A stretch of DNA of 53,563 nt, from positions 1 to 53,563 of the forward strand of contig JAGBCA010000058.1 in assembly GCA_017938205.1 (NCBI GenBank), in the 5' to 3' direction. A program made the position numbers and the translations under genes. The notes beneath the pieces were generated by a model, which did no database searches, was not told where the DNA came from, and was given only the letters and a program-made list of their open reading frames with translations. Positions 1 to 53,563 of the stretch are shown piece by piece. This DNA comes from Clostridia bacterium (GTDB lineage Bacteria; Bacillota; Clostridia; Oscillospirales; CAG-272). Numbering within the stretch: the first letter of the stretch is position 1; every line of letters begins with the position of its first letter.

Positions 1-1
1 C

Positions 2-808
2 CGCGATTTCAGATTGACGACCTCCAAGGATTTCGTGCATTGGTCGGAGCCGAAAATGGTTGAATTTTCGGACGGGCGCATCGACATTCAGCACTACACG
101 AATCAAATCTATAAGTATCCGCGCGCCGATCATATGTTCGTTGGCGTTCCCGTGCGCTATATCAAAAACGATTTTGACGACAAGAACTTCAAATATCTGC
201 CGAAATGGGGCGGCAGACGCGCAAGGCTGATCGACGCGCAAAACCGCGTTGGCACGGTTAACACGGATTGCACCGTAATTACCTCGCGTGACGGCTTCCA
301 TTTTGAAAGAAGCAACGAGCCCTTTCTTGCACCGGAGCTGGAGAAAGAATACAACTGGAAATACGGCGAGGGCTATACCTCACACAGAACCGTTGAAACC
401 GCATCAGACGAAAATCCCGAGGTAAGCGAGCTTTCCTTCTATATGCACGAGGAAAACAGGCACGGCGAAGGCGGCTATACCGTATTCTACCGCTATACTC
501 TGCGCCTGGACGGATACTTCTCCTGGCACGGTGATTTTAACGGCGGTACGGTAACGACAAAGCCCGTAATTTTCGAGGGCGACTCCCTTGAGATCAACTT
601 CAAGACATCCGCTCTCGGCGGCGTTCGCATTGAGATTCTGGACGAAAACGGCAAGCCGATCGAGGGCTATGACAGCGGCAGGATCTTTGGCAATTCCCTC
701 TCCCGCCCCGTGGACTTCGATGCACCGCTTTCTGCGCTTGCCGGAAAAACGGTACGTCTGCGCATCACGCTCATGGATGCAGACCTTTATTCCTTCCGAT
801 TTTATTGA
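2..808 (+). CDS. Partial glycoside hydrolase, GH43/GH32-like beta-propeller (5' end outside window)
   Basis: The reading frame is open to the left edge, so the start lies upstream; a TTG at 14 is unlikely to be the true start. The visible 268 or so residues begin with a blade motif (TTSKDFVHWSEP) typical of the five-bladed propeller glycosidases of the GH32/GH43/GH68 group, and a second copy (TSRDGFHFERS) follows about 90 residues later. The last 75 residues look like an all-beta C-terminal sandwich (ILDENGKPIEGY). It probably acts on a terminal sugar of a complex glycan. It is the first visible member of a run of glycosidase genes on the same strand, 28 bases before the GH20-like gene. The exact family and substrate cannot be fixed because the N-terminal catalytic blade is missing from the window. 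Confidence 0.62.
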   Translation, partial: RDFRLTTSKDFVHWSEPKMVEFSDGRIDIQHYTNQIYKYPRADHMFVGVPVRYIKNDFDDKNFKYLPKWGGRRARLIDAQNRVGTVNTDCTVITSRDGFHFERSNEPFLAPELEKEYNWKYGEGYTSHRTVETASDENPEVSELSFYMHEENRHGEGGYTVFYRYTLRLDGYFSWHGDFNGGTVTTKPVIFEGDSLEINFKTSALGGVRIEILDENGKPIEGYDSGRIFGNSLSRPVDFDAPLSALAGKTVRLRITLMDADLYSFRFY

Positions 809-836
809 AAGCCCCTAAGGCAGAACGGAGATACAA

Positions 837-2741
837 ATGGAAAAACTGAGAATCGTGCAAATGGATCTCGGGCGGCAGAAGGAAACGCTTGCCGAGATCG
901 TTCACTTCTTTGATTTTGCAAAAAAATACGGCTATAACGCGATCGCTCTCAACCTTGAGGACCGCGTGAAAACCAAAACCTACCCTTACGCCTCGGACGA
1001 GGAGAGTTATTCGGAGAGCGAGGTCAGAGAGATCGTGGAGGCCGCCTTTGAAAGAGGGCTTGAGCTGATCCCCGTGATTTCGAATTTTGCGCACGCAGAC
1101 CGCTTTCTTGCGCACGAGGAGCTTGCGCATCTTTCGGAGCTGCGCGAGGGGGACGGCTTTCATTCCGCGGCCGTAAAGGTTACGGCCTGCCCGCTTCTGC
1201 CCGAATCGCAAGCGTTTTACGATGCGTATTTTGCCGAGGTTGCCGCGCTTTTCTCGCATTCAAAATATTTCCATGCGGGACTTGACGAGGATTTTGACAT
1301 CGGCTCCTGCAGTCTTTGCAAAAAGGACGTGCAGGAAAACGGCGGCATCGGACATCTGTTTCTTTCGCACATCAAGCGCACGAACGCGGTGCTGAATGCG
1401 CTCGGCAAGGAGATGATGATCTGGGACGATATGCTCGTTTTTTGCCCCGAGATCATCCCCGAAATTCCGAAGAACGTGATCCTTTGCACCTGGTGCTACG
1501 ATTACGTGGATCTCTATCCGCGCGCACCGATGGCAAACTCCCGACAGATGGATACCTTCGCCGTGTACGAGAAAAACGGCCTGCGTTATCTGCCTGCCGT
1601 TTGGTGTAACTTCACCCACAACGTGGACACCTTCACGAAATATGCGGATAGATATAACCCGATCGGATATTACAACACCGTTTGGGGCATGAGCTCCGAG
1701 CAGCTTCTTTTTGTGTATCCGCTGATCGCCTATGCGGGAATGCTTTGGAGCGGACGGCTCACAAACGATCCGCAGGAAAGAATGAAGGCGGTCGTGCGCG
1801 AGGTGATCGGCGCACAGGATCCGATGGATATTTCGGTGCTTGCGCGCGCGGTGGATAAGCCGTATCTCAATCGCGGCATGATCTACCTGCTCGGCGATCA
1901 CATCGTGCGCAGAAATCCGAATTTCGAGGACGAATATAAGGAGGTTTGCCTCCTTTTTGAGCTTTTCCCTCTTCTCAAGATCGATAACGATTTCGTGCGT
2001 GCCCTTCGCTTCCGCGTGGAAAGAGCGAAGCTTCTTTACGAGGCCGTCATCGAGGCGGAGCGGCTGATCGACCATCAAGGCGGCCTTTACAAGGCAGAGC
2101 CGAAGGAGATCGCGCAAAGGCTATATTCCATCCGCGAGGATATCTTGCGCCAATACGAAGAGCAATGCGCGCTTTGGAGGCGCTATCGCGGCGGCATTCC
2201 GCAGGGCTATCTGGATACGGAGCATACGGGTGTGCTTACCGCCATCGACCGACTGATCGAGCGTGCAGAAAAGGCATCCTTCGAGGATCACGGCTTGCTC
2301 TTTATGCAGCTTTTACTGCCCGAAAAGACCGTTTGGATCAACGTGCGCGTTACGGTGGAATACGCAGACGGAGAAAAGGAGAGCTTCTCTCCCACCTCGT
2401 ATAAGCCCTTGGCAGGTCCTTGCTATAACATTATGGATAAAGGACCGTATTTCTACATCGATACGCGCCTGATCGAGAAAAAAGAGCCGAAGAGGATCAC
2501 CGTTTCGGTCAGCGGCGCGGGAAATGCGTGCTTGCAGTATGCCTTTTGTATTTGCGGCGGCACGAAGTATTTGCCCGCCCTAGTTATGCCCTTTGGCAAG
2601 GATCACTACGGATGTGAAAATCTCCTTGCGATCGACACGCGCTTTGCCGTTCTCGGCAATCCCGATATGGCGGCAGGCATGACCGACGAGCGCGTGCGCA
2701 AAGCCGAAAGCGGCGTTGTGATCGAGCTTGCAAAGGCATAA
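837..2741 (+). CDS. GH20-like beta-N-acetylhexosaminidase
   Basis: This 634-residue protein probably removes terminal N-acetylhexosamine residues. The N-terminal half reads as a TIM barrel, and F145-HAGLDE-D contains the H-x-G-x-D-E signature of GH20, with D150 and E151 as the expected stabilising Asp and acid/base Glu. A tryptophan-rich stretch (CTWCYDYVDLYPRAP) follows, as in the GH20 active-site rim. The C-terminal part is helical and then beta-rich and may be an accessory domain. No signal peptide is visible, so the enzyme is probably cytoplasmic and would act on imported oligosaccharides. The start is supported by an ACGGAG site 7 to 12 bases upstream. The overall sequence is a divergent GH20 subfamily, so the hexosaminidase specificity is inferred from the family. 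Confidence 0.72.
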   Translation: MEKLRIVQMDLGRQKETLAEIVHFFDFAKKYGYNAIALNLEDRVKTKTYPYASDEESYSESEVREIVEAAFERGLELIPVISNFAHADRFLAHEELAHLSELREGDGFHSAAVKVTACPLLPESQAFYDAYFAEVAALFSHSKYFHAGLDEDFDIGSCSLCKKDVQENGGIGHLFLSHIKRTNAVLNALGKEMMIWDDMLVFCPEIIPEIPKNVILCTWCYDYVDLYPRAPMANSRQMDTFAVYEKNGLRYLPAVWCNFTHNVDTFTKYADRYNPIGYYNTVWGMSSEQLLFVYPLIAYAGMLWSGRLTNDPQERMKAVVREVIGAQDPMDISVLARAVDKPYLNRGMIYLLGDHIVRRNPNFEDEYKEVCLLFELFPLLKIDNDFVRALRFRVERAKLLYEAVIEAERLIDHQGGLYKAEPKEIAQRLYSIREDILRQYEEQCALWRRYRGGIPQGYLDTEHTGVLTAIDRLIERAEKASFEDHGLLFMQLLLPEKTVWINVRVTVEYADGEKESFSPTSYKPLAGPCYNIMDKGPYFYIDTRLIEKKEPKRITVSVSGAGNACLQYAFCICGGTKYLPALVMPFGKDHYGCENLLAIDTRFAVLGNPDMAAGMTDERVRKAESGVVIELAKA

Positions 2742-2760
2742 AAAAACGGAGGATGTTTCT

Positions 2761-4953
2761 ATGGCGTTTGAAAATGCCGTTTTCATAAAGCCCAATGAGG
2801 TCTTTGACAGAAACGACCTTACCTATGCCCCGATGCTCAGACGGTGCTTTTCTTTAGAGAAAAAGCCGCAAAAGGCAGTTCTTTTCGTGGCGGGGCTTGG
2901 CTACGGCTGTTATTATCTGAACGAAAAGGAGGTCACCGAGGACCGTCTGGTCGCCCCCTTTGGCGACTATCGAAAAACCGTTTGGTACACGACGTACGAC
3001 GTAACCGACAAGCTCCTTGTCGGAGAGAATATTTTCGCGGTGATGCTCGGAAACGGATGGTATAACGAGGGGCTTGGCACAGCCTGGGATTTTGATCTTG
3101 CCGAGTGGCGGGATCTGCCGAAGCTGATCCTTTCCCTGGAATGTGACGGAGAGACGGTGCTTGTCAGCGACGAAAATTGGCTTTATTCGATGAAGTCCCC
3201 CGTGATCTTCAATCAGCTGCGCGAGGGCGAGCATTTTGATGCAAGGCTTTATGATCCCACTTGGAAAAGCCTTTCTTTTGACGATTCAGCGTGGAAGCGT
3301 GTGAAAATTGACGATACGCCCCCAAAGGGCATTCTTCGCGAATGCACCTGCGAGCCCATCCGCGAGATCGCATCTCTTTCGCCCGTATCCGTTCAGCAGA
3401 TCGGCGCGAAGCGCTACCTTTACGATTTCGGCAGAAACATTTCGGGCTACGCAAGGCTCTCGATCAAGCAAAACGCAGGCGACAAGATCGTTTTGCGCTA
3501 TGCCGAGCAGGTGCATAGAGAGGACGGCACGCCGCGCTTCAACGATATGGACAATCCACATTATTATAAGAGGGGAGAGTTCGCGCGGGACATATTCATT
3601 TGCTCCGAAAATGCATTCAAATGGAAACCTTCCTTTACATATCACGGCTTTCGCTATATAGAAGTGCTTGGACTTGAGGATGAAAATGCCACTTGCAAAA
3701 CGCTCACCGCCATAGAGGTACACCAAGATATGGCAACGCGATCGAGCTTTTCTTGCTCAAGCGCGTTGATGACAAAGCTCTTTCTTCTCGGGCAGAGAGC
3801 AACGCTTTCCAATACCTTCTATATGCCAACCGACTGCCCAACGAGAGAAAAGCTCGGCTGGATGAACGATGCGCAGTCCTCGGCCGATCAGTTTCTGACC
3901 GACTTTGAAATGGAGCACGTGCTTACCAAGTGGTGGCAGGACATTTTGGATGCGCAGACCGAGGAGGGCGAGCTTCCCGGCATCGTACCAACGCCCGGCT
4001 GGGGCTACCACTGGGGCAACGGTCCGGTTTCCGAGGGAACACTCTTTGAGATCCCTTATCGGATCTATCTGCATACAGGAGACGATACGCTTCTGAGAAA
4101 AGGGCTTCCGTACTTTAAAAAGAGTCTTGCCTACTTCGACAGCCGCAGGGATGAAAACGGCGATATTCTTTATGGGCTTGACGACTGGGCAGCCCCCTGC
4201 CCCGAGGAGGAAAAGGTAGGCTGTGCCTTTATCAACCACGTGCTTTATATCAAGTGTCTGGGCATCACGCTACTTAGTGCAAGGCTTTGCGGCGAAGAAA
4301 CGGCCGCGCTTGAGGCGCGGTATGGTACGGAGACGCGCACTGCAAAGGCGCGTTATCTTGCGGAGGATGGCAGCTGCGTGATCGATAAGCAGACCGCCGC
4401 GGCAATGATGATCTATTTTGATCTGTACGATGATATTGCGCCGCTTGCCGCACAGCTTTCGCGCCTCGTTCGGGAAAAGGACTTTCATCACGATTGCGGT
4501 ATGGTGGGACTTCGCTATCTCTATCTCGCGCTGAACAAGGCAGGACTGCATGAGTACGCGTATAAAATCATTCACGCGAAGGGCTTTCCCTCCTATAGCG
4601 CGTGGGTGGAGGACGGAGCGACCACGCTCTACGAATACTGGGACTCCACGACCTCGAAAAATCATCATATGTATTCGGATTTTATGTCCTGGATCGTAAA
4701 AACCGTGCTTGGCATCGCGCCGAGTCCTTCTGCGCCCGGCTTTGCGCGGGTGGATATTGCGCCCTTCTTTTTCGAGGATCTCGATTTTGCCGAGGGCGCG
4801 TGCAACACCGTGCGCGGCCGCATTTCGGTGCGCTGGGAAAGAGAGGACGAGCGCGTTCGTCTTACTGCCTTTGCCGCAAAAGGAATTGAGGCCTATCTGT
4901 TCGGCGCAAGGATCCCGGAAGGCGAGACGGTCGTTCGTTATTTCAAAGCATAA
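2761..4953 (+). CDS. Alpha-L-rhamnosidase, GH78
   Basis: A 730-residue cytoplasmic-type GH78 enzyme that hydrolyses terminal alpha-L-rhamnose. The N-terminal beta domains include the motif DFGRNISGYARL, usual before the (alpha/alpha)6 barrel. The catalytic signature D-C-P-T-R-E-K-L-G-W-x-x-D is complete at D358, E363 and D370, matching the three acidic residues known from characterised GH78 enzymes; the later TTLYEYWD supplies the other conserved Glu. The start is ATG 2761, because GGAGG lies 8 bases upstream at 2749-2753; an earlier in-frame ATG at 2728 overlaps the upstream gene and has no such site. It sits 19 bases after the GH20-like gene and is followed by a terminator hairpin, so the first three genes look like one transcript. 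Confidence 0.9.
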   Translation: MAFENAVFIKPNEVFDRNDLTYAPMLRRCFSLEKKPQKAVLFVAGLGYGCYYLNEKEVTEDRLVAPFGDYRKTVWYTTYDVTDKLLVGENIFAVMLGNGWYNEGLGTAWDFDLAEWRDLPKLILSLECDGETVLVSDENWLYSMKSPVIFNQLREGEHFDARLYDPTWKSLSFDDSAWKRVKIDDTPPKGILRECTCEPIREIASLSPVSVQQIGAKRYLYDFGRNISGYARLSIKQNAGDKIVLRYAEQVHREDGTPRFNDMDNPHYYKRGEFARDIFICSENAFKWKPSFTYHGFRYIEVLGLEDENATCKTLTAIEVHQDMATRSSFSCSSALMTKLFLLGQRATLSNTFYMPTDCPTREKLGWMNDAQSSADQFLTDFEMEHVLTKWWQDILDAQTEEGELPGIVPTPGWGYHWGNGPVSEGTLFEIPYRIYLHTGDDTLLRKGLPYFKKSLAYFDSRRDENGDILYGLDDWAAPCPEEEKVGCAFINHVLYIKCLGITLLSARLCGEETAALEARYGTETRTAKARYLAEDGSCVIDKQTAAAMMIYFDLYDDIAPLAAQLSRLVREKDFHHDCGMVGLRYLYLALNKAGLHEYAYKIIHAKGFPSYSAWVEDGATTLYEYWDSTTSKNHHMYSDFMSWIVKTVLGIAPSPSAPGFARVDIAPFFFEDLDFAEGACNTVRGRISVRWEREDERVRLTAFAAKGIEAYLFGARIPEGETVVRYFKA

Positions 4954-4960
4954 TATTTTT

Positions 4961-4988
4961 GGGCGCGGAATTGACATCCGCGCCCTTT
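4961..4988 (+). terminator. Intrinsic terminator after the GH78 gene
   Basis: Nine-base perfect stem GGGCGCGGA (4961-4969) and TCCGCGCCC (4977-4985), 7-base loop, followed by only TTTCG. The short T run makes it a modest terminator. The loop and right arm are also part of a promoter (see next entry). Confidence 0.6.
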
Positions 4989-4999
4989 CGTGTTATACT
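4971..4999 (+). promoter_or_regulatory. Sigma-A-type promoter overlapping the terminator hairpin
   Basis: TTGACA at 4971-4976, exactly 17 bases, then TATACT at 4994-4999. The -35 element occupies the loop of the hairpin at 4961-4985. Expected start of transcription is near 5006, about 40 bases before the TIM-barrel gene. Confidence 0.75.
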
Positions 5000-5046
5000 G
5001 AATCAAAATACGATCTTACTAAAACTACTAAAGGAGAGAAACAAAA

Positions 5047-5979
5047 ATGAAAATTGCAACCTCCAGCGGAGATTTTTATCGTTTTTGCCAAACGGACGAG
5101 GAAAGGATCCGCGAGCTGCACGCCGCGGGCTTTCGGTATATCGACCTTGATATGTATCATTTCACCGAGGATTCGCCCTATATGCAGGACGGCTGGCGTG
5201 AGGAGGCGCTGAAGCTTCGCGCTCTTGCGGATTCGCTCGGTATGAAATTCGTGCAGGCACATTCGCAGGGCGGCAATCCGCTTTCAAAGGACGAGGCACA
5301 CGTGGATTTCCTTTTGTGTGCCACGCTGCGCTCCATTGAGGTGTGCGAGGTGCTGGGTATTCCCCACACGGTTTCGCACGCGGGCGTTGACAAAAATCTC
5401 AGCAAGGACGAATGGTTTTTGGCAAATAAGGCGTTTTACGAAAAGCTTTTCCCTATGGCAGAAAAATGCGGCGTGAAGGTGCTTTGCGAAAACTCAACCG
5501 CGAAGAATATGGGCGGCGTTTACGGAAAAGGCGGCGCATATTACATCAACACAGGCAAGGATATGCGCGAATTTATCGAGTATGTAGATCATCCGCTCTT
5601 CGGCGGCTGCTGGGATACAGGGCATGCCAACTGCGAGGGCTCGCAGTATGACGAGATCTTAGCAATCGGAGATGCTTTGGATGCGATCCACTATAACGAC
5701 AACCGCGGCGGCGGTGACGAGCACGTTGCACCCTTTCTCGGAACGCTCAACCACGATGAGGTGATACAGGCACTGATCGACGTCGGCTTCAAGGGTACGT
5801 TCACCCTCGAATGCATGAGCAGCCTGCGCTCCTACGATAATTGGCAGGGCGATCGCCGTCGGTTCGAGAAGGAAAGCAAGCTGCGCGAGCCGCAGCTCTT
5901 TATGCAAAGACATCTGGAAAAAATGATGTACGAAACGTCAGAGTGGATGCTCAAAACCTACGGTATTTTTGAGGAGTAA
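5047..5979 (+). CDS. Sugar phosphate isomerase/epimerase family protein (xylose-isomerase-like TIM barrel)
   Basis: A 310-residue TIM-barrel protein of the AP-endonuclease-2/xylose-isomerase-like superfamily. Supporting motifs are HSQGGNPL, HAGVD, ENST, CWDTGHAN (metal-binding Asp and His) and the C-terminal TLECMSS with the usual metal-binding Glu. Members isomerise or epimerise sugars, inositols or keto sugars with a divalent metal. The start has GGAGAG 12 bases upstream, and its own promoter lies at 4971-4999. It is followed after 5 bases by an unknown gene with which it is probably co-transcribed. The substrate is not determinable, but its place between glycosidases suggests conversion of a released monosaccharide. 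Confidence 0.82.
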   Translation: MKIATSSGDFYRFCQTDEERIRELHAAGFRYIDLDMYHFTEDSPYMQDGWREEALKLRALADSLGMKFVQAHSQGGNPLSKDEAHVDFLLCATLRSIEVCEVLGIPHTVSHAGVDKNLSKDEWFLANKAFYEKLFPMAEKCGVKVLCENSTAKNMGGVYGKGGAYYINTGKDMREFIEYVDHPLFGGCWDTGHANCEGSQYDEILAIGDALDAIHYNDNRGGGDEHVAPFLGTLNHDEVIQALIDVGFKGTFTLECMSSLRSYDNWQGDRRRFEKESKLREPQLFMQRHLEKMMYETSEWMLKTYGIFEE

Positions 5980-5984
5980 ACAAA

Positions 5985-6842
5985 ATGAAAATCCAAGGCC
6001 TTGGGAAAATCGGCGGCGGTCAGGACGGCGCGATCTACAACGGCATTCTCTTCCGCTTTAACCATCTTGGACATGGCGCGGCCTTTGATCTTTCAAAGGC
6101 GGGAGAAGGAAAGGTTCTTTCGCCGTTTGCAACCTTTGTGCTTGACAAGAGTGATATTCTCGCGCCGCACAGCAACGCGGTGTTTTTCGGCACGCATTTT
6201 TATGAAGAGGGGGATGAATTTCCGCTTCTCTATTCCAATATCTACAACAATTTTTGCGGCAAGGAGGATCCCTTGATCGGCGTTTGCCTCGTTTACCGTC
6301 TGGTACGCATAGGTGATAGCTTTAAAACAACGCTCGTGCAGATGATCGAGATCGGCTTTCATGAGAATGCGACACTTTGGAAGGCGTATCCCGACAAGCA
6401 CGGCGTGCGCCCTTACGGGAACTTTGTGATCGACAGAAAAACGAACGCCTATTACGCCTACGTGATGCGTACCGAGGAGAGCGGCACGCGCTATTTTAAA
6501 TTCCGCATTCCGTCCGTAACGGAGGGCGAGATCGATCCGACCTTCGGCGTTCGCCGCCTTGTGCTGACCGAGGGGGATATTCATGACTCCTTCGACACAC
6601 CCCACCATCACTTCATTCAAGGCGGTATTGCATACGAGGAAAAAATCTATTCCACAGAGGGCTTTGAGGGTGAGGTGGAGCGCCCCGCGATACGCATCAT
6701 CGATACGGAAACGAGAGAGCAGATCGCGTATTTTGATCTTTTTTCAATGGGCTATGATAAAGAGCCCGAGATGATCGACTTTTCGGACGGAAAATGCTAT
6801 TATAGCGACGCGTATGGGAATTTTTACACTGTTGCGTTCTGA
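5985..6842 (+). CDS. Unknown protein, beta-rich, in the glycan locus
   Basis: I do not recognise a family. The 285 residues are rich in aromatic and beta-strand-like segments (FVLDKSDILAPHSNAVFFG, YGNFVIDRKTNAYYAYVM, YYSDAYGNFYTV), with repeats of a strand-turn-strand pattern ending in a YY/YAY aromatic pair. This suggests a beta-propeller or similar sugar-binding fold. There is no signal peptide or membrane segment. An AGGAG site overlaps the stop of the preceding isomerase gene, 5 bases away, so the two are probably translated together. A role in recognising or processing the same glycan is inference from position only. Confidence 0.6.
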   Translation: MKIQGLGKIGGGQDGAIYNGILFRFNHLGHGAAFDLSKAGEGKVLSPFATFVLDKSDILAPHSNAVFFGTHFYEEGDEFPLLYSNIYNNFCGKEDPLIGVCLVYRLVRIGDSFKTTLVQMIEIGFHENATLWKAYPDKHGVRPYGNFVIDRKTNAYYAYVMRTEESGTRYFKFRIPSVTEGEIDPTFGVRRLVLTEGDIHDSFDTPHHHFIQGGIAYEEKIYSTEGFEGEVERPAIRIIDTETREQIAYFDLFSMGYDKEPEMIDFSDGKCYYSDAYGNFYTVAF

Positions 6843-6855
6843 ATTATAAAAATTC

Positions 6856-6884
6856 GCTTCCACAAGCAAAGCTCTTGTGGAAGC
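6856..6884 (-). terminator. Terminator for the AraC gene, possibly bidirectional
   Basis: Perfect 11-base stem, GCTTCCACAAG (6856-6866) and CTTGTGGAAGC (6874-6884), loop of 7. Reading on the minus strand the stem is followed by GAATTTTTATAA, a T-rich tail; the plus-strand side has no T run. It lies directly after the end of the AraC gene. Confidence 0.65.
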
Positions 6885-6892
6885 ATTGCACA

Positions 6893-7639
6893 TTATTGGC
6901 TATTTTTCGCTCTGAAAGCAGACGGCGCTTGCCCCGTTTCCGCGCGCACGGCCTTATAAAATGCCGAGACGGATGCATAGCCACAGGCCTCCGCCGTCTC
7001 CTCCACGCTTAACCCTCTTAAGAGCAATTGCTCACCGTACAGCACACGGCGCGCACGAATATATTCAAGGGGAGAAAGTCCGATACACTCACGAAATAAG
7101 CGAATAAAATAACTTTTGCTCAAATGCGCACGCACGGCAAGATCTTTTGTGCTGACAAAAGCAAAATCCTTGTGGATGCAGTCCACGGCGCCTGCAATCG
7201 CTTCATTCGCGATGTAAAAATTTTTTGGAAAAGTACCATCCGCACAAGAAAGAAAGGCTTGTAAAAGCAATTGCATAATTTCTTGCATAGCCGGAGGAGG
7301 GGGATCGGAAACAAGCAGGGCGTTCACAAACGAAAGAAAATGCGCCGCACCGAGGCTTGACAGCGCTCCCTCGAAGATCATATCCGAACGTAAGATGCGG
7401 GAGCTGTAATAATCAAAATAGGTATGATCAAATTCCAAGGCAGCCATCGGCACAAAGCTCTCACTTCTTGGAAGAACATAAAAATGCCCCTCCGTCAGCA
7501 CCCACTCCTTTGCCCCAATGCGCACCGTAGCACTCCCGCTGTTTACAAAATATAAGCGGTTCACGATGCGACTGCGGTCAATATACCACTCATCCTGTGT
7601 GACTTTTCTTCCGAAAGCATATAACTCAATCGTATTCAT
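6893..7639 (-). CDS. AraC-family transcriptional regulator
   Basis: A 248-residue regulator with an N-terminal cupin-like effector domain (VRIGAKEWVLTEGHFYVLP) and a C-terminal pair of helix-turn-helix motifs (STKDLAVRAHLSKSYFIRLF and VEETAEACGYASVSAFYKA). The C-terminal layout is standard for AraC proteins that sense sugars. The start is chosen at 7639 because GGGAG lies 5 bases upstream of this ATG; an ATG 12 bases earlier has no comparable site and overlaps that Shine-Dalgarno. It is divergent from the fucosidase gene, so it is the likely activator of fucosidase-isomerase-galactosidase and perhaps of the upstream glycosidases. The ligand is unknown. Confidence 0.88.
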   Translation of the reverse strand: MNTIELYAFGRKVTQDEWYIDRSRIVNRLYFVNSGSATVRIGAKEWVLTEGHFYVLPRSESFVPMAALEFDHTYFDYYSSRILRSDMIFEGALSSLGAAHFLSFVNALLVSDPPPPAMQEIMQLLLQAFLSCADGTFPKNFYIANEAIAGAVDCIHKDFAFVSTKDLAVRAHLSKSYFIRLFRECIGLSPLEYIRARRVLYGEQLLLRGLSVEETAEACGYASVSAFYKAVRAETGQAPSAFRAKNSQ

Positions 7640-7686
7640 TTTTTCTCCCATATCAATTTTGGAACGATTTTCATATATTTCAGAAC

Positions 7687-7715
7687 TTTACATTTTCCTT
7701 TTTTGTTGCTACAAT
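7687..7715 (+). promoter_or_regulatory. Promoter for the fucosidase operon
   Basis: TTTACA at 7687-7692, 17 bases, TACAAT at 7710-7715. It lies between the divergent AraC and fucosidase genes, 51 bases before the TTG start, a usual position for AraC control. No clear AraC operator repeat was identified. Confidence 0.65.
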
Positions 7716-7766
7716 AAAGTATAACATGCAAAGTATTGTATGTCAATATAGGAAAGGTGTGAGTTT

Positions 7767-8723
7767 TTGAAAAATACAGAATTGTTCCGCAATGCAGGCT
7801 TTGGCATGATGATTCATTTCGGACTCTATTCCCTACTCGGCGGCGAATGGAAGGGAAAGCGAATGGATTACATTGGTGAATGGATCATGTCAAAATATGA
7901 AATTCCGATCGCCGAATACGAAAAACTTGCAGGGATATTTGATCCCATATATTTTGATGCGGACGAATGGGTTACCCTTGCCAAGGAGGCGGGGATGCGC
8001 TACATCGTTGCCACCGCCAAGCATCACGACGGCTTTGCGATGTATCACTCTATGGTAGACCGCTATAATATCGTGGATGCCACGCCCTTTGGGCGTGATC
8101 TGATCGGAGAGCTTGCTCAGGCCTGCAGGCGGCACGGTATGCACCTTGGGCTATATTATTCGCAGCTGCTTGATTGGCATGAAAAGCACGGCGGCGGATA
8201 CAGCAAGGAATTTGATCATTCGAATTTTGGCATGAGCTGGTGCAACGATTGGGATTTTCCAAACCGCGAGGAAAAGAACTATCGCACACTCTATGAAAAA
8301 AAGATCAAGCCGCAGGTTATAGAGCTTCTCACGCAGTACGGCGATCTTTTCCTCATCTGGTTTGATACGCCGATCGATATGCCGCGCGATCTCTCGGAGG
8401 ACCTGGTGGCAACCGTGCGGCTCTATCAACCGAAGTGCCTCATCAATTCCCGCATCGGCAACGGACTTGGAGATTACGTTTCCTGCGCAGATAACGAGCT
8501 ACCGGCCGATGACGGCGCTCTTTACGAAGCACCGATCACCTTAAATCACACCTGGGGCTATAAGGCCTTTGACAACGATTACAAGAGCGCGGATGCGGTG
8601 AAAGAAATCTTTGACCGATGCAGATCCCACAATGCAAATCTCCTTTTGAACATCGGTCCTGATCCGCTGGGAAGATTACCTGCGCCCGCAATAAACGTTC
8701 TTAAAAACATAAAATGCAAATAA
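7767..8723 (+). CDS. Alpha-L-fucosidase, GH29, catalytic domain only
   Basis: A 318-residue GH29 enzyme that releases terminal alpha-L-fucose. It shows the family motifs FGMMIHFGLYS, ATAKHHDGFAMYHS, DWDFPNREEKNY and LIWFDTP, in which D200 is the expected nucleophile. The sequence ends soon after LLLNIGPDPLGRLPAPA, so the C-terminal beta-sandwich present in many GH29 proteins is absent and the protein is shorter than the 400 or more residues common in the family. The start is TTG 7767, with GGAAAGG about 9 bases upstream. There is no signal peptide, so it is probably intracellular. It is the first gene of the transcript driven from 7687-7715. Confidence 0.9.
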   Translation: MKNTELFRNAGFGMMIHFGLYSLLGGEWKGKRMDYIGEWIMSKYEIPIAEYEKLAGIFDPIYFDADEWVTLAKEAGMRYIVATAKHHDGFAMYHSMVDRYNIVDATPFGRDLIGELAQACRRHGMHLGLYYSQLLDWHEKHGGGYSKEFDHSNFGMSWCNDWDFPNREEKNYRTLYEKKIKPQVIELLTQYGDLFLIWFDTPIDMPRDLSEDLVATVRLYQPKCLINSRIGNGLGDYVSCADNELPADDGALYEAPITLNHTWGYKAFDNDYKSADAVKEIFDRCRSHNANLLLNIGPDPLGRLPAPAINVLKNIKCK

Positions 8724-8748
8724 ATATTGTCAAAAAGGAGAGTTTTTC

Positions 8749-9588
8749 ATGAAAAAGGCAATACAAATTGCGTACAACGATTGGTTTGAATACAAGTGCG
8801 AATGCGCTGCGAAGGCAGGCTTTGATTGCATCGCGGTAAATTATACAGAGGTTCTTGGGAAGACTGAAGACGAATGGAAGAAAATCACAGAGAATATCGC
8901 GCGCATTCTTGATAAGACAAAACTTTCCTGCCATCAAACGCATCCGCATTATTATAATCTTTTTATTTCTTCCGAAATTTTGGAGGAGGATATGGAATTC
9001 AATATCCGCCAATCCATCATTTCAGGCTCGGCACTCGGCGCAAAATACCACGTGATCCATCCGCGCACGGCAACCTCCGGCGCGGGCTACGGCTCACGCA
9101 CCTCGCTGAAGGACAACCTGCGCTGGATCGGAGGACTTCTTGACTGCGCAAAAAAGCACGGCGCCTCCATCGCCGTTGAAAACCTGCCGATCTTCCCCGG
9201 CTCGGGCAGACTTTTCTATTTTTTCAGCGCCAACGTGGAGGATCATATGGAGCTTGTGGATGCCTTTCAGGATCCGGATCTCGTCGCTTGCTGGGATTTC
9301 GGGCACGCAAATCTGAGCGCATCTGATCAGGCGCAGACCATCTCGATGATGGGAAGCCGCATCAAATGCACCCACGTGCATAACAATTTCGGCTACGGAG
9401 ATCGCCATCTGCCGCCCGATTGCGGCGACATCAAATGGGAAGAGGTTATGCCCGCGCTTGCCAGAACGGGCTACAACGGCGCGCTGACGCTGGAAACGCA
9501 TTCCCTTTTCCGGGAAAAGGATTTTCTTCTAAGCTTTGCCAAGCACAATTATGCCGGGCTCGTTTATCTTGAAGGATTGATGAAATAA
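8749..9588 (+). CDS. Sugar phosphate isomerase/epimerase family protein (TIM barrel)
   Basis: A second, distinct 279-residue protein of the xylose-isomerase-like TIM-barrel superfamily. Motifs are HQTHPHYYN, HPRTATSG, VENLP, CWDFGHAN and the metal-binding TLETHS at the C-terminus. AAAAGGAGAG lies 7 bases before the ATG, and it follows the fucosidase gene by 25 bases, so the pair is probably co-transcribed. It may process the sugar released by the fucosidase or galactosidase. The substrate is unknown. It is only distantly related to the isomerase-type protein at 5047-5979. Confidence 0.82.
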   Translation: MKKAIQIAYNDWFEYKCECAAKAGFDCIAVNYTEVLGKTEDEWKKITENIARILDKTKLSCHQTHPHYYNLFISSEILEEDMEFNIRQSIISGSALGAKYHVIHPRTATSGAGYGSRTSLKDNLRWIGGLLDCAKKHGASIAVENLPIFPGSGRLFYFFSANVEDHMELVDAFQDPDLVACWDFGHANLSASDQAQTISMMGSRIKCTHVHNNFGYGDRHLPPDCGDIKWEEVMPALARTGYNGALTLETHSLFREKDFLLSFAKHNYAGLVYLEGLMK

Positions 9589-9608
9589 CGGAAATTCAGA
9601 TTTTACAA

Positions 9609-9698
9609 ATGCTAAAAGGCGCAATGGCGTTTGATTTCGCAATGGAGCCGGTATCAACCGGCGAGGAACTTCCCTATATGAAAAAAATTGAGGTCTAA
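9609..9698 (+). pseudogene. Possible gene remnant or 29-residue ORF between isomerase and galactosidase
   Basis: A frame from ATG 9609 to TAA 9696-9698 encodes 29 residues ending in EELPYMKKIEV. The frame is open back to a stop at 9570-9572, partly overlapping the end of the isomerase gene. The sequence reads like the C-terminus of a longer enzyme rather than random spacer, which suggests the remains of a deleted gene. No good Shine-Dalgarno precedes the ATG. Its last codons carry the GAGGT that serves as ribosome binding site for the galactosidase gene. Confidence 0.35.
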
Positions 9699-9703
9699 TT
9701 CTT

Positions 9704-11581
9704 ATGAAGATTGAAAATTACGTGGATCAAAGAAAAATCCTCGGCGCATCCGGGCTCTTTTTTGCCGCCGGAGATTTCGGCGTGATCGACGGCTTGGAAA
9801 CCTACAAGCGAACCGAAAAGGACAAAAAGATATTTTACACCTACGAAGAGCAAGGCATACGCCTTGTGGCGGAGCTTTTCTCCGAGGACGGCGTACTCGT
9901 GCGCCGCGGATATTTTGAAAATTGCTCGGACAAGGAGTGCACCCTACGCGCGCTGACCTCTCGCTTCCGTATGGACGGATGTGAATATGAGGTGTATACG
10001 CAATCGAACGGATGGATGCACGAAAGCGGCGGCGGGTGGCAAAATCTCGTTACCGAGGTGAGAGCCTCTGCGGGTGGCATCCGCACCTGTCAAGGCGCAA
10101 CTCCCATGCTCGGAATGCACAATCTTCTCACGAAAAAGAACACGGTATTTCACCTTTTGCCGAACGCGCAGTGGAGCATGGCAGCAAGAAAGGTTTCGCA
10201 CAGCGAAAAGGACGTTGTCGTCGTTGAGGCGGGATTTTCGGACACCGCGCTTGCCTTGAAGGTTTTGCCGGGAGAGAAAATCGAGCTTCCCGAGGTGATT
10301 TTCTATCGAGCAGAGAGCCGAATCGATTTTGACGCCTATAAGCTCCACGCATATTACAACCGTCACTACCCGAGAAAGAAAATGCCCGTGCTTTATAACG
10401 ACTGGCTATACGCCTACGGTGCCGTAAACATAGATGACCTTTATCGCCAGGCAGATGCCGCCGCCGACCTCGGATTTGAAGCCTTCATGGTCGATGCCGG
10501 ATGGTATGGGGACGGCACGAACAATTGGTTCGAATCGGTTGGCGATTGGGTGGAAAACCCAAAAAGCGGACCTGCAGGCAGACTTTCAGAGCTATCGGCA
10601 CACGTGCGAAGCAAGGGGATGATCTTCGGACTTTGGTTCGAGCCTGAGCGCGCAGGAAACGGTAGTCTTGCGCATAAGAAGCATCCCGAGTTTTTCTTCA
10701 AGGGACAATACGGCAATTTCCTTGACTACGCAAATCCAAAGGCCGTGGATTACATTTTGGATGCGGTGTCCGAATGCATCGACCGCTATCACCTCGGCTG
10801 GGTGAAATTTGATTTCAACGAAAATCTCACGGTTGATCCTTCTCAAAGCGGTTTTTATCGCTATTTCAAGGGACAGGAACAGTTCGTTCGCCGCCTGAGA
10901 GAAAAATATCCCGATCTTTATATCACGAACTGCGCAAGCGGCGGCTACCGCATGGAGCTTTCGCAAGGCAGACTTTTTGACAGCTTTTGGCTTTCGGACA
11001 ATCAAGAGCCGATCGAGGGGCTTCGCATCGTAAAGGATACCGCGAAGAGAATGCCTCCCGCGCTCATTGAGCGCTGGTGTGTTGAAAAATACTGCGACGG
11101 TTTTTCTGTGCCCGGCGGCGCATCCGTCGGAAAAATGATCCAATGCTCCAACGCGTTCTGGGACTACGTGGTGGGTGTAAACGATACTTACGTGGAGGGA
11201 TTTTTAACGGGCGGTCCGATGTGCTTTTCCTGCGATCTTGCGGGACTGCCCGAGGATTATAAGACGAGGTATCGTCAAAAGATCGCGGAATATAAGGAAA
11301 TGAGGAATTTCTATATCAGCGCACGCGCAAAAATTCTTGCCGAAGGCTTCGGCGTCACAACGATAGAATATTTCGACGAAGAGCTCAACCGTCTTGTTTT
11401 ACAATTTTTCACGGAAAACGCATACGCCGCTGATCTCCGCATCTATCCCATAGCGGATAAAAACGGCACCTATTGCTTGGGAGAACAGCGGATCCCCGGC
11501 GAAGATCTTATGAAAAACGGTATTCAGATTGAAAATATTCATAAAAACTGCTGTCAAACTTTGGTTCTTGAGAAAATATAA
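9704..11581 (+). CDS. Alpha-galactosidase, GH36
   Basis: A 625-residue GH36 enzyme that removes terminal alpha-galactose. The TIM barrel carries MPVLYNDWLYAYG, FMVDAGWYG and GLWFEPE. KFDFN has the nucleophile D370 (KWDMN in many homologues), NCASGG follows, and LSDN has the acid/base D432. It is about 100 residues shorter than common GH36 proteins, with a reduced N-terminal beta domain. The start is ATG 9704, with GAGGT about 9 bases upstream. No signal peptide is visible. It is the last gene of the transcript that begins with the fucosidase, and a terminator follows after 4 bases. Confidence is high for family and moderate for the natural substrate. Confidence 0.92.
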   Translation: MKIENYVDQRKILGASGLFFAAGDFGVIDGLETYKRTEKDKKIFYTYEEQGIRLVAELFSEDGVLVRRGYFENCSDKECTLRALTSRFRMDGCEYEVYTQSNGWMHESGGGWQNLVTEVRASAGGIRTCQGATPMLGMHNLLTKKNTVFHLLPNAQWSMAARKVSHSEKDVVVVEAGFSDTALALKVLPGEKIELPEVIFYRAESRIDFDAYKLHAYYNRHYPRKKMPVLYNDWLYAYGAVNIDDLYRQADAAADLGFEAFMVDAGWYGDGTNNWFESVGDWVENPKSGPAGRLSELSAHVRSKGMIFGLWFEPERAGNGSLAHKKHPEFFFKGQYGNFLDYANPKAVDYILDAVSECIDRYHLGWVKFDFNENLTVDPSQSGFYRYFKGQEQFVRRLREKYPDLYITNCASGGYRMELSQGRLFDSFWLSDNQEPIEGLRIVKDTAKRMPPALIERWCVEKYCDGFSVPGGASVGKMIQCSNAFWDYVVGVNDTYVEGFLTGGPMCFSCDLAGLPEDYKTRYRQKIAEYKEMRNFYISARAKILAEGFGVTTIEYFDEELNRLVLQFFTENAYAADLRIYPIADKNGTYCLGEQRIPGEDLMKNGIQIENIHKNCCQTLVLEKI

Positions 11582-11585
11582 AAGA

Positions 11586-11622
11586 AGCTCTGTAGGGTGA
11601 AAATGCCTTACAGAGCTTTTTG
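11586..11622. terminator. Bidirectional terminator between galactosidase and HAD genes
   Basis: Stem AAGCTCTGTA (11586-11595) with TACAGAGCTT (11610-11619), extended by a GG/CC pair after a one-base bulge. T run on the plus side (11618-11622) and AAAAG/CTTTT on the other. It serves the convergent genes ending at 11581 (plus) and 11628 (minus). Confidence 0.8.
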
Positions 11623-11627
11623 ATTGA

Positions 11628-12284
11628 TTAAATTTTCAAGGCCCTCAAAATATCATCGGGCGTTTCCGCCAATGCATCTGCACCGCAGTCGCGAAGCTCC
11701 GCCTCGTCGCGGTAGCCCCAAAGAACACCGATAGCCTTGGCTGCGCCGTAATTTTTGGCAGTTTGCATATCCACACCGCTATCTCCGATAAAGGCGGTTT
11801 CGGCGGCAGTAAGACCAAGTGCCGAAAGCACGGGCGCGACTGCATCGGGGTTCGGCTTCAAGGGAACGCCCGGCTTACCGCCAAAGATCACGTCCACCGT
11901 ATCCCCGAAGAATTTCTCCACCAAGGGGCGCACGGCCCCTTCGGGCTTATTGGAAAGAACGGCGATGCGTATTCCCTTTGCTTTCAAGGAAGAAACGAGC
12001 GCCACCGTGCCGTGATACGGCTCGGTAAGATAATCGGGAGATGCATTGTAGGTATCATCATAGTCACGAAAGAAGGCATCAAAGTCATCGACCTCGTGGC
12101 CGACCTGCTGCAGCGCGCGCTCAAGAAGATTGCGTGCGCCCTTTCCGATCAGGGTTCGGCAGACATCCTCACAAATCGTTTCCGCCCCCGCATTCTTCAG
12201 GGATCGGTTGACATAATGCGTAATAGTGGTCAGCGTATTGAGAAGCGTTCCATCCAGATCAAAGATACAAGCCTTGATTTCCAT
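11628..12284 (-). CDS. HAD-superfamily phosphatase, phosphoglycolate-phosphatase type
   Basis: A 218-residue HAD hydrolase. Motif I is FDLDGTLLNT near the N-terminus, with the nucleophile and acid/base Asp. A helical cap of type C1 follows (NRSLKNAGAETICEDVCRTLIG). Motif II is VLSNKPEG, and motifs III/IV read KPNPDAVAPVL and FIGDSGVDMQTAKNYGA. This set matches the Gph/PpaX group that dephosphorylates phosphoglycolate or small phosphoesters. AAGGGA lies about 6 bases before the ATG. It is 23 bases downstream of pcrA on the same strand, so the two are probably co-transcribed. The exact substrate is not shown by the sequence. Confidence 0.88.
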   Translation of the reverse strand: MEIKACIFDLDGTLLNTLTTITHYVNRSLKNAGAETICEDVCRTLIGKGARNLLERALQQVGHEVDDFDAFFRDYDDTYNASPDYLTEPYHGTVALVSSLKAKGIRIAVLSNKPEGAVRPLVEKFFGDTVDVIFGGKPGVPLKPNPDAVAPVLSALGLTAAETAFIGDSGVDMQTAKNYGAAKAIGVLWGYRDEAELRDCGADALAETPDDILRALKI

Positions 12285-12307
12285 CGTATTCCCTTTTCTT
12301 TGTTTTG

Positions 12308-14734
12308 TTATATTTTTTGGAGCTTCGCGAAGGTAGCCATCAGCTTTTTCTCCACGCCGTTGTCAAACCTCACCTGATACAGAACGTCGCCGCCCATGTC
12401 CTTTGCGAACACAATCGTTCCGTCCCCGAACGCCGTATGGCGCACACGCGTGCCCACGGAAAATTTTTCCACGCCGAAGCTTTTTGCCCCGCTTTTTTGT
12501 TGCGGTGCGCTTCCGAAGGCGCGGCGATTCATTTCGCTGTAAGCGGGGGCGCCAAAGGAACCTCCCACTGCAGACTTTCTTTGCTGATACGAAGCAGCGC
12601 CCGTGGTGCGCGGTGGGATCACGCGAGGCTTCGGGCGCACTGTGAGCTCTGCGGGGACCTCCTCACGAATGAAGCAGGAGAGATTGCCGTACGCCGTTCG
12701 CCCGTACATCATGCGGTTTTTCGCATAGGTGATGAAAAGCTGCTCCTTTGCGCGCGTGATCGCAACGTAGCAAAGTCTGCGCTCCTCGCTCATCTGCTCG
12801 GGCTCACTCATATTCGTTTGCGAGGGAAAAAGACCGTCCTCCATGCCTGCAAGAAATACCACGGGGAACTCAAGTCCCTTTGCGGAATGCACCGTCATCA
12901 TCACGACGGCATCCGCATCCTCATCGTATTTATCCACGTCGCTGACAAGGGCGATCTCCTCAAGGAAGCCTGCAAGGCTGATCTCCTCGCCGCTCTCATT
13001 CTGGCGCTTTTCATACTCCGTCGCGGCGGCGATAAATTCCTCCACGTTCTGGATCCTTCCCTCGCCCTCAAAGCCCTCGGCAACGAGCATCTGCTTATAG
13101 CCCGTTTCCTCAAAGAGTGCCGTTAAAAGCTCGGAGGGAAGCTCCTTCCCTGCCTTGATGCGCTCGATATTCTGCACAAAATCCGAAAGCTTCGCGGCAG
13201 AGCGTCCAAGCGCAGTATAGCTCTCCGCCTTTGCCATGATCTCATACATGGAAAGTCCGTTCTCCTGCCCAAGCTGCTCCACAGCCTCAACCGTTGCGGC
13301 ACCGATGCCTCTCTTCGGCTCGTTGATGATGCGCTTTAAGCGCAGATCATCTCTCGGCGTGCAGGCAACCGTTAGATACGCGAGCATATCGCGGATCTCC
13401 TTACGGTCGTAGAAGCGCTGACCGCCGAGAATGCGGTACGGAATACCGCTCTTTGTGAAGGTGGTCTCCAGAGAGCGTGCAAGCTCGTTGACACGGTAAA
13501 GGATCGCATAATCACCGTATTTTTTGCCGTTTTCCGTGCGGTGCTTATGGATCGTTTCAATAATATATTTGCCCTCATCGACCTGATCGGCCGCCTCCTT
13601 GATCACGATGCGCTCCCCCGCGCCCTTATCCGACCAAAGCTTTTTTGCGTGGCGATCCTCGTTGTGGCTGATGATCGCGTTTGCGGCATTCAGAATATTC
13701 TCGGTGGAGCGGTAGTTCTGCTCCAGCTTTACCACGTGCGCATCGGGATAGGTCTTATCGAAATTCAATATATTCTCGATCGTTGCGCCGCGGAACTTAT
13801 AGATGCTCTGATCGTCGTCTCCCACGACCATGATATTGCGCTCACCGTCAGACAAAAGCTTCGTCAGAATAAACTGCGCGTAGTTCGTGTCCTGATACTC
13901 ATCCACCAGCACGTAGCGGAATTTACGCTGATAATATTCGCGCACGTCGTCAAAGCCCTCCAGAAGCCGCACGGTCTGCATGATGATGTCATCAAAGTCC
14001 ATCGCGTTGTATTCCTTCAGCTTTTTCTGATATAGCTTATAGATCTCTCTTATATCCTTGGTGCGCGGATCTCTTTCTATCTCAAACTTGTCCGGGGTCT
14101 CCAGGCGGTCCTTTGCTCGGCTGATCGCCCCCGCCACAGCCTTGGGAGCAAGGCGCTTTTCGTCAATCGAAAGCTCCTTCATGCAAATGGAGATCAAACG
14201 CTTCTGATCATCGGTATCGTAGATCGAGAAGCCGGGTGCATAGCCGAGGCGCTCGCCGTATTTACGCAGAATGCGCAGACAGATGGAGTGGAAGGTTCCC
14301 GTCCAGACCGAGGCAGCAACCTCGGGATCGGGGAACACGTGCTCCAGTCTCTCACGGATCTCCTTTGCTGCCTTGTTCGTAAAGGTAAAGGCAAGCAAGG
14401 CCCACGGCGGGCAAGGATCTGAAATGAACTCCGGCAGGATCTCGTTGATCTCCTCTACCGAGCCCTCTGCTGCAGCCTCCAACGCCTCGGTCATATCCAG
14501 GCTGACGGATTCGGGAATCGTTTCCGTATGATACGCATTGCCGTATTTAATAAGATAAGAAATGCGATTAACGAGCACCGTCGTCTTTCCGCTGCCCGCG
14601 CCCGCCAACACAAGAAGCGGTCCCTTAGCGAGAAAAACCGCCTCTCTTTGCTTCTCGTTTAGCTTCACTCCGTAAACCTTATCAAAAAGTCGGCGCTTTG
14701 CCAAGAGAAAACGCTGTTTTTTATCCTGCATCAT
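12308..14734 (-). CDS. pcrA: ATP-dependent DNA helicase PcrA/UvrD
   Basis: An 808-residue superfamily 1 helicase acting in DNA repair and in removal of replication roadblocks. Motif I is GAGSGKT (residues 45-51); later motifs are AFTFTNKAA (Ia), VDEYQDTN (II), VVGDDDQSIYKFRGA (III), LEQNYRST (IV), MMTVHSAKGLEFPVVFLAG (V) and EERRLCYVAITRAKE (VI). The C-terminus has the Gly-Lys-rich KFSVGTRVRHTAFGDGTIV module, as in PcrA, which binds RNA polymerase. About 44 residues (66-109) are inserted between motifs I and Ia, absent in the common 720-750-residue PcrA but familiar to me from clostridial relatives. The start codon ATG 14734 has an AAGGAAG unusually far upstream (about 15 bases), and a second ATG directly follows the first. 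Confidence 0.95.
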   Translation of the reverse strand: MMQDKKQRFLLAKRRLFDKVYGVKLNEKQREAVFLAKGPLLVLAGAGSGKTTVLVNRISYLIKYGNAYHTETIPESVSLDMTEALEAAAEGSVEEINEILPEFISDPCPPWALLAFTFTNKAAKEIRERLEHVFPDPEVAASVWTGTFHSICLRILRKYGERLGYAPGFSIYDTDDQKRLISICMKELSIDEKRLAPKAVAGAISRAKDRLETPDKFEIERDPRTKDIREIYKLYQKKLKEYNAMDFDDIIMQTVRLLEGFDDVREYYQRKFRYVLVDEYQDTNYAQFILTKLLSDGERNIMVVGDDDQSIYKFRGATIENILNFDKTYPDAHVVKLEQNYRSTENILNAANAIISHNEDRHAKKLWSDKGAGERIVIKEAADQVDEGKYIIETIHKHRTENGKKYGDYAILYRVNELARSLETTFTKSGIPYRILGGQRFYDRKEIRDMLAYLTVACTPRDDLRLKRIINEPKRGIGAATVEAVEQLGQENGLSMYEIMAKAESYTALGRSAAKLSDFVQNIERIKAGKELPSELLTALFEETGYKQMLVAEGFEGEGRIQNVEEFIAAATEYEKRQNESGEEISLAGFLEEIALVSDVDKYDEDADAVVMMTVHSAKGLEFPVVFLAGMEDGLFPSQTNMSEPEQMSEERRLCYVAITRAKEQLFITYAKNRMMYGRTAYGNLSCFIREEVPAELTVRPKPRVIPPRTTGAASYQQRKSAVGGSFGAPAYSEMNRRAFGSAPQQKSGAKSFGVEKFSVGTRVRHTAFGDGTIVFAKDMGGDVLYQVRFDNGVEKKLMATFAKLQKI

Positions 14735-14910
14735 CGTTTATATTTGTTCTTCCTTCATCGTTTTTTGTAATCGTATTTTATACGAACCATTTATTCGAAA
14801 ATACCATTTTATTCTTGTCCGCACCCCTTTTCCGATTGCAAGCAGCCGATCGGTAAAATGCATTTTTCCCGAATGTCAAGAGGGTTTGGAAATTTTCTTT
14901 TATTTTCGGG

Positions 14911-14945
14911 TTTTCCACAATAAAAAATGTGGAAAATGTGGAAAA
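14911..14945. repeat. DnaA-box-like triple element, copy 1
   Basis: TTTTCCACA at 14911-14919, 8 bases, TGTGGAAAA at 14928-14936, then directly TGTGGAAAA at 14937-14945. All three 9-mers fit the relaxed DnaA-box consensus TTWTNCACA in one or the other orientation. The outer and middle boxes form a perfect 9-base inverted repeat. Confidence 0.7.
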
Positions 14946-14996
14946 TTCAGCGGTCAAGCCCTGCAAACACGCGGTTTATGGTAAAAAATTCCTGGG

Positions 14997-15031
14997 TTTT
15001 CCACAACTTCGATTGTGGAGATTGTGGAAAA
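14997..15031. repeat. DnaA-box-like triple element, copy 2
   Basis: TTTTCCACA at 14997-15005, 8 bases, TGTGGAGAT at 15014-15022 (degenerate), then directly TGTGGAAAA at 15023-15031. Same 9-8-9-0-9 spacing as copy 1, starting 86 bases downstream of it. Confidence 0.7.
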
Positions 15032-15183
15032 CTCGGCCTTTCTTTTTCCGTACTTTTGATAAAAAAACGCCGCTTTTTGAGTTTTTTTCATTTTCATGTG
15101 TTTGTGAAAACTGCCCGCTTTTTTTACCGCTTCGGTCGGTGTATTTTGTACGAACTTTTTTGTGCTCATATTCAAAAGTCATT

Positions 15184-17268
15184 TTAACGACTGCCGCGTT
15201 TTTTCTTCAAAGCCGCACCGCTTCCCGATTGGCCGCCTGCCTTTTTGGGGCTTCTTTTTTTATCGATCCGCTCCGCCTCACGCAGGATCCGAGCAGCATC
15301 CTCGCCGAAAACGCGTGCAAGCTTGCTCTGTTTTTTTCTTACCTCCGCGCCGCCCGAAAAAGCAGGCGTGCCGCGCGTGGGCTTTTTACCGCCGTGCGTG
15401 GGCGCGCGATGCCCGGAGGACTTAGGGGCAGGCTTCACGTAGGGAGCATTTTTTCCATCCCTGCCGAAAGCGGGACGCACAAGGCATTCAGCCCCTGTAC
15501 CGATCAGATCCTCTCTTCCCGCAAGGCGAAGTGCCTCACGCACGAGGTTGGCATTTTCCGGCTTCTTATATTGCAAAAGCGCACGCTGCAGCTGCTTTTC
15601 GTGATAATCCGTGGTGACGTAGACGGACTTTCCCGTCATGGGATGGATGCCGGTGTAATACATAACCGTGGAGATCGTACCGGGGGTCGGATAAAAATCC
15701 TGCACCTGCTCGGGAGAATACCCCCATTTTTTGAGCCAAAGCGCCATTTCCACCGCATCCTGCATCGTTGCACCCGGGTGCGAGGACATCAGGTACGGAA
15801 CGAGATACTGCTCAAGCCCCGCCGCCTTGCAAAGTGAGAAATACGTTCCCTTAAATTTTTCAAAAACGGCAACGGGCGGCTTTCCCATCATGGCAAGCGC
15901 GCCGTCCGAGCAATGCTCCGGTGCCACCTTCAGCTGTCCCGAAACGTGCCGCTCAACGAGCTGACGGAAGAAGGAAGGATCCTTATCGTAGACGAGATAA
16001 TCGAAACGAATGCCCGAGCGCACGAACACCTTTTTCACACCGTCCACCGCCTCGACCTCGCGCAAAAGCCGCGCGTATTCCGAGTGATCCACCACGAGAT
16101 TCTTGCAGGGCGTGGGCGCGAGACACTTACGGCGCTCGCACATACCGTTTTTCTCCTGCTGCGCGCAGGATGGATAGCGGAAATTGGCTGTTGGGCCGCC
16201 AACGTCGTTGATATACCCCTTGAAATCCTTCATGGAGGCGATCTTTTTTGCTTCACCAACCACGCTTTCTATACTCCGCGAGCGCACCTCTCTGCCCTGA
16301 TGAAAGGCAATGGCGCAAAAGTTGCAGGCACCGAAGCAGCCGCGGTTATGCGTGATCGAGAACTTGACCTCCGTGATCGCGGGAACGCCGCCGAGCGGCT
16401 CGTAATCGGGATGGTACTCGCGCGTATACGGCAATGCGTACACGCGATCCAGCTCCTCGCGCGAGAGCGGGGGCATGGGGGGATTCTGCACCAGCATTTT
16501 ATCCCCGTAATATTCCACAACGGCACGGCCGCGAACGGAGTCCGTGTTTCTGTACTGCGTTGCAAAGGCGGCGGCATAGGCCGCTTTATCCGTCTTTAAG
16601 GTATCGTAGTCACCGATCTCAATGCTCTCATAGAACACCGGATCGCCCTTTTTGCAAAGATATACAGTTCCGCGCACGTCACGGATCTTTTTGATCGGTA
16701 CGCCCTTATCCAGAAGCGCGGCAATGCGAAGAAGGATATTTTCGCCCATACCGTAGGTCAGAAGATCGGCGCGGGAATCCACGAGAATGCTGCGGCGCAC
16801 GCGATCGTCCCAATAGTCGTAATGCGCAAAGCGGCGCAAGGAGGCCTCAAGGCCGCCGAGAATGATCGGCACGTCACCGTACGCCTCGCGAATGCGGTTA
16901 CAGTACACGATGGTGGCGCGATCGGGGCGTAGCCCCATCTTTCCGCCGGGGCTATAATAATCATAGGAGCGCTTTTTCTTCGATACCGTGTAATGCGCGA
17001 CCATCGAGTCTATATTTCCCGCCGTGACGAGAAAGCCGAGGCGCGGACGACCGAAGCGGCGAAAATCCTCACAGCTCTTATAATCCGGCTGAGAGAGGAT
17101 AGCAACGCGAAAGCCCGCCGCAGAAAGAACGCGGCTGATGATGGCCACGCCAAAGGACGGATGATCCACGTAGGCATCACCCGTGACGTATACAAAATCC
17201 ACGTCGCTCCATCCGTGCGCGCGCACATCCTCTGCGCTGACGGGAAGAAAATCCATGCGTTCTGCCAT
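15184..17268 (-). CDS. ygiQ: YgiQ-family radical SAM protein
   Basis: A 694-residue member of the YgiQ/UPF0313 family, radical SAM proteins of unknown reaction. The N-terminal cobalamin-binding-like domain (PSFGVAIISRVLSAAGFRVAIL, LGGLEASLRRFAHYDYWDD) precedes the radical SAM core with C-x3-C-x2-C in NRGCFGACNFC around residues 310-317. The family motif TPGTISTVMYYTG follows. The C-terminal 90 residues are Lys/Arg/Gly-rich and probably unstructured. The start is placed at 17268, because GAAGGAGAG lies 5 to 10 bases upstream; the frame continues 31 codons further without a site. It is the last gene of the minus-strand mrnC-hisS-ygiQ run, about 100 bases after hisS. Function is not established. 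Confidence 0.9.
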   Translation of the reverse strand: MAERMDFLPVSAEDVRAHGWSDVDFVYVTGDAYVDHPSFGVAIISRVLSAAGFRVAILSQPDYKSCEDFRRFGRPRLGFLVTAGNIDSMVAHYTVSKKKRSYDYYSPGGKMGLRPDRATIVYCNRIREAYGDVPIILGGLEASLRRFAHYDYWDDRVRRSILVDSRADLLTYGMGENILLRIAALLDKGVPIKKIRDVRGTVYLCKKGDPVFYESIEIGDYDTLKTDKAAYAAAFATQYRNTDSVRGRAVVEYYGDKMLVQNPPMPPLSREELDRVYALPYTREYHPDYEPLGGVPAITEVKFSITHNRGCFGACNFCAIAFHQGREVRSRSIESVVGEAKKIASMKDFKGYINDVGGPTANFRYPSCAQQEKNGMCERRKCLAPTPCKNLVVDHSEYARLLREVEAVDGVKKVFVRSGIRFDYLVYDKDPSFFRQLVERHVSGQLKVAPEHCSDGALAMMGKPPVAVFEKFKGTYFSLCKAAGLEQYLVPYLMSSHPGATMQDAVEMALWLKKWGYSPEQVQDFYPTPGTISTVMYYTGIHPMTGKSVYVTTDYHEKQLQRALLQYKKPENANLVREALRLAGREDLIGTGAECLVRPAFGRDGKNAPYVKPAPKSSGHRAPTHGGKKPTRGTPAFSGGAEVRKKQSKLARVFGEDAARILREAERIDKKRSPKKAGGQSGSGAALKKKRGSR

Positions 17269-17376
17269 AAAGCTCTCCTTCTTCTTTTTCTCTATACCTT
17301 TTTCTAAGGCAGAAACCGTCCGAGAGGGGCACTCACGGGCGGCTTCTTCGCTATTTTGCAAACAATTGTTTTCTTT

Positions 17377-18621
17377 TTAGATGGTAAACGAAGCAAGCTC
17401 GACCTCGCTCTGCGTTCCATCCTTCATATTTCTCAGCTGCGCCTTTCCGCTCTCGATCTCACTATCACCGAGGATCAAGGTGTATTCCGCGCCGATCTTA
17501 TTGGCATACTTCATCTGCGCCTTCAGGCTTCTGCCAACCACGTCGCACTCGCAGAAGATGCCCTCTCTGCGCAGTCTTTCCGTGATGGCCATGGCCTCCA
17601 CGGAGGCGGCATCGCCAAGCGCGGCGATATAAAGACGCGGTGCGGCGGCAAGGATCTCCTTATCCAGCCCCTGCTCCTTCATTGCGAGGATCACGCGCGT
17701 AAGTCCCATGCCGAAGCCGATGCCGGGCAGAGAGGGACCGCCGATGGATTCCACCAGACCGTTATAGCGGCCGCCGCCGCAAACCGTGGACTGCGCACCG
17801 ATGCCCTCGGCAATAAACTCAAATACGGTACCCGTATAGTAATCAAGGCCGCGCACGATACCGGAATCGATCTCGTACGGCACGCCCATCTTGTCAAGCG
17901 TTTTCGTGAGAGTTGCAAACTTTCTCTCGCAATCCTCGCAAAGATGATCCACCGTACGAGGCGCACCCTTGGCAACTGCGGCGCAGGGAGGATTCTTGCA
18001 GTCAAGAAGACGAAGCGGGTTCTTCTGCAGTCTTTCCTTGCAGGTGTCGCACATCGTATCCGTATGATCGGAGAAATAGTTCACAAGCGCAGTGCGGTAA
18101 TTCGGACGGCAACTTGGGCAGCCGATCGAATTGATATGCAGCTTGATATTTTTCAGACCCAAGCGGCGCAAAACGGATGCACCGAGGGCAATGACCGTTG
18201 CATCTGCCGCCGGGCTGTCCGAGCCGAACATCTCCGTTCCGAACTGGAAAAATTCACGGCTGCGCCCTGCCTGGGGCTTCTCATGACGGAAGCAGGAAAT
18301 GATATAATAGTATTTAAGGGGCATCGTGTCGCTGTATTTTCCGTTCTCGATCAGCGCACGCGCCACCGAGGCCGTTCCCTCCGGGCGAAGAGAGATCGAG
18401 CGATTCTCGTCTCTGTCTGCAAAGGTATACATTTCCTTCTGCACAACGTCCGTGGTATCTCCCACGCCGCGAACAAAAAGCTCCGTATTTTCAAAGGTAG
18501 GCGTGCGGATCTCGCCAAAGCCGTATTTTGCGGCCTCCTCGCGCATGATGCCCTCCATATAGCGGAAAAGCACGGTATCCTCGGGAAAGAGGTCCATCGT
18601 TCCTTTAATCTTCTGTATCAT
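17377..18621 (-). CDS. hisS: Histidyl-tRNA synthetase
   Basis: A 414-residue class II aminoacyl-tRNA synthetase that charges tRNA-His. Visible motifs are KGTMDLFPED at the N-terminus, LRPEGTASVAR, motif 2 CFRHEKPQAGRSREFFQFG, the histidine-specific LDYYTGTVFEF, and motif 3 GIGFGMGLTRVI. The C-terminal anticodon-binding domain is present (LYIAALGDAAS and onwards). It carries four Cys in two pairs (GCPSC and CDTC plus DCK), as in other Firmicute HisS proteins. The start overlaps the 3' end of mrnC by 17 bases, so the pair is translationally linked. No T-box leader was seen before the operon. Confidence 0.97.
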   Translation of the reverse strand: MIQKIKGTMDLFPEDTVLFRYMEGIMREEAAKYGFGEIRTPTFENTELFVRGVGDTTDVVQKEMYTFADRDENRSISLRPEGTASVARALIENGKYSDTMPLKYYYIISCFRHEKPQAGRSREFFQFGTEMFGSDSPAADATVIALGASVLRRLGLKNIKLHINSIGCPSCRPNYRTALVNYFSDHTDTMCDTCKERLQKNPLRLLDCKNPPCAAVAKGAPRTVDHLCEDCERKFATLTKTLDKMGVPYEIDSGIVRGLDYYTGTVFEFIAEGIGAQSTVCGGGRYNGLVESIGGPSLPGIGFGMGLTRVILAMKEQGLDKEILAAAPRLYIAALGDAASVEAMAITERLRREGIFCECDVVGRSLKAQMKYANKIGAEYTLILGDSEIESGKAQLRNMKDGTQSEVELASFTI

Positions 18622-19015
18622 TTTCAGTTTCCTCCTCGGTATGTGCCTTCTCCATCAGGTAGAGAAGCCTTTCTTCATCCTTTAAATAGCAGAGCATCCC
18701 CACGAGCGCCTCAAATCCGGTAGCGTATCGGTAATCCGCCGCGGTCGCACCCTTTGGACGGTGGGGGTGCGAGGCGTTCGATGCGCGGCGAAAAACGTCC
18801 GCCTCATCCTCTGTGAGAAGCGGCAAAATCCTGCGCATCCGCTCGGCCTGCTTCTTCGCCGTTACGAAAGAAAGCGCGGCCGCATTCAGCTCCCCCGCCT
18901 TCTCTATGCCTGCATCGATCAGCCGCCGCCTGATAAAAAGCGAATACCAGGCATCTCCAAGATAGGCCAGCGCCGCCCCCGAGGGCAGATTTGCACCGAT
19001 GATCCTCTCCTGCAT
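18605..19015 (-). CDS. mrnC: Mini-ribonuclease III
   Basis: A 136-residue MrnC, the RNase III-like nuclease without a dsRNA-binding domain that matures 23S rRNA in Firmicutes. The RNase III core is seen in LAYLGDAWYSLFIRRRL, with the acidic D in YLGDAWY, and FEALVGMLCYL near the C-terminus. The HRPKGATAADYRYATGFEALVG block is typical. Length is as expected for the family. It is the first gene of the mrnC-hisS-ygiQ run, with AAGGGAGAGC upstream of the ATG. Its promoter and a Fur-family-like operator lie at 19051-19142. Confidence 0.94.
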   Translation of the reverse strand: MQERIIGANLPSGAALAYLGDAWYSLFIRRRLIDAGIEKAGELNAAALSFVTAKKQAERMRRILPLLTEDEADVFRRASNASHPHRPKGATAADYRYATGFEALVGMLCYLKDEERLLYLMEKAHTEEETENDTED

Positions 19016-19050
19016 CCTAAGCTCTCCCTTTCTTCAAAGGATTTTATATT

Positions 19051-19106
19051 TTATAATGATAATAGTGCCTTTCGGCTCTATTTTGACTTCCGATTATCAT
19101 TATCAC
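19051..19106. promoter_or_regulatory. Fur/PerR-type 7-1-7 operator pair, also a perfect inverted repeat
   Basis: TTATAATGATAATAG at 19051-19065 agrees with the PerR-type box TTATAATNATTATAA at 13 of 15 positions. The minus-strand TGATAATGATAATCG ending near 19092 agrees with the Fur-type TGATAATNATTATCA at 13 of 15. Their cores form perfect 11-base arms (19053-19063 and 19093-19103). The box nearer the promoter sits just after the -10 of the mrnC promoter. As RNA the arms could also form a leader hairpin around GCCGAAAGGC. Confidence 0.5.
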
Positions 19107-19113
19107 AAAGACA

Positions 19114-19142
19114 ATTATACCATATCCTCCGTATAAAATCAA
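19114..19142 (-). promoter_or_regulatory. Promoter of mrnC-hisS-ygiQ
   Basis: On the minus strand TTGATT (plus 19137-19142), 17 bases, TATAAT (plus 19114-19119). Expected transcription start near 19107, leaving a leader of about 90 bases before mrnC. Confidence 0.75.
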
Positions 19143-19198
19143 GGTCTTACGCGGAGAAAATATTTTTTATCGAAAAAGAAAATATTTTATAATATCTC

Positions 19199-19228
19199 TT
19201 GCTTTTATGGTTTGAAATATGCTATAAT
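19199..19228 (+). promoter_or_regulatory. Promoter of yggS-sepF-yggT
   Basis: TTGCTT at 19199-19204, 18 bases, TATAAT at 19223-19228. The transcript would start near 19235, inside the left arm of the hairpin at 19230-19282. Confidence 0.6.
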
Positions 19229-19229
19229 T

Positions 19230-19282
19230 AAAAAAAGAGTATGAGACGCGCCTTGACCGTCTCGTCTTTCACCTCTTTTTTT
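19230..19282 (+). promoter_or_regulatory. Nested leader hairpin before yggS
   Basis: Outer arms A7-GAG (19230-19239) and CTC-T7 (19273-19282) are perfectly complementary; inner arms GAGACG (19243-19248) and CGTCTC (19258-19263) form a second stem. It ends in a T7 run, so it could act as a terminator or attenuator between the promoter and yggS, although the first bases of the outer arm may precede the transcript start. Confidence 0.4.
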
Positions 19283-19295
19283 ATGAGGAAGGTCT

Positions 19296-20000
19296 ATGGA
19301 ACGCTTTGAAAATTTTCGTTATATTGAGAGAAACTACCGGGAGCTGAAAAGCGAGATCGATGCCCTTGCAAAAAGGCTCGGCCGCCCACCCGTGACGCTG
19401 GTGTGCGTTACGAAAAGCGGCAGTGACGAGGAGCTTTTGGCGCTTGCGCACTTCGGCGCGACCGATATGGGCGAAAACCGCCCGCAGGAGGCCGCGAGAA
19501 GAAAGGCACTCCTTCTGGAAAACGGATACACCGCAAACATGCACGAGATCGGCAATCTGCAGACCAACAAGGTGAAGCTGATCGCCGATCAATGCACGCT
19601 GATCCACTCGTTAGATTCTCTTTCTCTTGCCAAGGAGATCGATAAGCAGGCAAAAAAGCTCGGGCGCAAAATTCCCGTGCTGCTTGAGATCAACAGCGGC
19701 AGAGAGGAAAACAAGGGCGGCATTCTGCCGGAGGATGCGCTTGCCTTCTGCGAAGGCCTGAAGGACTTTCCGGGACTTGCGCTCTCGGGCGTGATGACCA
19801 TGGGGCCGAATCTGGAAACAAGCGAGGAATATCGCCCGTACTTTAAGGAAACGAAAAAAATTTTTGATGCCATTGCCGAGCGCTACGGCTACGAAACGGA
19901 TGCACCCGTTCTCTCCATGGGAATGAGTGACAGCTACGTGACCGCGATCGAAGAGGGAGCAACCCTCGTGCGCGTTGGCAGGCGACTGTTTAAAAAATAA
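19296..20000 (+). CDS. yggS: YggS-family pyridoxal-phosphate homeostasis protein
   Basis: A 234-residue PLP-binding protein with an alanine-racemase-like N-terminal fold but no known enzymatic turnover; it buffers PLP. Family motifs are LVCVTKSG with the PLP-binding Lys, MGENRPQEAARRK, MHEIGNLQTNKVK, SLDSLSLAKEID, LLEINSGREENKGG, GVMTMGP and LSMGMSDSYVTAIEEGATLVRVGRRLF. GAGGAAGG lies 6 to 12 bases before the ATG. It starts the yggS-sepF-yggT cell-division-associated operon, an order conserved across Firmicutes, which fits the placement (B. subtilis ylmE). Confidence 0.95.
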   Translation: MERFENFRYIERNYRELKSEIDALAKRLGRPPVTLVCVTKSGSDEELLALAHFGATDMGENRPQEAARRKALLLENGYTANMHEIGNLQTNKVKLIADQCTLIHSLDSLSLAKEIDKQAKKLGRKIPVLLEINSGREENKGGILPEDALAFCEGLKDFPGLALSGVMTMGPNLETSEEYRPYFKETKKIFDAIAERYGYETDAPVLSMGMSDSYVTAIEEGATLVRVGRRLFKK

Positions 20001-20014
20001 AAGGAGATAGAAAA

Positions 20015-20410
20015 ATGTTTGAAAAATGGGCTGAAAAATTGAGAGAAAGAACCAGAGAGCAGGAGGAAATTGCTTTCAAAAGCTTTGACGAAACGACCGC
20101 CGCACCCAAGGCCGTACCCGTCGAGGAGCCGAAGGCGATCAAGAGCACCCAGGACGGCAAGGACAGCAACATTGAACTCAAGGTCGTGCATCCCGAATCC
20201 TTCTCCGAGGTAAGCGACATTGCGGATTACCTTCTGGACGGCTGCACCGTGATTCTGAATCTGGAGCTTTTCGATCCCGCCTCCACGCTTCGCATGCTGG
20301 ATTTCCTCAACGGCGTTACTTATTCCACGGGCGGCGACATCAAGCAGGTCGCACAGGGCACGTATATCATCACTCCCCACAACGTTGACGTGACGGGAGA
20401 GAACGCCTGA
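20015..20410 (+). CDS. sepF: Cell division protein SepF
   Basis: A 131-residue SepF, the FtsZ-interacting protein that tethers the Z ring to the membrane in Gram-positives. The N-terminus (MFEKWAEKLRER) can form the amphipathic membrane helix. A variable, charged linker follows (residues 20-50), then the compact beta-alpha domain with the conserved VILNLELFDPASTLRMLDFLNGVTYSTGG and a final TYIITP. It lies 14 bases after yggS with AAGGAG 9 bases before the ATG. Length and order (yggS-sepF-yggT) match B. subtilis ylmE-ylmF-ylmG. Confidence 0.95.
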   Translation: MFEKWAEKLRERTREQEEIAFKSFDETTAAPKAVPVEEPKAIKSTQDGKDSNIELKVVHPESFSEVSDIADYLLDGCTVILNLELFDPASTLRMLDFLNGVTYSTGGDIKQVAQGTYIITPHNVDVTGENA

Positions 20411-20445
20411 TCCGTTTCTCCCTCCAACGGTAGAAGAGGTGTATT

Positions 20446-20721
20446 TTGACAACTGTACTTTTCATTTTTGCAAAATGCATATCCCTGCTGCTTTCGGCGG
20501 TATCCCTTTGTATGCTCGTGCGGATGCTGCTCTCCTTTTTTCCTTCTTTGCAGGAGAGCCGCGTTGACGTTTTCGTAACGGTGGTGACCGAGCCGTTCGT
20601 CATCCCCGTGCGCACGCTTTTATACCGTCTTGGAATCGGGCAGGACTCGCCGATCGACTGGGCCTTCAGCCTGACCTATATTCTTATCTATATCGTGCAG
20701 CTGTTTTTGCCCGTAGTCTGA
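20446..20721 (+). CDS. yggT: YggT-family membrane protein
   Basis: A 91-residue membrane protein of the YggT/YlmG family, linked to septum positioning and shape. Two hydrophobic segments are visible (residues 4-30 and about 72-91), separated by the loop with FVIPVRTLLYRLG, the PxRxLL motif seen in the family. The start is TTG 20446, preceded by AGAAGAGG. It is the last gene of the yggS operon and is followed by a terminator. Confidence 0.87.
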   Translation: MTTVLFIFAKCISLLLSAVSLCMLVRMLLSFFPSLQESRVDVFVTVVTEPFVIPVRTLLYRLGIGQDSPIDWAFSLTYILIYIVQLFLPVV

Positions 20722-20774
20722 CCTCCGCAGGGAGCGGCGCTTTAAGCTGCTATATTCAGAGAGGCATAACAAAA

Positions 20775-20817
20775 AGCGAAGATACCGTTCCGAAAGATGG
20801 CATCTTCGCTCTGCTTT
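20775..20817 (+). terminator. Terminator after yggT
   Basis: Stem AGCGAAGAT (20775-20783) with ATCTTCGCT (20802-20810), extended inside by ACC/GGC, followed by CTGCTTTTATTATTTTAT. Separates yggT from lspA. Confidence 0.75.
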
Positions 20818-20852
20818 TATTATTTTATACCACCTACGAAAGAAGAATTGTA

Positions 20853-21347
20853 ATGAAATTTCGCCTACTTTCCCGTTTTGAATACGGTCTTTATATTGCC
20901 ATCGTGGCCATCGGGATCGCTCTGGATCAGCTGACAAAGTGGCTGGCCGTTCGGTTTTTGATGCCGATCGATACGTTTCCCATCATCAAAAACGTTTTGC
21001 ATCTGACCTACGCCGAAAATCGCGGTGCGGCCTTCGGTATGCTGGCGAACGATCGATGGATCTTTCTTATCGTTTCCACCGTTGCCATCCTTGCGATGGT
21101 CTTTTATCTCTTTTCCGGCCTTTCCGAGGGCAGGCTTGCAGGTATCGCGCTTGCTATGCTGATCTCGGGCGGCATCGGCAATATGATCGACCGTCTTTTG
21201 ATGGGCTACGTGGTGGATTTTATTGATTTCCGTTTGATCCATTTCGCTATATTCAACGGTGCAGACACCTTCGTTTGCGTGGGAGCGGGGCTTCTGATCC
21301 TCGCGCTCATCTTCGATATGATCGACGAACGCAAGGAGCGGCGATGA
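20853..21347 (+). CDS. lspA: Lipoprotein signal peptidase
   Basis: A 164-residue aspartic membrane peptidase that cleaves prolipoprotein signal peptides after lipidation, for example that of the substrate-binding lipoprotein at 29179-30024. Four hydrophobic helices are visible. The conserved YAENRGAAFGML is present, and GGIGNMIDRLLMGYVVDFIDF carries the catalytic pair D113 and D122. The short gap to rluD (1 base) makes these two a unit. AAAGAAG lies about 12 bases before the ATG. Confidence 0.96.
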   Translation: MKFRLLSRFEYGLYIAIVAIGIALDQLTKWLAVRFLMPIDTFPIIKNVLHLTYAENRGAAFGMLANDRWIFLIVSTVAILAMVFYLFSGLSEGRLAGIALAMLISGGIGNMIDRLLMGYVVDFIDFRLIHFAIFNGADTFVCVGAGLLILALIFDMIDERKERR

Positions 21348-21348
21348 G

Positions 21349-22287
21349 ATGGAGCTGACCGTGAAAGCAGGAGAGAGCGGTCGCATTGACAGCTACCTTT
21401 CCGCAAGCACCGAGCTTTCCCGCAGTGCGGCCGCAAGGCTCTGCGAGGAGGGAGCCGTTCTCGTCAACGGCGCGGCACAAGGAAAAAAATACGCCGTTCG
21501 CGAGGGAGATCGGATCTCCGTTACCGTTCCCGAGGCCGTTCCCACAGAGGCAAAGCCCGAAAACATTCCCTTGGATATTATTTTTGAGGACAAGGACATC
21601 GTGGTGATCAACAAGCCCTCGGGCATGGTGGTGCATCCCGCCCCCGGCAATTACGAGGGAACGCTTGTAAACGCTCTGCTCTACCACTGCGGAAGTGAGC
21701 TTTCGGGTATTGGCGGCGAGATCCGCCCCGGCATCGTGCACCGCATCGATAAGGACACGAGCGGTCTTTTGGTGGTTGCAAAGAACGACCGTGCACATCG
21801 CGCGCTCGCCGAGCAGCTGGAGGGACACCGCATCACCCGAGAGTATCACGCACTCGTAAGCGGTGGCTTCCGTGAGGACAGAGGCACCGTTTGCAAATGG
21901 ATCGGCCGCCATCCCGTGGATCGCAAAAAAATGGCCATACTTCCCGAGGGAGCGCCGGGCGCAAGAGATGCCGTAACGCACTACGAGGTGCTTGGCCGCT
22001 ACGGTGAGGTTTCCTATGTAAAGCTGCATCTGGAGACGGGGCGCACGCATCAGATCCGCGTGCATATGGCCTCGCTCGGCCATCCCCTGCTTGGCGACGA
22101 GGTTTACGGCGGCGGAAAAACGCGTTTTGAAAAAGCGCATCCAAGGCTTTTTGACGGGCAGGCGCTTCATGCAAGAAAGCTTTCCTTCAAGCATCCCACA
22201 AGCGGCGAAGCCGTTTCCTTTGAATGCCCACTTCCCGAAAAATTCGAGAAAGCTCTTACGCTTCTCAAAAAGGATTTTGAGGAATAA
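21349..22287 (+). CDS. rluD: RluD-type 23S rRNA pseudouridine synthase
   Basis: A 312-residue RluA/RluD-family enzyme that converts uridine to pseudouridine in rRNA. An N-terminal S4 RNA-binding domain (residues 10-60, SRSAAARLCEEGAVLVNG) is followed by the catalytic domain with INKPSGMVVHPAPGN and HRIDKDTSGLLVV, where D134 is the expected catalytic Asp. The C-terminal motif LETGRTHQIRVHMASLGHPLLGDEVYGG is intact. It begins 1 base after the lspA stop, an arrangement common in Firmicutes. The precise target uridines (RluD itself or another paralogue) are not decided by sequence; a second family member is at 26611. Confidence 0.92.
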   Translation: MELTVKAGESGRIDSYLSASTELSRSAAARLCEEGAVLVNGAAQGKKYAVREGDRISVTVPEAVPTEAKPENIPLDIIFEDKDIVVINKPSGMVVHPAPGNYEGTLVNALLYHCGSELSGIGGEIRPGIVHRIDKDTSGLLVVAKNDRAHRALAEQLEGHRITREYHALVSGGFREDRGTVCKWIGRHPVDRKKMAILPEGAPGARDAVTHYEVLGRYGEVSYVKLHLETGRTHQIRVHMASLGHPLLGDEVYGGGKTRFEKAHPRLFDGQALHARKLSFKHPTSGEAVSFECPLPEKFEKALTLLKKDFEE

Positions 22288-22315
22288 CCGTTTGTTTTTG
22301 ACTACTTTTATATAC

Positions 22316-22344
22316 AAAAAGAGCCGTTTTGAACGGCTCTTTTT
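22316..22344. terminator. Bidirectional terminator between rluD and the GH39 gene
   Basis: A5 run, GAGCCGTT (22321-22328), 3-base loop, AACGGCTC (22332-22339), T5 run. Works for rluD (plus) and for the GH39 gene ending at 22348 (minus). Confidence 0.9.
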
Positions 22345-22347
22345 ATT

Positions 22348-23697
22348 TTATTCGGGTATTACAATTTCTTTCGTTGTGAGGAAAACGAAGGTCTCCTTCT
22401 CTACCGTAAAGCAAGAGGGATCCATGTCTACGGGCTTCATGCGCGTATCGTCCAAAGCGGCGTAAGCGTAATACTTGCCCGAAAGATTTAAGGATACTTC
22501 CTTCGTTTCTCCCATGTTGGCGATCAGAATGGCGCTTTCCTTACCGTCCGTCGCGGCGGTGGCAAAGAGGCCATCGCCTGCGCCCTTGACCTCCACCTGC
22601 GTACCGAGCGCATAAAGCGTTCCAAAGGAAAGGAAGGCATCGTAGGTCACGAAGGGCCTTCTCCATCTCGGATCGAAAAGACCGCAATAGTTAGAGAGTC
22701 CAAGGCGCGCATCGTAGAAGTTCATCATAGACATTTTCGTGTCCTGCATTGCGCACATCATAGCGGCAGAAGATGCGGCGGCGGCCGCCGTTCCCATCGA
22801 GTCCACCTCGTGGTGGGTGTTCCACTCGTTGAGGTGGGTCTCAATATCGCCGTAGCCCATCGCCTCCAGCGTTTTTTCTACGTAGGCTTGATGCATAAGC
22901 GTATTGCCCACGGGATCGTAGCTGTGATAAGAGAAGAAATCAATGGGGGCGTTTTCCGCTTTGATAAAGGCAAGGAAACGCTCAAAATATTCTTTAAAAT
23001 ATATCAAATTCTGCTTAGACTCGGGAAGATCGACAAGCGTTCCGTTTTTCTCAGCCGCAAGAATTTCGGGATCGGTGATCGCATAGAAGCCGCAGGAGGC
23101 AAATCCGCCGATCTTGATCGTATCGCCAAAGCACTTTTTCAAATGCTTTGCGGTAACGGCATAGAGATTAAAATATTCTTCCTCGGTGCCAAGCCACATC
23201 ATAGAGCCACGTTCGGTTTTGCTGTCCGGCTCGTTCCAGATCTCCCAATATTCGATGCCGTAGGTAAAGCCGTTCGCCCACCCCTCGTTATAGTGACGGA
23301 TCACATGCTCACAAATGCGTGCCCATTTTGCAGCATCCTTGGGCGGATAGATGCGGTAGGCGCGGATATGCGGATAGTTTTCGATCGTTACGCCGAGGCG
23401 GAAATAGGGCTTCACCCCTGCCTTCATCAGCTCGGAAAGCAAAACGTCCGTAAAGGCAAAATCGTAGGATACCTCGTCGTTTTCATCCGCATCAAAGTCG
23501 CGGAAGAGGTTAGGAATATCCACGAAAACCGATCGGCCGTACGCGCCGCCCGTATCGTGCAGGCGAGAATACGGAATATTGGCCGCAGTGAGATATTTGA
23601 ATTTCTCAAAATACATCCCATAGAAGGGCGGCTGACCAACGGCGTGCATCGGCTTGATACTGCCAAGTGCTTTTTCAAAATTGACCGAAAGCTTCAT
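22348..23697 (-). CDS. GH39-like glycosidase, copy A
   Basis: A 449-residue clan GH-A protein resembling GH39 (beta-xylosidase/alpha-iduronidase type). The motif WEIWNEPD gives the acid/base E156, and HLNEWNTHHEVD the probable nucleophile near E291. DFFSYHSYDP and RLHDTGGAYG are also shared with the family. A C-terminal beta domain (EVSLNLSGKYYAYAALDD) follows. No signal peptide is visible. It lies 15 bases after its paralogue and both probably form an operon with the MFS transporter upstream. Over the last 106 residues copies A and B differ at 14 positions by my count (about 87% identical). The natural substrate is unknown. Confidence 0.85.
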   Translation of the reverse strand: MKLSVNFEKALGSIKPMHAVGQPPFYGMYFEKFKYLTAANIPYSRLHDTGGAYGRSVFVDIPNLFRDFDADENDEVSYDFAFTDVLLSELMKAGVKPYFRLGVTIENYPHIRAYRIYPPKDAAKWARICEHVIRHYNEGWANGFTYGIEYWEIWNEPDSKTERGSMMWLGTEEEYFNLYAVTAKHLKKCFGDTIKIGGFASCGFYAITDPEILAAEKNGTLVDLPESKQNLIYFKEYFERFLAFIKAENAPIDFFSYHSYDPVGNTLMHQAYVEKTLEAMGYGDIETHLNEWNTHHEVDSMGTAAAAASSAAMMCAMQDTKMSMMNFYDARLGLSNYCGLFDPRWRRPFVTYDAFLSFGTLYALGTQVEVKGAGDGLFATAATDGKESAILIANMGETKEVSLNLSGKYYAYAALDDTRMKPVDMDPSCFTVEKETFVFLTTKEIVIPE

Positions 23698-23712
23698 TTG
23701 TCTGATCCTCCT

Positions 23713-25053
23713 TTACCTCGGAATTTCAATTTCTTTCGTTGTAAAGAACACGAAGGTCTCCTTCTCCACCGTGAAGCAAGAGGGATCCAGCGCCACGGGC
23801 TTCATGCGCGTATCGTCCAAAGCGGCATAGGCATAATACTTGCCCGAAAGATTTAAGGATACTTCCTTTGCTTCTCCGATATTTGTAAGAAGAATGGCAC
23901 TGTCCTTACCGTCCGTTGCAGCGGTGGCGTAGAGTCCGTCCTCCGCGCCCTTGACCTCTGCCTGCGTGCCGAGCGCGTAGAGCGTGCCGAAGGAAAGGAA
24001 TACATCGTAGGTCACGAAGGGCCTTCTCCATCGAGGATCAAACATTCCGCTGTATAATGAGGCACCGATACGCGCATCGTAATACATCAGCATATGCAGC
24101 CTCGTATCCTGCAAGGCGCACATCATCGCGGCGGTGTGCGCCGCGGCAGCCGCCGTTCCCATCGTATCCACCTCGTGATGGGTGTTCCACTCGTTGTTAT
24201 GGATCTCCACGTGGCCGTAGCCCACCTCTTCGAGCTTCTTTTCAATATAATCCTGATAAAAGAGGGTGTTTTCCACGGTATCGTAGCTATGATAGGAGAA
24301 AAAGTCCATCGGCGGACGGTCGGTTTTCAGCATCTCGAAAAAGGCGTGGAAAAATTTATGCCAATAAAGCGTGCGCTTCTCGTGATAGGAAAGCGCCTCC
24401 TTATCCTCGGCCTCCAAGGCTCCGTTGCGCATCGCGTAAAGACCGCAGGCCGCATAGCCGCCGACCTTGATCGTGTCTCCGAAGGTATCCTTCAAATGCT
24501 TTGCCGTGATCTTATAAAGATCAAAATACTGCTCCATCGTGCCAAACCACATCTCGGATACGTCACCGGGGCCGCTATCCGGCTCGTTCCAGATCTCCCA
24601 GTATTCAATGTCATACCGGAAGCCGTTTGCCCAGCCCTCGTTGTAATGGCGGATGATATGCTCCGCGATGCGCGCCCATTTATGAAAATCCTTCGGCGGA
24701 TACACGCGATAGGCACGGATCTTTGCATAGTTTTCGATCGTAACGCCGAGGCGAAAATAGGGCTTCGCCCCCGCCTTCATAAGCGCGTCGAGAAGAATGT
24801 CCGTGAAGGCAAAATCATAGGACGCCTCGTCATTTTCATCCGCATCGAAATCGCGGAAGATATTGGGGATATCAACAAATATATTCTTGCCGTATGCACC
24901 GCCCACGTCGTGCAGGCGCGAATACGGAATATTTGCCGCCTTCAAATAGCGAAAATAGGAAAAATCCATCCCCACAAACGGCGGCTGGCCGACGGCGTGC
25001 ATCGGCTTTACCTTGCCAAGCTTCTTTTCAAAATCCACGTTCAGCTTCAACAT
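23713..25053 (-). CDS. GH39-like glycosidase, copy B
   Basis: A 446-residue paralogue of copy A, same domain order. E157 in WEIWNEPD is the expected acid/base and E288 in IHNNEWNTHHEVD the expected nucleophile. The N-terminal region (HAVGQPPF, NIPYSRLHD, DADENDE) is closely matched in copy A, while the part between residues 160 and 280 has diverged most. AAGGGG lies about 7 bases before the ATG. The order on the minus strand is MFS transporter, copy B, copy A, with gaps of 26 and 15 bases. A change in specificity between the copies is possible and would lie in the divergent loop regions. Confidence 0.86.
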   Translation of the reverse strand: MLKLNVDFEKKLGKVKPMHAVGQPPFVGMDFSYFRYLKAANIPYSRLHDVGGAYGKNIFVDIPNIFRDFDADENDEASYDFAFTDILLDALMKAGAKPYFRLGVTIENYAKIRAYRVYPPKDFHKWARIAEHIIRHYNEGWANGFRYDIEYWEIWNEPDSGPGDVSEMWFGTMEQYFDLYKITAKHLKDTFGDTIKVGGYAACGLYAMRNGALEAEDKEALSYHEKRTLYWHKFFHAFFEMLKTDRPPMDFFSYHSYDTVENTLFYQDYIEKKLEEVGYGHVEIHNNEWNTHHEVDTMGTAAAAAHTAAMMCALQDTRLHMLMYYDARIGASLYSGMFDPRWRRPFVTYDVFLSFGTLYALGTQAEVKGAEDGLYATAATDGKDSAILLTNIGEAKEVSLNLSGKYYAYAALDDTRMKPVALDPSCFTVEKETFVFFTTKEIEIPR

Positions 25054-25079
25054 AAAAAACCCCTTTACTTTTTTATTAT

Positions 25080-26387
25080 TTAGTCTTCCTCGTGTATCTT
25101 ATTGCGCTCTCTTTCGCGCCGCAAGATCGAAAAATGCATATAAAGCACCGCCACCACCGCAAGAAGGAAAGCGATCAGCGAAAGGAGCTGCTGACCGTAC
25201 ATGGAAATGCCGATCACCTTATTACCGTTTGCCTGCACGGCAGAAAGGATACGGCCACCGATCAGAGCCGCCACGAAGCCGCAGATACCGCCCACGCAGT
25301 TTTTGATTGCCATTGCCTGCACGATATATTCGCTTCTGACATAGCTATAAGTGATATTAAAGGAGTTCTGATTGGTGCCTGCAACGCTCACATTGTAAAT
25401 GATCGTATACAAAATGATCAGATACCAGGTCTTCGGTGTTGTGAATACGCAGATGAGAAAGGCAAGAGATGCAAGCATCATACCAAGCTCCAGCCCCTTG
25501 GCAAAGGAATGCTTATCCGAATATTTTCCGAACGGAACGGAAAACACAACGCGAAAGCCGTTCGCTACCATATTCACGATCTGAACGAGGAAAACGCTCA
25601 TTACAAGCTCCTTGGTTTTATAAACGCCAAGAAAGCCAACGAGGAAATACCGTGCGCTGTCCCAGATCACGGAGAGAAGCAGAAGGCGGCGAAAATGCTC
25701 GTTCCCCACCGTGTTTCTCATCAGATCGCGAAAGGATCTCTTTTCTTCCCTTGGTTCTTCCTCCACTCCCTTTTTCATCATCAGCATACAAACGATTCCG
25801 AGAAGATTGGAAGCAAGGATCACGATGGAGATAAAGAGAAAGCCGCCGTTCAGATTGCCCGATGCCTCAAAGGAGTCGAAGGTGCGGCTGATAACGAGCG
25901 TAAACACGATACCGCTGACGAGCGAGATAATCTCTCTTTTCGCGGAAAAGCTGCCGCGTGTTTTCGGATCGACAAAGGAATTTCCCCATTTGAAGAGGAT
26001 CGAAAAAACGAGATATTTTGCAATATAGGCAAAAAGGATCGCCAGGATCACAAGCGCGTGTCTGATCTCCTTTGAAACGTTCAAAAACGGAATGAGGTAC
26101 AGCGAGGCAAAGCATAGCTGACTCACGCCCTCAAACACGATGGAAAGCGTTTTTGCGCCGACACGCCCCTTGACAAGAAAGATCGAAAGGATCTGAAAAA
26201 CAAAGACAAGCGACACAAAGGAGGCAATGATTCCCGCCAGAGAATCGCTGACACCGAGCGAGGTGAGCAGCTTTGCCAAAAACGCATCCGATACAAGTAG
26301 CGTAACGAAATAATCGAAGGTGCTCTGCCCGATATACGCCGCGCGCGAGCGCTTATAGGCGGGCGAGGAAAAATCCGGAGAGTTCAT
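25080..26387 (-). CDS. MFS-type sugar transporter
   Basis: A 435-residue polytopic membrane protein with about 12 hydrophobic segments (for example SLAGIIASFVSLVFVFQILSIF, HALVILAILFAYIAKYLVFSILF, GGFLFISIVILASNLLGIVCML, LSLIAFLLAVVAVLYMHF). A central charged cytoplasmic loop (KKGVEEEPREEKRSFRDLM, about residues 205-225) divides it into halves as in major facilitator proteins, and DPKTRGSFSAKREI resembles the loop 4-5 signature. Its operon with two GH39-like enzymes suggests uptake of the glycoside or disaccharide that they split. An AAAGGAAC site is 10 to 17 bases upstream of the ATG. Direction and substrate are inferred. Confidence 0.75.
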   Translation of the reverse strand: MNSPDFSSPAYKRSRAAYIGQSTFDYFVTLLVSDAFLAKLLTSLGVSDSLAGIIASFVSLVFVFQILSIFLVKGRVGAKTLSIVFEGVSQLCFASLYLIPFLNVSKEIRHALVILAILFAYIAKYLVFSILFKWGNSFVDPKTRGSFSAKREIISLVSGIVFTLVISRTFDSFEASGNLNGGFLFISIVILASNLLGIVCMLMMKKGVEEEPREEKRSFRDLMRNTVGNEHFRRLLLLSVIWDSARYFLVGFLGVYKTKELVMSVFLVQIVNMVANGFRVVFSVPFGKYSDKHSFAKGLELGMMLASLAFLICVFTTPKTWYLIILYTIIYNVSVAGTNQNSFNITYSYVRSEYIVQAMAIKNCVGGICGFVAALIGGRILSAVQANGNKVIGISMYGQQLLSLIAFLLAVVAVLYMHFSILRRERERNKIHEED

Positions 26388-26412
26388 CTCTTTTATGTTC
26401 CTTTCTTTTCGC

Positions 26413-26441
26413 TTGACAAAGACGTCAGGTTATATTACAAT
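26413..26441 (+). promoter_or_regulatory. Promoter of the RluA-type gene
   Basis: Perfect TTGACA at 26413-26418, 17 bases, TACAAT at 26436-26441. Gives a leader of roughly 160 bases before ATG 26611. Confidence 0.8.
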
Positions 26442-26476
26442 AATAGCATATAAACTTGATTTTGAAAATACCTATT

Positions 26477-26537
26477 TTGCGGTTTTTTTAAAAATTCTTG
26501 CGTTTTTTTTGCTTTGACTTTCGATTTGCGTTTTTTT
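26477..26537 (+). repeat. Three T-rich direct repeats in the rluA leader
   Basis: TTGCGGTTTTTTT (26477-26489), TTGCGTTTTTTTT (26498-26510) and TTGCGTTTTTTT (26526-26537) lie in the leader between promoter and gene. No hairpin was seen that would make them terminators. Confidence 0.5.
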
Positions 26538-26610
26538 CATGAAAAAGCACGCATTGAAAGAGAAGCGGAGCAAATTTTTTCCTGCAATACGAAAGAAGGA
26601 GAGGCCGAAA

Positions 26611-27459
26611 ATGAAAAAGTGCATCGAGCATACGGTGAAGGATCTTTTAGCACCTATGCGCATCTCAACATATCTTCGAGAGAAGCTCAGTCTTTCCGTA
26701 ACGCTTGTGAAGCGCGTGAAGGTTGGCGGCGTTTTTCTGAACTGCCAAAACGTGCATATGCGCGCCGAGGTGAAAAACGGCGACATAATTGAGGTCTTCT
26801 TTCCCGAAGAAAAAAGCGAGGGCATTCCGCCGATCGATCTTCCGCTTGAGGTGCTTTACGAGGACGAGCATATGATCGCCGTTTGCAAGCCGAGAAATAT
26901 GCCAACGCATCCATCCAAGGGCAATTCCCTGCCAACGCTTGCAAACGCCGCGATGCATTATTTCGGCGAAGCGTTTGTTTTCCGCGCGATCACAAGGCTT
27001 GACAGAGATACCTCAGGCATCGTTCTGATCGCAAAAACGCAGCTTGCGGCGGCGCGGCTTTCGGAGGATATGAAGGCGGGGCGCTTTGAAAAGCTTTATA
27101 CCGCCGTGGTTTCGGGCGTACCGGATCCCGCTTGTGGACGGATCGATGCGCCGATCCGCAGAGAGCGCGAGGGGGAGCTCCGCCGCATCGTTGCCGAGGA
27201 CGGCAAGCGTGCCGTGACCGATTACCAAACGCTTTTCGTTCGCGAGGACGGCAACGCCGTAATGCAGCTTTCGCTTCTCACAGGGCGCACGCATCAGATC
27301 CGCGTGCATACGGCGCATATCGGACACCCGCTTCTCGGCGATTTTCTTTACGGAGAAGAAAACGAAAACGGATACATGCTACACTGCTGCAAGCTCCGGT
27401 TTCCCCATCCGTTCAGCCGAGAGATCATAACTATAGTTAGCAAACCGAGCTTTATTTAA
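26611..27459 (+). CDS. RluA-family pseudouridine synthase
   Basis: A 282-residue pseudouridine synthase, second of the family in this window. An S4-like N-terminal domain (ISTYLREKLSLSVTLVKRVKVGGVFLNCQ) precedes the catalytic core with CKPRNMPTHPSKGN and ITRLDRDTSGIVLIA, where D131 is the expected catalytic Asp. LLTGRTHQIRVHTAHIGHPLLGDFLYG follows. The start is ATG 26611, because AAGGAG lies 8 bases upstream at 26597-26602; a possible ATG 72 bases earlier falls in a T-rich leader without such a site. The gene stands alone between its promoter and a terminator. The target RNA and position are unknown. Confidence 0.9.
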   Translation: MKKCIEHTVKDLLAPMRISTYLREKLSLSVTLVKRVKVGGVFLNCQNVHMRAEVKNGDIIEVFFPEEKSEGIPPIDLPLEVLYEDEHMIAVCKPRNMPTHPSKGNSLPTLANAAMHYFGEAFVFRAITRLDRDTSGIVLIAKTQLAAARLSEDMKAGRFEKLYTAVVSGVPDPACGRIDAPIRREREGELRRIVAEDGKRAVTDYQTLFVREDGNAVMQLSLLTGRTHQIRVHTAHIGHPLLGDFLYGEENENGYMLHCCKLRFPHPFSREIITIVSKPSFI

Positions 27460-27468
27460 AAAGAAGGC

Positions 27469-27510
27469 AAAAAAAGATGCTCTTGGCAAAATGTCAAAAG
27501 CATCTTTTTT
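27469..27510. terminator. Bidirectional terminator between the rluA-type gene and the ABC operon
   Basis: A7-GATGCT (27469-27481) with AGCATC-T6 (27499-27510), with an inner TTGGC/GTCAA stem. Symmetric enough to serve the plus gene ending at 27459 and the minus gene ending at 27513. Confidence 0.85.
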
Positions 27511-27512
27511 GA

Positions 27513-28406
27513 TTAAAGAACCTTGGAAAGGAACTCCTTGAGCCTTTCATCCTTGGGATTCTTGAAAAGCTCCTCGGGCGATCCCTCCTCCTTGATGTGG
27601 CCCTCGTCCATAAACAGAACGCGATCCGCAACCTCGCGGGCAAAGCCCATCTCGTGGGTAACGATCACCATCGTCATGCCCTCGTTTGCAAGCTCCTTCA
27701 TCAGATCCAGCACCTCACCAACCATTTCGGGGTCCAAAGCGGAGGTGGGCTCGTCGAAGAGAAGAACGTCCGGATCCATCGCGAGCGCGCGAATGATAGC
27801 AACTCTCTGCTTCTGACCGCCCGAAAGCTTGGAGGGATACTCATCTCTCTTATCCGCAAGACCGATACGGTTTAAGAGCTCCATTGCTCTTGCCTCGGCC
27901 TCTTCTTTTGTTTTCAGCTTCAGATCGATCGGGGCAAGGGTCAGATTTTCAATCACGGTCTTATTGTTAAAAAGATTGAAGTGCTGAAAAACCATGCCCA
28001 TTTTTCTGCGCGCAAGGTTGATATTCTGCCCATGCTCTGCGGCGTATTCCTTGATCGCATTCTTATAGGCCGAGCCCTCCCATTTGCCAAGCGAGCGCTT
28101 CTTTCGGATCTCATCGACCGCCTGCTCAGAAGCCACGCCTGCCTGCACGCTGCGGGCACAGGTTGCCGAGACGGCAACGATCTCCTCGTGCAGATAAGGA
28201 TCAACGTCTGAGATCAGCTTATCATCCAGCCAGACCTCACCGCTTGTAGGCGTTTCCAAAAGATTCATGCAGCGCAGCAACGTGCTTTTTCCGCTGCCGG
28301 AGGGACCGATGATCGCAACCTTCTCGCCGGAGGCAATCTCACAGTCCACACCGCGAAGCACCGTTAAATCGCCGAATTTTTTCGTAATATTTTTAACGCT
28401 TATCAC
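27513..28406 (-). CDS. Polar amino-acid ABC transporter, ATP-binding protein with insertion
   Basis: A 297-residue GlnQ/HisP-type ATPase that energises amino-acid uptake. Walker A is GPSGSGKST (34-42), the Q-loop is in FQHFNLF (Q141), the signature is [12 protein letters not shown], Walker B is [14 protein letters not shown] and the H-loop is VIVTHEMGF. Common relatives are about 240-250 residues; here about 60 residues (67-127, containing [15 protein letters not shown] and [13 protein letters not shown]) are inserted between the Walker A strand region and the Q-loop. The insertion keeps the frame and is followed by a normal [10 protein letters not shown]. Start overlaps the permease gene by 14 bases. 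The operon order on the minus strand is SBP, permease, ATPase. Confidence 0.93.
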
Positions 28407-29085
28407 CGGCTCTCAACCTCGCTTCCAATTTTTTGATTCCAAAAGTCAACAGATATACGATAGCAAGATAGAAGCACGCCGCCACGGACATAGGAACGAT
28501 ATAGCTTGCCATATTATTGCCCGCTCCGATCACCTTGGCCGCCTGCGTGAGATCGTACATACCGATCATGCTTACGATCGAGGTCTCCTTGATCAAGGCG
28601 ATCAGCTCATTACCGATGGCGGGGATCACGTTTTTGATCGCCTGGGGGATCACGATCTTCATCATCGTGGTTTTATTCGTGAGGCCGAGTGCGCGTCCTG
28701 CTTCGGTCTGACCGATATCGACCGACAGAATACCTGCGCGGATGCTCTCGGAAACGTATGCGCCCGAGTTGATTCCAAAGGCTATGATCGCCGTGATCTC
28801 CTGCGGAAATCCTCGGATCGCAAAGATCGCATATGCCATAATAAAAAGCTGCAACGCCATCGGCGTTCCGCGTATGATCGTGACGTAGATCTTGCAGATC
28901 CACTTCGGAAGCTTCATGGCTTTACTGTCCTTCGCAATGGCAACGATAGCAACGAGCGTTCCCAAAAGCAGGCCGAGAAGCGCCGCAAAAACGGAGATCA
29001 GAAGCGTTTTTCCAAGCCCCTCCAGCAGCATTCCCATATACTTGGAATTGGTTAAGAGAATGCCTATGTTTTTAAAAAAATCCAT
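28393..29085 (-). CDS. Polar amino-acid ABC transporter, permease
   Basis: A 230-residue permease of the HisMQ/GlnP family. About five hydrophobic helices are visible, starting with [22 protein letters not shown]. The EAA-type cytoplasmic loop that docks the ATPase is seen in [33 protein letters not shown]. It lies between the SBP gene (93 bases upstream, across a terminator-like hairpin) and the ATPase gene (overlap of 14 bases). Substrate is a polar amino acid by family; arginine would fit the ArgR-type box upstream, but that box lies far from the operon promoter. Confidence 0.93.
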
Positions 29086-29131
29086 GGTTTCATCCTTTTA
29101 TAAATGATAGATGCTTTGCGCAAAACGCATG

Positions 29132-29167
29132 AAAAAGAACTGTGCAAATAAATGCACGGTTCTTTTT
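29132..29167 (-). terminator. Intra-operon terminator between the SBP and permease genes
   Basis: AAAAAGAAC-T-GTGCA (29132-29146), 6-base loop, TGCAC-G-GTTCTTTTT (29153-29167). Symmetric with U-tract in either direction. On the minus strand it follows the SBP gene, so it probably lets the binding protein be made in excess over permease and ATPase. Confidence 0.75.
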
Positions 29168-29178
29168 CAAAAACAATA

Positions 29179-30024
29179 TTAGTTCATTCCCATGTGAGCC
29201 ATAACCATCTTCTCGATCTGGGTCTTGCCGCTGGAATCCTTTACAAGAAGCTCTGCAAGAACCTCGTTGATGGCATTCAGAAGCTCGGTGTCACCCTTGG
29301 TGACTGCGATTGCATACTGCTCCTCAACGGGAGAATCTGCCTCGCCCTCGCTGCCCGAATAGTAGAGAGGATAGCACTTGAAGCCCTTCGTGCTGTTGGA
29401 AACGATGTACTTCGCAGGAAGCTCGTCAACGATGATCGCATCGATGGTGGTTCCAAGAGCATCAGCCGCTACGTTTGCGGAATCCATTGCCTTGTGCTCG
29501 GTTCCCTCGGTTCCGTAAAGAACGCCGCCCTCGGCGTCGATCTCAGCATCCGCATAGATCCAACCGGTGGTATCGGTCTGGGTTGCAATGGCCTTGCCTG
29601 CAAGCGCTTCCCATACGATGTACTCAACACCGCCTGCCGTCTTGGTTGCTACGTCAGAGCCGGCGGGAAGAATTACGTACTGAATGGAGGTGTAGTAGGG
29701 ATCGGAGAAATCAACCTTTTCGGCTCTCTCCGGGGTAATGGTGAGTCCGGCTGCGCCGCAATCTGCAAGCGTGCCTTCCTTTACGGTGTCGATGATGATA
29801 CCGAAGTCACCATCCTTCCAAACGATATCCTTGCCAAGCTTCTTTCCAACCTTCTCCATGATCTCTACGTCAACACCAACGATCTCGGTGCCATCGTAAT
29901 ACTCAAAGGGAGCAAAGTATGCATTGGTCTGCACGATGATCTCGCCGCCGCCGCAGGATGCAAGCGTGAATGCGCATCCGCACAGAAGTGCAAGTGCAAG
30001 AATTAAAGATACTATCTTTTTCAT
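29179..30024 (-). CDS. Amino-acid ABC transporter substrate-binding lipoprotein
   Basis: A 281-residue extracellular family 3 solute-binding protein. The N-terminus MKKIVSLILALALLCGCAF is a lipoprotein signal with C17 as the lipidated Cys (LCGC lipobox). The mature part has VQTNAYFAPFEYYDGTEIVGVDVEIMEKVG, DGDFGIIIDTVKEGTLADCGAAGLTITPERAEKVDFSDPYYTSIQYVI and DAIIVDELPAKYIV, all typical of the type-II periplasmic-binding fold of the polar amino-acid group. It is the first gene of the importer operon, driven from a promoter at 30076-30104. Confidence 0.93.
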   Translation of the reverse strand: MKKIVSLILALALLCGCAFTLASCGGGEIIVQTNAYFAPFEYYDGTEIVGVDVEIMEKVGKKLGKDIVWKDGDFGIIIDTVKEGTLADCGAAGLTITPERAEKVDFSDPYYTSIQYVILPAGSDVATKTAGGVEYIVWEALAGKAIATQTDTTGWIYADAEIDAEGGVLYGTEGTEHKAMDSANVAADALGTTIDAIIVDELPAKYIVSNSTKGFKCYPLYYSGSEGEADSPVEEQYAIAVTKGDTELLNAINEVLAELLVKDSSGKTQIEKMVMAHMGMN

Positions 30025-30075
30025 TTTTTTCCTCTTTCTTCGGGTTTATCCCGATCTGTTTTTTGTGATGTACCC

Positions 30076-30104
30076 ATTATACGCTTATTTATTCAAAAAG
30101 TCAA
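30076..30104 (-). promoter_or_regulatory. Promoter of the amino-acid ABC operon
   Basis: On the minus strand TTGACT (plus 30099-30104), 17 bases, TATAAT (plus 30076-30081). Transcription would start near 30069, 45 bases before the SBP start codon. Confidence 0.8.
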
Positions 30105-30286
30105 GCGATTTTTGCAAAAAAATTCATCTTTGTAAAAAATAGCACAAACCACATCTTTTGTTCATATTTTTTGGTACTTATACCCAAAAATCGGTCAATT
30201 CAGCATATTTTCAGAGCGCTACAAATGATTTCTTTAAATGGTGCAATTTCAAGAATGCATAAATGTTTTGAATATTCACGAATAAT

Positions 30287-30305
30287 TTATGCATAAATAT
30301 TCATT
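30287..30305. promoter_or_regulatory. ArgR/AhrC-type ARG box
   Basis: TTATGCATAAATATTCATT matches the 19-base consensus W-T-N-TGAAT-W4-ATTCA-N-W at all fixed positions except one (C for A in the left half). It lies 24 bases before the abcF -35 element and about 180 bases upstream of the importer promoter. A weaker copy may begin near 30253. Confidence 0.5.
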
Positions 30306-30328
30306 CCGACGCTTTTTTCGAATGGGAA

Positions 30329-30357
30329 TTGATTTTCACGGCGAAATATGATAGAAT
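30329..30357 (+). promoter_or_regulatory. Promoter of abcF
   Basis: TTGATT at 30329-30334, 17 bases, TAGAAT at 30352-30357. About 30 bases of leader precede the start codon. Confidence 0.65.
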
Positions 30358-30394
30358 AAATATTATTAAGGAAAGAAACTTTTTAGGAGACCCT

Positions 30395-32317
30395 ATGATA
30401 GCCATATCCGCCTCTTCCCTCTCCCTCTCCTTCGGGGATACCGTGATCCTGAAGGACGTTACCTTCGCCGCGCAGGACGGCGAGCATATCGGCATCGTTG
30501 GCACCAACGGTGCGGGCAAGACCTCGCTTTTCCGCCTGCTGACAGGCGAATATACTCCCGATACGGGCAGCGTGAGCGTTCGTAAGGGCTACACGGTCGG
30601 TATGCTGGAGCAGAACGCAGATCTGACCGCATTGCCCGGCAACATGACGATGGAGCAATATATGATCACCGCCTTCCCCTCCCTGCTCGCGCTTGAAGAG
30701 CAGATCGACGGTGTGACACACGCGCTGACCGTGGCAACCCCCGACGAGGTGCACGCGCTTTCCGCGAGGCTCGAAGCGCTCAACACACGCTTTGCAGACG
30801 AAGGGGGGTTAGAGTTCCGTTCCCGTGCACGCGGAATGCTGCTCCGCCTCGGCTTTACGGAGGCACAGCTTTCGCAGACCATCTCCACCCTTTCGGGCGG
30901 ACAGTACACGCGCCTTTCGCTTGCGCGCCTGCTTGCCACCGAGCCGGACGTTCTGATGCTCGACGAGCCGACCAACCACCTGGACCTTGACGCCTTGGCT
31001 TGGCTGGAGGGCTATATTGCTTCCTACAAAAAAACCGTGCTGATCATCTCGCACGACCGATATTTTCTCGACCGCACCACCGAAAAGACCATGCAGATCC
31101 AGGACGGCTGCGCAAAGCTTTTTCACGGGAACTACTCCGCGGCAAAGCTGCAGATGGAGGCCGAGCGTGCCTCTCTCGAAAAGCGCTATAAGGAGCAGCA
31201 GAAGGAGATCGAGCGCATCCGAAAAAACATAGAATTTCAGCGCCGCTGCAACCGTGAGCACAATTTCGTTACCATCCGCTCCAAGGAAAAGCAGCTTGCA
31301 CGCATGGAGAAGATCGAGAAGCCGAAGGGCCCGGAAAAGGAGATCCGTATGCGCTTCCTCTCCGAGAGCGAGAGCGCGGGACACGTGATCGAGGCAAGAG
31401 ACCTCTCCTTCTCCTATGGCGGCACCCCCTTGATTCAAAACCTTTCCTTCTTAATAGAAAAGGGAGAGAGGGTTCTCTTCCTCGGCCCGAACGGCTCGGG
31501 AAAATCCACTCTTATGAAGCTGATCAACGGCCTGATCGTGCCGCAGAGCGGCCGCGTGGAATGCGGTTACAATATTAAGATAGGCTACTACGATCAGGAA
31601 AACCGCGGTCTTTCGGAAAGCAACACCGTTTTCTCCGAGATGCGGGAAAGCTATCCGCTGATGACGGATCTTGAGCTTCGCTCCGCCTTGGCTCTCTTCC
31701 TCTTCGGCGCAGAGGATATAGAAAAGAGCGTGAAGGTGCTTTCGGGCGGCGAGCGCGCAAGACTGACGCTTGCAAAGCTCATCCTGAAAAAGGTCAATCT
31801 ATTGATCATGGACGAGCCGACCAACCACCTCGATATCGGATCCTGCGAGGCTTTGGAGAATGCGCTTCTCGCCTTTGACGGTACGATCGTTGCCGTTTCG
31901 CACGACCGATATTTTATCAACCGCCTTGCCACGCGCATCGTGGAGCTGGATCCGCACACCGAGAGAGGTATGCTTGACTACCGCTTAGAGGAATACGACG
32001 ATGCCTACACGGAATATCTGCGCCTGAAGGAAAAGCGCGAGAGCCACGCCGCCCTCGCCGAGGCACCTGCCGCCGAAGCCGTCAGCGGCAAGGAGGAATA
32101 CGAGCAGAAGAAGAAGGAGGCCGCGAAAAAGCGCGGCGAGGCAAAGAAGATCGAGCGTGCCAAGGAGCGCGTGACCGCGCTGGAAAAGGAGCTTGAGGCC
32201 CTCGAGGAGGAGCTTTTCGGCGAAGCGGCAACCAATTATCAGCGTGCCGCCGAGATCGATCAGCGCAAAAGCGAGATCGAGGAAGAGCTGCTCTCACTCT
32301 ATGAGCTTCTCATGTAA
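30395..32317 (+). CDS. ABC-F family ATPase
   Basis: A 640-residue soluble protein with two ABC ATPase domains and no membrane domain, as in ribosome-associated ABC-F factors. First domain: GTNGAGKTS (Walker A), LSGGQYTRLSLARLL (signature), VLMLDEPTNHLD (Walker B). The second domain carries GPNGSGKST, LSGGERARLTLAKL and LLIMDEPTNHLD. The linker between them (EKRYKEQQKEIERIRKNIEFQRR) is highly charged and helical, as expected for the tRNA-contacting arm. The last 100 residues are a Glu/Lys/Ala-rich coiled coil. AGGAG lies 5 to 9 bases before ATG 30395; an upstream TTG has no such site. Whether it is a housekeeping translation factor or an antibiotic-resistance type is not decided. Confidence 0.92.
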   Translation: MIAISASSLSLSFGDTVILKDVTFAAQDGEHIGIVGTNGAGKTSLFRLLTGEYTPDTGSVSVRKGYTVGMLEQNADLTALPGNMTMEQYMITAFPSLLALEEQIDGVTHALTVATPDEVHALSARLEALNTRFADEGGLEFRSRARGMLLRLGFTEAQLSQTISTLSGGQYTRLSLARLLATEPDVLMLDEPTNHLDLDALAWLEGYIASYKKTVLIISHDRYFLDRTTEKTMQIQDGCAKLFHGNYSAAKLQMEAERASLEKRYKEQQKEIERIRKNIEFQRRCNREHNFVTIRSKEKQLARMEKIEKPKGPEKEIRMRFLSESESAGHVIEARDLSFSYGGTPLIQNLSFLIEKGERVLFLGPNGSGKSTLMKLINGLIVPQSGRVECGYNIKIGYYDQENRGLSESNTVFSEMRESYPLMTDLELRSALALFLFGAEDIEKSVKVLSGGERARLTLAKLILKKVNLLIMDEPTNHLDIGSCEALENALLAFDGTIVAVSHDRYFINRLATRIVELDPHTERGMLDYRLEEYDDAYTEYLRLKEKRESHAALAEAPAAEAVSGKEEYEQKKKEAAKKRGEAKKIERAKERVTALEKELEALEEELFGEAATNYQRAAEIDQRKSEIEEELLSLYELLM

Positions 32318-32344
32318 AAATTTCATACGAATTACCCCTGTTTT

Positions 32345-32374
32345 GCCCACCGAGCCCTCTCGGTGGGCTTTTTT
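32345..32374 (+). terminator. Strong terminator after abcF, left limit of the phage-like cassette
   Basis: GCCCACCGAG (32345-32354), 4-base loop, CTCGGTGGGC (32359-32368), T6 (32369-32374). Confidence 0.93.
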
Positions 32375-32432
32375 ATTGCATCTTGCACAAAGAAAAAGTC
32401 ACTTATCAGGTGATATTTGGAAGGCAGGTATA

Positions 32433-32461
32433 CTTACAGCGAAGCGCATTTTTGTTATACT
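32433..32461 (+). promoter_or_regulatory. Promoter of the phage-like cassette
   Basis: CTTACA at 32433-32438, 17 bases, TATACT at 32456-32461. It is the only good promoter seen ahead of terS, and all downstream genes are tightly packed. Confidence 0.6.
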
Positions 32462-32468
32462 GAGAGCA

Positions 32469-32488
32469 CGAGGGGACAAGCCCCCTCG
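32469..32488 (+). promoter_or_regulatory. 5'-terminal stem-loop of the cassette transcript
   Basis: CGAGGGG (32469-32475) and CCCCTCG (32482-32488) with a 6-base loop, starting about 8 bases after the -10 element, so the mRNA would begin with this stem. No T run follows, so it is not a terminator; a stabilising 5' hairpin fits. Confidence 0.5.
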
Positions 32489-32511
32489 AAAATGAAAGAA
32501 AGGAGACCTTC

Positions 32512-32841
32512 ATGAAAACGAGAAAGCAAGGGTATGAAAGAGATCTGCCGAGACGGCTCTATACCTTCTTTACGGGCTATGACGATGAGAAGAGCGCCCC
32601 CAGCCTTCAGAAATTCGCCAGAGCCAACGGCTTTACCACAGAGGAGCTTCTCGCCTTCCAAAAGAATGAGGACTTTGCGCGTGCCATCCGCGAATGCAGT
32701 GAAATTCGCAGGGATTACCTGATAGACAGAGCATTGACCAAGCGGTTCGACGCCTCGTTCGTCAAATATCTTCTGGACGGCGAAAGCAACAAATGTACGG
32801 AGGACTCCTCTCTTTCCGTGACGCTGGAGGTGCTCTCTTGA
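32512..32841 (+). CDS. Small terminase subunit-like protein
   Basis: A 109-residue, largely helical, charged protein directly upstream of the large terminase. FTTEELLAFQKNEDFARAIRECSEIRRDYLIDRALTKRFDASFVKYLLDGE resembles the helix-turn-helix and oligomerisation part of small terminases, including the common DxSFVKYLL ending. It would recognise the packaging start of DNA and regulate the large subunit. AAAGGAGA lies 6 bases before the ATG. Its stop overlaps the TTG start of the large terminase, so translation is coupled. Assignment rests on position and on the C-terminal motif; similarity in this family is usually weak. Confidence 0.72.
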   Translation: MKTRKQGYERDLPRRLYTFFTGYDDEKSAPSLQKFARANGFTTEELLAFQKNEDFARAIRECSEIRRDYLIDRALTKRFDASFVKYLLDGESNKCTEDSSLSVTLEVLS

Positions 32842-34202
32842 AGCTGCATCTCACGGTCACGAAAAAGCAAAAGGCCTTTATGGATGCCACCGCGACCGAG
32901 GTTCTCTTCGGCGGTGCGGCGGGTGGCGGAAAATCCTACGGCCAGCTTGTGGATGCGCTGACGGTCGCGCTCCGCTATCCCGGCTCGAAGCAGCTGATCC
33001 TCAGGCGCAGCTTTGCCGAGCTGGAAAAATCCCTCATCCGCACCTCGCTTTCTCTCTTCCCGAGAGAGATCTACCGCTTCAACGCGGCAGCCCACGTCGG
33101 CCACTTCAAAAACGGCTCCTGCCTCGACTTCGGCTATTGCGCGGCGGAGAACGATGTGTATCAGTACCAGAGCGCGGAATATGACGTGGTTCGCTTCGAC
33201 GAGCTGACGCATTTCACCGAGGCGCAGTACGTGTATCTGATCTCACGCGTACGAGGTGCAAACGGCTTCCCGAAGCAGATCAAATCCTCCACCAACCCCG
33301 GCGGCGTAGGCCACGGATGGGTGAAGGCGCGCTTCGTGGATCCTTCACCGCCCAACGTGCCCTTTACGGGCAAGGATGGCATGGCGCGCATCTTTCTCCC
33401 CTCCTTTTTAGAGGACAACCGCTTTCTCTCCGAGGGCGATCCAAACTACAAAAAGCGACTTCTCTCCCTCCCCGAGAAGGAGCAAAAGGCGCTTCTCTAC
33501 GGAGATTGGAACATCTTCGACGGGCAATACTTTTCCGAATTTTCTACGGCAAAGCACACCTGCTGCCCCTTCGAGATCCCGCACTCCTGGAGAAAATGGC
33601 GCACGATCGACTACGGCCTTGACCGCCTGGCCTGCCTATGGATCGCCGTCAGCCCCGAGGGGCGCGCCTACGTTTATCGTGAGCTTTGCGTTTCGGATCT
33701 CCCGATCGGTGATGCAGCCGCCGCCATTCTTGAGCATACGCCCAAGCACGAGGAGATCTACGCCACGCTCGCGCCGCCGGATCTCTTCAGCCGCAGCCAG
33801 GAGAGCGGAAAAAGCAAGGCAGGCCTCTTTGCCTCCTACGGCGTTCCCTTCACAAAGACCTCCAACAACCGAGAGGCCGGATGGCTCTGCGTGAAGGAGC
33901 TCTTGCGCGAAAAGGAAGGCGCCCCTGCCCTCTCCATCTTCTCCCACTGCACCGAGCTGATCCGATGCCTGCCCGCCCTGCAGATCGATAAGCACCGCCC
34001 CAGCGACTGCGCCACCGAGCCGCACGATATTACGCACGCACCGGATGCCCTGCGAGGCTTTGCGGTTTCCTTCGCACGCCCCGCGCCCACGCCCGCGGTT
34101 CGCCACGGGCAAAAATGGAGCGCCGATATGTGGGAGGATTATTTTGCCGCAAACGAGGAGGAAAAGCAATACCTAAAACGCAAATACGGAGAACCCCTAT
34201 GA
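32838..34202 (+). CDS. Large terminase subunit
   Basis: A 454-residue phage packaging ATPase/nuclease. Walker A is GGAAGGGKS (residues 25-33), Walker B is VVRFDELTH with D121 and E122, and the coupling motif SSTNPGG follows. The C-terminal RNase H-like nuclease begins at WRTIDYGLD, with further acidic positions in the C-terminal third (THAPDALRGFAV, the last nuclease Asp). The start is TTG 32838: GGAGGTG is 5 bases upstream, and it overlaps the small terminase stop by four bases. All motifs expected of an active motor and nuclease are intact, which argues against decay. Confidence 0.95.
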   Translation: MKLHLTVTKKQKAFMDATATEVLFGGAAGGGKSYGQLVDALTVALRYPGSKQLILRRSFAELEKSLIRTSLSLFPREIYRFNAAAHVGHFKNGSCLDFGYCAAENDVYQYQSAEYDVVRFDELTHFTEAQYVYLISRVRGANGFPKQIKSSTNPGGVGHGWVKARFVDPSPPNVPFTGKDGMARIFLPSFLEDNRFLSEGDPNYKKRLLSLPEKEQKALLYGDWNIFDGQYFSEFSTAKHTCCPFEIPHSWRKWRTIDYGLDRLACLWIAVSPEGRAYVYRELCVSDLPIGDAAAAILEHTPKHEEIYATLAPPDLFSRSQESGKSKAGLFASYGVPFTKTSNNREAGWLCVKELLREKEGAPALSIFSHCTELIRCLPALQIDKHRPSDCATEPHDITHAPDALRGFAVSFARPAPTPAVRHGQKWSADMWEDYFAANEEEKQYLKRKYGEPL

Positions 34203-35962
34203 CAGAAAACACACAAAAATCAAACCGCCTTGCTTATTTTTCTTCGCTGTATCAGAAAAGCAAGAGCGCGGCGGAGGAGAAGCGTACGCTATACGATCGC
34301 CATATGCAGCAATACCGCGGCAGCACGGAGATCGACGGCTCCACGCAAAAGGCACTGACCGTTCGCAACATCACCTACGAGATGATCGAAAGCCAGGTCT
34401 CCTCCCACATCCCACCCCCAAAGGTGGATCCCACAGCCTACAGTGAAAAGAAGGTGCGCCTTGCGCAATCGGTGGAGCGCCTGCTTTCCGCCGTGCGTGA
34501 AAAGCTCCCCTACGAGCAGATGAACGACCTTGACGAGCGCTATACCTACATATACGGCGGCAGCGTCTGGTTCGTGGAATGGGACAATGAATGCGGCATC
34601 GGCAATCGGATCGGCGGTGTTCGGCTGCATTGCCTTTCCCCGAAGAGCTTCATTCCCCAGCCCGGCGCACGCAGAGTGGAGGACATGGACTACTGCTTCC
34701 TCCGCTTTGAAACCACGAAGGCAGAGCTCGTACGCAAGTGGGGCGTTTCGCCCGCCTCCCTCTCGCTTGCCGAGAGAGAATGGGACAGCGATTGCTACGA
34801 GGGCGAGGAGGACGAGGGCGCAACCGTGATCCTTTGCTTCTATCGCGATGCAGACGGCAAGATCGGTGAATACGCATTTTCGGGCGAGCTTACGCTGACA
34901 GACATTCCCGATTATTATGCCAGAAAAAGAAGGATCTGCTCCGTCTGCCACAGTGAGGAGCAAAATTGTCTTTGCGAGCACCCGCACTTCACGCTCGAAA
35001 ACCAAAACGAGGAGCAGGTGGAGCTGCACCGTCTGCCCGGCGGCGTTGAGGCCTTTTCTCCCATCTCAGGGGGACAAAAAGGGATCGAGGTCCCTTATTA
35101 CACGCCACGCCGCTTTCCCATCGTGATCCGAAAGAACACCTCCTTGGAGGGCAGCCTTCTCGGTGCCTCGGATTGCGAGATCATCCGCCCGCAGCAGCAA
35201 TCGATCAATAAGATCGAATCCCGCATTTTGCAAAAGCTCTTGCGTGCGGGCGTTACCCCCGTCGTTCCCGAGGATGCGACCATCACGCTGAACAACTCGG
35301 TGTTCGGTCAGCTGATCAAGATGAAGCCGGGAGAAAGTGCGGCACAGTACGGCAAGGTGGACACCACGCCCGACATTTCGCAGGACATCGCGGAGGCCTC
35401 CCGTCTTTACGATCAGGCCAAGCGCATCCTCGGCATCTCGGATGCACTCGTCGGCATTGACACCTCCAAAAACGAATCCGGCTATGCAAGACAGCTGCAG
35501 ATCCTGCAGGCCTCGGGCCGCCTCGAATCCAAGCGTAAGATGAAATACGCCGCATATGCCGATCTGGACCGTTTGATCTTTGAGTATCACCTCTCCTTCG
35601 CGGACGAGCCGAGACAGATCTCCTACCGAGATGCCTTCGGCCGTATGCACAATGCGACCTTCAACCGCTATGATTTTATTTCCTACGACGAGACGAGCGG
35701 AAGCTTCTATTACGATGACGATTACCTCTTCTCCGTGGATCTCAACGGCGGCGTGGAGGCGCAAAGAGAGGCGCTCTGGGAGAAAAATCTGCAAAATCTC
35801 ACCGGCGGCGCGCTCGGCGACCCCTCAAAAAGCGTCACGCTTCTTCGGTATTGGCAATGCCAGGAGCGCGCGCACTATCCTTACGCACGCGAAAACGTGG
35901 AATATTTCCAAAGCGCTGTGCGCGAGGAGCTGAACGGCACGGCGCGGGAGGTGATCGAATGA
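34199..35962 (+). CDS. Portal protein with zinc-ribbon-like insertion
   Basis: A 587-residue portal protein, the dodecameric ring through which DNA enters the capsid. ALTVRNITYEMIESQVSSHIPPPKV at the N-terminus and SLEGSLLGASDCEIIRPQQQSINKIESRILQKLL plus KNESGYARQLQILQASGRLESKRKMKYAAYADLDRLIFEYH in the second half are typical of portals. A four-Cys cluster, C247-x2-C250-x6-C257-x-C259, sits between them and looks like a small metal-binding insertion. ATG 34199 overlaps the terminase stop (ATGA). It is followed by the next gene in the same overlapping style. Confidence 0.85.
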   Translation: MTENTQKSNRLAYFSSLYQKSKSAAEEKRTLYDRHMQQYRGSTEIDGSTQKALTVRNITYEMIESQVSSHIPPPKVDPTAYSEKKVRLAQSVERLLSAVREKLPYEQMNDLDERYTYIYGGSVWFVEWDNECGIGNRIGGVRLHCLSPKSFIPQPGARRVEDMDYCFLRFETTKAELVRKWGVSPASLSLAEREWDSDCYEGEEDEGATVILCFYRDADGKIGEYAFSGELTLTDIPDYYARKRRICSVCHSEEQNCLCEHPHFTLENQNEEQVELHRLPGGVEAFSPISGGQKGIEVPYYTPRRFPIVIRKNTSLEGSLLGASDCEIIRPQQQSINKIESRILQKLLRAGVTPVVPEDATITLNNSVFGQLIKMKPGESAAQYGKVDTTPDISQDIAEASRLYDQAKRILGISDALVGIDTSKNESGYARQLQILQASGRLESKRKMKYAAYADLDRLIFEYHLSFADEPRQISYRDAFGRMHNATFNRYDFISYDETSGSFYYDDDYLFSVDLNGGVEAQREALWEKNLQNLTGGALGDPSKSVTLLRYWQCQERAHYPYARENVEYFQSAVREELNGTAREVIE

Positions 35963-36615
35963 CTGCCTTTATAACGAAAAAGAAGAGAGAAAACGAGCCC
36001 GGAAGCTTCAGCGTCTGGATGCGAAAGCACGGTACGGAGTTAAAGAACGAGCTCACCCCCGACAAAGCCGCCACGATCAAGGCAAAAAGCGCACCTACGC
36101 ACGGAACGAACGCCGAGGCGCTCTTTGATAAGGGGCTTACGGGAAGCGGCTACGCCCGTTTTCTTGCAGACGAGGCAGACCGCAGCTTCAAGGCCGCGAA
36201 GCAAAACTACGATCGGGATGCAGCGAGCACGCTCGAAAAAAATCTCTCGGGCTATGCAAGGTATCTCACCTCGCACAGAGAGGCGCAGGACACCCTGCGC
36301 AAGCAGATGATCGAGCGCATCGGCAGAGGCGAAAGCTTTGACACCGAGGGAGCGTATCAGATCGCCATTGCCGCAGGTCTGACCGAGGAAAATGCCAGGG
36401 CGGCCGCCACGCTCGGCGTTGCCGCCGCAAAGGAGCGTGCCACCTCGCGCCTGCTTGAAATGATCCTCGAGCAAAGGCTGCAGGCAGCCCGTGTCACGGA
36501 ATACGCACGCAGCATGGGCTTTAACGACGAGGAGTTGGAGCGCTTTGCCGCATACGCCAAGCAGATCAATTCCACAAAGGTCCCCTCTCAGCTCCCCGGG
36601 GATCTCTTCGACTAA
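35959..36615 (+). CDS. Unknown phage-module protein, helical, 218 residues
   Basis: Not recognised. The protein is strongly helical and Ala/Glu/Arg-rich (SGYARYLTSHREAQDTLRKQ, GLTEENARAAATLGVAAAKERA, LEMILEQRLQAARVTEYAR), without membrane segments or signal peptide. Between portal and scaffold, phages often carry a head-assembly or internal protein, which is the likely role here. GGGAGGTG lies 5 bases before ATG 35959 and the start overlaps the portal stop (ATGA). Confidence 0.65.
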   Translation: MTAFITKKKRENEPGSFSVWMRKHGTELKNELTPDKAATIKAKSAPTHGTNAEALFDKGLTGSGYARFLADEADRSFKAAKQNYDRDAASTLEKNLSGYARYLTSHREAQDTLRKQMIERIGRGESFDTEGAYQIAIAAGLTEENARAAATLGVAAAKERATSRLLEMILEQRLQAARVTEYARSMGFNDEELERFAAYAKQINSTKVPSQLPGDLFD

Positions 36616-36639
36616 CACAAAAGAAAGAAAGGAAACGCT

Positions 36640-36789
36640 ATGAACAAGGAAAAATTCTCTCCCTACGCCACCAATAAGGGTGGCAGGATCGAAGCCCCGA
36701 GAAAGGTAAGCGAGGGCGAACCCCGCGCAACCAAGACCGTAGGGGACGATCTGCGCATCAAAAGAAACGCGAAAGGAAAGAAGGGCTGA
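36640..36789 (+). CDS. Small basic phage-module protein, 49 residues
   Basis: ATG 36640 to TGA 36789 encodes 49 residues, beginning MNKEKFSPYATNKGG and ending with a Lys/Arg-rich tail (RIKRNAKGKKG). AAAGGAAA lies about 6 bases before the start, and the next gene begins 2 bases after the stop, so it is tightly embedded in the operon. Net charge is strongly positive, so it could bind nucleic acid or the acidic scaffold-like protein encoded next. No family was recognised. Confidence 0.65.
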   Translation: MNKEKFSPYATNKGGRIEAPRKVSEGEPRATKTVGDDLRIKRNAKGKKG

Positions 36790-36791
36790 TC

Positions 36792-37268
36792 ATGGAAGAG
36801 CTTCTTGAAAACGAGACGGCGGCGGAGCCTGCGCCCCTGCCTGCGGAGGAGGAGACCGAGACCGTCCGCGAGGATACGCCGCAAGAGCCTGCAGAGAACG
36901 CGGACGGCGCTGTCGAGACAGAGGAGGAGGCGGTGGATTACGCCGCCCTCGCCGCAGAGGATCTCGCCGCGCTGAAGGCTGAGTTCCCCGCCCTGAGGCA
37001 GCTTACCTCTCTCGCCGCACTCTCCGACCCCGTGCGTTACGCCGAGCTTCGCGAGATGGGACTTTCCCCCAAGGAGGCCTATCTGGCAACGGGCGGTACG
37101 GCAAGAAGAGCGAGCGATAACCGCGCGCATCTTATGAGCGCCGTGCCGCGCCAGGGCGCTCTTGCAGCCAATCTTCCCACAGCTGAGCAAATGGCAGAGG
37201 CTCGCCGCCTTTTTTCGAATCTCAGCGATGCGCAAATTCATCGTTTATACCAAAAAGTTACCAATTAA
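36792..37268 (+). CDS. Scaffold-like acidic protein
   Basis: A 158-residue protein with an extremely Glu/Ala/Pro-rich N-terminal half (residues 1-60, about one Glu in three) and a helical C-terminal half (AAEDLAALKAEFPALRQLTSLAALSDPVRYAELREMGLSPKEAYLATGG). It lies directly upstream of the major capsid gene. This position and the acidic, disordered plus helical composition match phage scaffolding proteins that guide capsid assembly. The C-terminal RRLFSNLSDAQIHRLYQKV may contact the capsid protein. Assignment is by context and composition, since scaffolds have little sequence conservation. Confidence 0.55.
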   Translation: MEELLENETAAEPAPLPAEEETETVREDTPQEPAENADGAVETEEEAVDYAALAAEDLAALKAEFPALRQLTSLAALSDPVRYAELREMGLSPKEAYLATGGTARRASDNRAHLMSAVPRQGALAANLPTAEQMAEARRLFSNLSDAQIHRLYQKVTN

Positions 37269-37288
37269 GGAAAGGAAAAACCTGATAA

Positions 37289-38323
37289 ATGTCTACTATT
37301 ATTTACTCCAAGTCAGCCGGCAACAACAACGGCGCCATCGGAAAGCTCGAAACGCCGATCAAGATGGTGATCGAGCACGAGAGCGATATTCTCACCAAAA
37401 AGGGAGGCATCCGCGATTGGCTCTTCAACGTTGAGACCAGCGCGCGCTTCGGCGAGACCATCGTTGGCCAGAACGAATTTGATATTTTCGCCGCAACTCC
37501 CGAGGGTGATGCCGCTCCGCGTGACACCGTGGCGGAGACCTATCGCAAGTTTATCGAGCACATCCAGTTTATGAAGGAGTTCGTCATCACCGCAGAGATG
37601 ATGGAGGATGCAGGCTACGGCGTTGCCGCCGATGCCAAGAGACGTGCCGAAAACTTCACACGCGCCTACTACAAGACCATGCACAAGATCTGCGAATACG
37701 CCTTGGCAAGCGGCACGTATGCCAGCGGTAATTTTTCCGGCGCTACACTGGATCTCACTGCGCCTGACAGCCTTCCCCTCTTCTATTCCGCACACAAGTA
37801 CGGAACGGCGGCGGCAACGCAGTCCAATTTCTACTACGGTGATATCTTCAGCGGCGGTACCGCAGGCTTTGAGGCGGCACTCTCCGAGCTTTCCGTTAAG
37901 CTCCGCAATATGAAGGATGAAAACGGCGAGGCTCTCGGCTACACCGCCGACACCCTGATCCTGCCCGGCAACCGTCCCGCGGCTGAGATGATCGCAAAGA
38001 AGGTCTGCGGCTCGGAGGGTGCACTCGGCAACGGCTACAACGATATCAACCTGCAGTTCGGCAATTGGAACATCGTGGTCCTTCCCGGCTGGCAGACCTC
38101 CGACGATCGCGTGATGATCATGTCGAGCGAGGCCAACAAAAACCTCTCGGGCAATATGTTCTTCAACCGCGTTCCGCTTTCGGTTTCCAACTGGGTGGAT
38201 CACCACACCGGCAACTATCTTTGGGCAGGTCGCTGCCGCTTCGGCGTTGGCTTTGGCAGCTATAAGCACATTCTGCTGGCGGTGGATTCCTCGACCGCAG
38301 TGCAGAACGCAACCGCGCTCTGA
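37289..38323 (+). CDS. Major capsid protein
   Basis: A 344-residue protein with the features of a tailed-phage major head subunit: KLETPIKMVIEHESDILTKKGGIRDWLFNV near the N-terminus, a helix-rich ASGTYASG segment, then SVKLRNMKDENGEALGYTADTLILPGNRPAAEMIAKKV and FFNRVPLSVSNWVDHHTGNYLWAGRCRFGVGF. The order terminase, portal, scaffold, this gene supports it, as does the moderate length. I judge it nearest to the Mu gpT-like or generic HK97-fold group by pattern only. AAAGGAAAAA lies about 8 bases before the ATG. Confidence 0.85.
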   Translation: MSTIIYSKSAGNNNGAIGKLETPIKMVIEHESDILTKKGGIRDWLFNVETSARFGETIVGQNEFDIFAATPEGDAAPRDTVAETYRKFIEHIQFMKEFVITAEMMEDAGYGVAADAKRRAENFTRAYYKTMHKICEYALASGTYASGNFSGATLDLTAPDSLPLFYSAHKYGTAAATQSNFYYGDIFSGGTAGFEAALSELSVKLRNMKDENGEALGYTADTLILPGNRPAAEMIAKKVCGSEGALGNGYNDINLQFGNWNIVVLPGWQTSDDRVMIMSSEANKNLSGNMFFNRVPLSVSNWVDHHTGNYLWAGRCRFGVGFGSYKHILLAVDSSTAVQNATAL

Positions 38324-38328
38324 TCCCA

Positions 38329-39171
38329 ATGACCTTTACACAATTAACTGCGGAGGTGGCGGCGCTCGGCTTTGAAAGCGAGATCGAAAACCGACCTGCC
38401 CTTCTCTTTTGTGCCAATCGCGCGCTGAGAAGCATCGCCGCACTCTCCCCCTCCTTTCGCAGGGTCACGCTCTTTCAGCGCGTGATCCTGCCCGCCTCGC
38501 ATCTTGAACAGGTTAGCTATACCCCTACGGAGGAAATTCACATTCCTCTGAAGGGCGCAGCCTTCAGCTTTAAATTTTCCGGTGCGGGCACGGTCACCCT
38601 GAAGGAACGCCACAGAGTGACCCCCTTCTCGTTCAATACCCCATATACCGAGTTCAGGCGTTTTCTCCTGGATCTTGAGGGAGAGCTCGTGCTTTCGGGG
38701 CACACCCCCTTCAAGCTGATCGACCTCGTTTGCTACACGCACGCGTGCGGTCTTGCGGAGACGGACATTCCCATACTGCACCCCTTCCGTTCCTATGTGA
38801 TCGGTGACCTCGTACGGGATTTCTTCGGCTTTTCGGGGCTTCCCACGGATGAAAACGGAAAGACGCTGGCAGGCTCTTATTTTCGGGACGACACTCTCTT
38901 CGTTCCCAGCGATTACGAGGGCGAGATCCATCTGATCTATCGGCGCGTACCGAACGAGATCTATTCCGATGCGCCAAACGCCGACATCGACCTCGCTCCC
39001 TCGCTCGTGCATCTTTTGCCCCTGCTCACCGCCGCCTATCTCTGGCTGGACGATGACAGCGCCAAGGCGCAGTTCTATATGCAAATGTATATGGAGGGGA
39101 TCCGCGACGTTCGTATCAGCCGCCCCACGAGCCAGGACACGGAGATCAAGGACACGCACCACTGGGCGTAA
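38329..39171 (+). CDS. Head-tail connector or adaptor protein
   Basis: A 280-residue protein following the capsid gene. ALLFCANRALRSIAALSPSFRR and the late DIDLAPSLVHLLPLLTAAYLWLDDDSAKAQFYMQMYMEGIRD resemble the helical part of podovirus-type head-completion proteins (P22 gp4-like). The middle is beta-rich. There is no good Shine-Dalgarno site in the 5-base gap to the capsid gene, so translation probably depends on coupling to it. The family assignment is inferred from position and the C-terminal segment. Confidence 0.6.
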   Translation: MTFTQLTAEVAALGFESEIENRPALLFCANRALRSIAALSPSFRRVTLFQRVILPASHLEQVSYTPTEEIHIPLKGAAFSFKFSGAGTVTLKERHRVTPFSFNTPYTEFRRFLLDLEGELVLSGHTPFKLIDLVCYTHACGLAETDIPILHPFRSYVIGDLVRDFFGFSGLPTDENGKTLAGSYFRDDTLFVPSDYEGEIHLIYRRVPNEIYSDAPNADIDLAPSLVHLLPLLTAAYLWLDDDSAKAQFYMQMYMEGIRDVRISRPTSQDTEIKDTHHWA

Positions 39172-39180
39172 AGGAGGAGC

Positions 39181-41895
39181 ATGAAAAACACGACCAATCT
39201 GATTAAAAACCAAAGCCAATACAACCGCCATTATCACAATATGCGCGGCGTGGACTTTACGGGAGACGGCAGCAACATTGAAAGCGACCGCTTTGCCTAT
39301 CTTGAAAATATGTACCGCGACTACGACGGTGAGGGCGCCGGCATCACCGAAAGCATCCCCGGCTTTCGCAAGCTGTGCGCTCTCGGCGCACCGATCTACG
39401 GTATCTTCTCTCAAACCACCACGGCAGGGCGCTATATCCTCGTGCACGCGGGCTACAACCTTTACCGCTTTGCGCTGGAGGACAGAGATGAATTGAAGGC
39501 GCCTCTCGCACCGATCGGAACGCTTGCGCCGCGTGAAAGCGCCGCCTTCTGTCACGGAAGCTCGATCTATCTTTTAGACGGATACAACCTGCATCGCGTA
39601 GACGAAAAAGGAAAAATGCTCTCCATTACGGGTTATAAGCAAAAAGAAGTTTACATTCCGACCACCTTTTACAACGGAGAACCGTTTGAGCAGAGAAATC
39701 TGCTCTCCGTCGGCTATAAAGAAATTTACAGCCTTGAAAATCCGTTGCGCCTGACCTACACATCCTCCGGCCTCTATTTTGAGGTCGAGAACGAGAGCGA
39801 TCTCACCTGCCGCTTGGCAGGGTGCGGAAGATGCACGGATGCGGTGATCTACGTTCCGCAAAGCGTTACGATCGGCGGCGCGACCTACACCGTTGCCACC
39901 GTGGGAAGCAATGCCTTTTTAAACAACATATCGATCCGTAAGATCGTGCTCCCTCGCGGAGTAACGCGGATCGGAAGCCACGCCTTCAAGGGCTGCTCGG
40001 GTCTGAAGACCGTTGCACTCGCTCCCGGGCTGACCGAGATCGGCACAGGCGCCTTTTCCGGTGCCTCCTCGCTCTCCTCGGTCTACCTGCATACGGGGCT
40101 CAAGGTGCTGGCAAGCGATGCATTCAGCGACTGCTCGGCCCTTTCCGCCATCCATTTGGACGGTGCAAAAGAGGATCTTGAGGACAGCATCCGCGAGGCA
40201 CTGCTCGCGACCGCCTCCATCGTTTATAACTCGCAGTTCAAGGAGCGACTTCTGCATCTTCCCCTGCACGAGCCGACCGAGTCCATTGCGGATTTTCGCA
40301 TCGGAGACGTCGTGGTTCCCTTTACCATGGTCAAGGACGGAGCCTTCATCACCGCATTGCAGGTCACGCTCTCGGATTATACCACCGCCATCAGCAAGGA
40401 GGCTGTGATCAGCGGAGAAATGTTCGACAACATCGGCTATGCAAGCTCGGTCGGCACGGACTTCTTGTTTGAAAACAAGGACTACACGGACGGCAGCGTT
40501 CGCGCGATCTTCGGCTGTACCGTTTGCGAGGTGTTTGACGGGCGCGTTTTCCTCTCGGGCAATCCCGATCTTCCAAACACCGTTTTTTATTCGGCGAGAG
40601 ACAATACGGGCTGCATGAACCCCACTTATTTCGGCAGTCTGAATTACTTCAACGACGGTATTGCCGGCTTTCCCGTGAGATCCTTGCTTGCCGCGGGTGA
40701 TTCTCTTGCCGTTTTCAAAAGCGGCGACGACGGCGGCGGCAGCATCTATTATCACGTGCCGCAGGCAACGGACGATTCTCTCCTTCCGAAGATCTATCCC
40801 GTCAGCTACGTGCATTCCGGCATCTGTGCCACGGCAGGCTCGCTCTCCTTCTACGACGATCCCGTTTTTGTTTGCGAGGAGGGGCTTTGCGCGCTGGATA
40901 AGAAAAATCTCGCACTGGAACGAAGCGTGATCTGCCGCTCGCACACGGTAAATACACGGCTTCTTTCCGAGGACATGAGCCGCATACGCCTCGCAAAATG
41001 GCGAAATTATCTCGTTTTGCTTGCAGGCGAGAATATGTATCTTGCCGATGCCCATCAGACATACACGCACCACACAGGAGGCTTTGCCTATGAATGGTAC
41101 TATCTGACCGGCATCGGCACCTACGAGGATGACCGACCCGTGTATCGCTTTGCCTCCGAGGAAAAGGACGGCTATATGCTTCTCAAGGAGCATCAAGACG
41201 AGCCCGTGGAGAATGAAACGGTTTACAGCATCACAAGCGGCGAGGAAACGACCCATTACGTTATCCGAAACGATACGCTCTATCTCGTTTATCCTACAGA
41301 GGAGAGATGCGGCGGCCGCTTCTGCCGTGCAAAAAGCGTTCTCGGCCTGGACGAATTTCTCTTCTTCGGAACGGAGAACGGCGATCTCTGCCTCTTCAAC
41401 AACGACAAGCGCGGCGTTCCTCCCGAGCAGCTGCGCATGAGCGAGGATTTTGATGAAGAGGAATACCGCTTGCGCAACGGGCGGCGCATCCACTCGGACT
41501 TCTACGATTTTGACCACCACGCACCGCGCTACGCCTTGGCAACCAAGCGAGATTGCTGCGAGATCCCGCATCTGACGAAGAACACCGTCAAGGGCTCTCT
41601 TACGATCAAGTGCCGCGGCTACACCGCATCCGCCTTGCTTTTAGAGGTGGGAACAGACCGCTCCGGATACCGTGAGGGTGTGACGCTTCCCGGCTCCACC
41701 TTTGGCTTCGATTCTCTGGATTTCACGGCCATGACGCTGGACAACTCCCCCTATTTCACGCTTGCCTTCAAGGAAAAGGAGAAAAACTGGATCGAAAAGC
41801 AGATCGCCATGTATACAGACGCCTTTCGCGGTCCCTTTGGCATTTACAGCGTAAGCTACCGCTATACGGTGCAGGGCGGAATCAAGAACCGCTAA
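39181..41895 (+). CDS. Tail-hub/DNA-stabilisation-like protein with embedded BspA-type leucine-rich repeats
   Basis: A 904-residue protein, the largest of the cassette. The N-terminal and central parts (FAYLENMYRDYDGEGAGITESIPG, YILVHAGYNLYRF, GSSIYLLDGYNLHRV, DGRVFLSGNPDLPNTVFYSARDN, GDSLAVFKSGDDGGGSIYYHV) have the strand-turn repeats of a beta-propeller tail hub like P22 gp10. Residues about 221-333 contain three or four 23-residue LRR_5 repeats with the pattern I/L-x-x-V-x-L-P-x-G-V-x-x-I-x-x-x-A-F-x-G-C-S, as in BspA surface proteins. The repeats are fully in frame and flanked by cysteines. The C-terminus ends in a membrane-free beta domain. AAAGGAGGA lies 3 to 9 bases before the ATG. Confidence 0.62.
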   Translation: MKNTTNLIKNQSQYNRHYHNMRGVDFTGDGSNIESDRFAYLENMYRDYDGEGAGITESIPGFRKLCALGAPIYGIFSQTTTAGRYILVHAGYNLYRFALEDRDELKAPLAPIGTLAPRESAAFCHGSSIYLLDGYNLHRVDEKGKMLSITGYKQKEVYIPTTFYNGEPFEQRNLLSVGYKEIYSLENPLRLTYTSSGLYFEVENESDLTCRLAGCGRCTDAVIYVPQSVTIGGATYTVATVGSNAFLNNISIRKIVLPRGVTRIGSHAFKGCSGLKTVALAPGLTEIGTGAFSGASSLSSVYLHTGLKVLASDAFSDCSALSAIHLDGAKEDLEDSIREALLATASIVYNSQFKERLLHLPLHEPTESIADFRIGDVVVPFTMVKDGAFITALQVTLSDYTTAISKEAVISGEMFDNIGYASSVGTDFLFENKDYTDGSVRAIFGCTVCEVFDGRVFLSGNPDLPNTVFYSARDNTGCMNPTYFGSLNYFNDGIAGFPVRSLLAAGDSLAVFKSGDDGGGSIYYHVPQATDDSLLPKIYPVSYVHSGICATAGSLSFYDDPVFVCEEGLCALDKKNLALERSVICRSHTVNTRLLSEDMSRIRLAKWRNYLVLLAGENMYLADAHQTYTHHTGGFAYEWYYLTGIGTYEDDRPVYRFASEEKDGYMLLKEHQDEPVENETVYSITSGEETTHYVIRNDTLYLVYPTEERCGGRFCRAKSVLGLDEFLFFGTENGDLCLFNNDKRGVPPEQLRMSEDFDEEEYRLRNGRRIHSDFYDFDHHAPRYALATKRDCCEIPHLTKNTVKGSLTIKCRGYTASALLLEVGTDRSGYREGVTLPGSTFGFDSLDFTAMTLDNSPYFTLAFKEKEKNWIEKQIAMYTDAFRGPFGIYSVSYRYTVQGGIKNR

Positions 41896-41916
41896 AATTC
41901 GAAACGGAGATATACC

Positions 41917-42360
41917 ATGAATACCAAACCCATTTTAGAAAGCGAATATGCGCCTCTGCGCATATCCTCGCTTCCCTCCCGCCCCACCGCCTCCTCTGCC
42001 TTCGGCGGCAGGGGCTATACCGCAACCCAGCTCAAGGAGGCCTTTGATCGGCTTCCCATGCTTCTGATCAATCGCTTCAATTCCCTGCTCGCGGATATTG
42101 ACCGTCAAGGCACGGGCTCACTCGCGGATTCCATCCTCACGGGGCTGGAGAGCGGGCATACGCTCGCGAGATTTTTTGAGGACGTGCGCAGCGGAACGCT
42201 TTCCACCTATCTGAGCGTTGGAGATCAGTCGCTTTTTAAGCGGCTGACCGAAATGGCAGAAACGCTTAACACGCTGGTTCTTCTGATGGGAGATGCATAC
42301 GACGGCGGAAGTCGCTTCCACGTTGATTGCGGCCATCCCGCAGACAGAGCCGAACAATGA
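41917..42360 (+). CDS. Unknown phage-module protein, 147 residues
   Basis: Not recognised. The first 40 residues are Ser/Pro/Ala-rich (EYAPLRISSLPSRPTASSAFGGRGYTATQ) and probably flexible; the rest is helical (LKEAFDRLPMLLINRFNSLLADIDRQG, SLFKRLTEMAETLNTLVLLMG). No signal peptide or membrane helix. CGGAG lies about 9 bases before the ATG. Located between the tail-hub-like gene and the receptor-binding-type gene, it may be a tail or baseplate component. Confidence 0.6.
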   Translation: MNTKPILESEYAPLRISSLPSRPTASSAFGGRGYTATQLKEAFDRLPMLLINRFNSLLADIDRQGTGSLADSILTGLESGHTLARFFEDVRSGTLSTYLSVGDQSLFKRLTEMAETLNTLVLLMGDAYDGGSRFHVDCGHPADRAEQ

Positions 42361-42372
42361 TCCGGAGGTCTT

Positions 42373-42852
42373 ATGTCTAAAATCATTCAACATCTCAGAG
42401 CCGACCGCGAGGGCTGGGCTCTTCACGATATCGTTCCCATGGACGGCGAGCTTGCCCTCCTTCGTACAGAGGATGGCGGCACGCTGATCAAGATCGGAGA
42501 CGGTGAGCATCCGTTTTCCGCCCTCGCCTCTCTTACGGGAGAGGTGGTCAACGGCTCGTCGGATACGCATCTTCTGCGCCACGGCGAGGATCTGCGCTTT
42601 GATACGCTCGAGGCGCTTGCCCTCTCTCTGCCCGATGTGATCCGCGAGGACTATTACGCCGCTTTGAGCTTTGACTCACCGAGCGATACCCCCACGGCGC
42701 TTTCTTACCCGGAAACACCGAGGATCTATTTTACGGGTGATGATGTATTGGAGGGCGTTTTCATCCCGGACATCGGCAAGCATTATACCGTCTTCCTTTG
42801 GTACGACGGAAAAATGCAGGGGCTTGCAAGGGGGGTTACGCTTGATTCTTAA
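42373..42852 (+). CDS. Tail-fibre-type protein with Mtd-like N-terminal motif
   Basis: A 159-residue protein whose residues 1-60 carry the motif of phage fibre N-termini: LRADREGWALHDIVPMDGELALLRTEDGGTLIKIGDGEHPFSAL, that is, a short strand, GE-L-A, then a K-I-G-D-G turn. This is shared with the N-terminal attachment region of major-tropism-determinant and hyaluronidase-like fibre proteins. The C-terminal part is beta-rich with aromatic residues (FIPDIGKHYTVFLWYDGKMQG). A Shine-Dalgarno GGAGG precedes the ATG, 12 bases after the previous stop. The last codons overlap the next gene. Confidence 0.65.
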   Translation: MSKIIQHLRADREGWALHDIVPMDGELALLRTEDGGTLIKIGDGEHPFSALASLTGEVVNGSSDTHLLRHGEDLRFDTLEALALSLPDVIREDYYAALSFDSPSDTPTALSYPETPRIYFTGDDVLEGVFIPDIGKHYTVFLWYDGKMQGLARGVTLDS

Positions 42853-44005
42853 CAAGATGGCCGCTCTGTGGGCGCAATCCCCGACGCCTACGACAAAATC
42901 GCTCTCCAAGGGCTACGGCGTGGATCTTACGCACGCCAGGGGCATTTGCAAGCTTGGCGTGCGCGGCTCATCCTCCGGTTGGTACCCGACCGGAGAGCCC
43001 TATAAGATCTCGTTTTTCGGGGATCTCACGGAGGACGGCCGATACGTCATCCCTCTGCACTGCCACGGCACGAATACGCTCGGCGGCGAAACCTTTGCGG
43101 CCGCCGTATTGGCGGCGGCAGAAAGCAGCAGCCTCGTCACCGCCTCGCTCGAAGGAAGCATTCTTACCTTCAGCGCCACAGGCACCGTGCCGCTCTTTCC
43201 CACCGGATTTCTGCGCGGCGCGTATTCGGAGGTCTTTACGATCATGTTCACCCTTTGCGCACCCGAAAACACGGGGAGTACGTTAAGCAGCGGTATAACG
43301 CTTACCTACGACTACGGCTCACAAATCGTTTCGTACAGCGGCACCTATACGGGTGAGACCGTGCAGATCCTGACGAGCACCAACGCCTCTCGCCAGCTGA
43401 AAGGGCTTGCCCTTTCGAGCACGGGCGGACTGCCGCGAAAGATCGATATTTCCACCTTCGGTATCTTTCGCGGCACGGTGGGCACGGAGGCGTTTCAGCC
43501 GTATTGGGGCGAAACCGTTCCCTTTTATCTTTCCGAGCCTCTGCGTACCTACTATACCACCAGAGACGTTGCCTATCCTCTTCAGGGATATGCGGAGCGT
43601 ATGGTCAAGTCCACGCCGTTCAAGCCCGATACCGCCATCCCGGCGGATATCAGCAACGCATATCCGATCTATCGCCTGCCGATGCCCGAGGAGCTGCACG
43701 GGCAAAGCGTGCTGATGGATCGCTTCAGTCATACTGCAAGAGAAAGCACGCTGGTCGCCGAGGAGCTTCGCTATATGCAGAGCGCGGAAAAGGATGCCAT
43801 CTTCGTTTGCGTTCCCACCGCGTACAACACGGCAGAAAAGTTTCTGAATTTCTTTCACGCGATGAATGCGAGTCTCACAACCGAGCGCAACGAGCCGCTC
43901 ATTGAGCGTTTTTCTCCCATCGTCCTGCCAACGAGAAAAGGGCGCAATCACATTGATTTCCAAACCTTCGTTACGCCCTCCACCATCGATTTCACTTATT
44001 TATAA
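42842..44005 (+). CDS. Unknown beta-rich phage-module protein, possible receptor-binding protein
   Basis: A 387-residue protein starting at TTG 42842, because AAGGGGGG lies 5 bases upstream; the next in-frame ATG at 42857 is 20 bases from that site. It overlaps the stop of the fibre-type gene. The sequence is Thr/Ser/Gly-rich and strand-forming (SSSLVTASLEGSILTFSATGTVPLF, TLTYDYGSQIVSYSGTYTGETVQIL), as in distal tail proteins, and has no signal peptide. The C-terminal half is more mixed (MDRFSHTARESTLVAEELRYMQSAEKDAIFVCVP). Pairing with a fibre N-terminal protein suggests host recognition, but no family was recognised. Confidence 0.6.
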   Translation: MILNKMAALWAQSPTPTTKSLSKGYGVDLTHARGICKLGVRGSSSGWYPTGEPYKISFFGDLTEDGRYVIPLHCHGTNTLGGETFAAAVLAAAESSSLVTASLEGSILTFSATGTVPLFPTGFLRGAYSEVFTIMFTLCAPENTGSTLSSGITLTYDYGSQIVSYSGTYTGETVQILTSTNASRQLKGLALSSTGGLPRKIDISTFGIFRGTVGTEAFQPYWGETVPFYLSEPLRTYYTTRDVAYPLQGYAERMVKSTPFKPDTAIPADISNAYPIYRLPMPEELHGQSVLMDRFSHTARESTLVAEELRYMQSAEKDAIFVCVPTAYNTAEKFLNFFHAMNASLTTERNEPLIERFSPIVLPTRKGRNHIDFQTFVTPSTIDFTYL

Positions 44006-44016
44006 AAGGAGATTAT

Positions 44017-44250
44017 ATGTACGCAAAAAGAATCGATGCGGGCAGGATCCATTGCCCGGACCGCCCGTATATTATCGAAAACGGAAGGATCTACACCAAT
44101 CCCTCCGAGGCGCAGTTGCGCCTTGCAGGCTACAAGCCGCTGGTGGAGCGCCCTTGCCCAAGGGAGATCGAAAACGCCTATACGATCTACTACGAGGAGG
44201 ATGAGGCGCATATTTATCTCTGCTACAAAGGAGAGGAGGAAGCGAAATGA
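44017..44250 (+). CDS. Small unknown phage-module protein, 77 residues
   Basis: Encodes MYAKRIDAGRIHCPD and then IIENGRIYTNPSEAQLRLAGYKPLVER, a compact alpha/beta pattern with many charged residues. AAAGGAG is 7 to 13 bases before the ATG, 11 bases after the previous gene. The last four bases overlap the next gene (ATGA). I recall similar ENGRIYTNPxxxQLRxAGY sequences in gut phage genomes, but cannot name a function. Confidence 0.6.
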   Translation: MYAKRIDAGRIHCPDRPYIIENGRIYTNPSEAQLRLAGYKPLVERPCPREIENAYTIYYEEDEAHIYLCYKGEEEAK

Positions 44251-44639
44251 AGGAATTTACATTTCGGCTCACAAGCGGCCGCGCATTGCTCTGCCAAGGC
44301 GACAGCGTTCCCTGCGACCGCGCTCATTTTCGCATTGAGAGCAAGAGCGGCGGCACTCTCGTTCTGGCGGGCAAGCAAATCCCCTTGACGGCAGAGGGAG
44401 CAACGGTGCGCGCAGAGGAGCTGCACGTCGGCGTGCACACGCCCGCCTTCTTCGTGGACGGAGAGCGCTACGAGGCACCGCCCGTTTCCATCGGCGCGGG
44501 ATACCTCTTCTTTCTCCCCCCAACGCACGCGCAGCTTTGCCGCGCAGAGGAGCGCCTCGGCGCTCTGGAGGCGGCGCATACGGAGCTTTCCGGGCGGCTT
44601 TGCCGCATAGAGGCACGTATGCAGGATACTATTTTTTAA
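44247..44639 (+). CDS. Unknown phage-module protein, 130 residues
   Basis: Not recognised. The first 90 residues are beta-rich (FTFRLTSGRALLCQGDSVPCDRAHFRIESKSGGTLVLAGKQIPL, AFFVDGERYEAPPVSIGAGYLFFLP). The last 35 are a predicted coiled coil (EERLGALEAAHTELSGRLCRIEARM). No membrane helix. Its start overlaps the previous stop (ATGA), and GGAGAGGAGGAAG precedes it. A beta-domain plus coiled coil suggests a small trimeric fibre or an assembly factor. Confidence 0.6.
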   Translation: MKEFTFRLTSGRALLCQGDSVPCDRAHFRIESKSGGTLVLAGKQIPLTAEGATVRAEELHVGVHTPAFFVDGERYEAPPVSIGAGYLFFLPPTHAQLCRAEERLGALEAAHTELSGRLCRIEARMQDTIF

Positions 44640-44652
44640 GAAAGGAAAACGC

Positions 44653-45327
44653 ATGAAAAAGTTTTTATTTACGCTTTGTCTTTGCCTTATCCTCGCATTC
44701 GCCTTTTCCACGGTTTCCCTGGCCGCGCAGAACGGCGAGAGCGAGACGCAAAGTGAAAACGGCGAAGAAAGCACACAGGCCAGCACCGAGCCATCACCCG
44801 ACGGAGAAAAGGAAGCCCCCGCGCCGACGGAGGAGAACCCCTTTCTCACTCTCTACGAGCTTCTCGGCGCACATCTTCCCGAGCTCTTCTCCGCGCTCTC
44901 GCTTCTCGGCGCGTGCATCATCGGCTTTTGCTACAAAAAGGGCCTGCTCCCCATTTTGAGGGACGGGATCGGAGCGATCGGATCCGCAACGAAAGAATGG
45001 GGCGAAAATGCCGAGGCCTACGCCAAGGATGCCAAAAAAATATGCGAAGATGCAAACAATTCTATACAATTCGTTTCATCCTGCGTAGAAAAAATGCACG
45101 CGTCCCTCACTTGTGTTGAGGAAAGAATTGCCGCGCTCGGCGATCAAAAGACCGAAACTGAAATACTCCGAGAGCTGATGCGCGGGCAGGTGGATATGCT
45201 CTACGATATTTTTCTCTGCTCATCACTGCCGCAATTCGAAAAGGATCGCGTTGGCAAGCGCGTGGAAGAAATGAAGCGCCTTCTGGAGGCAACGAGGGAC
45301 GGAGGAGAAGGCCATGCAACCGAATAA
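44653..45327 (+). CDS. Secreted or membrane-anchored phage-module protein with signal peptide
   Basis: The 224 residues start with a clear signal peptide (MKKFLFTLCLCLILAFAFS, cleavage near SLAAQ). A Glu/Ser/Thr/Pro-rich linker (residues 27-60) follows, then a hydrophobic helix (ELFSALSLLGACIIGFCYKKG, about 76-96), and a C-terminal helical domain with six or so cysteines. It could be a holin-like or anchor protein, since the topology puts the linker outside the cell. AAAGGAAAA lies about 8 bases before the ATG. Its 3' end overlaps the next gene by 14 bases. Confidence 0.62.
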   Translation: MKKFLFTLCLCLILAFAFSTVSLAAQNGESETQSENGEESTQASTEPSPDGEKEAPAPTEENPFLTLYELLGAHLPELFSALSLLGACIIGFCYKKGLLPILRDGIGAIGSATKEWGENAEAYAKDAKKICEDANNSIQFVSSCVEKMHASLTCVEERIAALGDQKTETEILRELMRGQVDMLYDIFLCSSLPQFEKDRVGKRVEEMKRLLEATRDGGEGHATE

Positions 45328-45685
45328 GCCGCTTTTCGCGCGATTGCTTCTCGCCTTGGGCTATGCCTTCTCGGTTGGCCTGCCGCTTGCCGCCACGCTC
45401 TCCTGCTTTCCGCTCTGGAGAGCGCGGGGCGGTGCATCCGTGCTTGCAGGCGGCACGCTTCTGCTCGTCGCACTTTGCCTTCTGCCGCTCTGGCGCAGCC
45501 TGCGGGAATATTTAAAAAGCCCCGCCGTATGGAGCCTTTGGCTCATTGCGCTTCTCTTTTTTCTTCTCGTCGGAAGCATCGTTTCCGAGATGCGTATGAT
45601 CTGCCTGTTCGGTCTGATCGGTAATCTGATCGGTGCCGTATGCTTCCGTCTTGCACGAAAGAGAGGGAACGGTCATGGAGCGTGA
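45314..45685 (+). CDS. Membrane protein, phage module, four helices (holin-like size)
   Basis: A 123-residue membrane protein with about four hydrophobic helices (LLLALGYAFSVGLPLAATLSCF, VLAGGTLLLVALCLLPLW, AVWSLWLIALLFFLLVGSIV, ICLFGLIGNLIGAVCF) and short Arg-rich loops. Size and topology are compatible with a holin, but no holin family was recognised. GGAGGAGAAGG lies upstream of the ATG, and the start lies in the 3' end of the secreted-protein gene, so the two are translationally coupled. Confidence 0.6.
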   Translation: MQPNKPLFARLLLALGYAFSVGLPLAATLSCFPLWRARGGASVLAGGTLLLVALCLLPLWRSLREYLKSPAVWSLWLIALLFFLLVGSIVSEMRMICLFGLIGNLIGAVCFRLARKRGNGHGA

Positions 45686-46520
45686 ATCCGAGCGTCTTCT
45701 GGCCTCCTCCCTTGCCTCGCTTTCCAAGGGACGGCAAAGGCTTTTTGCTCATATCGGTCTTTGGGTTGCGGCGCTTTCGCTGCTCGTTGCCGCGCTCGTC
45801 ACCTTCACGGAGATCTCCCTGCTCTCACTCTCCCTGCAAAGCCTGACGCTTACCGTGGCGGTATACGCCGCGGTGACCGTCGTGATGTATATTTCCCTTG
45901 AGGAGGAGGGCGAGCTTGCGGGGCGCACGGAAAGTGCCTATAAAGAAGCGGAAAACGCTCTCACGGCCACGTCGGCACGCATCACCGCCGTTCATTACGC
46001 CCCCTTAGAGGCCTTTTGCCGACTCTATACCAAGGAGGAGCTTGCCGAGCGGCGCGCACGGCTCTTGCTTACCTACGGAATATCAGACGAGGCGCAGCAG
46101 GAGCTCCCCGCGGCCGTGCAAAGGCGGATATGCCGCCTGCGCCCTCTGCAGCTCAATGCATCCATGCTTCTCGGAAAGCCTGCGAAGGCCGCCGATTCTC
46201 CGCTGTGCAATCCCGATCGGCGGCGCAGGACCCGCTTACTCACCAGGCTGACGCCCTCGCTCCTTTGCATGACCTTCGGCATCGGCATTGCGATCGGCGC
46301 ACGCGATGCGCTCACCGTTTCCGCGATCCTGGAAGGGATCTTCAAGCTATCCGCGCTTCTGATCGTGGGGCTTCGGGGCTACGTGCAGGGCTATCTCTTC
46401 GTCAGCGAGGCGGAGATCCCCTTCATCCGTGCCAAAACACGGCTTCTTGAGCGTTTTCTCTGCGAGACGTCCGAGGAAAAATCCCAATCGTCTCCTATTG
46501 ACTTTGCCTGCTCGGCGTGA
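45675..46520 (+). CDS. Membrane protein, phage module, last gene
   Basis: A 281-residue protein. An N-terminal hydrophobic pair (about 25-72: AHIGLWVAALSLLVAALV, LTLTVAVYAAVTVVMYISL) is followed by a long soluble, Arg/Leu-rich helical domain (about 75-195), then two more helices (SLLCMTFGIGIAIGARDALT, LSALLIVGLRGYVQGYLFV). It starts at ATG 45675, overlapping the previous gene by 11 bases. It is the last gene before the terminator. No family was recognised; a lysis or secretion role is conceivable from context. Confidence 0.6.
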   Translation: MERESERLLASSLASLSKGRQRLFAHIGLWVAALSLLVAALVTFTEISLLSLSLQSLTLTVAVYAAVTVVMYISLEEEGELAGRTESAYKEAENALTATSARITAVHYAPLEAFCRLYTKEELAERRARLLLTYGISDEAQQELPAAVQRRICRLRPLQLNASMLLGKPAKAADSPLCNPDRRRRTRLLTRLTPSLLCMTFGIGIAIGARDALTVSAILEGIFKLSALLIVGLRGYVQGYLFVSEAEIPFIRAKTRLLERFLCETSEEKSQSSPIDFACSA

Positions 46521-46526
46521 TACAAT
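46498..46526 (+). promoter_or_regulatory. Promoter of cysK at the end of the phage-like cassette
   Basis: TTGACT at 46498-46503, 17 bases, TACAAT at 46521-46526. It overlaps the last codons of the last cassette gene and lies upstream of the terminator hairpin, so cysK transcripts starting here would carry that hairpin in their leader. Confidence 0.6.
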
Positions 46527-46543
46527 ATTGAGCAGCAGGGTCT

Positions 46544-46575
46544 GGCGTGTGGCATGATCATGCCACACGCCTTTT
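46544..46575 (+). terminator. Palindromic terminator, right end of the phage-like cassette and leader of cysK
   Basis: Arms GGCGTGTGGCAT (46544-46555) and ATGCCACACGCC (46560-46571) around GATC form a perfect 28-base palindrome, followed by TTTTATTTT. Strong intrinsic terminator. Confidence 0.9.
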
Positions 46576-46604
46576 ATTTTAAATATTTTTAAGGAGAAAC
46601 CGAT

Positions 46605-47537
46605 ATGAAAATTTTTGAAAATTTAGAGCAGGCGATCGGACAAACGCCGCTGTTTTCGCTGACGCGTCTTTGCAAAAGGCTTGGACTCGCGGCGAAGCTT
46701 TTTGCGAAGGCAGAGGGTATGAATCCCGCCGGCTCTGCAAAGGATAGAGTTGCACTCCAAATGATCCTCGGCGCAGAGGCACGCGGAGAGATCGCCCCCG
46801 GCGATACGTTGATCGAGCCCACCTCGGGCAATACGGGCATCGGCCTTTGCGCCGTTGGCACGGCACGCGGCTACCGCGTGCGCATCGTGATGCCCGATTC
46901 CATGTCCAAGGAAAGACGCCTTCTGATGGAGGCATACGGCGCGGAGGTGATCCTCACCCCGGGCGCACTCGGTATGAAGGGAGCCATTGCCAAGGCGGAG
47001 CAGCTGCGCGACGAAACACCGCGCGCATTTATCCCCTCGCAGTTTGATAATCCCGACAACGCCGCGGCACATTATCTCACCACGGGCCCCGAGATCTTCG
47101 AGGCCATGGACGGAAGGATCGACGCCTTCGTTGCAGGCGTGGGAACGGGCGGAACGATCACGGGCGTAGGCCGCTATCTCAAGGAAAGATGCGACGGGAT
47201 CCGTATCGTTGCCGTTGAGCCCATGGCATCCCCTCTGCTCTCCGAGGACAGGGCGGGCGCACACGGACTGCAGGGCATAGGCGCAAACTTCATCCCCTCC
47301 GTGTTGGATCAAGGCATTTACGACGAGGTGCTGACCGTGACCGAGGAGGAGGCGTACGCCATGGCAAGAGAGCTTGCCGCCTGCGAAGGGCTTCTCTGCG
47401 GTATCTCCTCGGGCGCAGCGCTTTTTGCCGCCGTCAGAGTTGCAAAACGGGCAGATATGGAAGGAAAAAATATCGTTTTGCTCCTTCCCGATACGGGAGA
47501 GCGCTATCTTTCCACGCCGTTATACTGTAAAGATTAA
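46605..47537 (+). CDS. cysK: Cysteine synthase A
   Basis: A 310-residue PLP enzyme making L-cysteine from O-acetylserine and sulfide. K46 in PAGSAKDRVA binds PLP. PTSGNTGIG (72-80) binds substrate. GVGTGGTITG binds the phosphate, and EPMASPLLS and CGISSGAA are also family motifs. Length is as expected. AAGGAG lies 7 bases before the ATG. It is the first host gene beyond the phage-like cassette. Confidence 0.95.
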   Translation: MKIFENLEQAIGQTPLFSLTRLCKRLGLAAKLFAKAEGMNPAGSAKDRVALQMILGAEARGEIAPGDTLIEPTSGNTGIGLCAVGTARGYRVRIVMPDSMSKERRLLMEAYGAEVILTPGALGMKGAIAKAEQLRDETPRAFIPSQFDNPDNAAAHYLTTGPEIFEAMDGRIDAFVAGVGTGGTITGVGRYLKERCDGIRIVAVEPMASPLLSEDRAGAHGLQGIGANFIPSVLDQGIYDEVLTVTEEEAYAMARELAACEGLLCGISSGAALFAAVRVAKRADMEGKNIVLLLPDTGERYLSTPLYCKD

Positions 47538-47556
47538 ACAAATTTCAAAAAAGGGG

Positions 47557-47585
47557 TTGCTTTTTTTGAAAAAATATGATACAAT
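47557..47585 (+). promoter_or_regulatory. Promoter of secG
   Basis: TTGCTT at 47557-47562, 17 bases, TACAAT at 47580-47585. Leader of about 45 bases to ATG 47639, with GGTGAAAG as ribosome binding site. Confidence 0.6.
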
Positions 47586-47638
47586 CTCTCTATAAGAATT
47601 TTTAAGGGCATCGTTCTGATGTTTTAGGTGAAAGATTT

Positions 47639-47950
47639 ATGCTTAACGTTTTGAATTACATTCTCATGGCGATCCTGCTGGCTTGCGCACTCTTTCTCGT
47701 GATCGCGGTTCTTCTGCAGAAAACGAAGGAGGACGGTCTCTCCGGTGCGATCACCGGCGGTGCAGACACCTTCTACGGCAAGGATAGCTCCAATCGCGGT
47801 GACGTGGTTTTGAAGAGATGGACCAAGGTCGTTGGTGTCATCTTTGCGGTATGCGTTCTCGTGGTTTATATCATCCAGCCCGACTACGCGCAGACCGAGG
47901 CTATCAGCTCCTGGAAGAACCTCACCGAGTACGCCGACATCTTCAAATAA
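47639..47950 (+). CDS. secG: Preprotein translocase subunit SecG
   Basis: A 103-residue membrane protein of the Sec translocon. The first helix is residues 4-26 (VLNYILMAILLACALFLVIAVLLQ), with the cytoplasmic loop GLSGAITGGADTFYGKDSSNRGDVVLKRWTKVVG (SecG-typical GGAxxxFG-like sequence). The second helix is VIFAVCVLVVYI, and the tail is longer than in many SecG proteins (YAQTEAISSWKNLTEYADIFK). It has its own promoter. Firmicute secG is often followed by rnr or smpB, but here by tadA. Confidence 0.92.
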   Translation: MLNVLNYILMAILLACALFLVIAVLLQKTKEDGLSGAITGGADTFYGKDSSNRGDVVLKRWTKVVGVIFAVCVLVVYIIQPDYAQTEAISSWKNLTEYADIFK

Positions 47951-47971
47951 TAAGAAAATTCGAAAAGCAAC

Positions 47972-48022
47972 GAAAGCACTTATGGCAGGCGAGCATGGCA
48001 TCGCGGGGCGGTAAGTGCTTTC
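47972..48022 (+). promoter_or_regulatory. Structured hairpin in the secG-tadA gap
   Basis: Perfect 11-base arms GAAAGCACTTA (47972-47982) and TAAGTGCTTTC (48012-48022) enclose 29 bases with a small GCGA/TCGC stem. Followed by TTTCATGC, which is too short a T run for a strong terminator. It could be a secG terminator or a tadA leader element. Confidence 0.45.
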
Positions 48023-48039
48023 TTTCATGCGGAGGAAAC

Positions 48040-48513
48040 ATGGAAGAAGAGAAAAGATTTTCGCCACAGGACGAGGCGTTTATGAGAATGGCGCTTGCGC
48101 TCGCACGCACGGCGGCCGAGGAGGATGAGGTTCCGATCGGCGCGGTCCTCGTCCACAAGGGCGAGGTGATCGCGCGCGCCTATAACAAGCGTGAGCAAAA
48201 CAAATGCGCCACCCATCACGCGGAGATCCTTGCGATCGAGGAGGGATGCCGCACCCTCGGTGGCTGGCGGCTTCCGGATTGCACGCTTTACGTGACGATG
48301 GAGCCCTGCGCCATGTGTGCGGGCGCGATCGTAAACGCGCGTATTTCCCGCGTGGTGTTCGGCGTTCCGGATCTGCGGTTCGGCGCGTTCGGCTCGCTTT
48401 TCGATCTCTCTTTGTTACCCACCAATCACAAGCCCTGCGTGGAGGGCGGATTGCTTTCGGAGGAATGCCTTTCGCTGCTTCGTGCATACTTCAGAGAAAA
48501 ACGCAAAAACTAA
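48040..48513 (+). CDS. tadA: tRNA-specific adenosine deaminase
   Basis: A 157-residue zinc enzyme that converts A34 to inosine in tRNA-Arg. The zinc site is H60-A-E62, with the catalytic Glu, and P89-C90-x2-C93. FGAFGSLFDLSLLPTNHKPCVEGGLLSEEC is the usual tRNA-binding C-terminal part. The start is ATG 48040 with GGAGG 5 bases upstream; an open frame extends further left but has no ribosome binding site. The gene is followed by a strong terminator. Confidence 0.95.
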   Translation: MEEEKRFSPQDEAFMRMALALARTAAEEDEVPIGAVLVHKGEVIARAYNKREQNKCATHHAEILAIEEGCRTLGGWRLPDCTLYVTMEPCAMCAGAIVNARISRVVFGVPDLRFGAFGSLFDLSLLPTNHKPCVEGGLLSEECLSLLRAYFREKRKN

Positions 48514-48522
48514 TCCCGGTGC

Positions 48523-48548
48523 GGGAGCGGCCACGCCGCTCCCTTTTT
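48523..48548 (+). terminator. Strong terminator after tadA
   Basis: GGGAGCGGC (48523-48531), 3-base loop, GCCGCTCCC (48535-48543), then T5. Confidence 0.93.
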
Positions 48549-48595
48549 CTTTTTGCCTCTATAAAAACAAACGCCGCAGGATAAGGAGTTTTTTC

Positions 48596-49672
48596 ATGAA
48601 GATCACGCAGGTTATCAGCGATGAAAACGTAGGAGGAGCGGGCATACTGCTATCGCTGATCACGGAGGGGCTTTGCAAGGAATTTGATTTTGAGATCCTT
48701 CTTCCCAAGGGCTCGCTCCTGATCCCGCGGCTTCCGGGCGGCGTTAAGATCACGCCCTTCCCCATGCACGGTGGAAACGCGCCGCAGGATGCGCTCCGCT
48801 TCCTAAGGTATCTGCGTGAGCACCCTTGTGATATTCTGCACACGCACGCCGCTTTTTCTGCGCGGCTGGGCGGCGCAATGGCAAACGTGCCCCGTCTTTA
48901 TTCCACACGTCACTGCGCCATGGGCGAAAAGACCCTGCCACCCCTTTATTCGAGGCTCTACAACCGCGTGACGCATCTGACGGTGGCGACCGCGGGCGCG
49001 GCGGCCGAGGAATTGACCAAGGAAGGCGTTCCCAAGGAAAACATCCGCGTGATCTACAACGGAACGAAGGAGCCGCCCCGCCTCTCATCCGCCGAAAAAC
49101 GGCAGGCACTTGCAAGGCTTGGGCTCAGCGAGAAGGATACCGTGCTCGGCTGTGTGGCACGGCTGGAGCGTGTGAAGGGGCAGGATATTCTTTTGGAGGC
49201 CTTGGCGCGCTTACTGCCCAAGCACCCCTCTCTTCATCTTCTTTTGGTGGGAGAGGGGAGTGAAAGGGCGCGTCTTACGGCGCTTTGCAGCCGTCTCGGC
49301 CTTGCGCACAGGGTGCATTTCGTTGGCTATACCCCGACCCCCCACCTCTATCAGAATCTGTTTACACTCAATATCAATCCCTCGCGCGGCACGGAGACCT
49401 CCTGCCTTGCCACCTCCGAATGTGCCGCTCTGGGGATCCCGACGATCGCCTCGGATTTCGGCGGCAACCGCGAATGCGTGGCGCACGAGGTCAGCGGTCT
49501 GCTCTTCGGAAGCGAGGATGCCGAGGGACTGGCAACCGCCATCGAGCGGGTGCTTCTGGATGCCGAATTGCATAAAATACTGAAAAAGGGTGCAAGGAAG
49601 CGCTACGAGACGATGTTCACCCTTTCACACATGCTGGAGGGCTACCGTAGGCTATATACAGAAAACAGTTGA
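48596..49672 (+). CDS. Glycosyltransferase, GT4 family
   Basis: A 358-residue GT-B glycosyltransferase. The N-terminal domain starts MKITQVISDENVGGAGILLSLITEGL, with the acceptor-side motifs ILHTHAAFSARLGG and STRHCAMGE. The nucleotide-sugar domain has GCVARLERVKGQDILLEALARL, LLVGEGSERARLTALCSRLGL and the E-x7-E motif region GTETSCLATSECAALGIPTIASDFGGNRECV. It probably adds a sugar to a lipid-linked glycan or cell-surface polysaccharide. AAGGAG lies 8 bases before ATG 48596. The downstream ligase-like and DUF4330 genes support a surface-glycan role, although rimM-trmD intervenes. Confidence 0.9.
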   Translation: MKITQVISDENVGGAGILLSLITEGLCKEFDFEILLPKGSLLIPRLPGGVKITPFPMHGGNAPQDALRFLRYLREHPCDILHTHAAFSARLGGAMANVPRLYSTRHCAMGEKTLPPLYSRLYNRVTHLTVATAGAAAEELTKEGVPKENIRVIYNGTKEPPRLSSAEKRQALARLGLSEKDTVLGCVARLERVKGQDILLEALARLLPKHPSLHLLLVGEGSERARLTALCSRLGLAHRVHFVGYTPTPHLYQNLFTLNINPSRGTETSCLATSECAALGIPTIASDFGGNRECVAHEVSGLLFGSEDAEGLATAIERVLLDAELHKILKKGARKRYETMFTLSHMLEGYRRLYTENS

Positions 49673-49697
49673 CAATCCCCGACCGATATGGTAAAAT
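49669..49697 (+). promoter_or_regulatory. Promoter of rimM-trmD, very close to the start codon
   Basis: TTGACA at 49669-49674, 17 bases, TAAAAT at 49692-49697. The start codon of rimM is at 49705, so transcription starting 6 to 9 bases after the -10 would give an almost leaderless mRNA. The -35 element overlaps the stop codon of the glycosyltransferase gene. Confidence 0.75.
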
Positions 49698-49704
49698 AAG
49701 GGAT

Positions 49705-50226
49705 ATGAAAAAGGAATTTTTAGAGGGAGGCCGTGTTTGCAATGCGCACGGCATCCGTGGACTTTTGAAGGCAGAGGCCTGGTGCGACTCACCGAAGGTG
49801 CTTGCGGCGCAAAAGCGCATTTTCTTCGCCGAAAAGGACGGCTCCATGAAGGAATGCAAGGTCACCCGCGGCTCGGTTGCCCAAGGCTTCGTGCTTCTCG
49901 GCCTTGAAGGTCTTGAGACCCGCGAGGATGCCATCGCTCTCAAGAACAAGGTGTTTTACTTAAAGCGTGAGGACATTCCCGTGCCCGAGGGCGCGTATCT
50001 GATCGCAGATCTGATCGGCTTGCCCGTGATCGATATCGACAGCGGCCGCCGATACGGCACCGTGGAGGACATCACCGAGGTTCCGCGCGGACAGATGTAT
50101 ACGATCCGCACCCCTGCGGGCGGTGAGGTACTCCTCCCTGCCGTAAAGGAGTTTGTGAAGGAAATACGCCCGGATGACGGCATTTTCATCCGTCCGATCC
50201 CCGGCTTCTTCGAGGATGAGGCATGA
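49705..50226 (+). CDS. rimM: Ribosome maturation factor RimM
   Basis: A 173-residue factor for 16S rRNA processing and 30S assembly. EFLEGGRVCNAHGIRGLLKAEAW is the standard N-terminal motif. The PRC-barrel half contains LIGLPVIDIDSGRRYGTVEDITEVPRGQMYTIRTPAGGEVLLPAVKEFV. The start is ATG 49705; upstream extension has no support. AAGGGA lies only about 2 bases before the ATG, unusually tight, and may not act as a site if the mRNA starts there. The gene overlaps trmD by four bases (ATGA), as is usual in the rimM-trmD pair. Confidence 0.93.
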   Translation: MKKEFLEGGRVCNAHGIRGLLKAEAWCDSPKVLAAQKRIFFAEKDGSMKECKVTRGSVAQGFVLLGLEGLETREDAIALKNKVFYLKREDIPVPEGAYLIADLIGLPVIDIDSGRRYGTVEDITEVPRGQMYTIRTPAGGEVLLPAVKEFVKEIRPDDGIFIRPIPGFFEDEA

Positions 50227-50975
50227 AATTTGATATTATGACGCTGTTTCCGGATATGGTAGAGACCGTGCTTTCCGAGAGCATTCTCGGCCGTGCGGCC
50301 GAGGCAGGGATCATCTCTGTGCGCTGCCACAATATCCGCGACTTCAGTACGAACAAGCACCGCAATACGGACGATACGCCGTACGGCGGCGGTATGGGCA
50401 TGGTCATGACCTGCCAACCGATCTACGATTGCTTTCAAAGCATAAAAAAGGATTTTGCCGAAAACGAGCGTGTGCGCGTGATCTATATGTCACCGCGCGG
50501 CCGTGTGTTTCACCATGAGGTGGCGAAGGAGCTTGCCGCATACGACCGTCTCGTTTTTCTCTGCGGCCATTACGAGGGCGTGGATCAACGGATCCTTGAC
50601 GAGATCGTGGACGAGGAGCTCTCTATCGGTGACTACGTGGTGACCGGCGGCGAGATCCCCGCCTGTATCGTGACCGATGCGGTTTCCCGCCTGCTTCCCG
50701 GCGTTCTCGCGGATGCGGAATGCTACGAGGATGAATCCATCGCAGGCGGTCTTCTCGAATATCCGCAGTATACCAAGCCCCGCGTTTTTATGGATCGCGA
50801 GGTGCCCGAGGTGCTCTTAAACGGGGATCACGCGAAGATCAAGCGCTGGCGGCTGGAGCAGTCCGTTGCCATAACCAAAGAGCGCCGACCCGATCTGCTT
50901 GCCCTGCACCCCGAGGCAGAAGAGGCGCTTCTGCCCAAAAAGAAGACTCGCAGAGCAAAGCCGAAAAGCGAATGA
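50223..50975 (+). CDS. trmD: tRNA (guanine-37-N1)-methyltransferase
   Basis: A 250-residue SPOUT enzyme that methylates G37 of tRNAs with G36. MKFDIMTLFPDM is the N-terminal signature; TPYGGGMGMVMTCQPIYDC follows. The trefoil-knot region contains LVFLCGHYEGVDQRILDEIVDEELSIGDYVVTGGEIPACIVTDAVSRLLPGVL. YPQYTKPRVFMDREVPEVLLNGDHAKIKRWRLEQSV is also conserved. The C-terminus is Lys/Arg-rich. It overlaps rimM by ATGA and shares its promoter. Confidence 0.97.
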   Translation: MKFDIMTLFPDMVETVLSESILGRAAEAGIISVRCHNIRDFSTNKHRNTDDTPYGGGMGMVMTCQPIYDCFQSIKKDFAENERVRVIYMSPRGRVFHHEVAKELAAYDRLVFLCGHYEGVDQRILDEIVDEELSIGDYVVTGGEIPACIVTDAVSRLLPGVLADAECYEDESIAGGLLEYPQYTKPRVFMDREVPEVLLNGDHAKIKRWRLEQSVAITKERRPDLLALHPEAEEALLPKKKTRRAKPKSE

Positions 50976-51005
50976 TCGCTTGCATTTTTCAGGAAGGAGA
51001 GTGTC

Positions 51006-52841
51006 ATGGATAACAACGTGATACGCGGGCTTCTCGTCGGCTACGAGCCGTCCGAGAAAATCGGTAAGGATGCCCGTATCAGCTACGGAAAAACCTTTTA
51101 TTCCAAGCGCATCAGCGGCATTGGAACGGCACGCTCCGCCTCTCGGCTCGGCCGTGCGCTCCAAAAGGCAGGCCGCGCGCTTTATTTCATTCCCTGCCGC
51201 ATCTTCGGTGCGTTTTTTCTCTCGCTCGGCCTCGTCACGCTTCTTGCGCATTTCGCGCATTATTATTTTTTGAAGGAAAGTGCGGATGTATTCGTTCCTC
51301 TCGTGATCGGCGTGCTGGAAACGATCCTCTCCGTTTTGCTTCTCATTTCCGAAAAGCCGCTTGCGATCGCCCTGCAGGACGGGCGGCTCACGGAATATCT
51401 CTTTTTTGAGTTTTTCTGCTTCAAGCGCGTGCATCGCGCGCGGGCGGCCACAAGGGTTTCTCCCTTTTTTGCCGTGGTGCTCGGCTGTGCGCTCGCCGCC
51501 CTTGGCTATTTCATTACGCCGCAGCTTCTTTCGGCCGTGCTCTTCGGGTCTCTCTTTCTCGTGCTTGCCTTCTCCTCTCCCGAGTTTCCTTTCTTTTTGA
51601 CGCTTTTGCTCCTTCCGTTTCTGCCGCTTCTCTCCCATGCAACGGCGGCACTCGTCACGCTGGTGCTGATCTCGGCGCTCTCCTTTGCAAGAAAGGTCTT
51701 TACGGGAAACCGCGTGTTTGCGCTGGAGCAATACGATCTGCTGATCCTTCTTTTCGCAGGCTTTTATCTGCTGGCGGGGCTTTTCCGCGGAGGAAGCACC
51801 TCGCTCATGGCAATGCCGGGCTTCGTTATTCTTCTGCTTGGCTACACGCTTTCAAGCAATCTGATCACCAACCGCCGCCTTGCGCACCGTGCCGTTGGCG
51901 CACTTCTCTTCTCCTCTGCTCCGATCTCCGCTCTGGCGATCTATCAGTATTTCTTCGGTCTCGCCGAAAACCGCTGGATGGATGAAAGCTTTGCATCTCT
52001 TATATCGGGGCGCGTGGTCTCCACCTTCGATAATCCGAACGTGCTTGCCGTGTATCTTCTCGCGATCGCGGTGATCGCCTTCGGCTTTCTGATCGAAAGC
52101 GAGGAGACGGTGGAAAAGATCCTTTACGGCATTTGCTGTATTCTTTCGGTCACGGCGCTGATCCTCACCTGGTCCAGAGGCGCGTGGCTTGCACTTCTGA
52201 TCACGATCCCCGCCTATCTCTGCCTGCGCTTTTTCCGCCGCCCGGGATTTTTGCTCAGTCTCATTTTTCTGATCCCCTGCGCGCTCTATCTCATGCCGCA
52301 GGCACTGCAACTCAGGCTTCTCTCCATTCTGGATCTGACGGACTCCTCCATTGCCTACCGTCTTTCGATCTTCCGCTCCTCGCTTTCCATGCTCACAGAC
52401 AATCTCTTCCTTGGCATCGGCATCGGCGCGGATACCTTTTACGAAGGCTTTATGCCGTATGCGGAGGAGGGCGTGATCGCGCCGCACAGCCACAATCTCT
52501 TGCTCCAGATCGGGTGCGAGGCAGGCATTTTCGCGCTTCTCACCTTCGTTCTGCTCTTTTTCACAAGGATGCGCCATCTTTCGGTATACAGCCGTTACAT
52601 CCGCCGAGGCTCTATGCATACCGTGACCGTATTCGGCACTCTGGCGCTCTTTGCGCTGCTGATCTTCGGCATGACCGATTATATCTGGTTTGCGCCGCCG
52701 ATGTATTATCTCTTCTTCGTTCTTTTCGGCATGGGCAGTGCTTCGCTCCGCATTGCGAAGTCGGATGCGGACGACCGTTTTAATTATCATGGCGATGCAA
52801 GACGTGCAGATGCCTCGGTGATTGACATCACTTTGTCCTGA
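51006..52841 (+). CDS. O-antigen ligase-like (Wzy_C) membrane protein
   Basis: A 611-residue polytopic membrane protein with about 12 hydrophobic segments. The region LILTWSRGAWLALLITIPAYLCLRF and the large loop with APHSHNLLLQIGCEAGIFALLTFVLLFF carry the Wzy_C/WaaL family signatures, with the His in HSHN. Both N- and C-termini are charged and cytoplasmic-like. It would join or polymerise lipid-linked glycan units. AAGGAGAG lies 5 to 12 bases before ATG 51006, 30 bases after trmD. The neighbourhood with a GT4 enzyme and DUF4330 proteins fits surface glycan assembly. Confidence 0.85.
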   Translation: MDNNVIRGLLVGYEPSEKIGKDARISYGKTFYSKRISGIGTARSASRLGRALQKAGRALYFIPCRIFGAFFLSLGLVTLLAHFAHYYFLKESADVFVPLVIGVLETILSVLLLISEKPLAIALQDGRLTEYLFFEFFCFKRVHRARAATRVSPFFAVVLGCALAALGYFITPQLLSAVLFGSLFLVLAFSSPEFPFFLTLLLLPFLPLLSHATAALVTLVLISALSFARKVFTGNRVFALEQYDLLILLFAGFYLLAGLFRGGSTSLMAMPGFVILLLGYTLSSNLITNRRLAHRAVGALLFSSAPISALAIYQYFFGLAENRWMDESFASLISGRVVSTFDNPNVLAVYLLAIAVIAFGFLIESEETVEKILYGICCILSVTALILTWSRGAWLALLITIPAYLCLRFFRRPGFLLSLIFLIPCALYLMPQALQLRLLSILDLTDSSIAYRLSIFRSSLSMLTDNLFLGIGIGADTFYEGFMPYAEEGVIAPHSHNLLLQIGCEAGIFALLTFVLLFFTRMRHLSVYSRYIRRGSMHTVTVFGTLALFALLIFGMTDYIWFAPPMYYLFFVLFGMGSASLRIAKSDADDRFNYHGDARRADASVIDITLS

Positions 52842-52882
52842 TTTTGTAAATAATTCTTTTCAAAAACGCATATACTTCCCAT

Positions 52883-52923
52883 AGAGGTCAGCGCAGTTCA
52901 CACATTTTGCGCGGCCTCTTTTT
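52883..52923 (+). terminator. Terminator after the ligase-like gene
   Basis: AGAGG with an inner GCGCA on the left (52883-52895) pairs with TGCGC and CCTCT on the right (to 52918), T-run at 52919-52923. One bulge. Confidence 0.65.
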
Positions 52924-52939
52924 ATATTGAGGTGAATGT

Positions 52940-53395
52940 ATGCGAATATACAAAAAGGAACTTTTATTCTTCCGCGTGCTTTTGATCTTCAGCGCGGCGA
53001 TGCTCGTGGTTGCCGTCCTTTTATCACGCGGAGAACAGGCAGAGGCTCCGCCTGCCGAGGGGAGATTTGTTTTGCTTCTTGAGGAGATAGACGAGGCGCT
53101 GGAGCCGCATCTGCACGTAGGAGATCGGGTGGTGGACAGGCAAAACCGCCGCATTCTCGGAGACATTCTCATGATCGATGCCAAGGCAAGCGAAAAGGAG
53201 GTTTTTTCAGAGACGAGAGGTGCGCTTGTGCGCGCGACCGTGCCGGGAAAATACGACCTGCGCCTGACCGTGAGCGGTATACAAGGCGAGGACGGCATTC
53301 TGACTGTAAGCGGAGATACGGTGCGGCTCGGACAGGTTTTTTATTTCCGCACCTATGATTTTTCGGGCGAAGGGCGCGTGGTGGCACTGCTATGA
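52940..53395 (+). CDS. DUF4330-type membrane protein
   Basis: A 151-residue protein with one N-terminal transmembrane helix (LLFFRVLLIFSAAMLVVAVLLS, residues 8-29) and an extracytoplasmic beta-rich domain. HVGDRVVDRQNRRILGDILMIDAK, TVPGKYDLRLTVSGI and VSGDTVRLGQVFYFRTYDFSGEGRVVAL match the DUF4330 pattern, often encoded beside polysaccharide polymerases. GAGGTG precedes the ATG. Its stop overlaps the next gene (ATGA). The function is unknown; position beside the ligase suggests regulation or assembly of the polymer. Confidence 0.82.
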   Translation: MRIYKKELLFFRVLLIFSAAMLVVAVLLSRGEQAEAPPAEGRFVLLLEEIDEALEPHLHVGDRVVDRQNRRILGDILMIDAKASEKEVFSETRGALVRATVPGKYDLRLTVSGIQGEDGILTVSGDTVRLGQVFYFRTYDFSGEGRVVALL

Positions 53396-53563
53396 GGCAC
53401 AAGAAAAAAGCGAACGCCCTCGGCGTGACGCCGATCCTGATCGGGGGACTTATGCTCTCGCTTTTGCTCGTTCTGATCGCAGACGGTGCACGTCTGCTTG
53501 CGCCAAAGACGGAAGATCGGGTGCTTGCCGAGATCCTGCTCGAAAACCTGGATGCCGAAACGG
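53392..53563 (+). CDS. Partial membrane protein, probably DUF4330-like (3' end outside window)
   Basis: ATG 53392 overlaps the stop of the DUF4330 gene. The visible 57 residues have a basic N-terminus (MRHKKKANALG), one transmembrane helix (TPILIGGLMLSLLLVLIADGA, residues 13-33) and the beginning of an outer domain (EDRVLAEILLENLDAET). The frame runs off the window. Overlap and topology suggest a second, paired DUF4330 or related protein, but too little is visible to be sure. Confidence 0.7.
   Translation, partial: MRHKKKANALGVTPILIGGLMLSLLLVLIADGARLLAPKTEDRVLAEILLENLDAET

Follow-up and report, generated by a model that had tools for sequence, protein, structure and literature searches.

A putative host-regulated, podovirus-derived particle operon resembling a gene transfer agent in gut Clostridia, with a possible link to local replication and toxin loading

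A podovirus-like element resembling a gene transfer agent (GTA) was first reported in 2026, and few such elements are known outside the Alphaproteobacteria (PMC12946183). FpGTA of Faecalibacterium, described in that year, occupies 10.5 kb with ten ORFs, and a second operon serves tail fibres, receptor binding and lysis, whereas the operon described here has 17 genes in 14 kb (PMC12946183). In the available part of that report, GTA-like packaging was also seen in Christensenellaceae, and four metagenome-assembled genomes (MAGs), belonging to Oscillospiraceae and Ruminococcaceae, are named as having been screened for candidate operons (PMC12946183). FpGTA is the closest published system to our locus, the two being likened by description.

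The window, by which we mean the whole stretch of DNA analyzed, is 53,563 nt long and comes from a Clostridia bacterium (CAG-272; GCA_017938205.1, contig JAGBCA010000058.1). Profile searches showed that phage-derived head, packaging, and tail genes sit in the host chromosome. All features given below are on the forward (+) strand. ORF calling found 17 open ORFs at 32512–46520, between a promoter and a terminator, and many neighbors overlap or are separated by a few bases. The left flank is the host gene abcF (ABC-F ATPase, 30392–32317), followed by a terminator at 32345–32368 that forms the left boundary in the terminator scan. A terminator with a 12-pair stem and a T tail (46544–46571) follows the last gene, and the host gene cysK (46605–47537) lies to its right. 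Both flanking genes have counterparts at matching positions in the sister genome G061 (91% identity for abcF and 79% for cysK), and other congeners likewise have abcF to the left. Terminator-like sites are frequent in the window (26 found, 17.2 expected), but the two flanking ones are credible because their stems are among the longest (12 and 10 pairs). The bipartite promoter TTGGAA-N8-TACTTAC-N18-TATACT spans 32417–32461 (motif match G000:C53), with its promoter-like part at 32433–32461. Promoter-like sites in the window are no more numerous than chance predicts (three found, 5.0 expected), but conservation across species lends this one credibility. An initial annotation made from the letters of this DNA had placed the promoter and the right terminator at these same positions, and had described the one-strand layout of 17 genes with abcF and cysK outside it; our ORF calls and site scan agree.

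The packaging genes come first. The small terminase-like gene terS (32512–32841) matches phrog_3064 with E 2e-4 and PF16677 below the cut-off. The large terminase terL (32838–34202) matches phrog_979 (E 1e-42) and PF03237. Its ATPase and nuclease motifs are intact, and across species the motif residues are fixed in every row that covers them (44–45 of 45). The portal gene (34199–35962) matches phrog_156 (E 3e-31). It is followed by g4 (35959–36615), a short counterpart of longer phage-type genes in which no family was recognized, and by g5 (36640–36789), a conserved protein of 49 aa with tblastn matches in many relatives. An acidic scaffold-like protein (36792–37268) is assigned by position and composition; it is kept in relatives, and its best profile match has E 0.02. 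The major capsid protein (mcp, 37289–38323) matches phrog_371 with E 0.0018, which is weak alone. A capsid profile of 38 rows (A3) matches PDB entries 8rkc and 8rkx, described as 'Mu GpT domain-containing', with E 5e-4; GpT of Mu is a capsid protein. A structure prediction of the capsid from 12 sequences was too poor for use (mean pLDDT 48.7).

The SU10-type head–tail adaptor (38329–39171) matches PF24175 above the cut-off (E 8e-7). The next gene (39181–41895) encodes 904 aa with BspA-type leucine-rich repeats (PF13306, LRR_5, E 5e-19) and is tail hub-like by position. The hub evolves fast (median amino acid p-distance 0.68) and is short in three related genomes (437–606 aa, against a median of 897). 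In the tail region, g10 (41917–42360) is conserved in position and has no family, g11 (42373–42852) is tail-fibre-like by a weak match to phrog_6049 (E 0.0017), and the variable g12 (42842–44005), presumed to be receptor-binding, has no family and 42% identity in the nearest species. The ORF calls for g13 (44017–44250) and g14 (44247–44639) are backed by relatives, again with no family. Hydropathy predicts a signal-peptide-like N terminus and one membrane segment for g15 (44653–45327), four segments for g16 (45314–45685), which is holin-like by topology only, and a membrane protein for the last gene, g17 (45675–46520). None of g15–g17 has a family, and no endolysin was recognized. The terminase, portal, capsid, connector, and tail genes of the initial annotation thus have profile matches, its scaffold-like gene has position and composition, and the frames and terminase motifs it called intact are open and fixed across species, respectively.

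No recombinase or replication gene was recognized in the locus by profile searches, which scanned the genes other than g5 and left several without a family; the initial annotation had likewise seen no integration or replication genes. Accordingly, the set of recombinase, replication, and lysogeny genes alongside structural genes that marks a prophage was not found there. Direct repeats shared by the two intergenic flanks reach at most 7 bases, and 10 bases when 600 bases per side are compared.

Within the genus, where all genomes are MAGs, the capsid gene is about as prevalent as rpoB (51/60 genomes versus 49/60; 17/19 versus 18/19 among high-quality genomes, own genome counted). Neither terL nor the capsid was found in the high-quality genome G028, nor the capsid in G071. 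terL is present in 29 of 35 other congeners without internal stops, usually once per genome, and the frames of terL, portal, mcp, g16, and g17 are open across species, contig cuts aside. Of 30 loci, 21 end in the order g15-g16-g17. The nine exceptions comprise five truncated by contig ends, one permuted locus, one class-B copy (see below), and two with no recognizable last genes. This order was taken from tblastn, and ORF calling often favored antisense ORFs. The nearest species, G061, matches the window as abcF-17 genes-cysK-d1-d2. A DinG-like helicase lies right of the locus in 19 congeners (12 and 7 in two surveys), with core genes next in several. This helicase was rejected as an eighteenth operon gene. 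A search of 13 genomes found it in 10, and the five of these whose operon position is known (G000, G061, G063, G060, and G005) have it on a different contig or roughly 70 kb from the operon. When 394 genomes of the order were searched, related portals and related capsids turned up in 31 genomes each; five of these genomes are congeners, with the own genome included. Elsewhere in the family, one further genus has a compact relative (G120), on a contig too short to judge. Compared across relatives for gene order and flanks, the locus is compact, mostly in shared host contexts, and not confined to full prophages at varying sites.

A second, phage-type capsid (43–54% identity) occurs in five congeners, and four of these class-B copies were fetched (G059_C28, G080_C55, G011_C6, and G013_C18). 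Where covered, they and a related phage contig of 41.8 kb in IMG/VR (IMGVR_UViG_3300029705_000297) have the order terL-portal-g4-g5-scaffold-capsid-adaptor-hub-g16-g17, as in the operon. Identity is 25–30% between g4 and class-B ORFs of 427–1202 aa, 31–40% for g16, and 22–23% for g17; a similar-looking gene, judged by eye, stands at the g15 position. Among the congeners' copies and the IMG/VR contig, the four that cover it add a polyvalent protein of 2,429–3,352 aa bearing LPD or MuF domains. The contig also carries a serine recombinase, a DnaC-like replication gene, and a reverse transcriptase. Class-B rows with terL or portal group apart from the operon rows (SH-aLRT 96 and 92) in quick trees that have some unlabeled rows inside the groups.

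The locus is vertically inherited with its host. Its tree for 33 genomes has 17 of 30 splits in common with that of rpoB, including 13 strong splits, with no strong conflict; label shuffles gave a mean of 0.24 shared splits and a maximum of 3. Distances correlate with those of rpoB for terS (0.87), g17 (0.87), terL (0.81), portal (0.70), and hub (0.64), weakly for adaptor (0.53) and scaffold (0.47), and not for MCP (r −0.13). The MCP and portal trees each have one strong split that conflicts with rpoB. Because of these conflicts and the poor tracking by MCP, scaffold, and adaptor, uneven rates or recombination exist. The locus is also maintained by selection. In up to ten close pairs, with dS near or past saturation in several, dN/dS was 0.06–0.19 for terL, 0.07–0.17 for portal, and 0.03–0.11 for mcp. 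It was below 0.5 for all 11 of 17 genes covered (those other than g5 and g10–g14), with a maximum of 0.481 for terS, and terminase, portal, and capsid are more strongly constrained than the tail genes. The neutral dN/dS and broken frames that would mark decay were thus absent from the genes for which the initial annotation proposed this check. An active phage would be expected to show purifying selection too; it is the vertical signal that carries the argument for domestication.

The genus consensus of the promoter is TTGGAA-N8-TACTTAC-N18-TATAAT. Its TACTTAC/−10 part is upstream of 25 of 26 clade-1 operons and of 0 of 4,583 background windows. Beyond clade 1, the motif was not found ahead of the 19 operon-type (class-A) loci, among which G079 is cut by a contig end and makes an unfair test. 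Of 18 other motif sites, 10 precede dispersed phage-type replication initiators and three precede MuF-barnase/barstar genes. In the window's own genome, the motif was not seen to precede any replication initiator. MuF-barnase and/or barstar stands behind a TACTTAC promoter in five genomes: G068; G450, where no barstar ORF was recognized in the fetched stretch; G023, with two tandem MuF-barnase/barstar modules and a promoter without the TTGGAA half; G018, with a barnase C-terminal piece and barstar; and the window's own genome, where barstar follows a 28-codon frame and the promoter again lacks the TTGGAA half. The barnase part is homologous to PDB 1a2p (E 6e-29). The minor head protein family phrog_115 matches the G450 protein (E 2e-7) and the G068 protein (E 0.009), and the Pfam Mu_F match of the dispersed module is below the cut-off (E 2.7e-4). 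For barstar, G068 and the window's genome have Pfam matches, and elsewhere it was identified by likeness. MuF-barnase occurs in 7 of 69 genus genomes, counting a fragment (G076), with no promoter motif nearby, and the C-terminal piece in G018. A promoter common to operon and MuF-barnase was looked for in G027 and not found; in G030 the motif check was readable on the MuF-barnase side only. Some congeners thus have, in the dispersed module and not in the particle operon, a MuF domain fused to a predicted toxin together with an immunity gene.

Inheritance like that of chromosomal genes, together with a promoter shared with scattered phage replication genes and a capsid-type ribonuclease, points to a particle that would belong to the bacterium rather than to a virus. 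The locus is probably a domesticated, vertically inherited, host-regulated operon for a short-tailed particle functioning in the manner of a gene transfer agent. Its ancestor would be a temperate podovirus-like phage that at this locus lost the giant polyvalent protein, the capacity to integrate, and the replication module of its own, and the host would have retained the terminase, portal, scaffold, capsid, connector, tail, and end-of-operon membrane genes. In one large clade a dedicated promoter would switch on the operon, in several species jointly with scattered phage-type initiators. TerL would fill the heads with host DNA, which the short tail would deliver to related cells. We infer DNA packaging, the host origin of the DNA, delivery, co-expression, and the manner of cell lysis from sequence. 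More tentatively, and with rather less confidence, the promoter family may drive a distributed, host-run phage programme of particle operon, scattered initiators, and MuF-barnase with chromosomal immunity. Each initiator would start run-off replication at its own locus, and capsids would be loaded with MuF-barnase, with chromosomal barstar as the immunity. Host regions enriched in this way would end up in the particles, and some species' particles would also bring a ribonuclease that spares only kin carrying barstar. The cassettes holding the initiators may also be selfish, boosting their own share of the packaged DNA. The window's own genome, with no initiator behind the motif, speaks against such a programme.

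The initial annotation had offered a GTA-like or a toxin-like particle, and this pair still holds the right alternatives because the promoter-sharing genes indicate both replication and a capsid-type RNase. A domesticated killing particle, modeled on PBSX-like or MuF-toxin systems, would have heads that deliver MuF-linked barnase or other cargo to competitors, with DNA transfer incidental or absent. The toxin and immunity genes behind the TACTTAC promoter in five genomes and the fast evolution of hub and tip genes suit it, but the rarity of MuF-barnase in the genus and the stronger constraint on terminase, portal, and capsid, unnecessary for a toxin needle, make it unlikely. A still-mobile prophage or satellite, integrating at preferred sites and only seemingly vertical, is improbable: the operon is phage-derived, has phage-type relatives within the genus, and is circularly permuted in G005, yet no recombinase or replication gene was recognized in it, the flank repeats are short, and rpoB agreement and core-gene prevalence argue against mobility. 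An ordinary recent prophage was set aside on the same gene absences, vertical signal, and prevalence, and the remnant of a recent prophage or satellite that the initial annotation had allowed for does not fit a locus that agrees with rpoB, is as prevalent as a core gene, and has no recognized integrase. Capsid-forming phage satellites have an integrase, their own replication or regulatory genes, and no tail genes; this candidate was also set aside, given the tail genes and the absence of a recognized integrase. That the locus is an inert, slowly decaying relic is hardly credible. This reading is already contradicted because dN/dS is low and frames are open, in genomes whose rpoB identity goes down to about 70%, and the promoter is conserved.

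The host is a genus of uncultured gut Clostridia, in which the operon is inherited like ordinary chromosomal genes. With this further lineage of gut Clostridia and its congeneric phage-type relatives, the steps of domestication become readable: which functions disappeared, which were retained, and how regulation changed. Through the shared promoter, the coordination of particles with replication and cargo becomes a testable question.

The RcGTA cluster is about 14 kb, like the window operon, and differs from it in host and tail type; PBSX differs in tail type and lysis genes. By description, most genes of RcGTA and the rhodogtaviriformids are vertically inherited, as here, and their TerL and capsid form a clade distinct from phages, likewise as here (PMC9662315). 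PBSX of Bacillus subtilis is, like our operon, a GTA-like element of Gram-positive bacteria, and it kills without injecting its DNA (PMC12946183). MuF polymorphic toxins combine a MuF-type head domain, a C-terminal toxin, and an immunity gene, as here, but they are described as exclusive to temperate phages and prophages, whereas here they are unlinked to phage genes and stand behind the operon promoter (PMC5576092). The Bartonella GTA couples its particle to phage-derived run-off replication, and here operon and initiators share a promoter; likened by description, our initiators are several and scattered, and amplification is only predicted (PMC2697382). FpGTA particles have been demonstrated (PMC12946183), whereas those of our operon are predicted. 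No Faecalibacterium is among the 53 loci listed in our contig scan with terL. The available part of the FpGTA description makes no mention of a promoter shared with replication initiators (PMC12946183). What is new here is that the operon promoter also fronts scattered replication initiators and MuF-barnase/barstar genes.

The particle operon occupies 32512-46520 of the window. It comprises 17 ORFs on one strand, with start and stop codons overlapping in many, as the initial annotation had described; the positions it gave for the promoter-like site and for the right-hand terminator were recovered in a scan of the window. The host gene abcF lies 194 bases from the first operon gene, and 84 bases separate the last one from cysK. 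Profile matches are clear for TerL, the portal and an SU10-type adaptor, and weaker for TerS, scaffold and capsid. The capsid profile (38 sequences) matches solved Mu GpT-domain proteins (E 5e-4). The products of g15-g17 are membrane proteins that matched no known family in profile scans. BspA-type leucine-rich repeats are embedded in the tail hub of the window (39181-41895).

The locus had been read tentatively as a gene-transfer-agent-like or toxin-like particle kept free of decay, and both its surroundings and its substitution pattern agree with this. The sister genome G061 has the same arrangement: abcF, then the 17 genes, cysK and two more genes in common. A DinG-like helicase lies right of the operon in 12 genomes of one comparison and 7 of another. 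Beyond it, several genomes carry core genes, named from reading their sequences: glycyl-tRNA synthetase, for example, and farther away rnpA-yidD-yidC-mnmE. In a second clade, the operon is flanked by other host genes. In genome G005 it is circularly permuted, with g5 to g16 preceding terL and portal (stretches L128 / L049). On contig G015:C30, cysK follows shortly after g11 and g12-g17 were not found (L299), possibly a partial loss. The dN/dS ratio was below 0.5 in all 11 genes measured (those other than g5 and g10-g14; up to ten close pairs, with dS near or past saturation in several), the highest value being 0.481 for terS.

Across 33 genomes, the tree built from terL, portal, terS and g17 has 17 of 30 splits in common with rpoB and contradicts it at no strongly supported split; label-shuffled controls have a mean of 0.24 and a maximum of 3. 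Among single-gene trees, capsid and portal have one strong conflict each, and terL, the hub and g17 none. Capsid distances do not track those of rpoB (r -0.13). In some lineages capsids are either fast-evolving or replaced.

The genome of the window is a metagenome-assembled genome (MAG) of 2.36 Mb, 84% complete, in which terL is single-copy. Its near relatives are on record under the names Clostridia, Oscillospiraceae or Ruminococcus; these MAGs come mainly from the hindgut of sheep, deer, goat and yak. Among 35 other congeners, 29 have terL. Of 60 genus genomes sampled, capsid was found in 51 and rpoB in 49; given that these genomes are incomplete, the locus is therefore roughly as frequent as a universal gene. 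Two genomes at least 95% complete gave negative results: neither terL nor capsid was found in G028, and a search for capsid alone found none in G071. Another genus of the family has a relative of the operon that is likewise compact, on a 13.6-kb contig (G120:C37, L351). A distant portal-capsid locus, possibly a further domesticated element, is seen in several genomes of one genus in another family of the order (G041, G089 and G108; L341-L345); the genes around it appear similar in size between G041 and G089.

Five congeners (G013, G059, G080, G011 and G073) carry a second capsid gene of 43-54% identity. We compared four such phage-type congener copies with an IMG/VR contig of 41.8 kb of the same kind, and all keep the operon gene order. 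Those that cover the region between g4 and g5, four in number, have there a gene of 2,429-3,352 aa. Two of these giant proteins were scanned: one gave MuF_C, below cut-off, and the other LPD3 and LPD38, with PBECR3 below cut-off. On the IMG/VR contig we also identified a serine recombinase, a DnaC-like gene and a reverse transcriptase. This reverse transcriptase (IMGVR_UViG_3300029705_000297, L175:2552-3724 and neighbours) lies near two similar proteins, which resemble diversity-generating retroelement targets. Quick trees, with some unlabelled rows inside the groups, separate compact loci from phage-type copies with support of 96 (terL) and 92 (portal). Given this separation and the extra genes of the phage-type copies, the compact locus looks like the product of one old domestication, in which mobility, replication and giant-protein parts would have been lost.

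Upstream of terL, ACTTAC-N17-20-TANNNT is present in 25 of the 26 loci of the large clade 1, and in 19 of these TTGG precedes TACTTAC by 8-12 bases. Neither form occurs in 4,583 background windows of the same contigs. The sole exception in the clade, G064, has CTTACA and TATAAT by eye. The motif is absent from 19 loci outside clade 1 (one contig-cut) and from three phage-type copies. Across the 69 genomes of the genus, the bipartite pattern with the TTGGAA half has 34 sites, spread over 21 genomes, and the reversed pattern none; in other genera of the family, 285 genomes yielded 3 sites, against 1 for the reversed pattern. By our sorting, the particle operon accounts for 16 of the 34. Phage-type replication initiators lie behind 10, MuF-barnase and/or barstar genes behind 3, and DUF1385 or pseudouridine-synthase genes behind another 3; the last 2 are at contig ends.

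Six of the ten initiators are DnaD-like, with E down to 2e-41 (G074:C84, G022:C7, G022:C63, G031:C10, G062:C27 and G062:C43). The other four (G068:C21, G068:C27, G013:C22 and G081:C45) are O-like or HTH proteins with weaker matches; replication-initiation profiles hit them at E 3e-7 to 7e-6, and in some of them unknown-function profiles do equally well or better. Of 13 DnaD-like family matches in the genus, 11 lie directly behind the TACTTAC motif, all in a single subclade of the locus trees. Internal stops in three of the 13 (G031:C13, G062:C27 and G012:C22) mean that some copies are shortened. In the genome of the window, nothing was found downstream of the motif except the operon and a barstar gene, and a family search found no DnaD-like gene. 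Contigs C10 and C84 of G074 have an identical promoter sequence, with an initiator behind one and none behind the other (L361, L394); cassettes of promoter and initiator may be mobile here, or the assembly may be broken.

MuF-barnase is encoded in 7 of 69 genus genomes, as a fragment in G076 and a C-terminal piece in G018. The TACTTAC promoter precedes it in G450, G068, G018 and G023 (twice, without TTGGAA), and was not found before it in G027, G030 and G076. Both the promoter (lacking TTGGAA) and barstar are retained in the genome of the window, where all that stands ahead of barstar is a frame of 28 codons. G023:C9 carries a tandem pair of MuF-barnase/barstar modules, with one copy of the TACTTAC promoter for each (L451, L457); in this 86% complete genome neither terL nor capsid was found.

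The operon is open, selected and vertically inherited, and in one clade replication and toxin genes share its promoter. From these sequences we infer that the operon would package host DNA and transfer it, and that operon, replication and toxin genes would be expressed together. The main rival to such a DNA-transferring particle is a killing particle.

Among the open-access matches listed, by titles and abstract openings and with subscription journals mostly outside their scope, none describes this locus; the sole report there of a GTA-like element in Clostridia is FpGTA of Faecalibacterium (PMC12946183). The proposed replication link resembles the Bartonella gene transfer agent, with which run-off replication is reported to be associated (PMC2697382). 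The proposed toxin link resembles the MuF toxins, which are reported only in temperate phages (PMC5576092).
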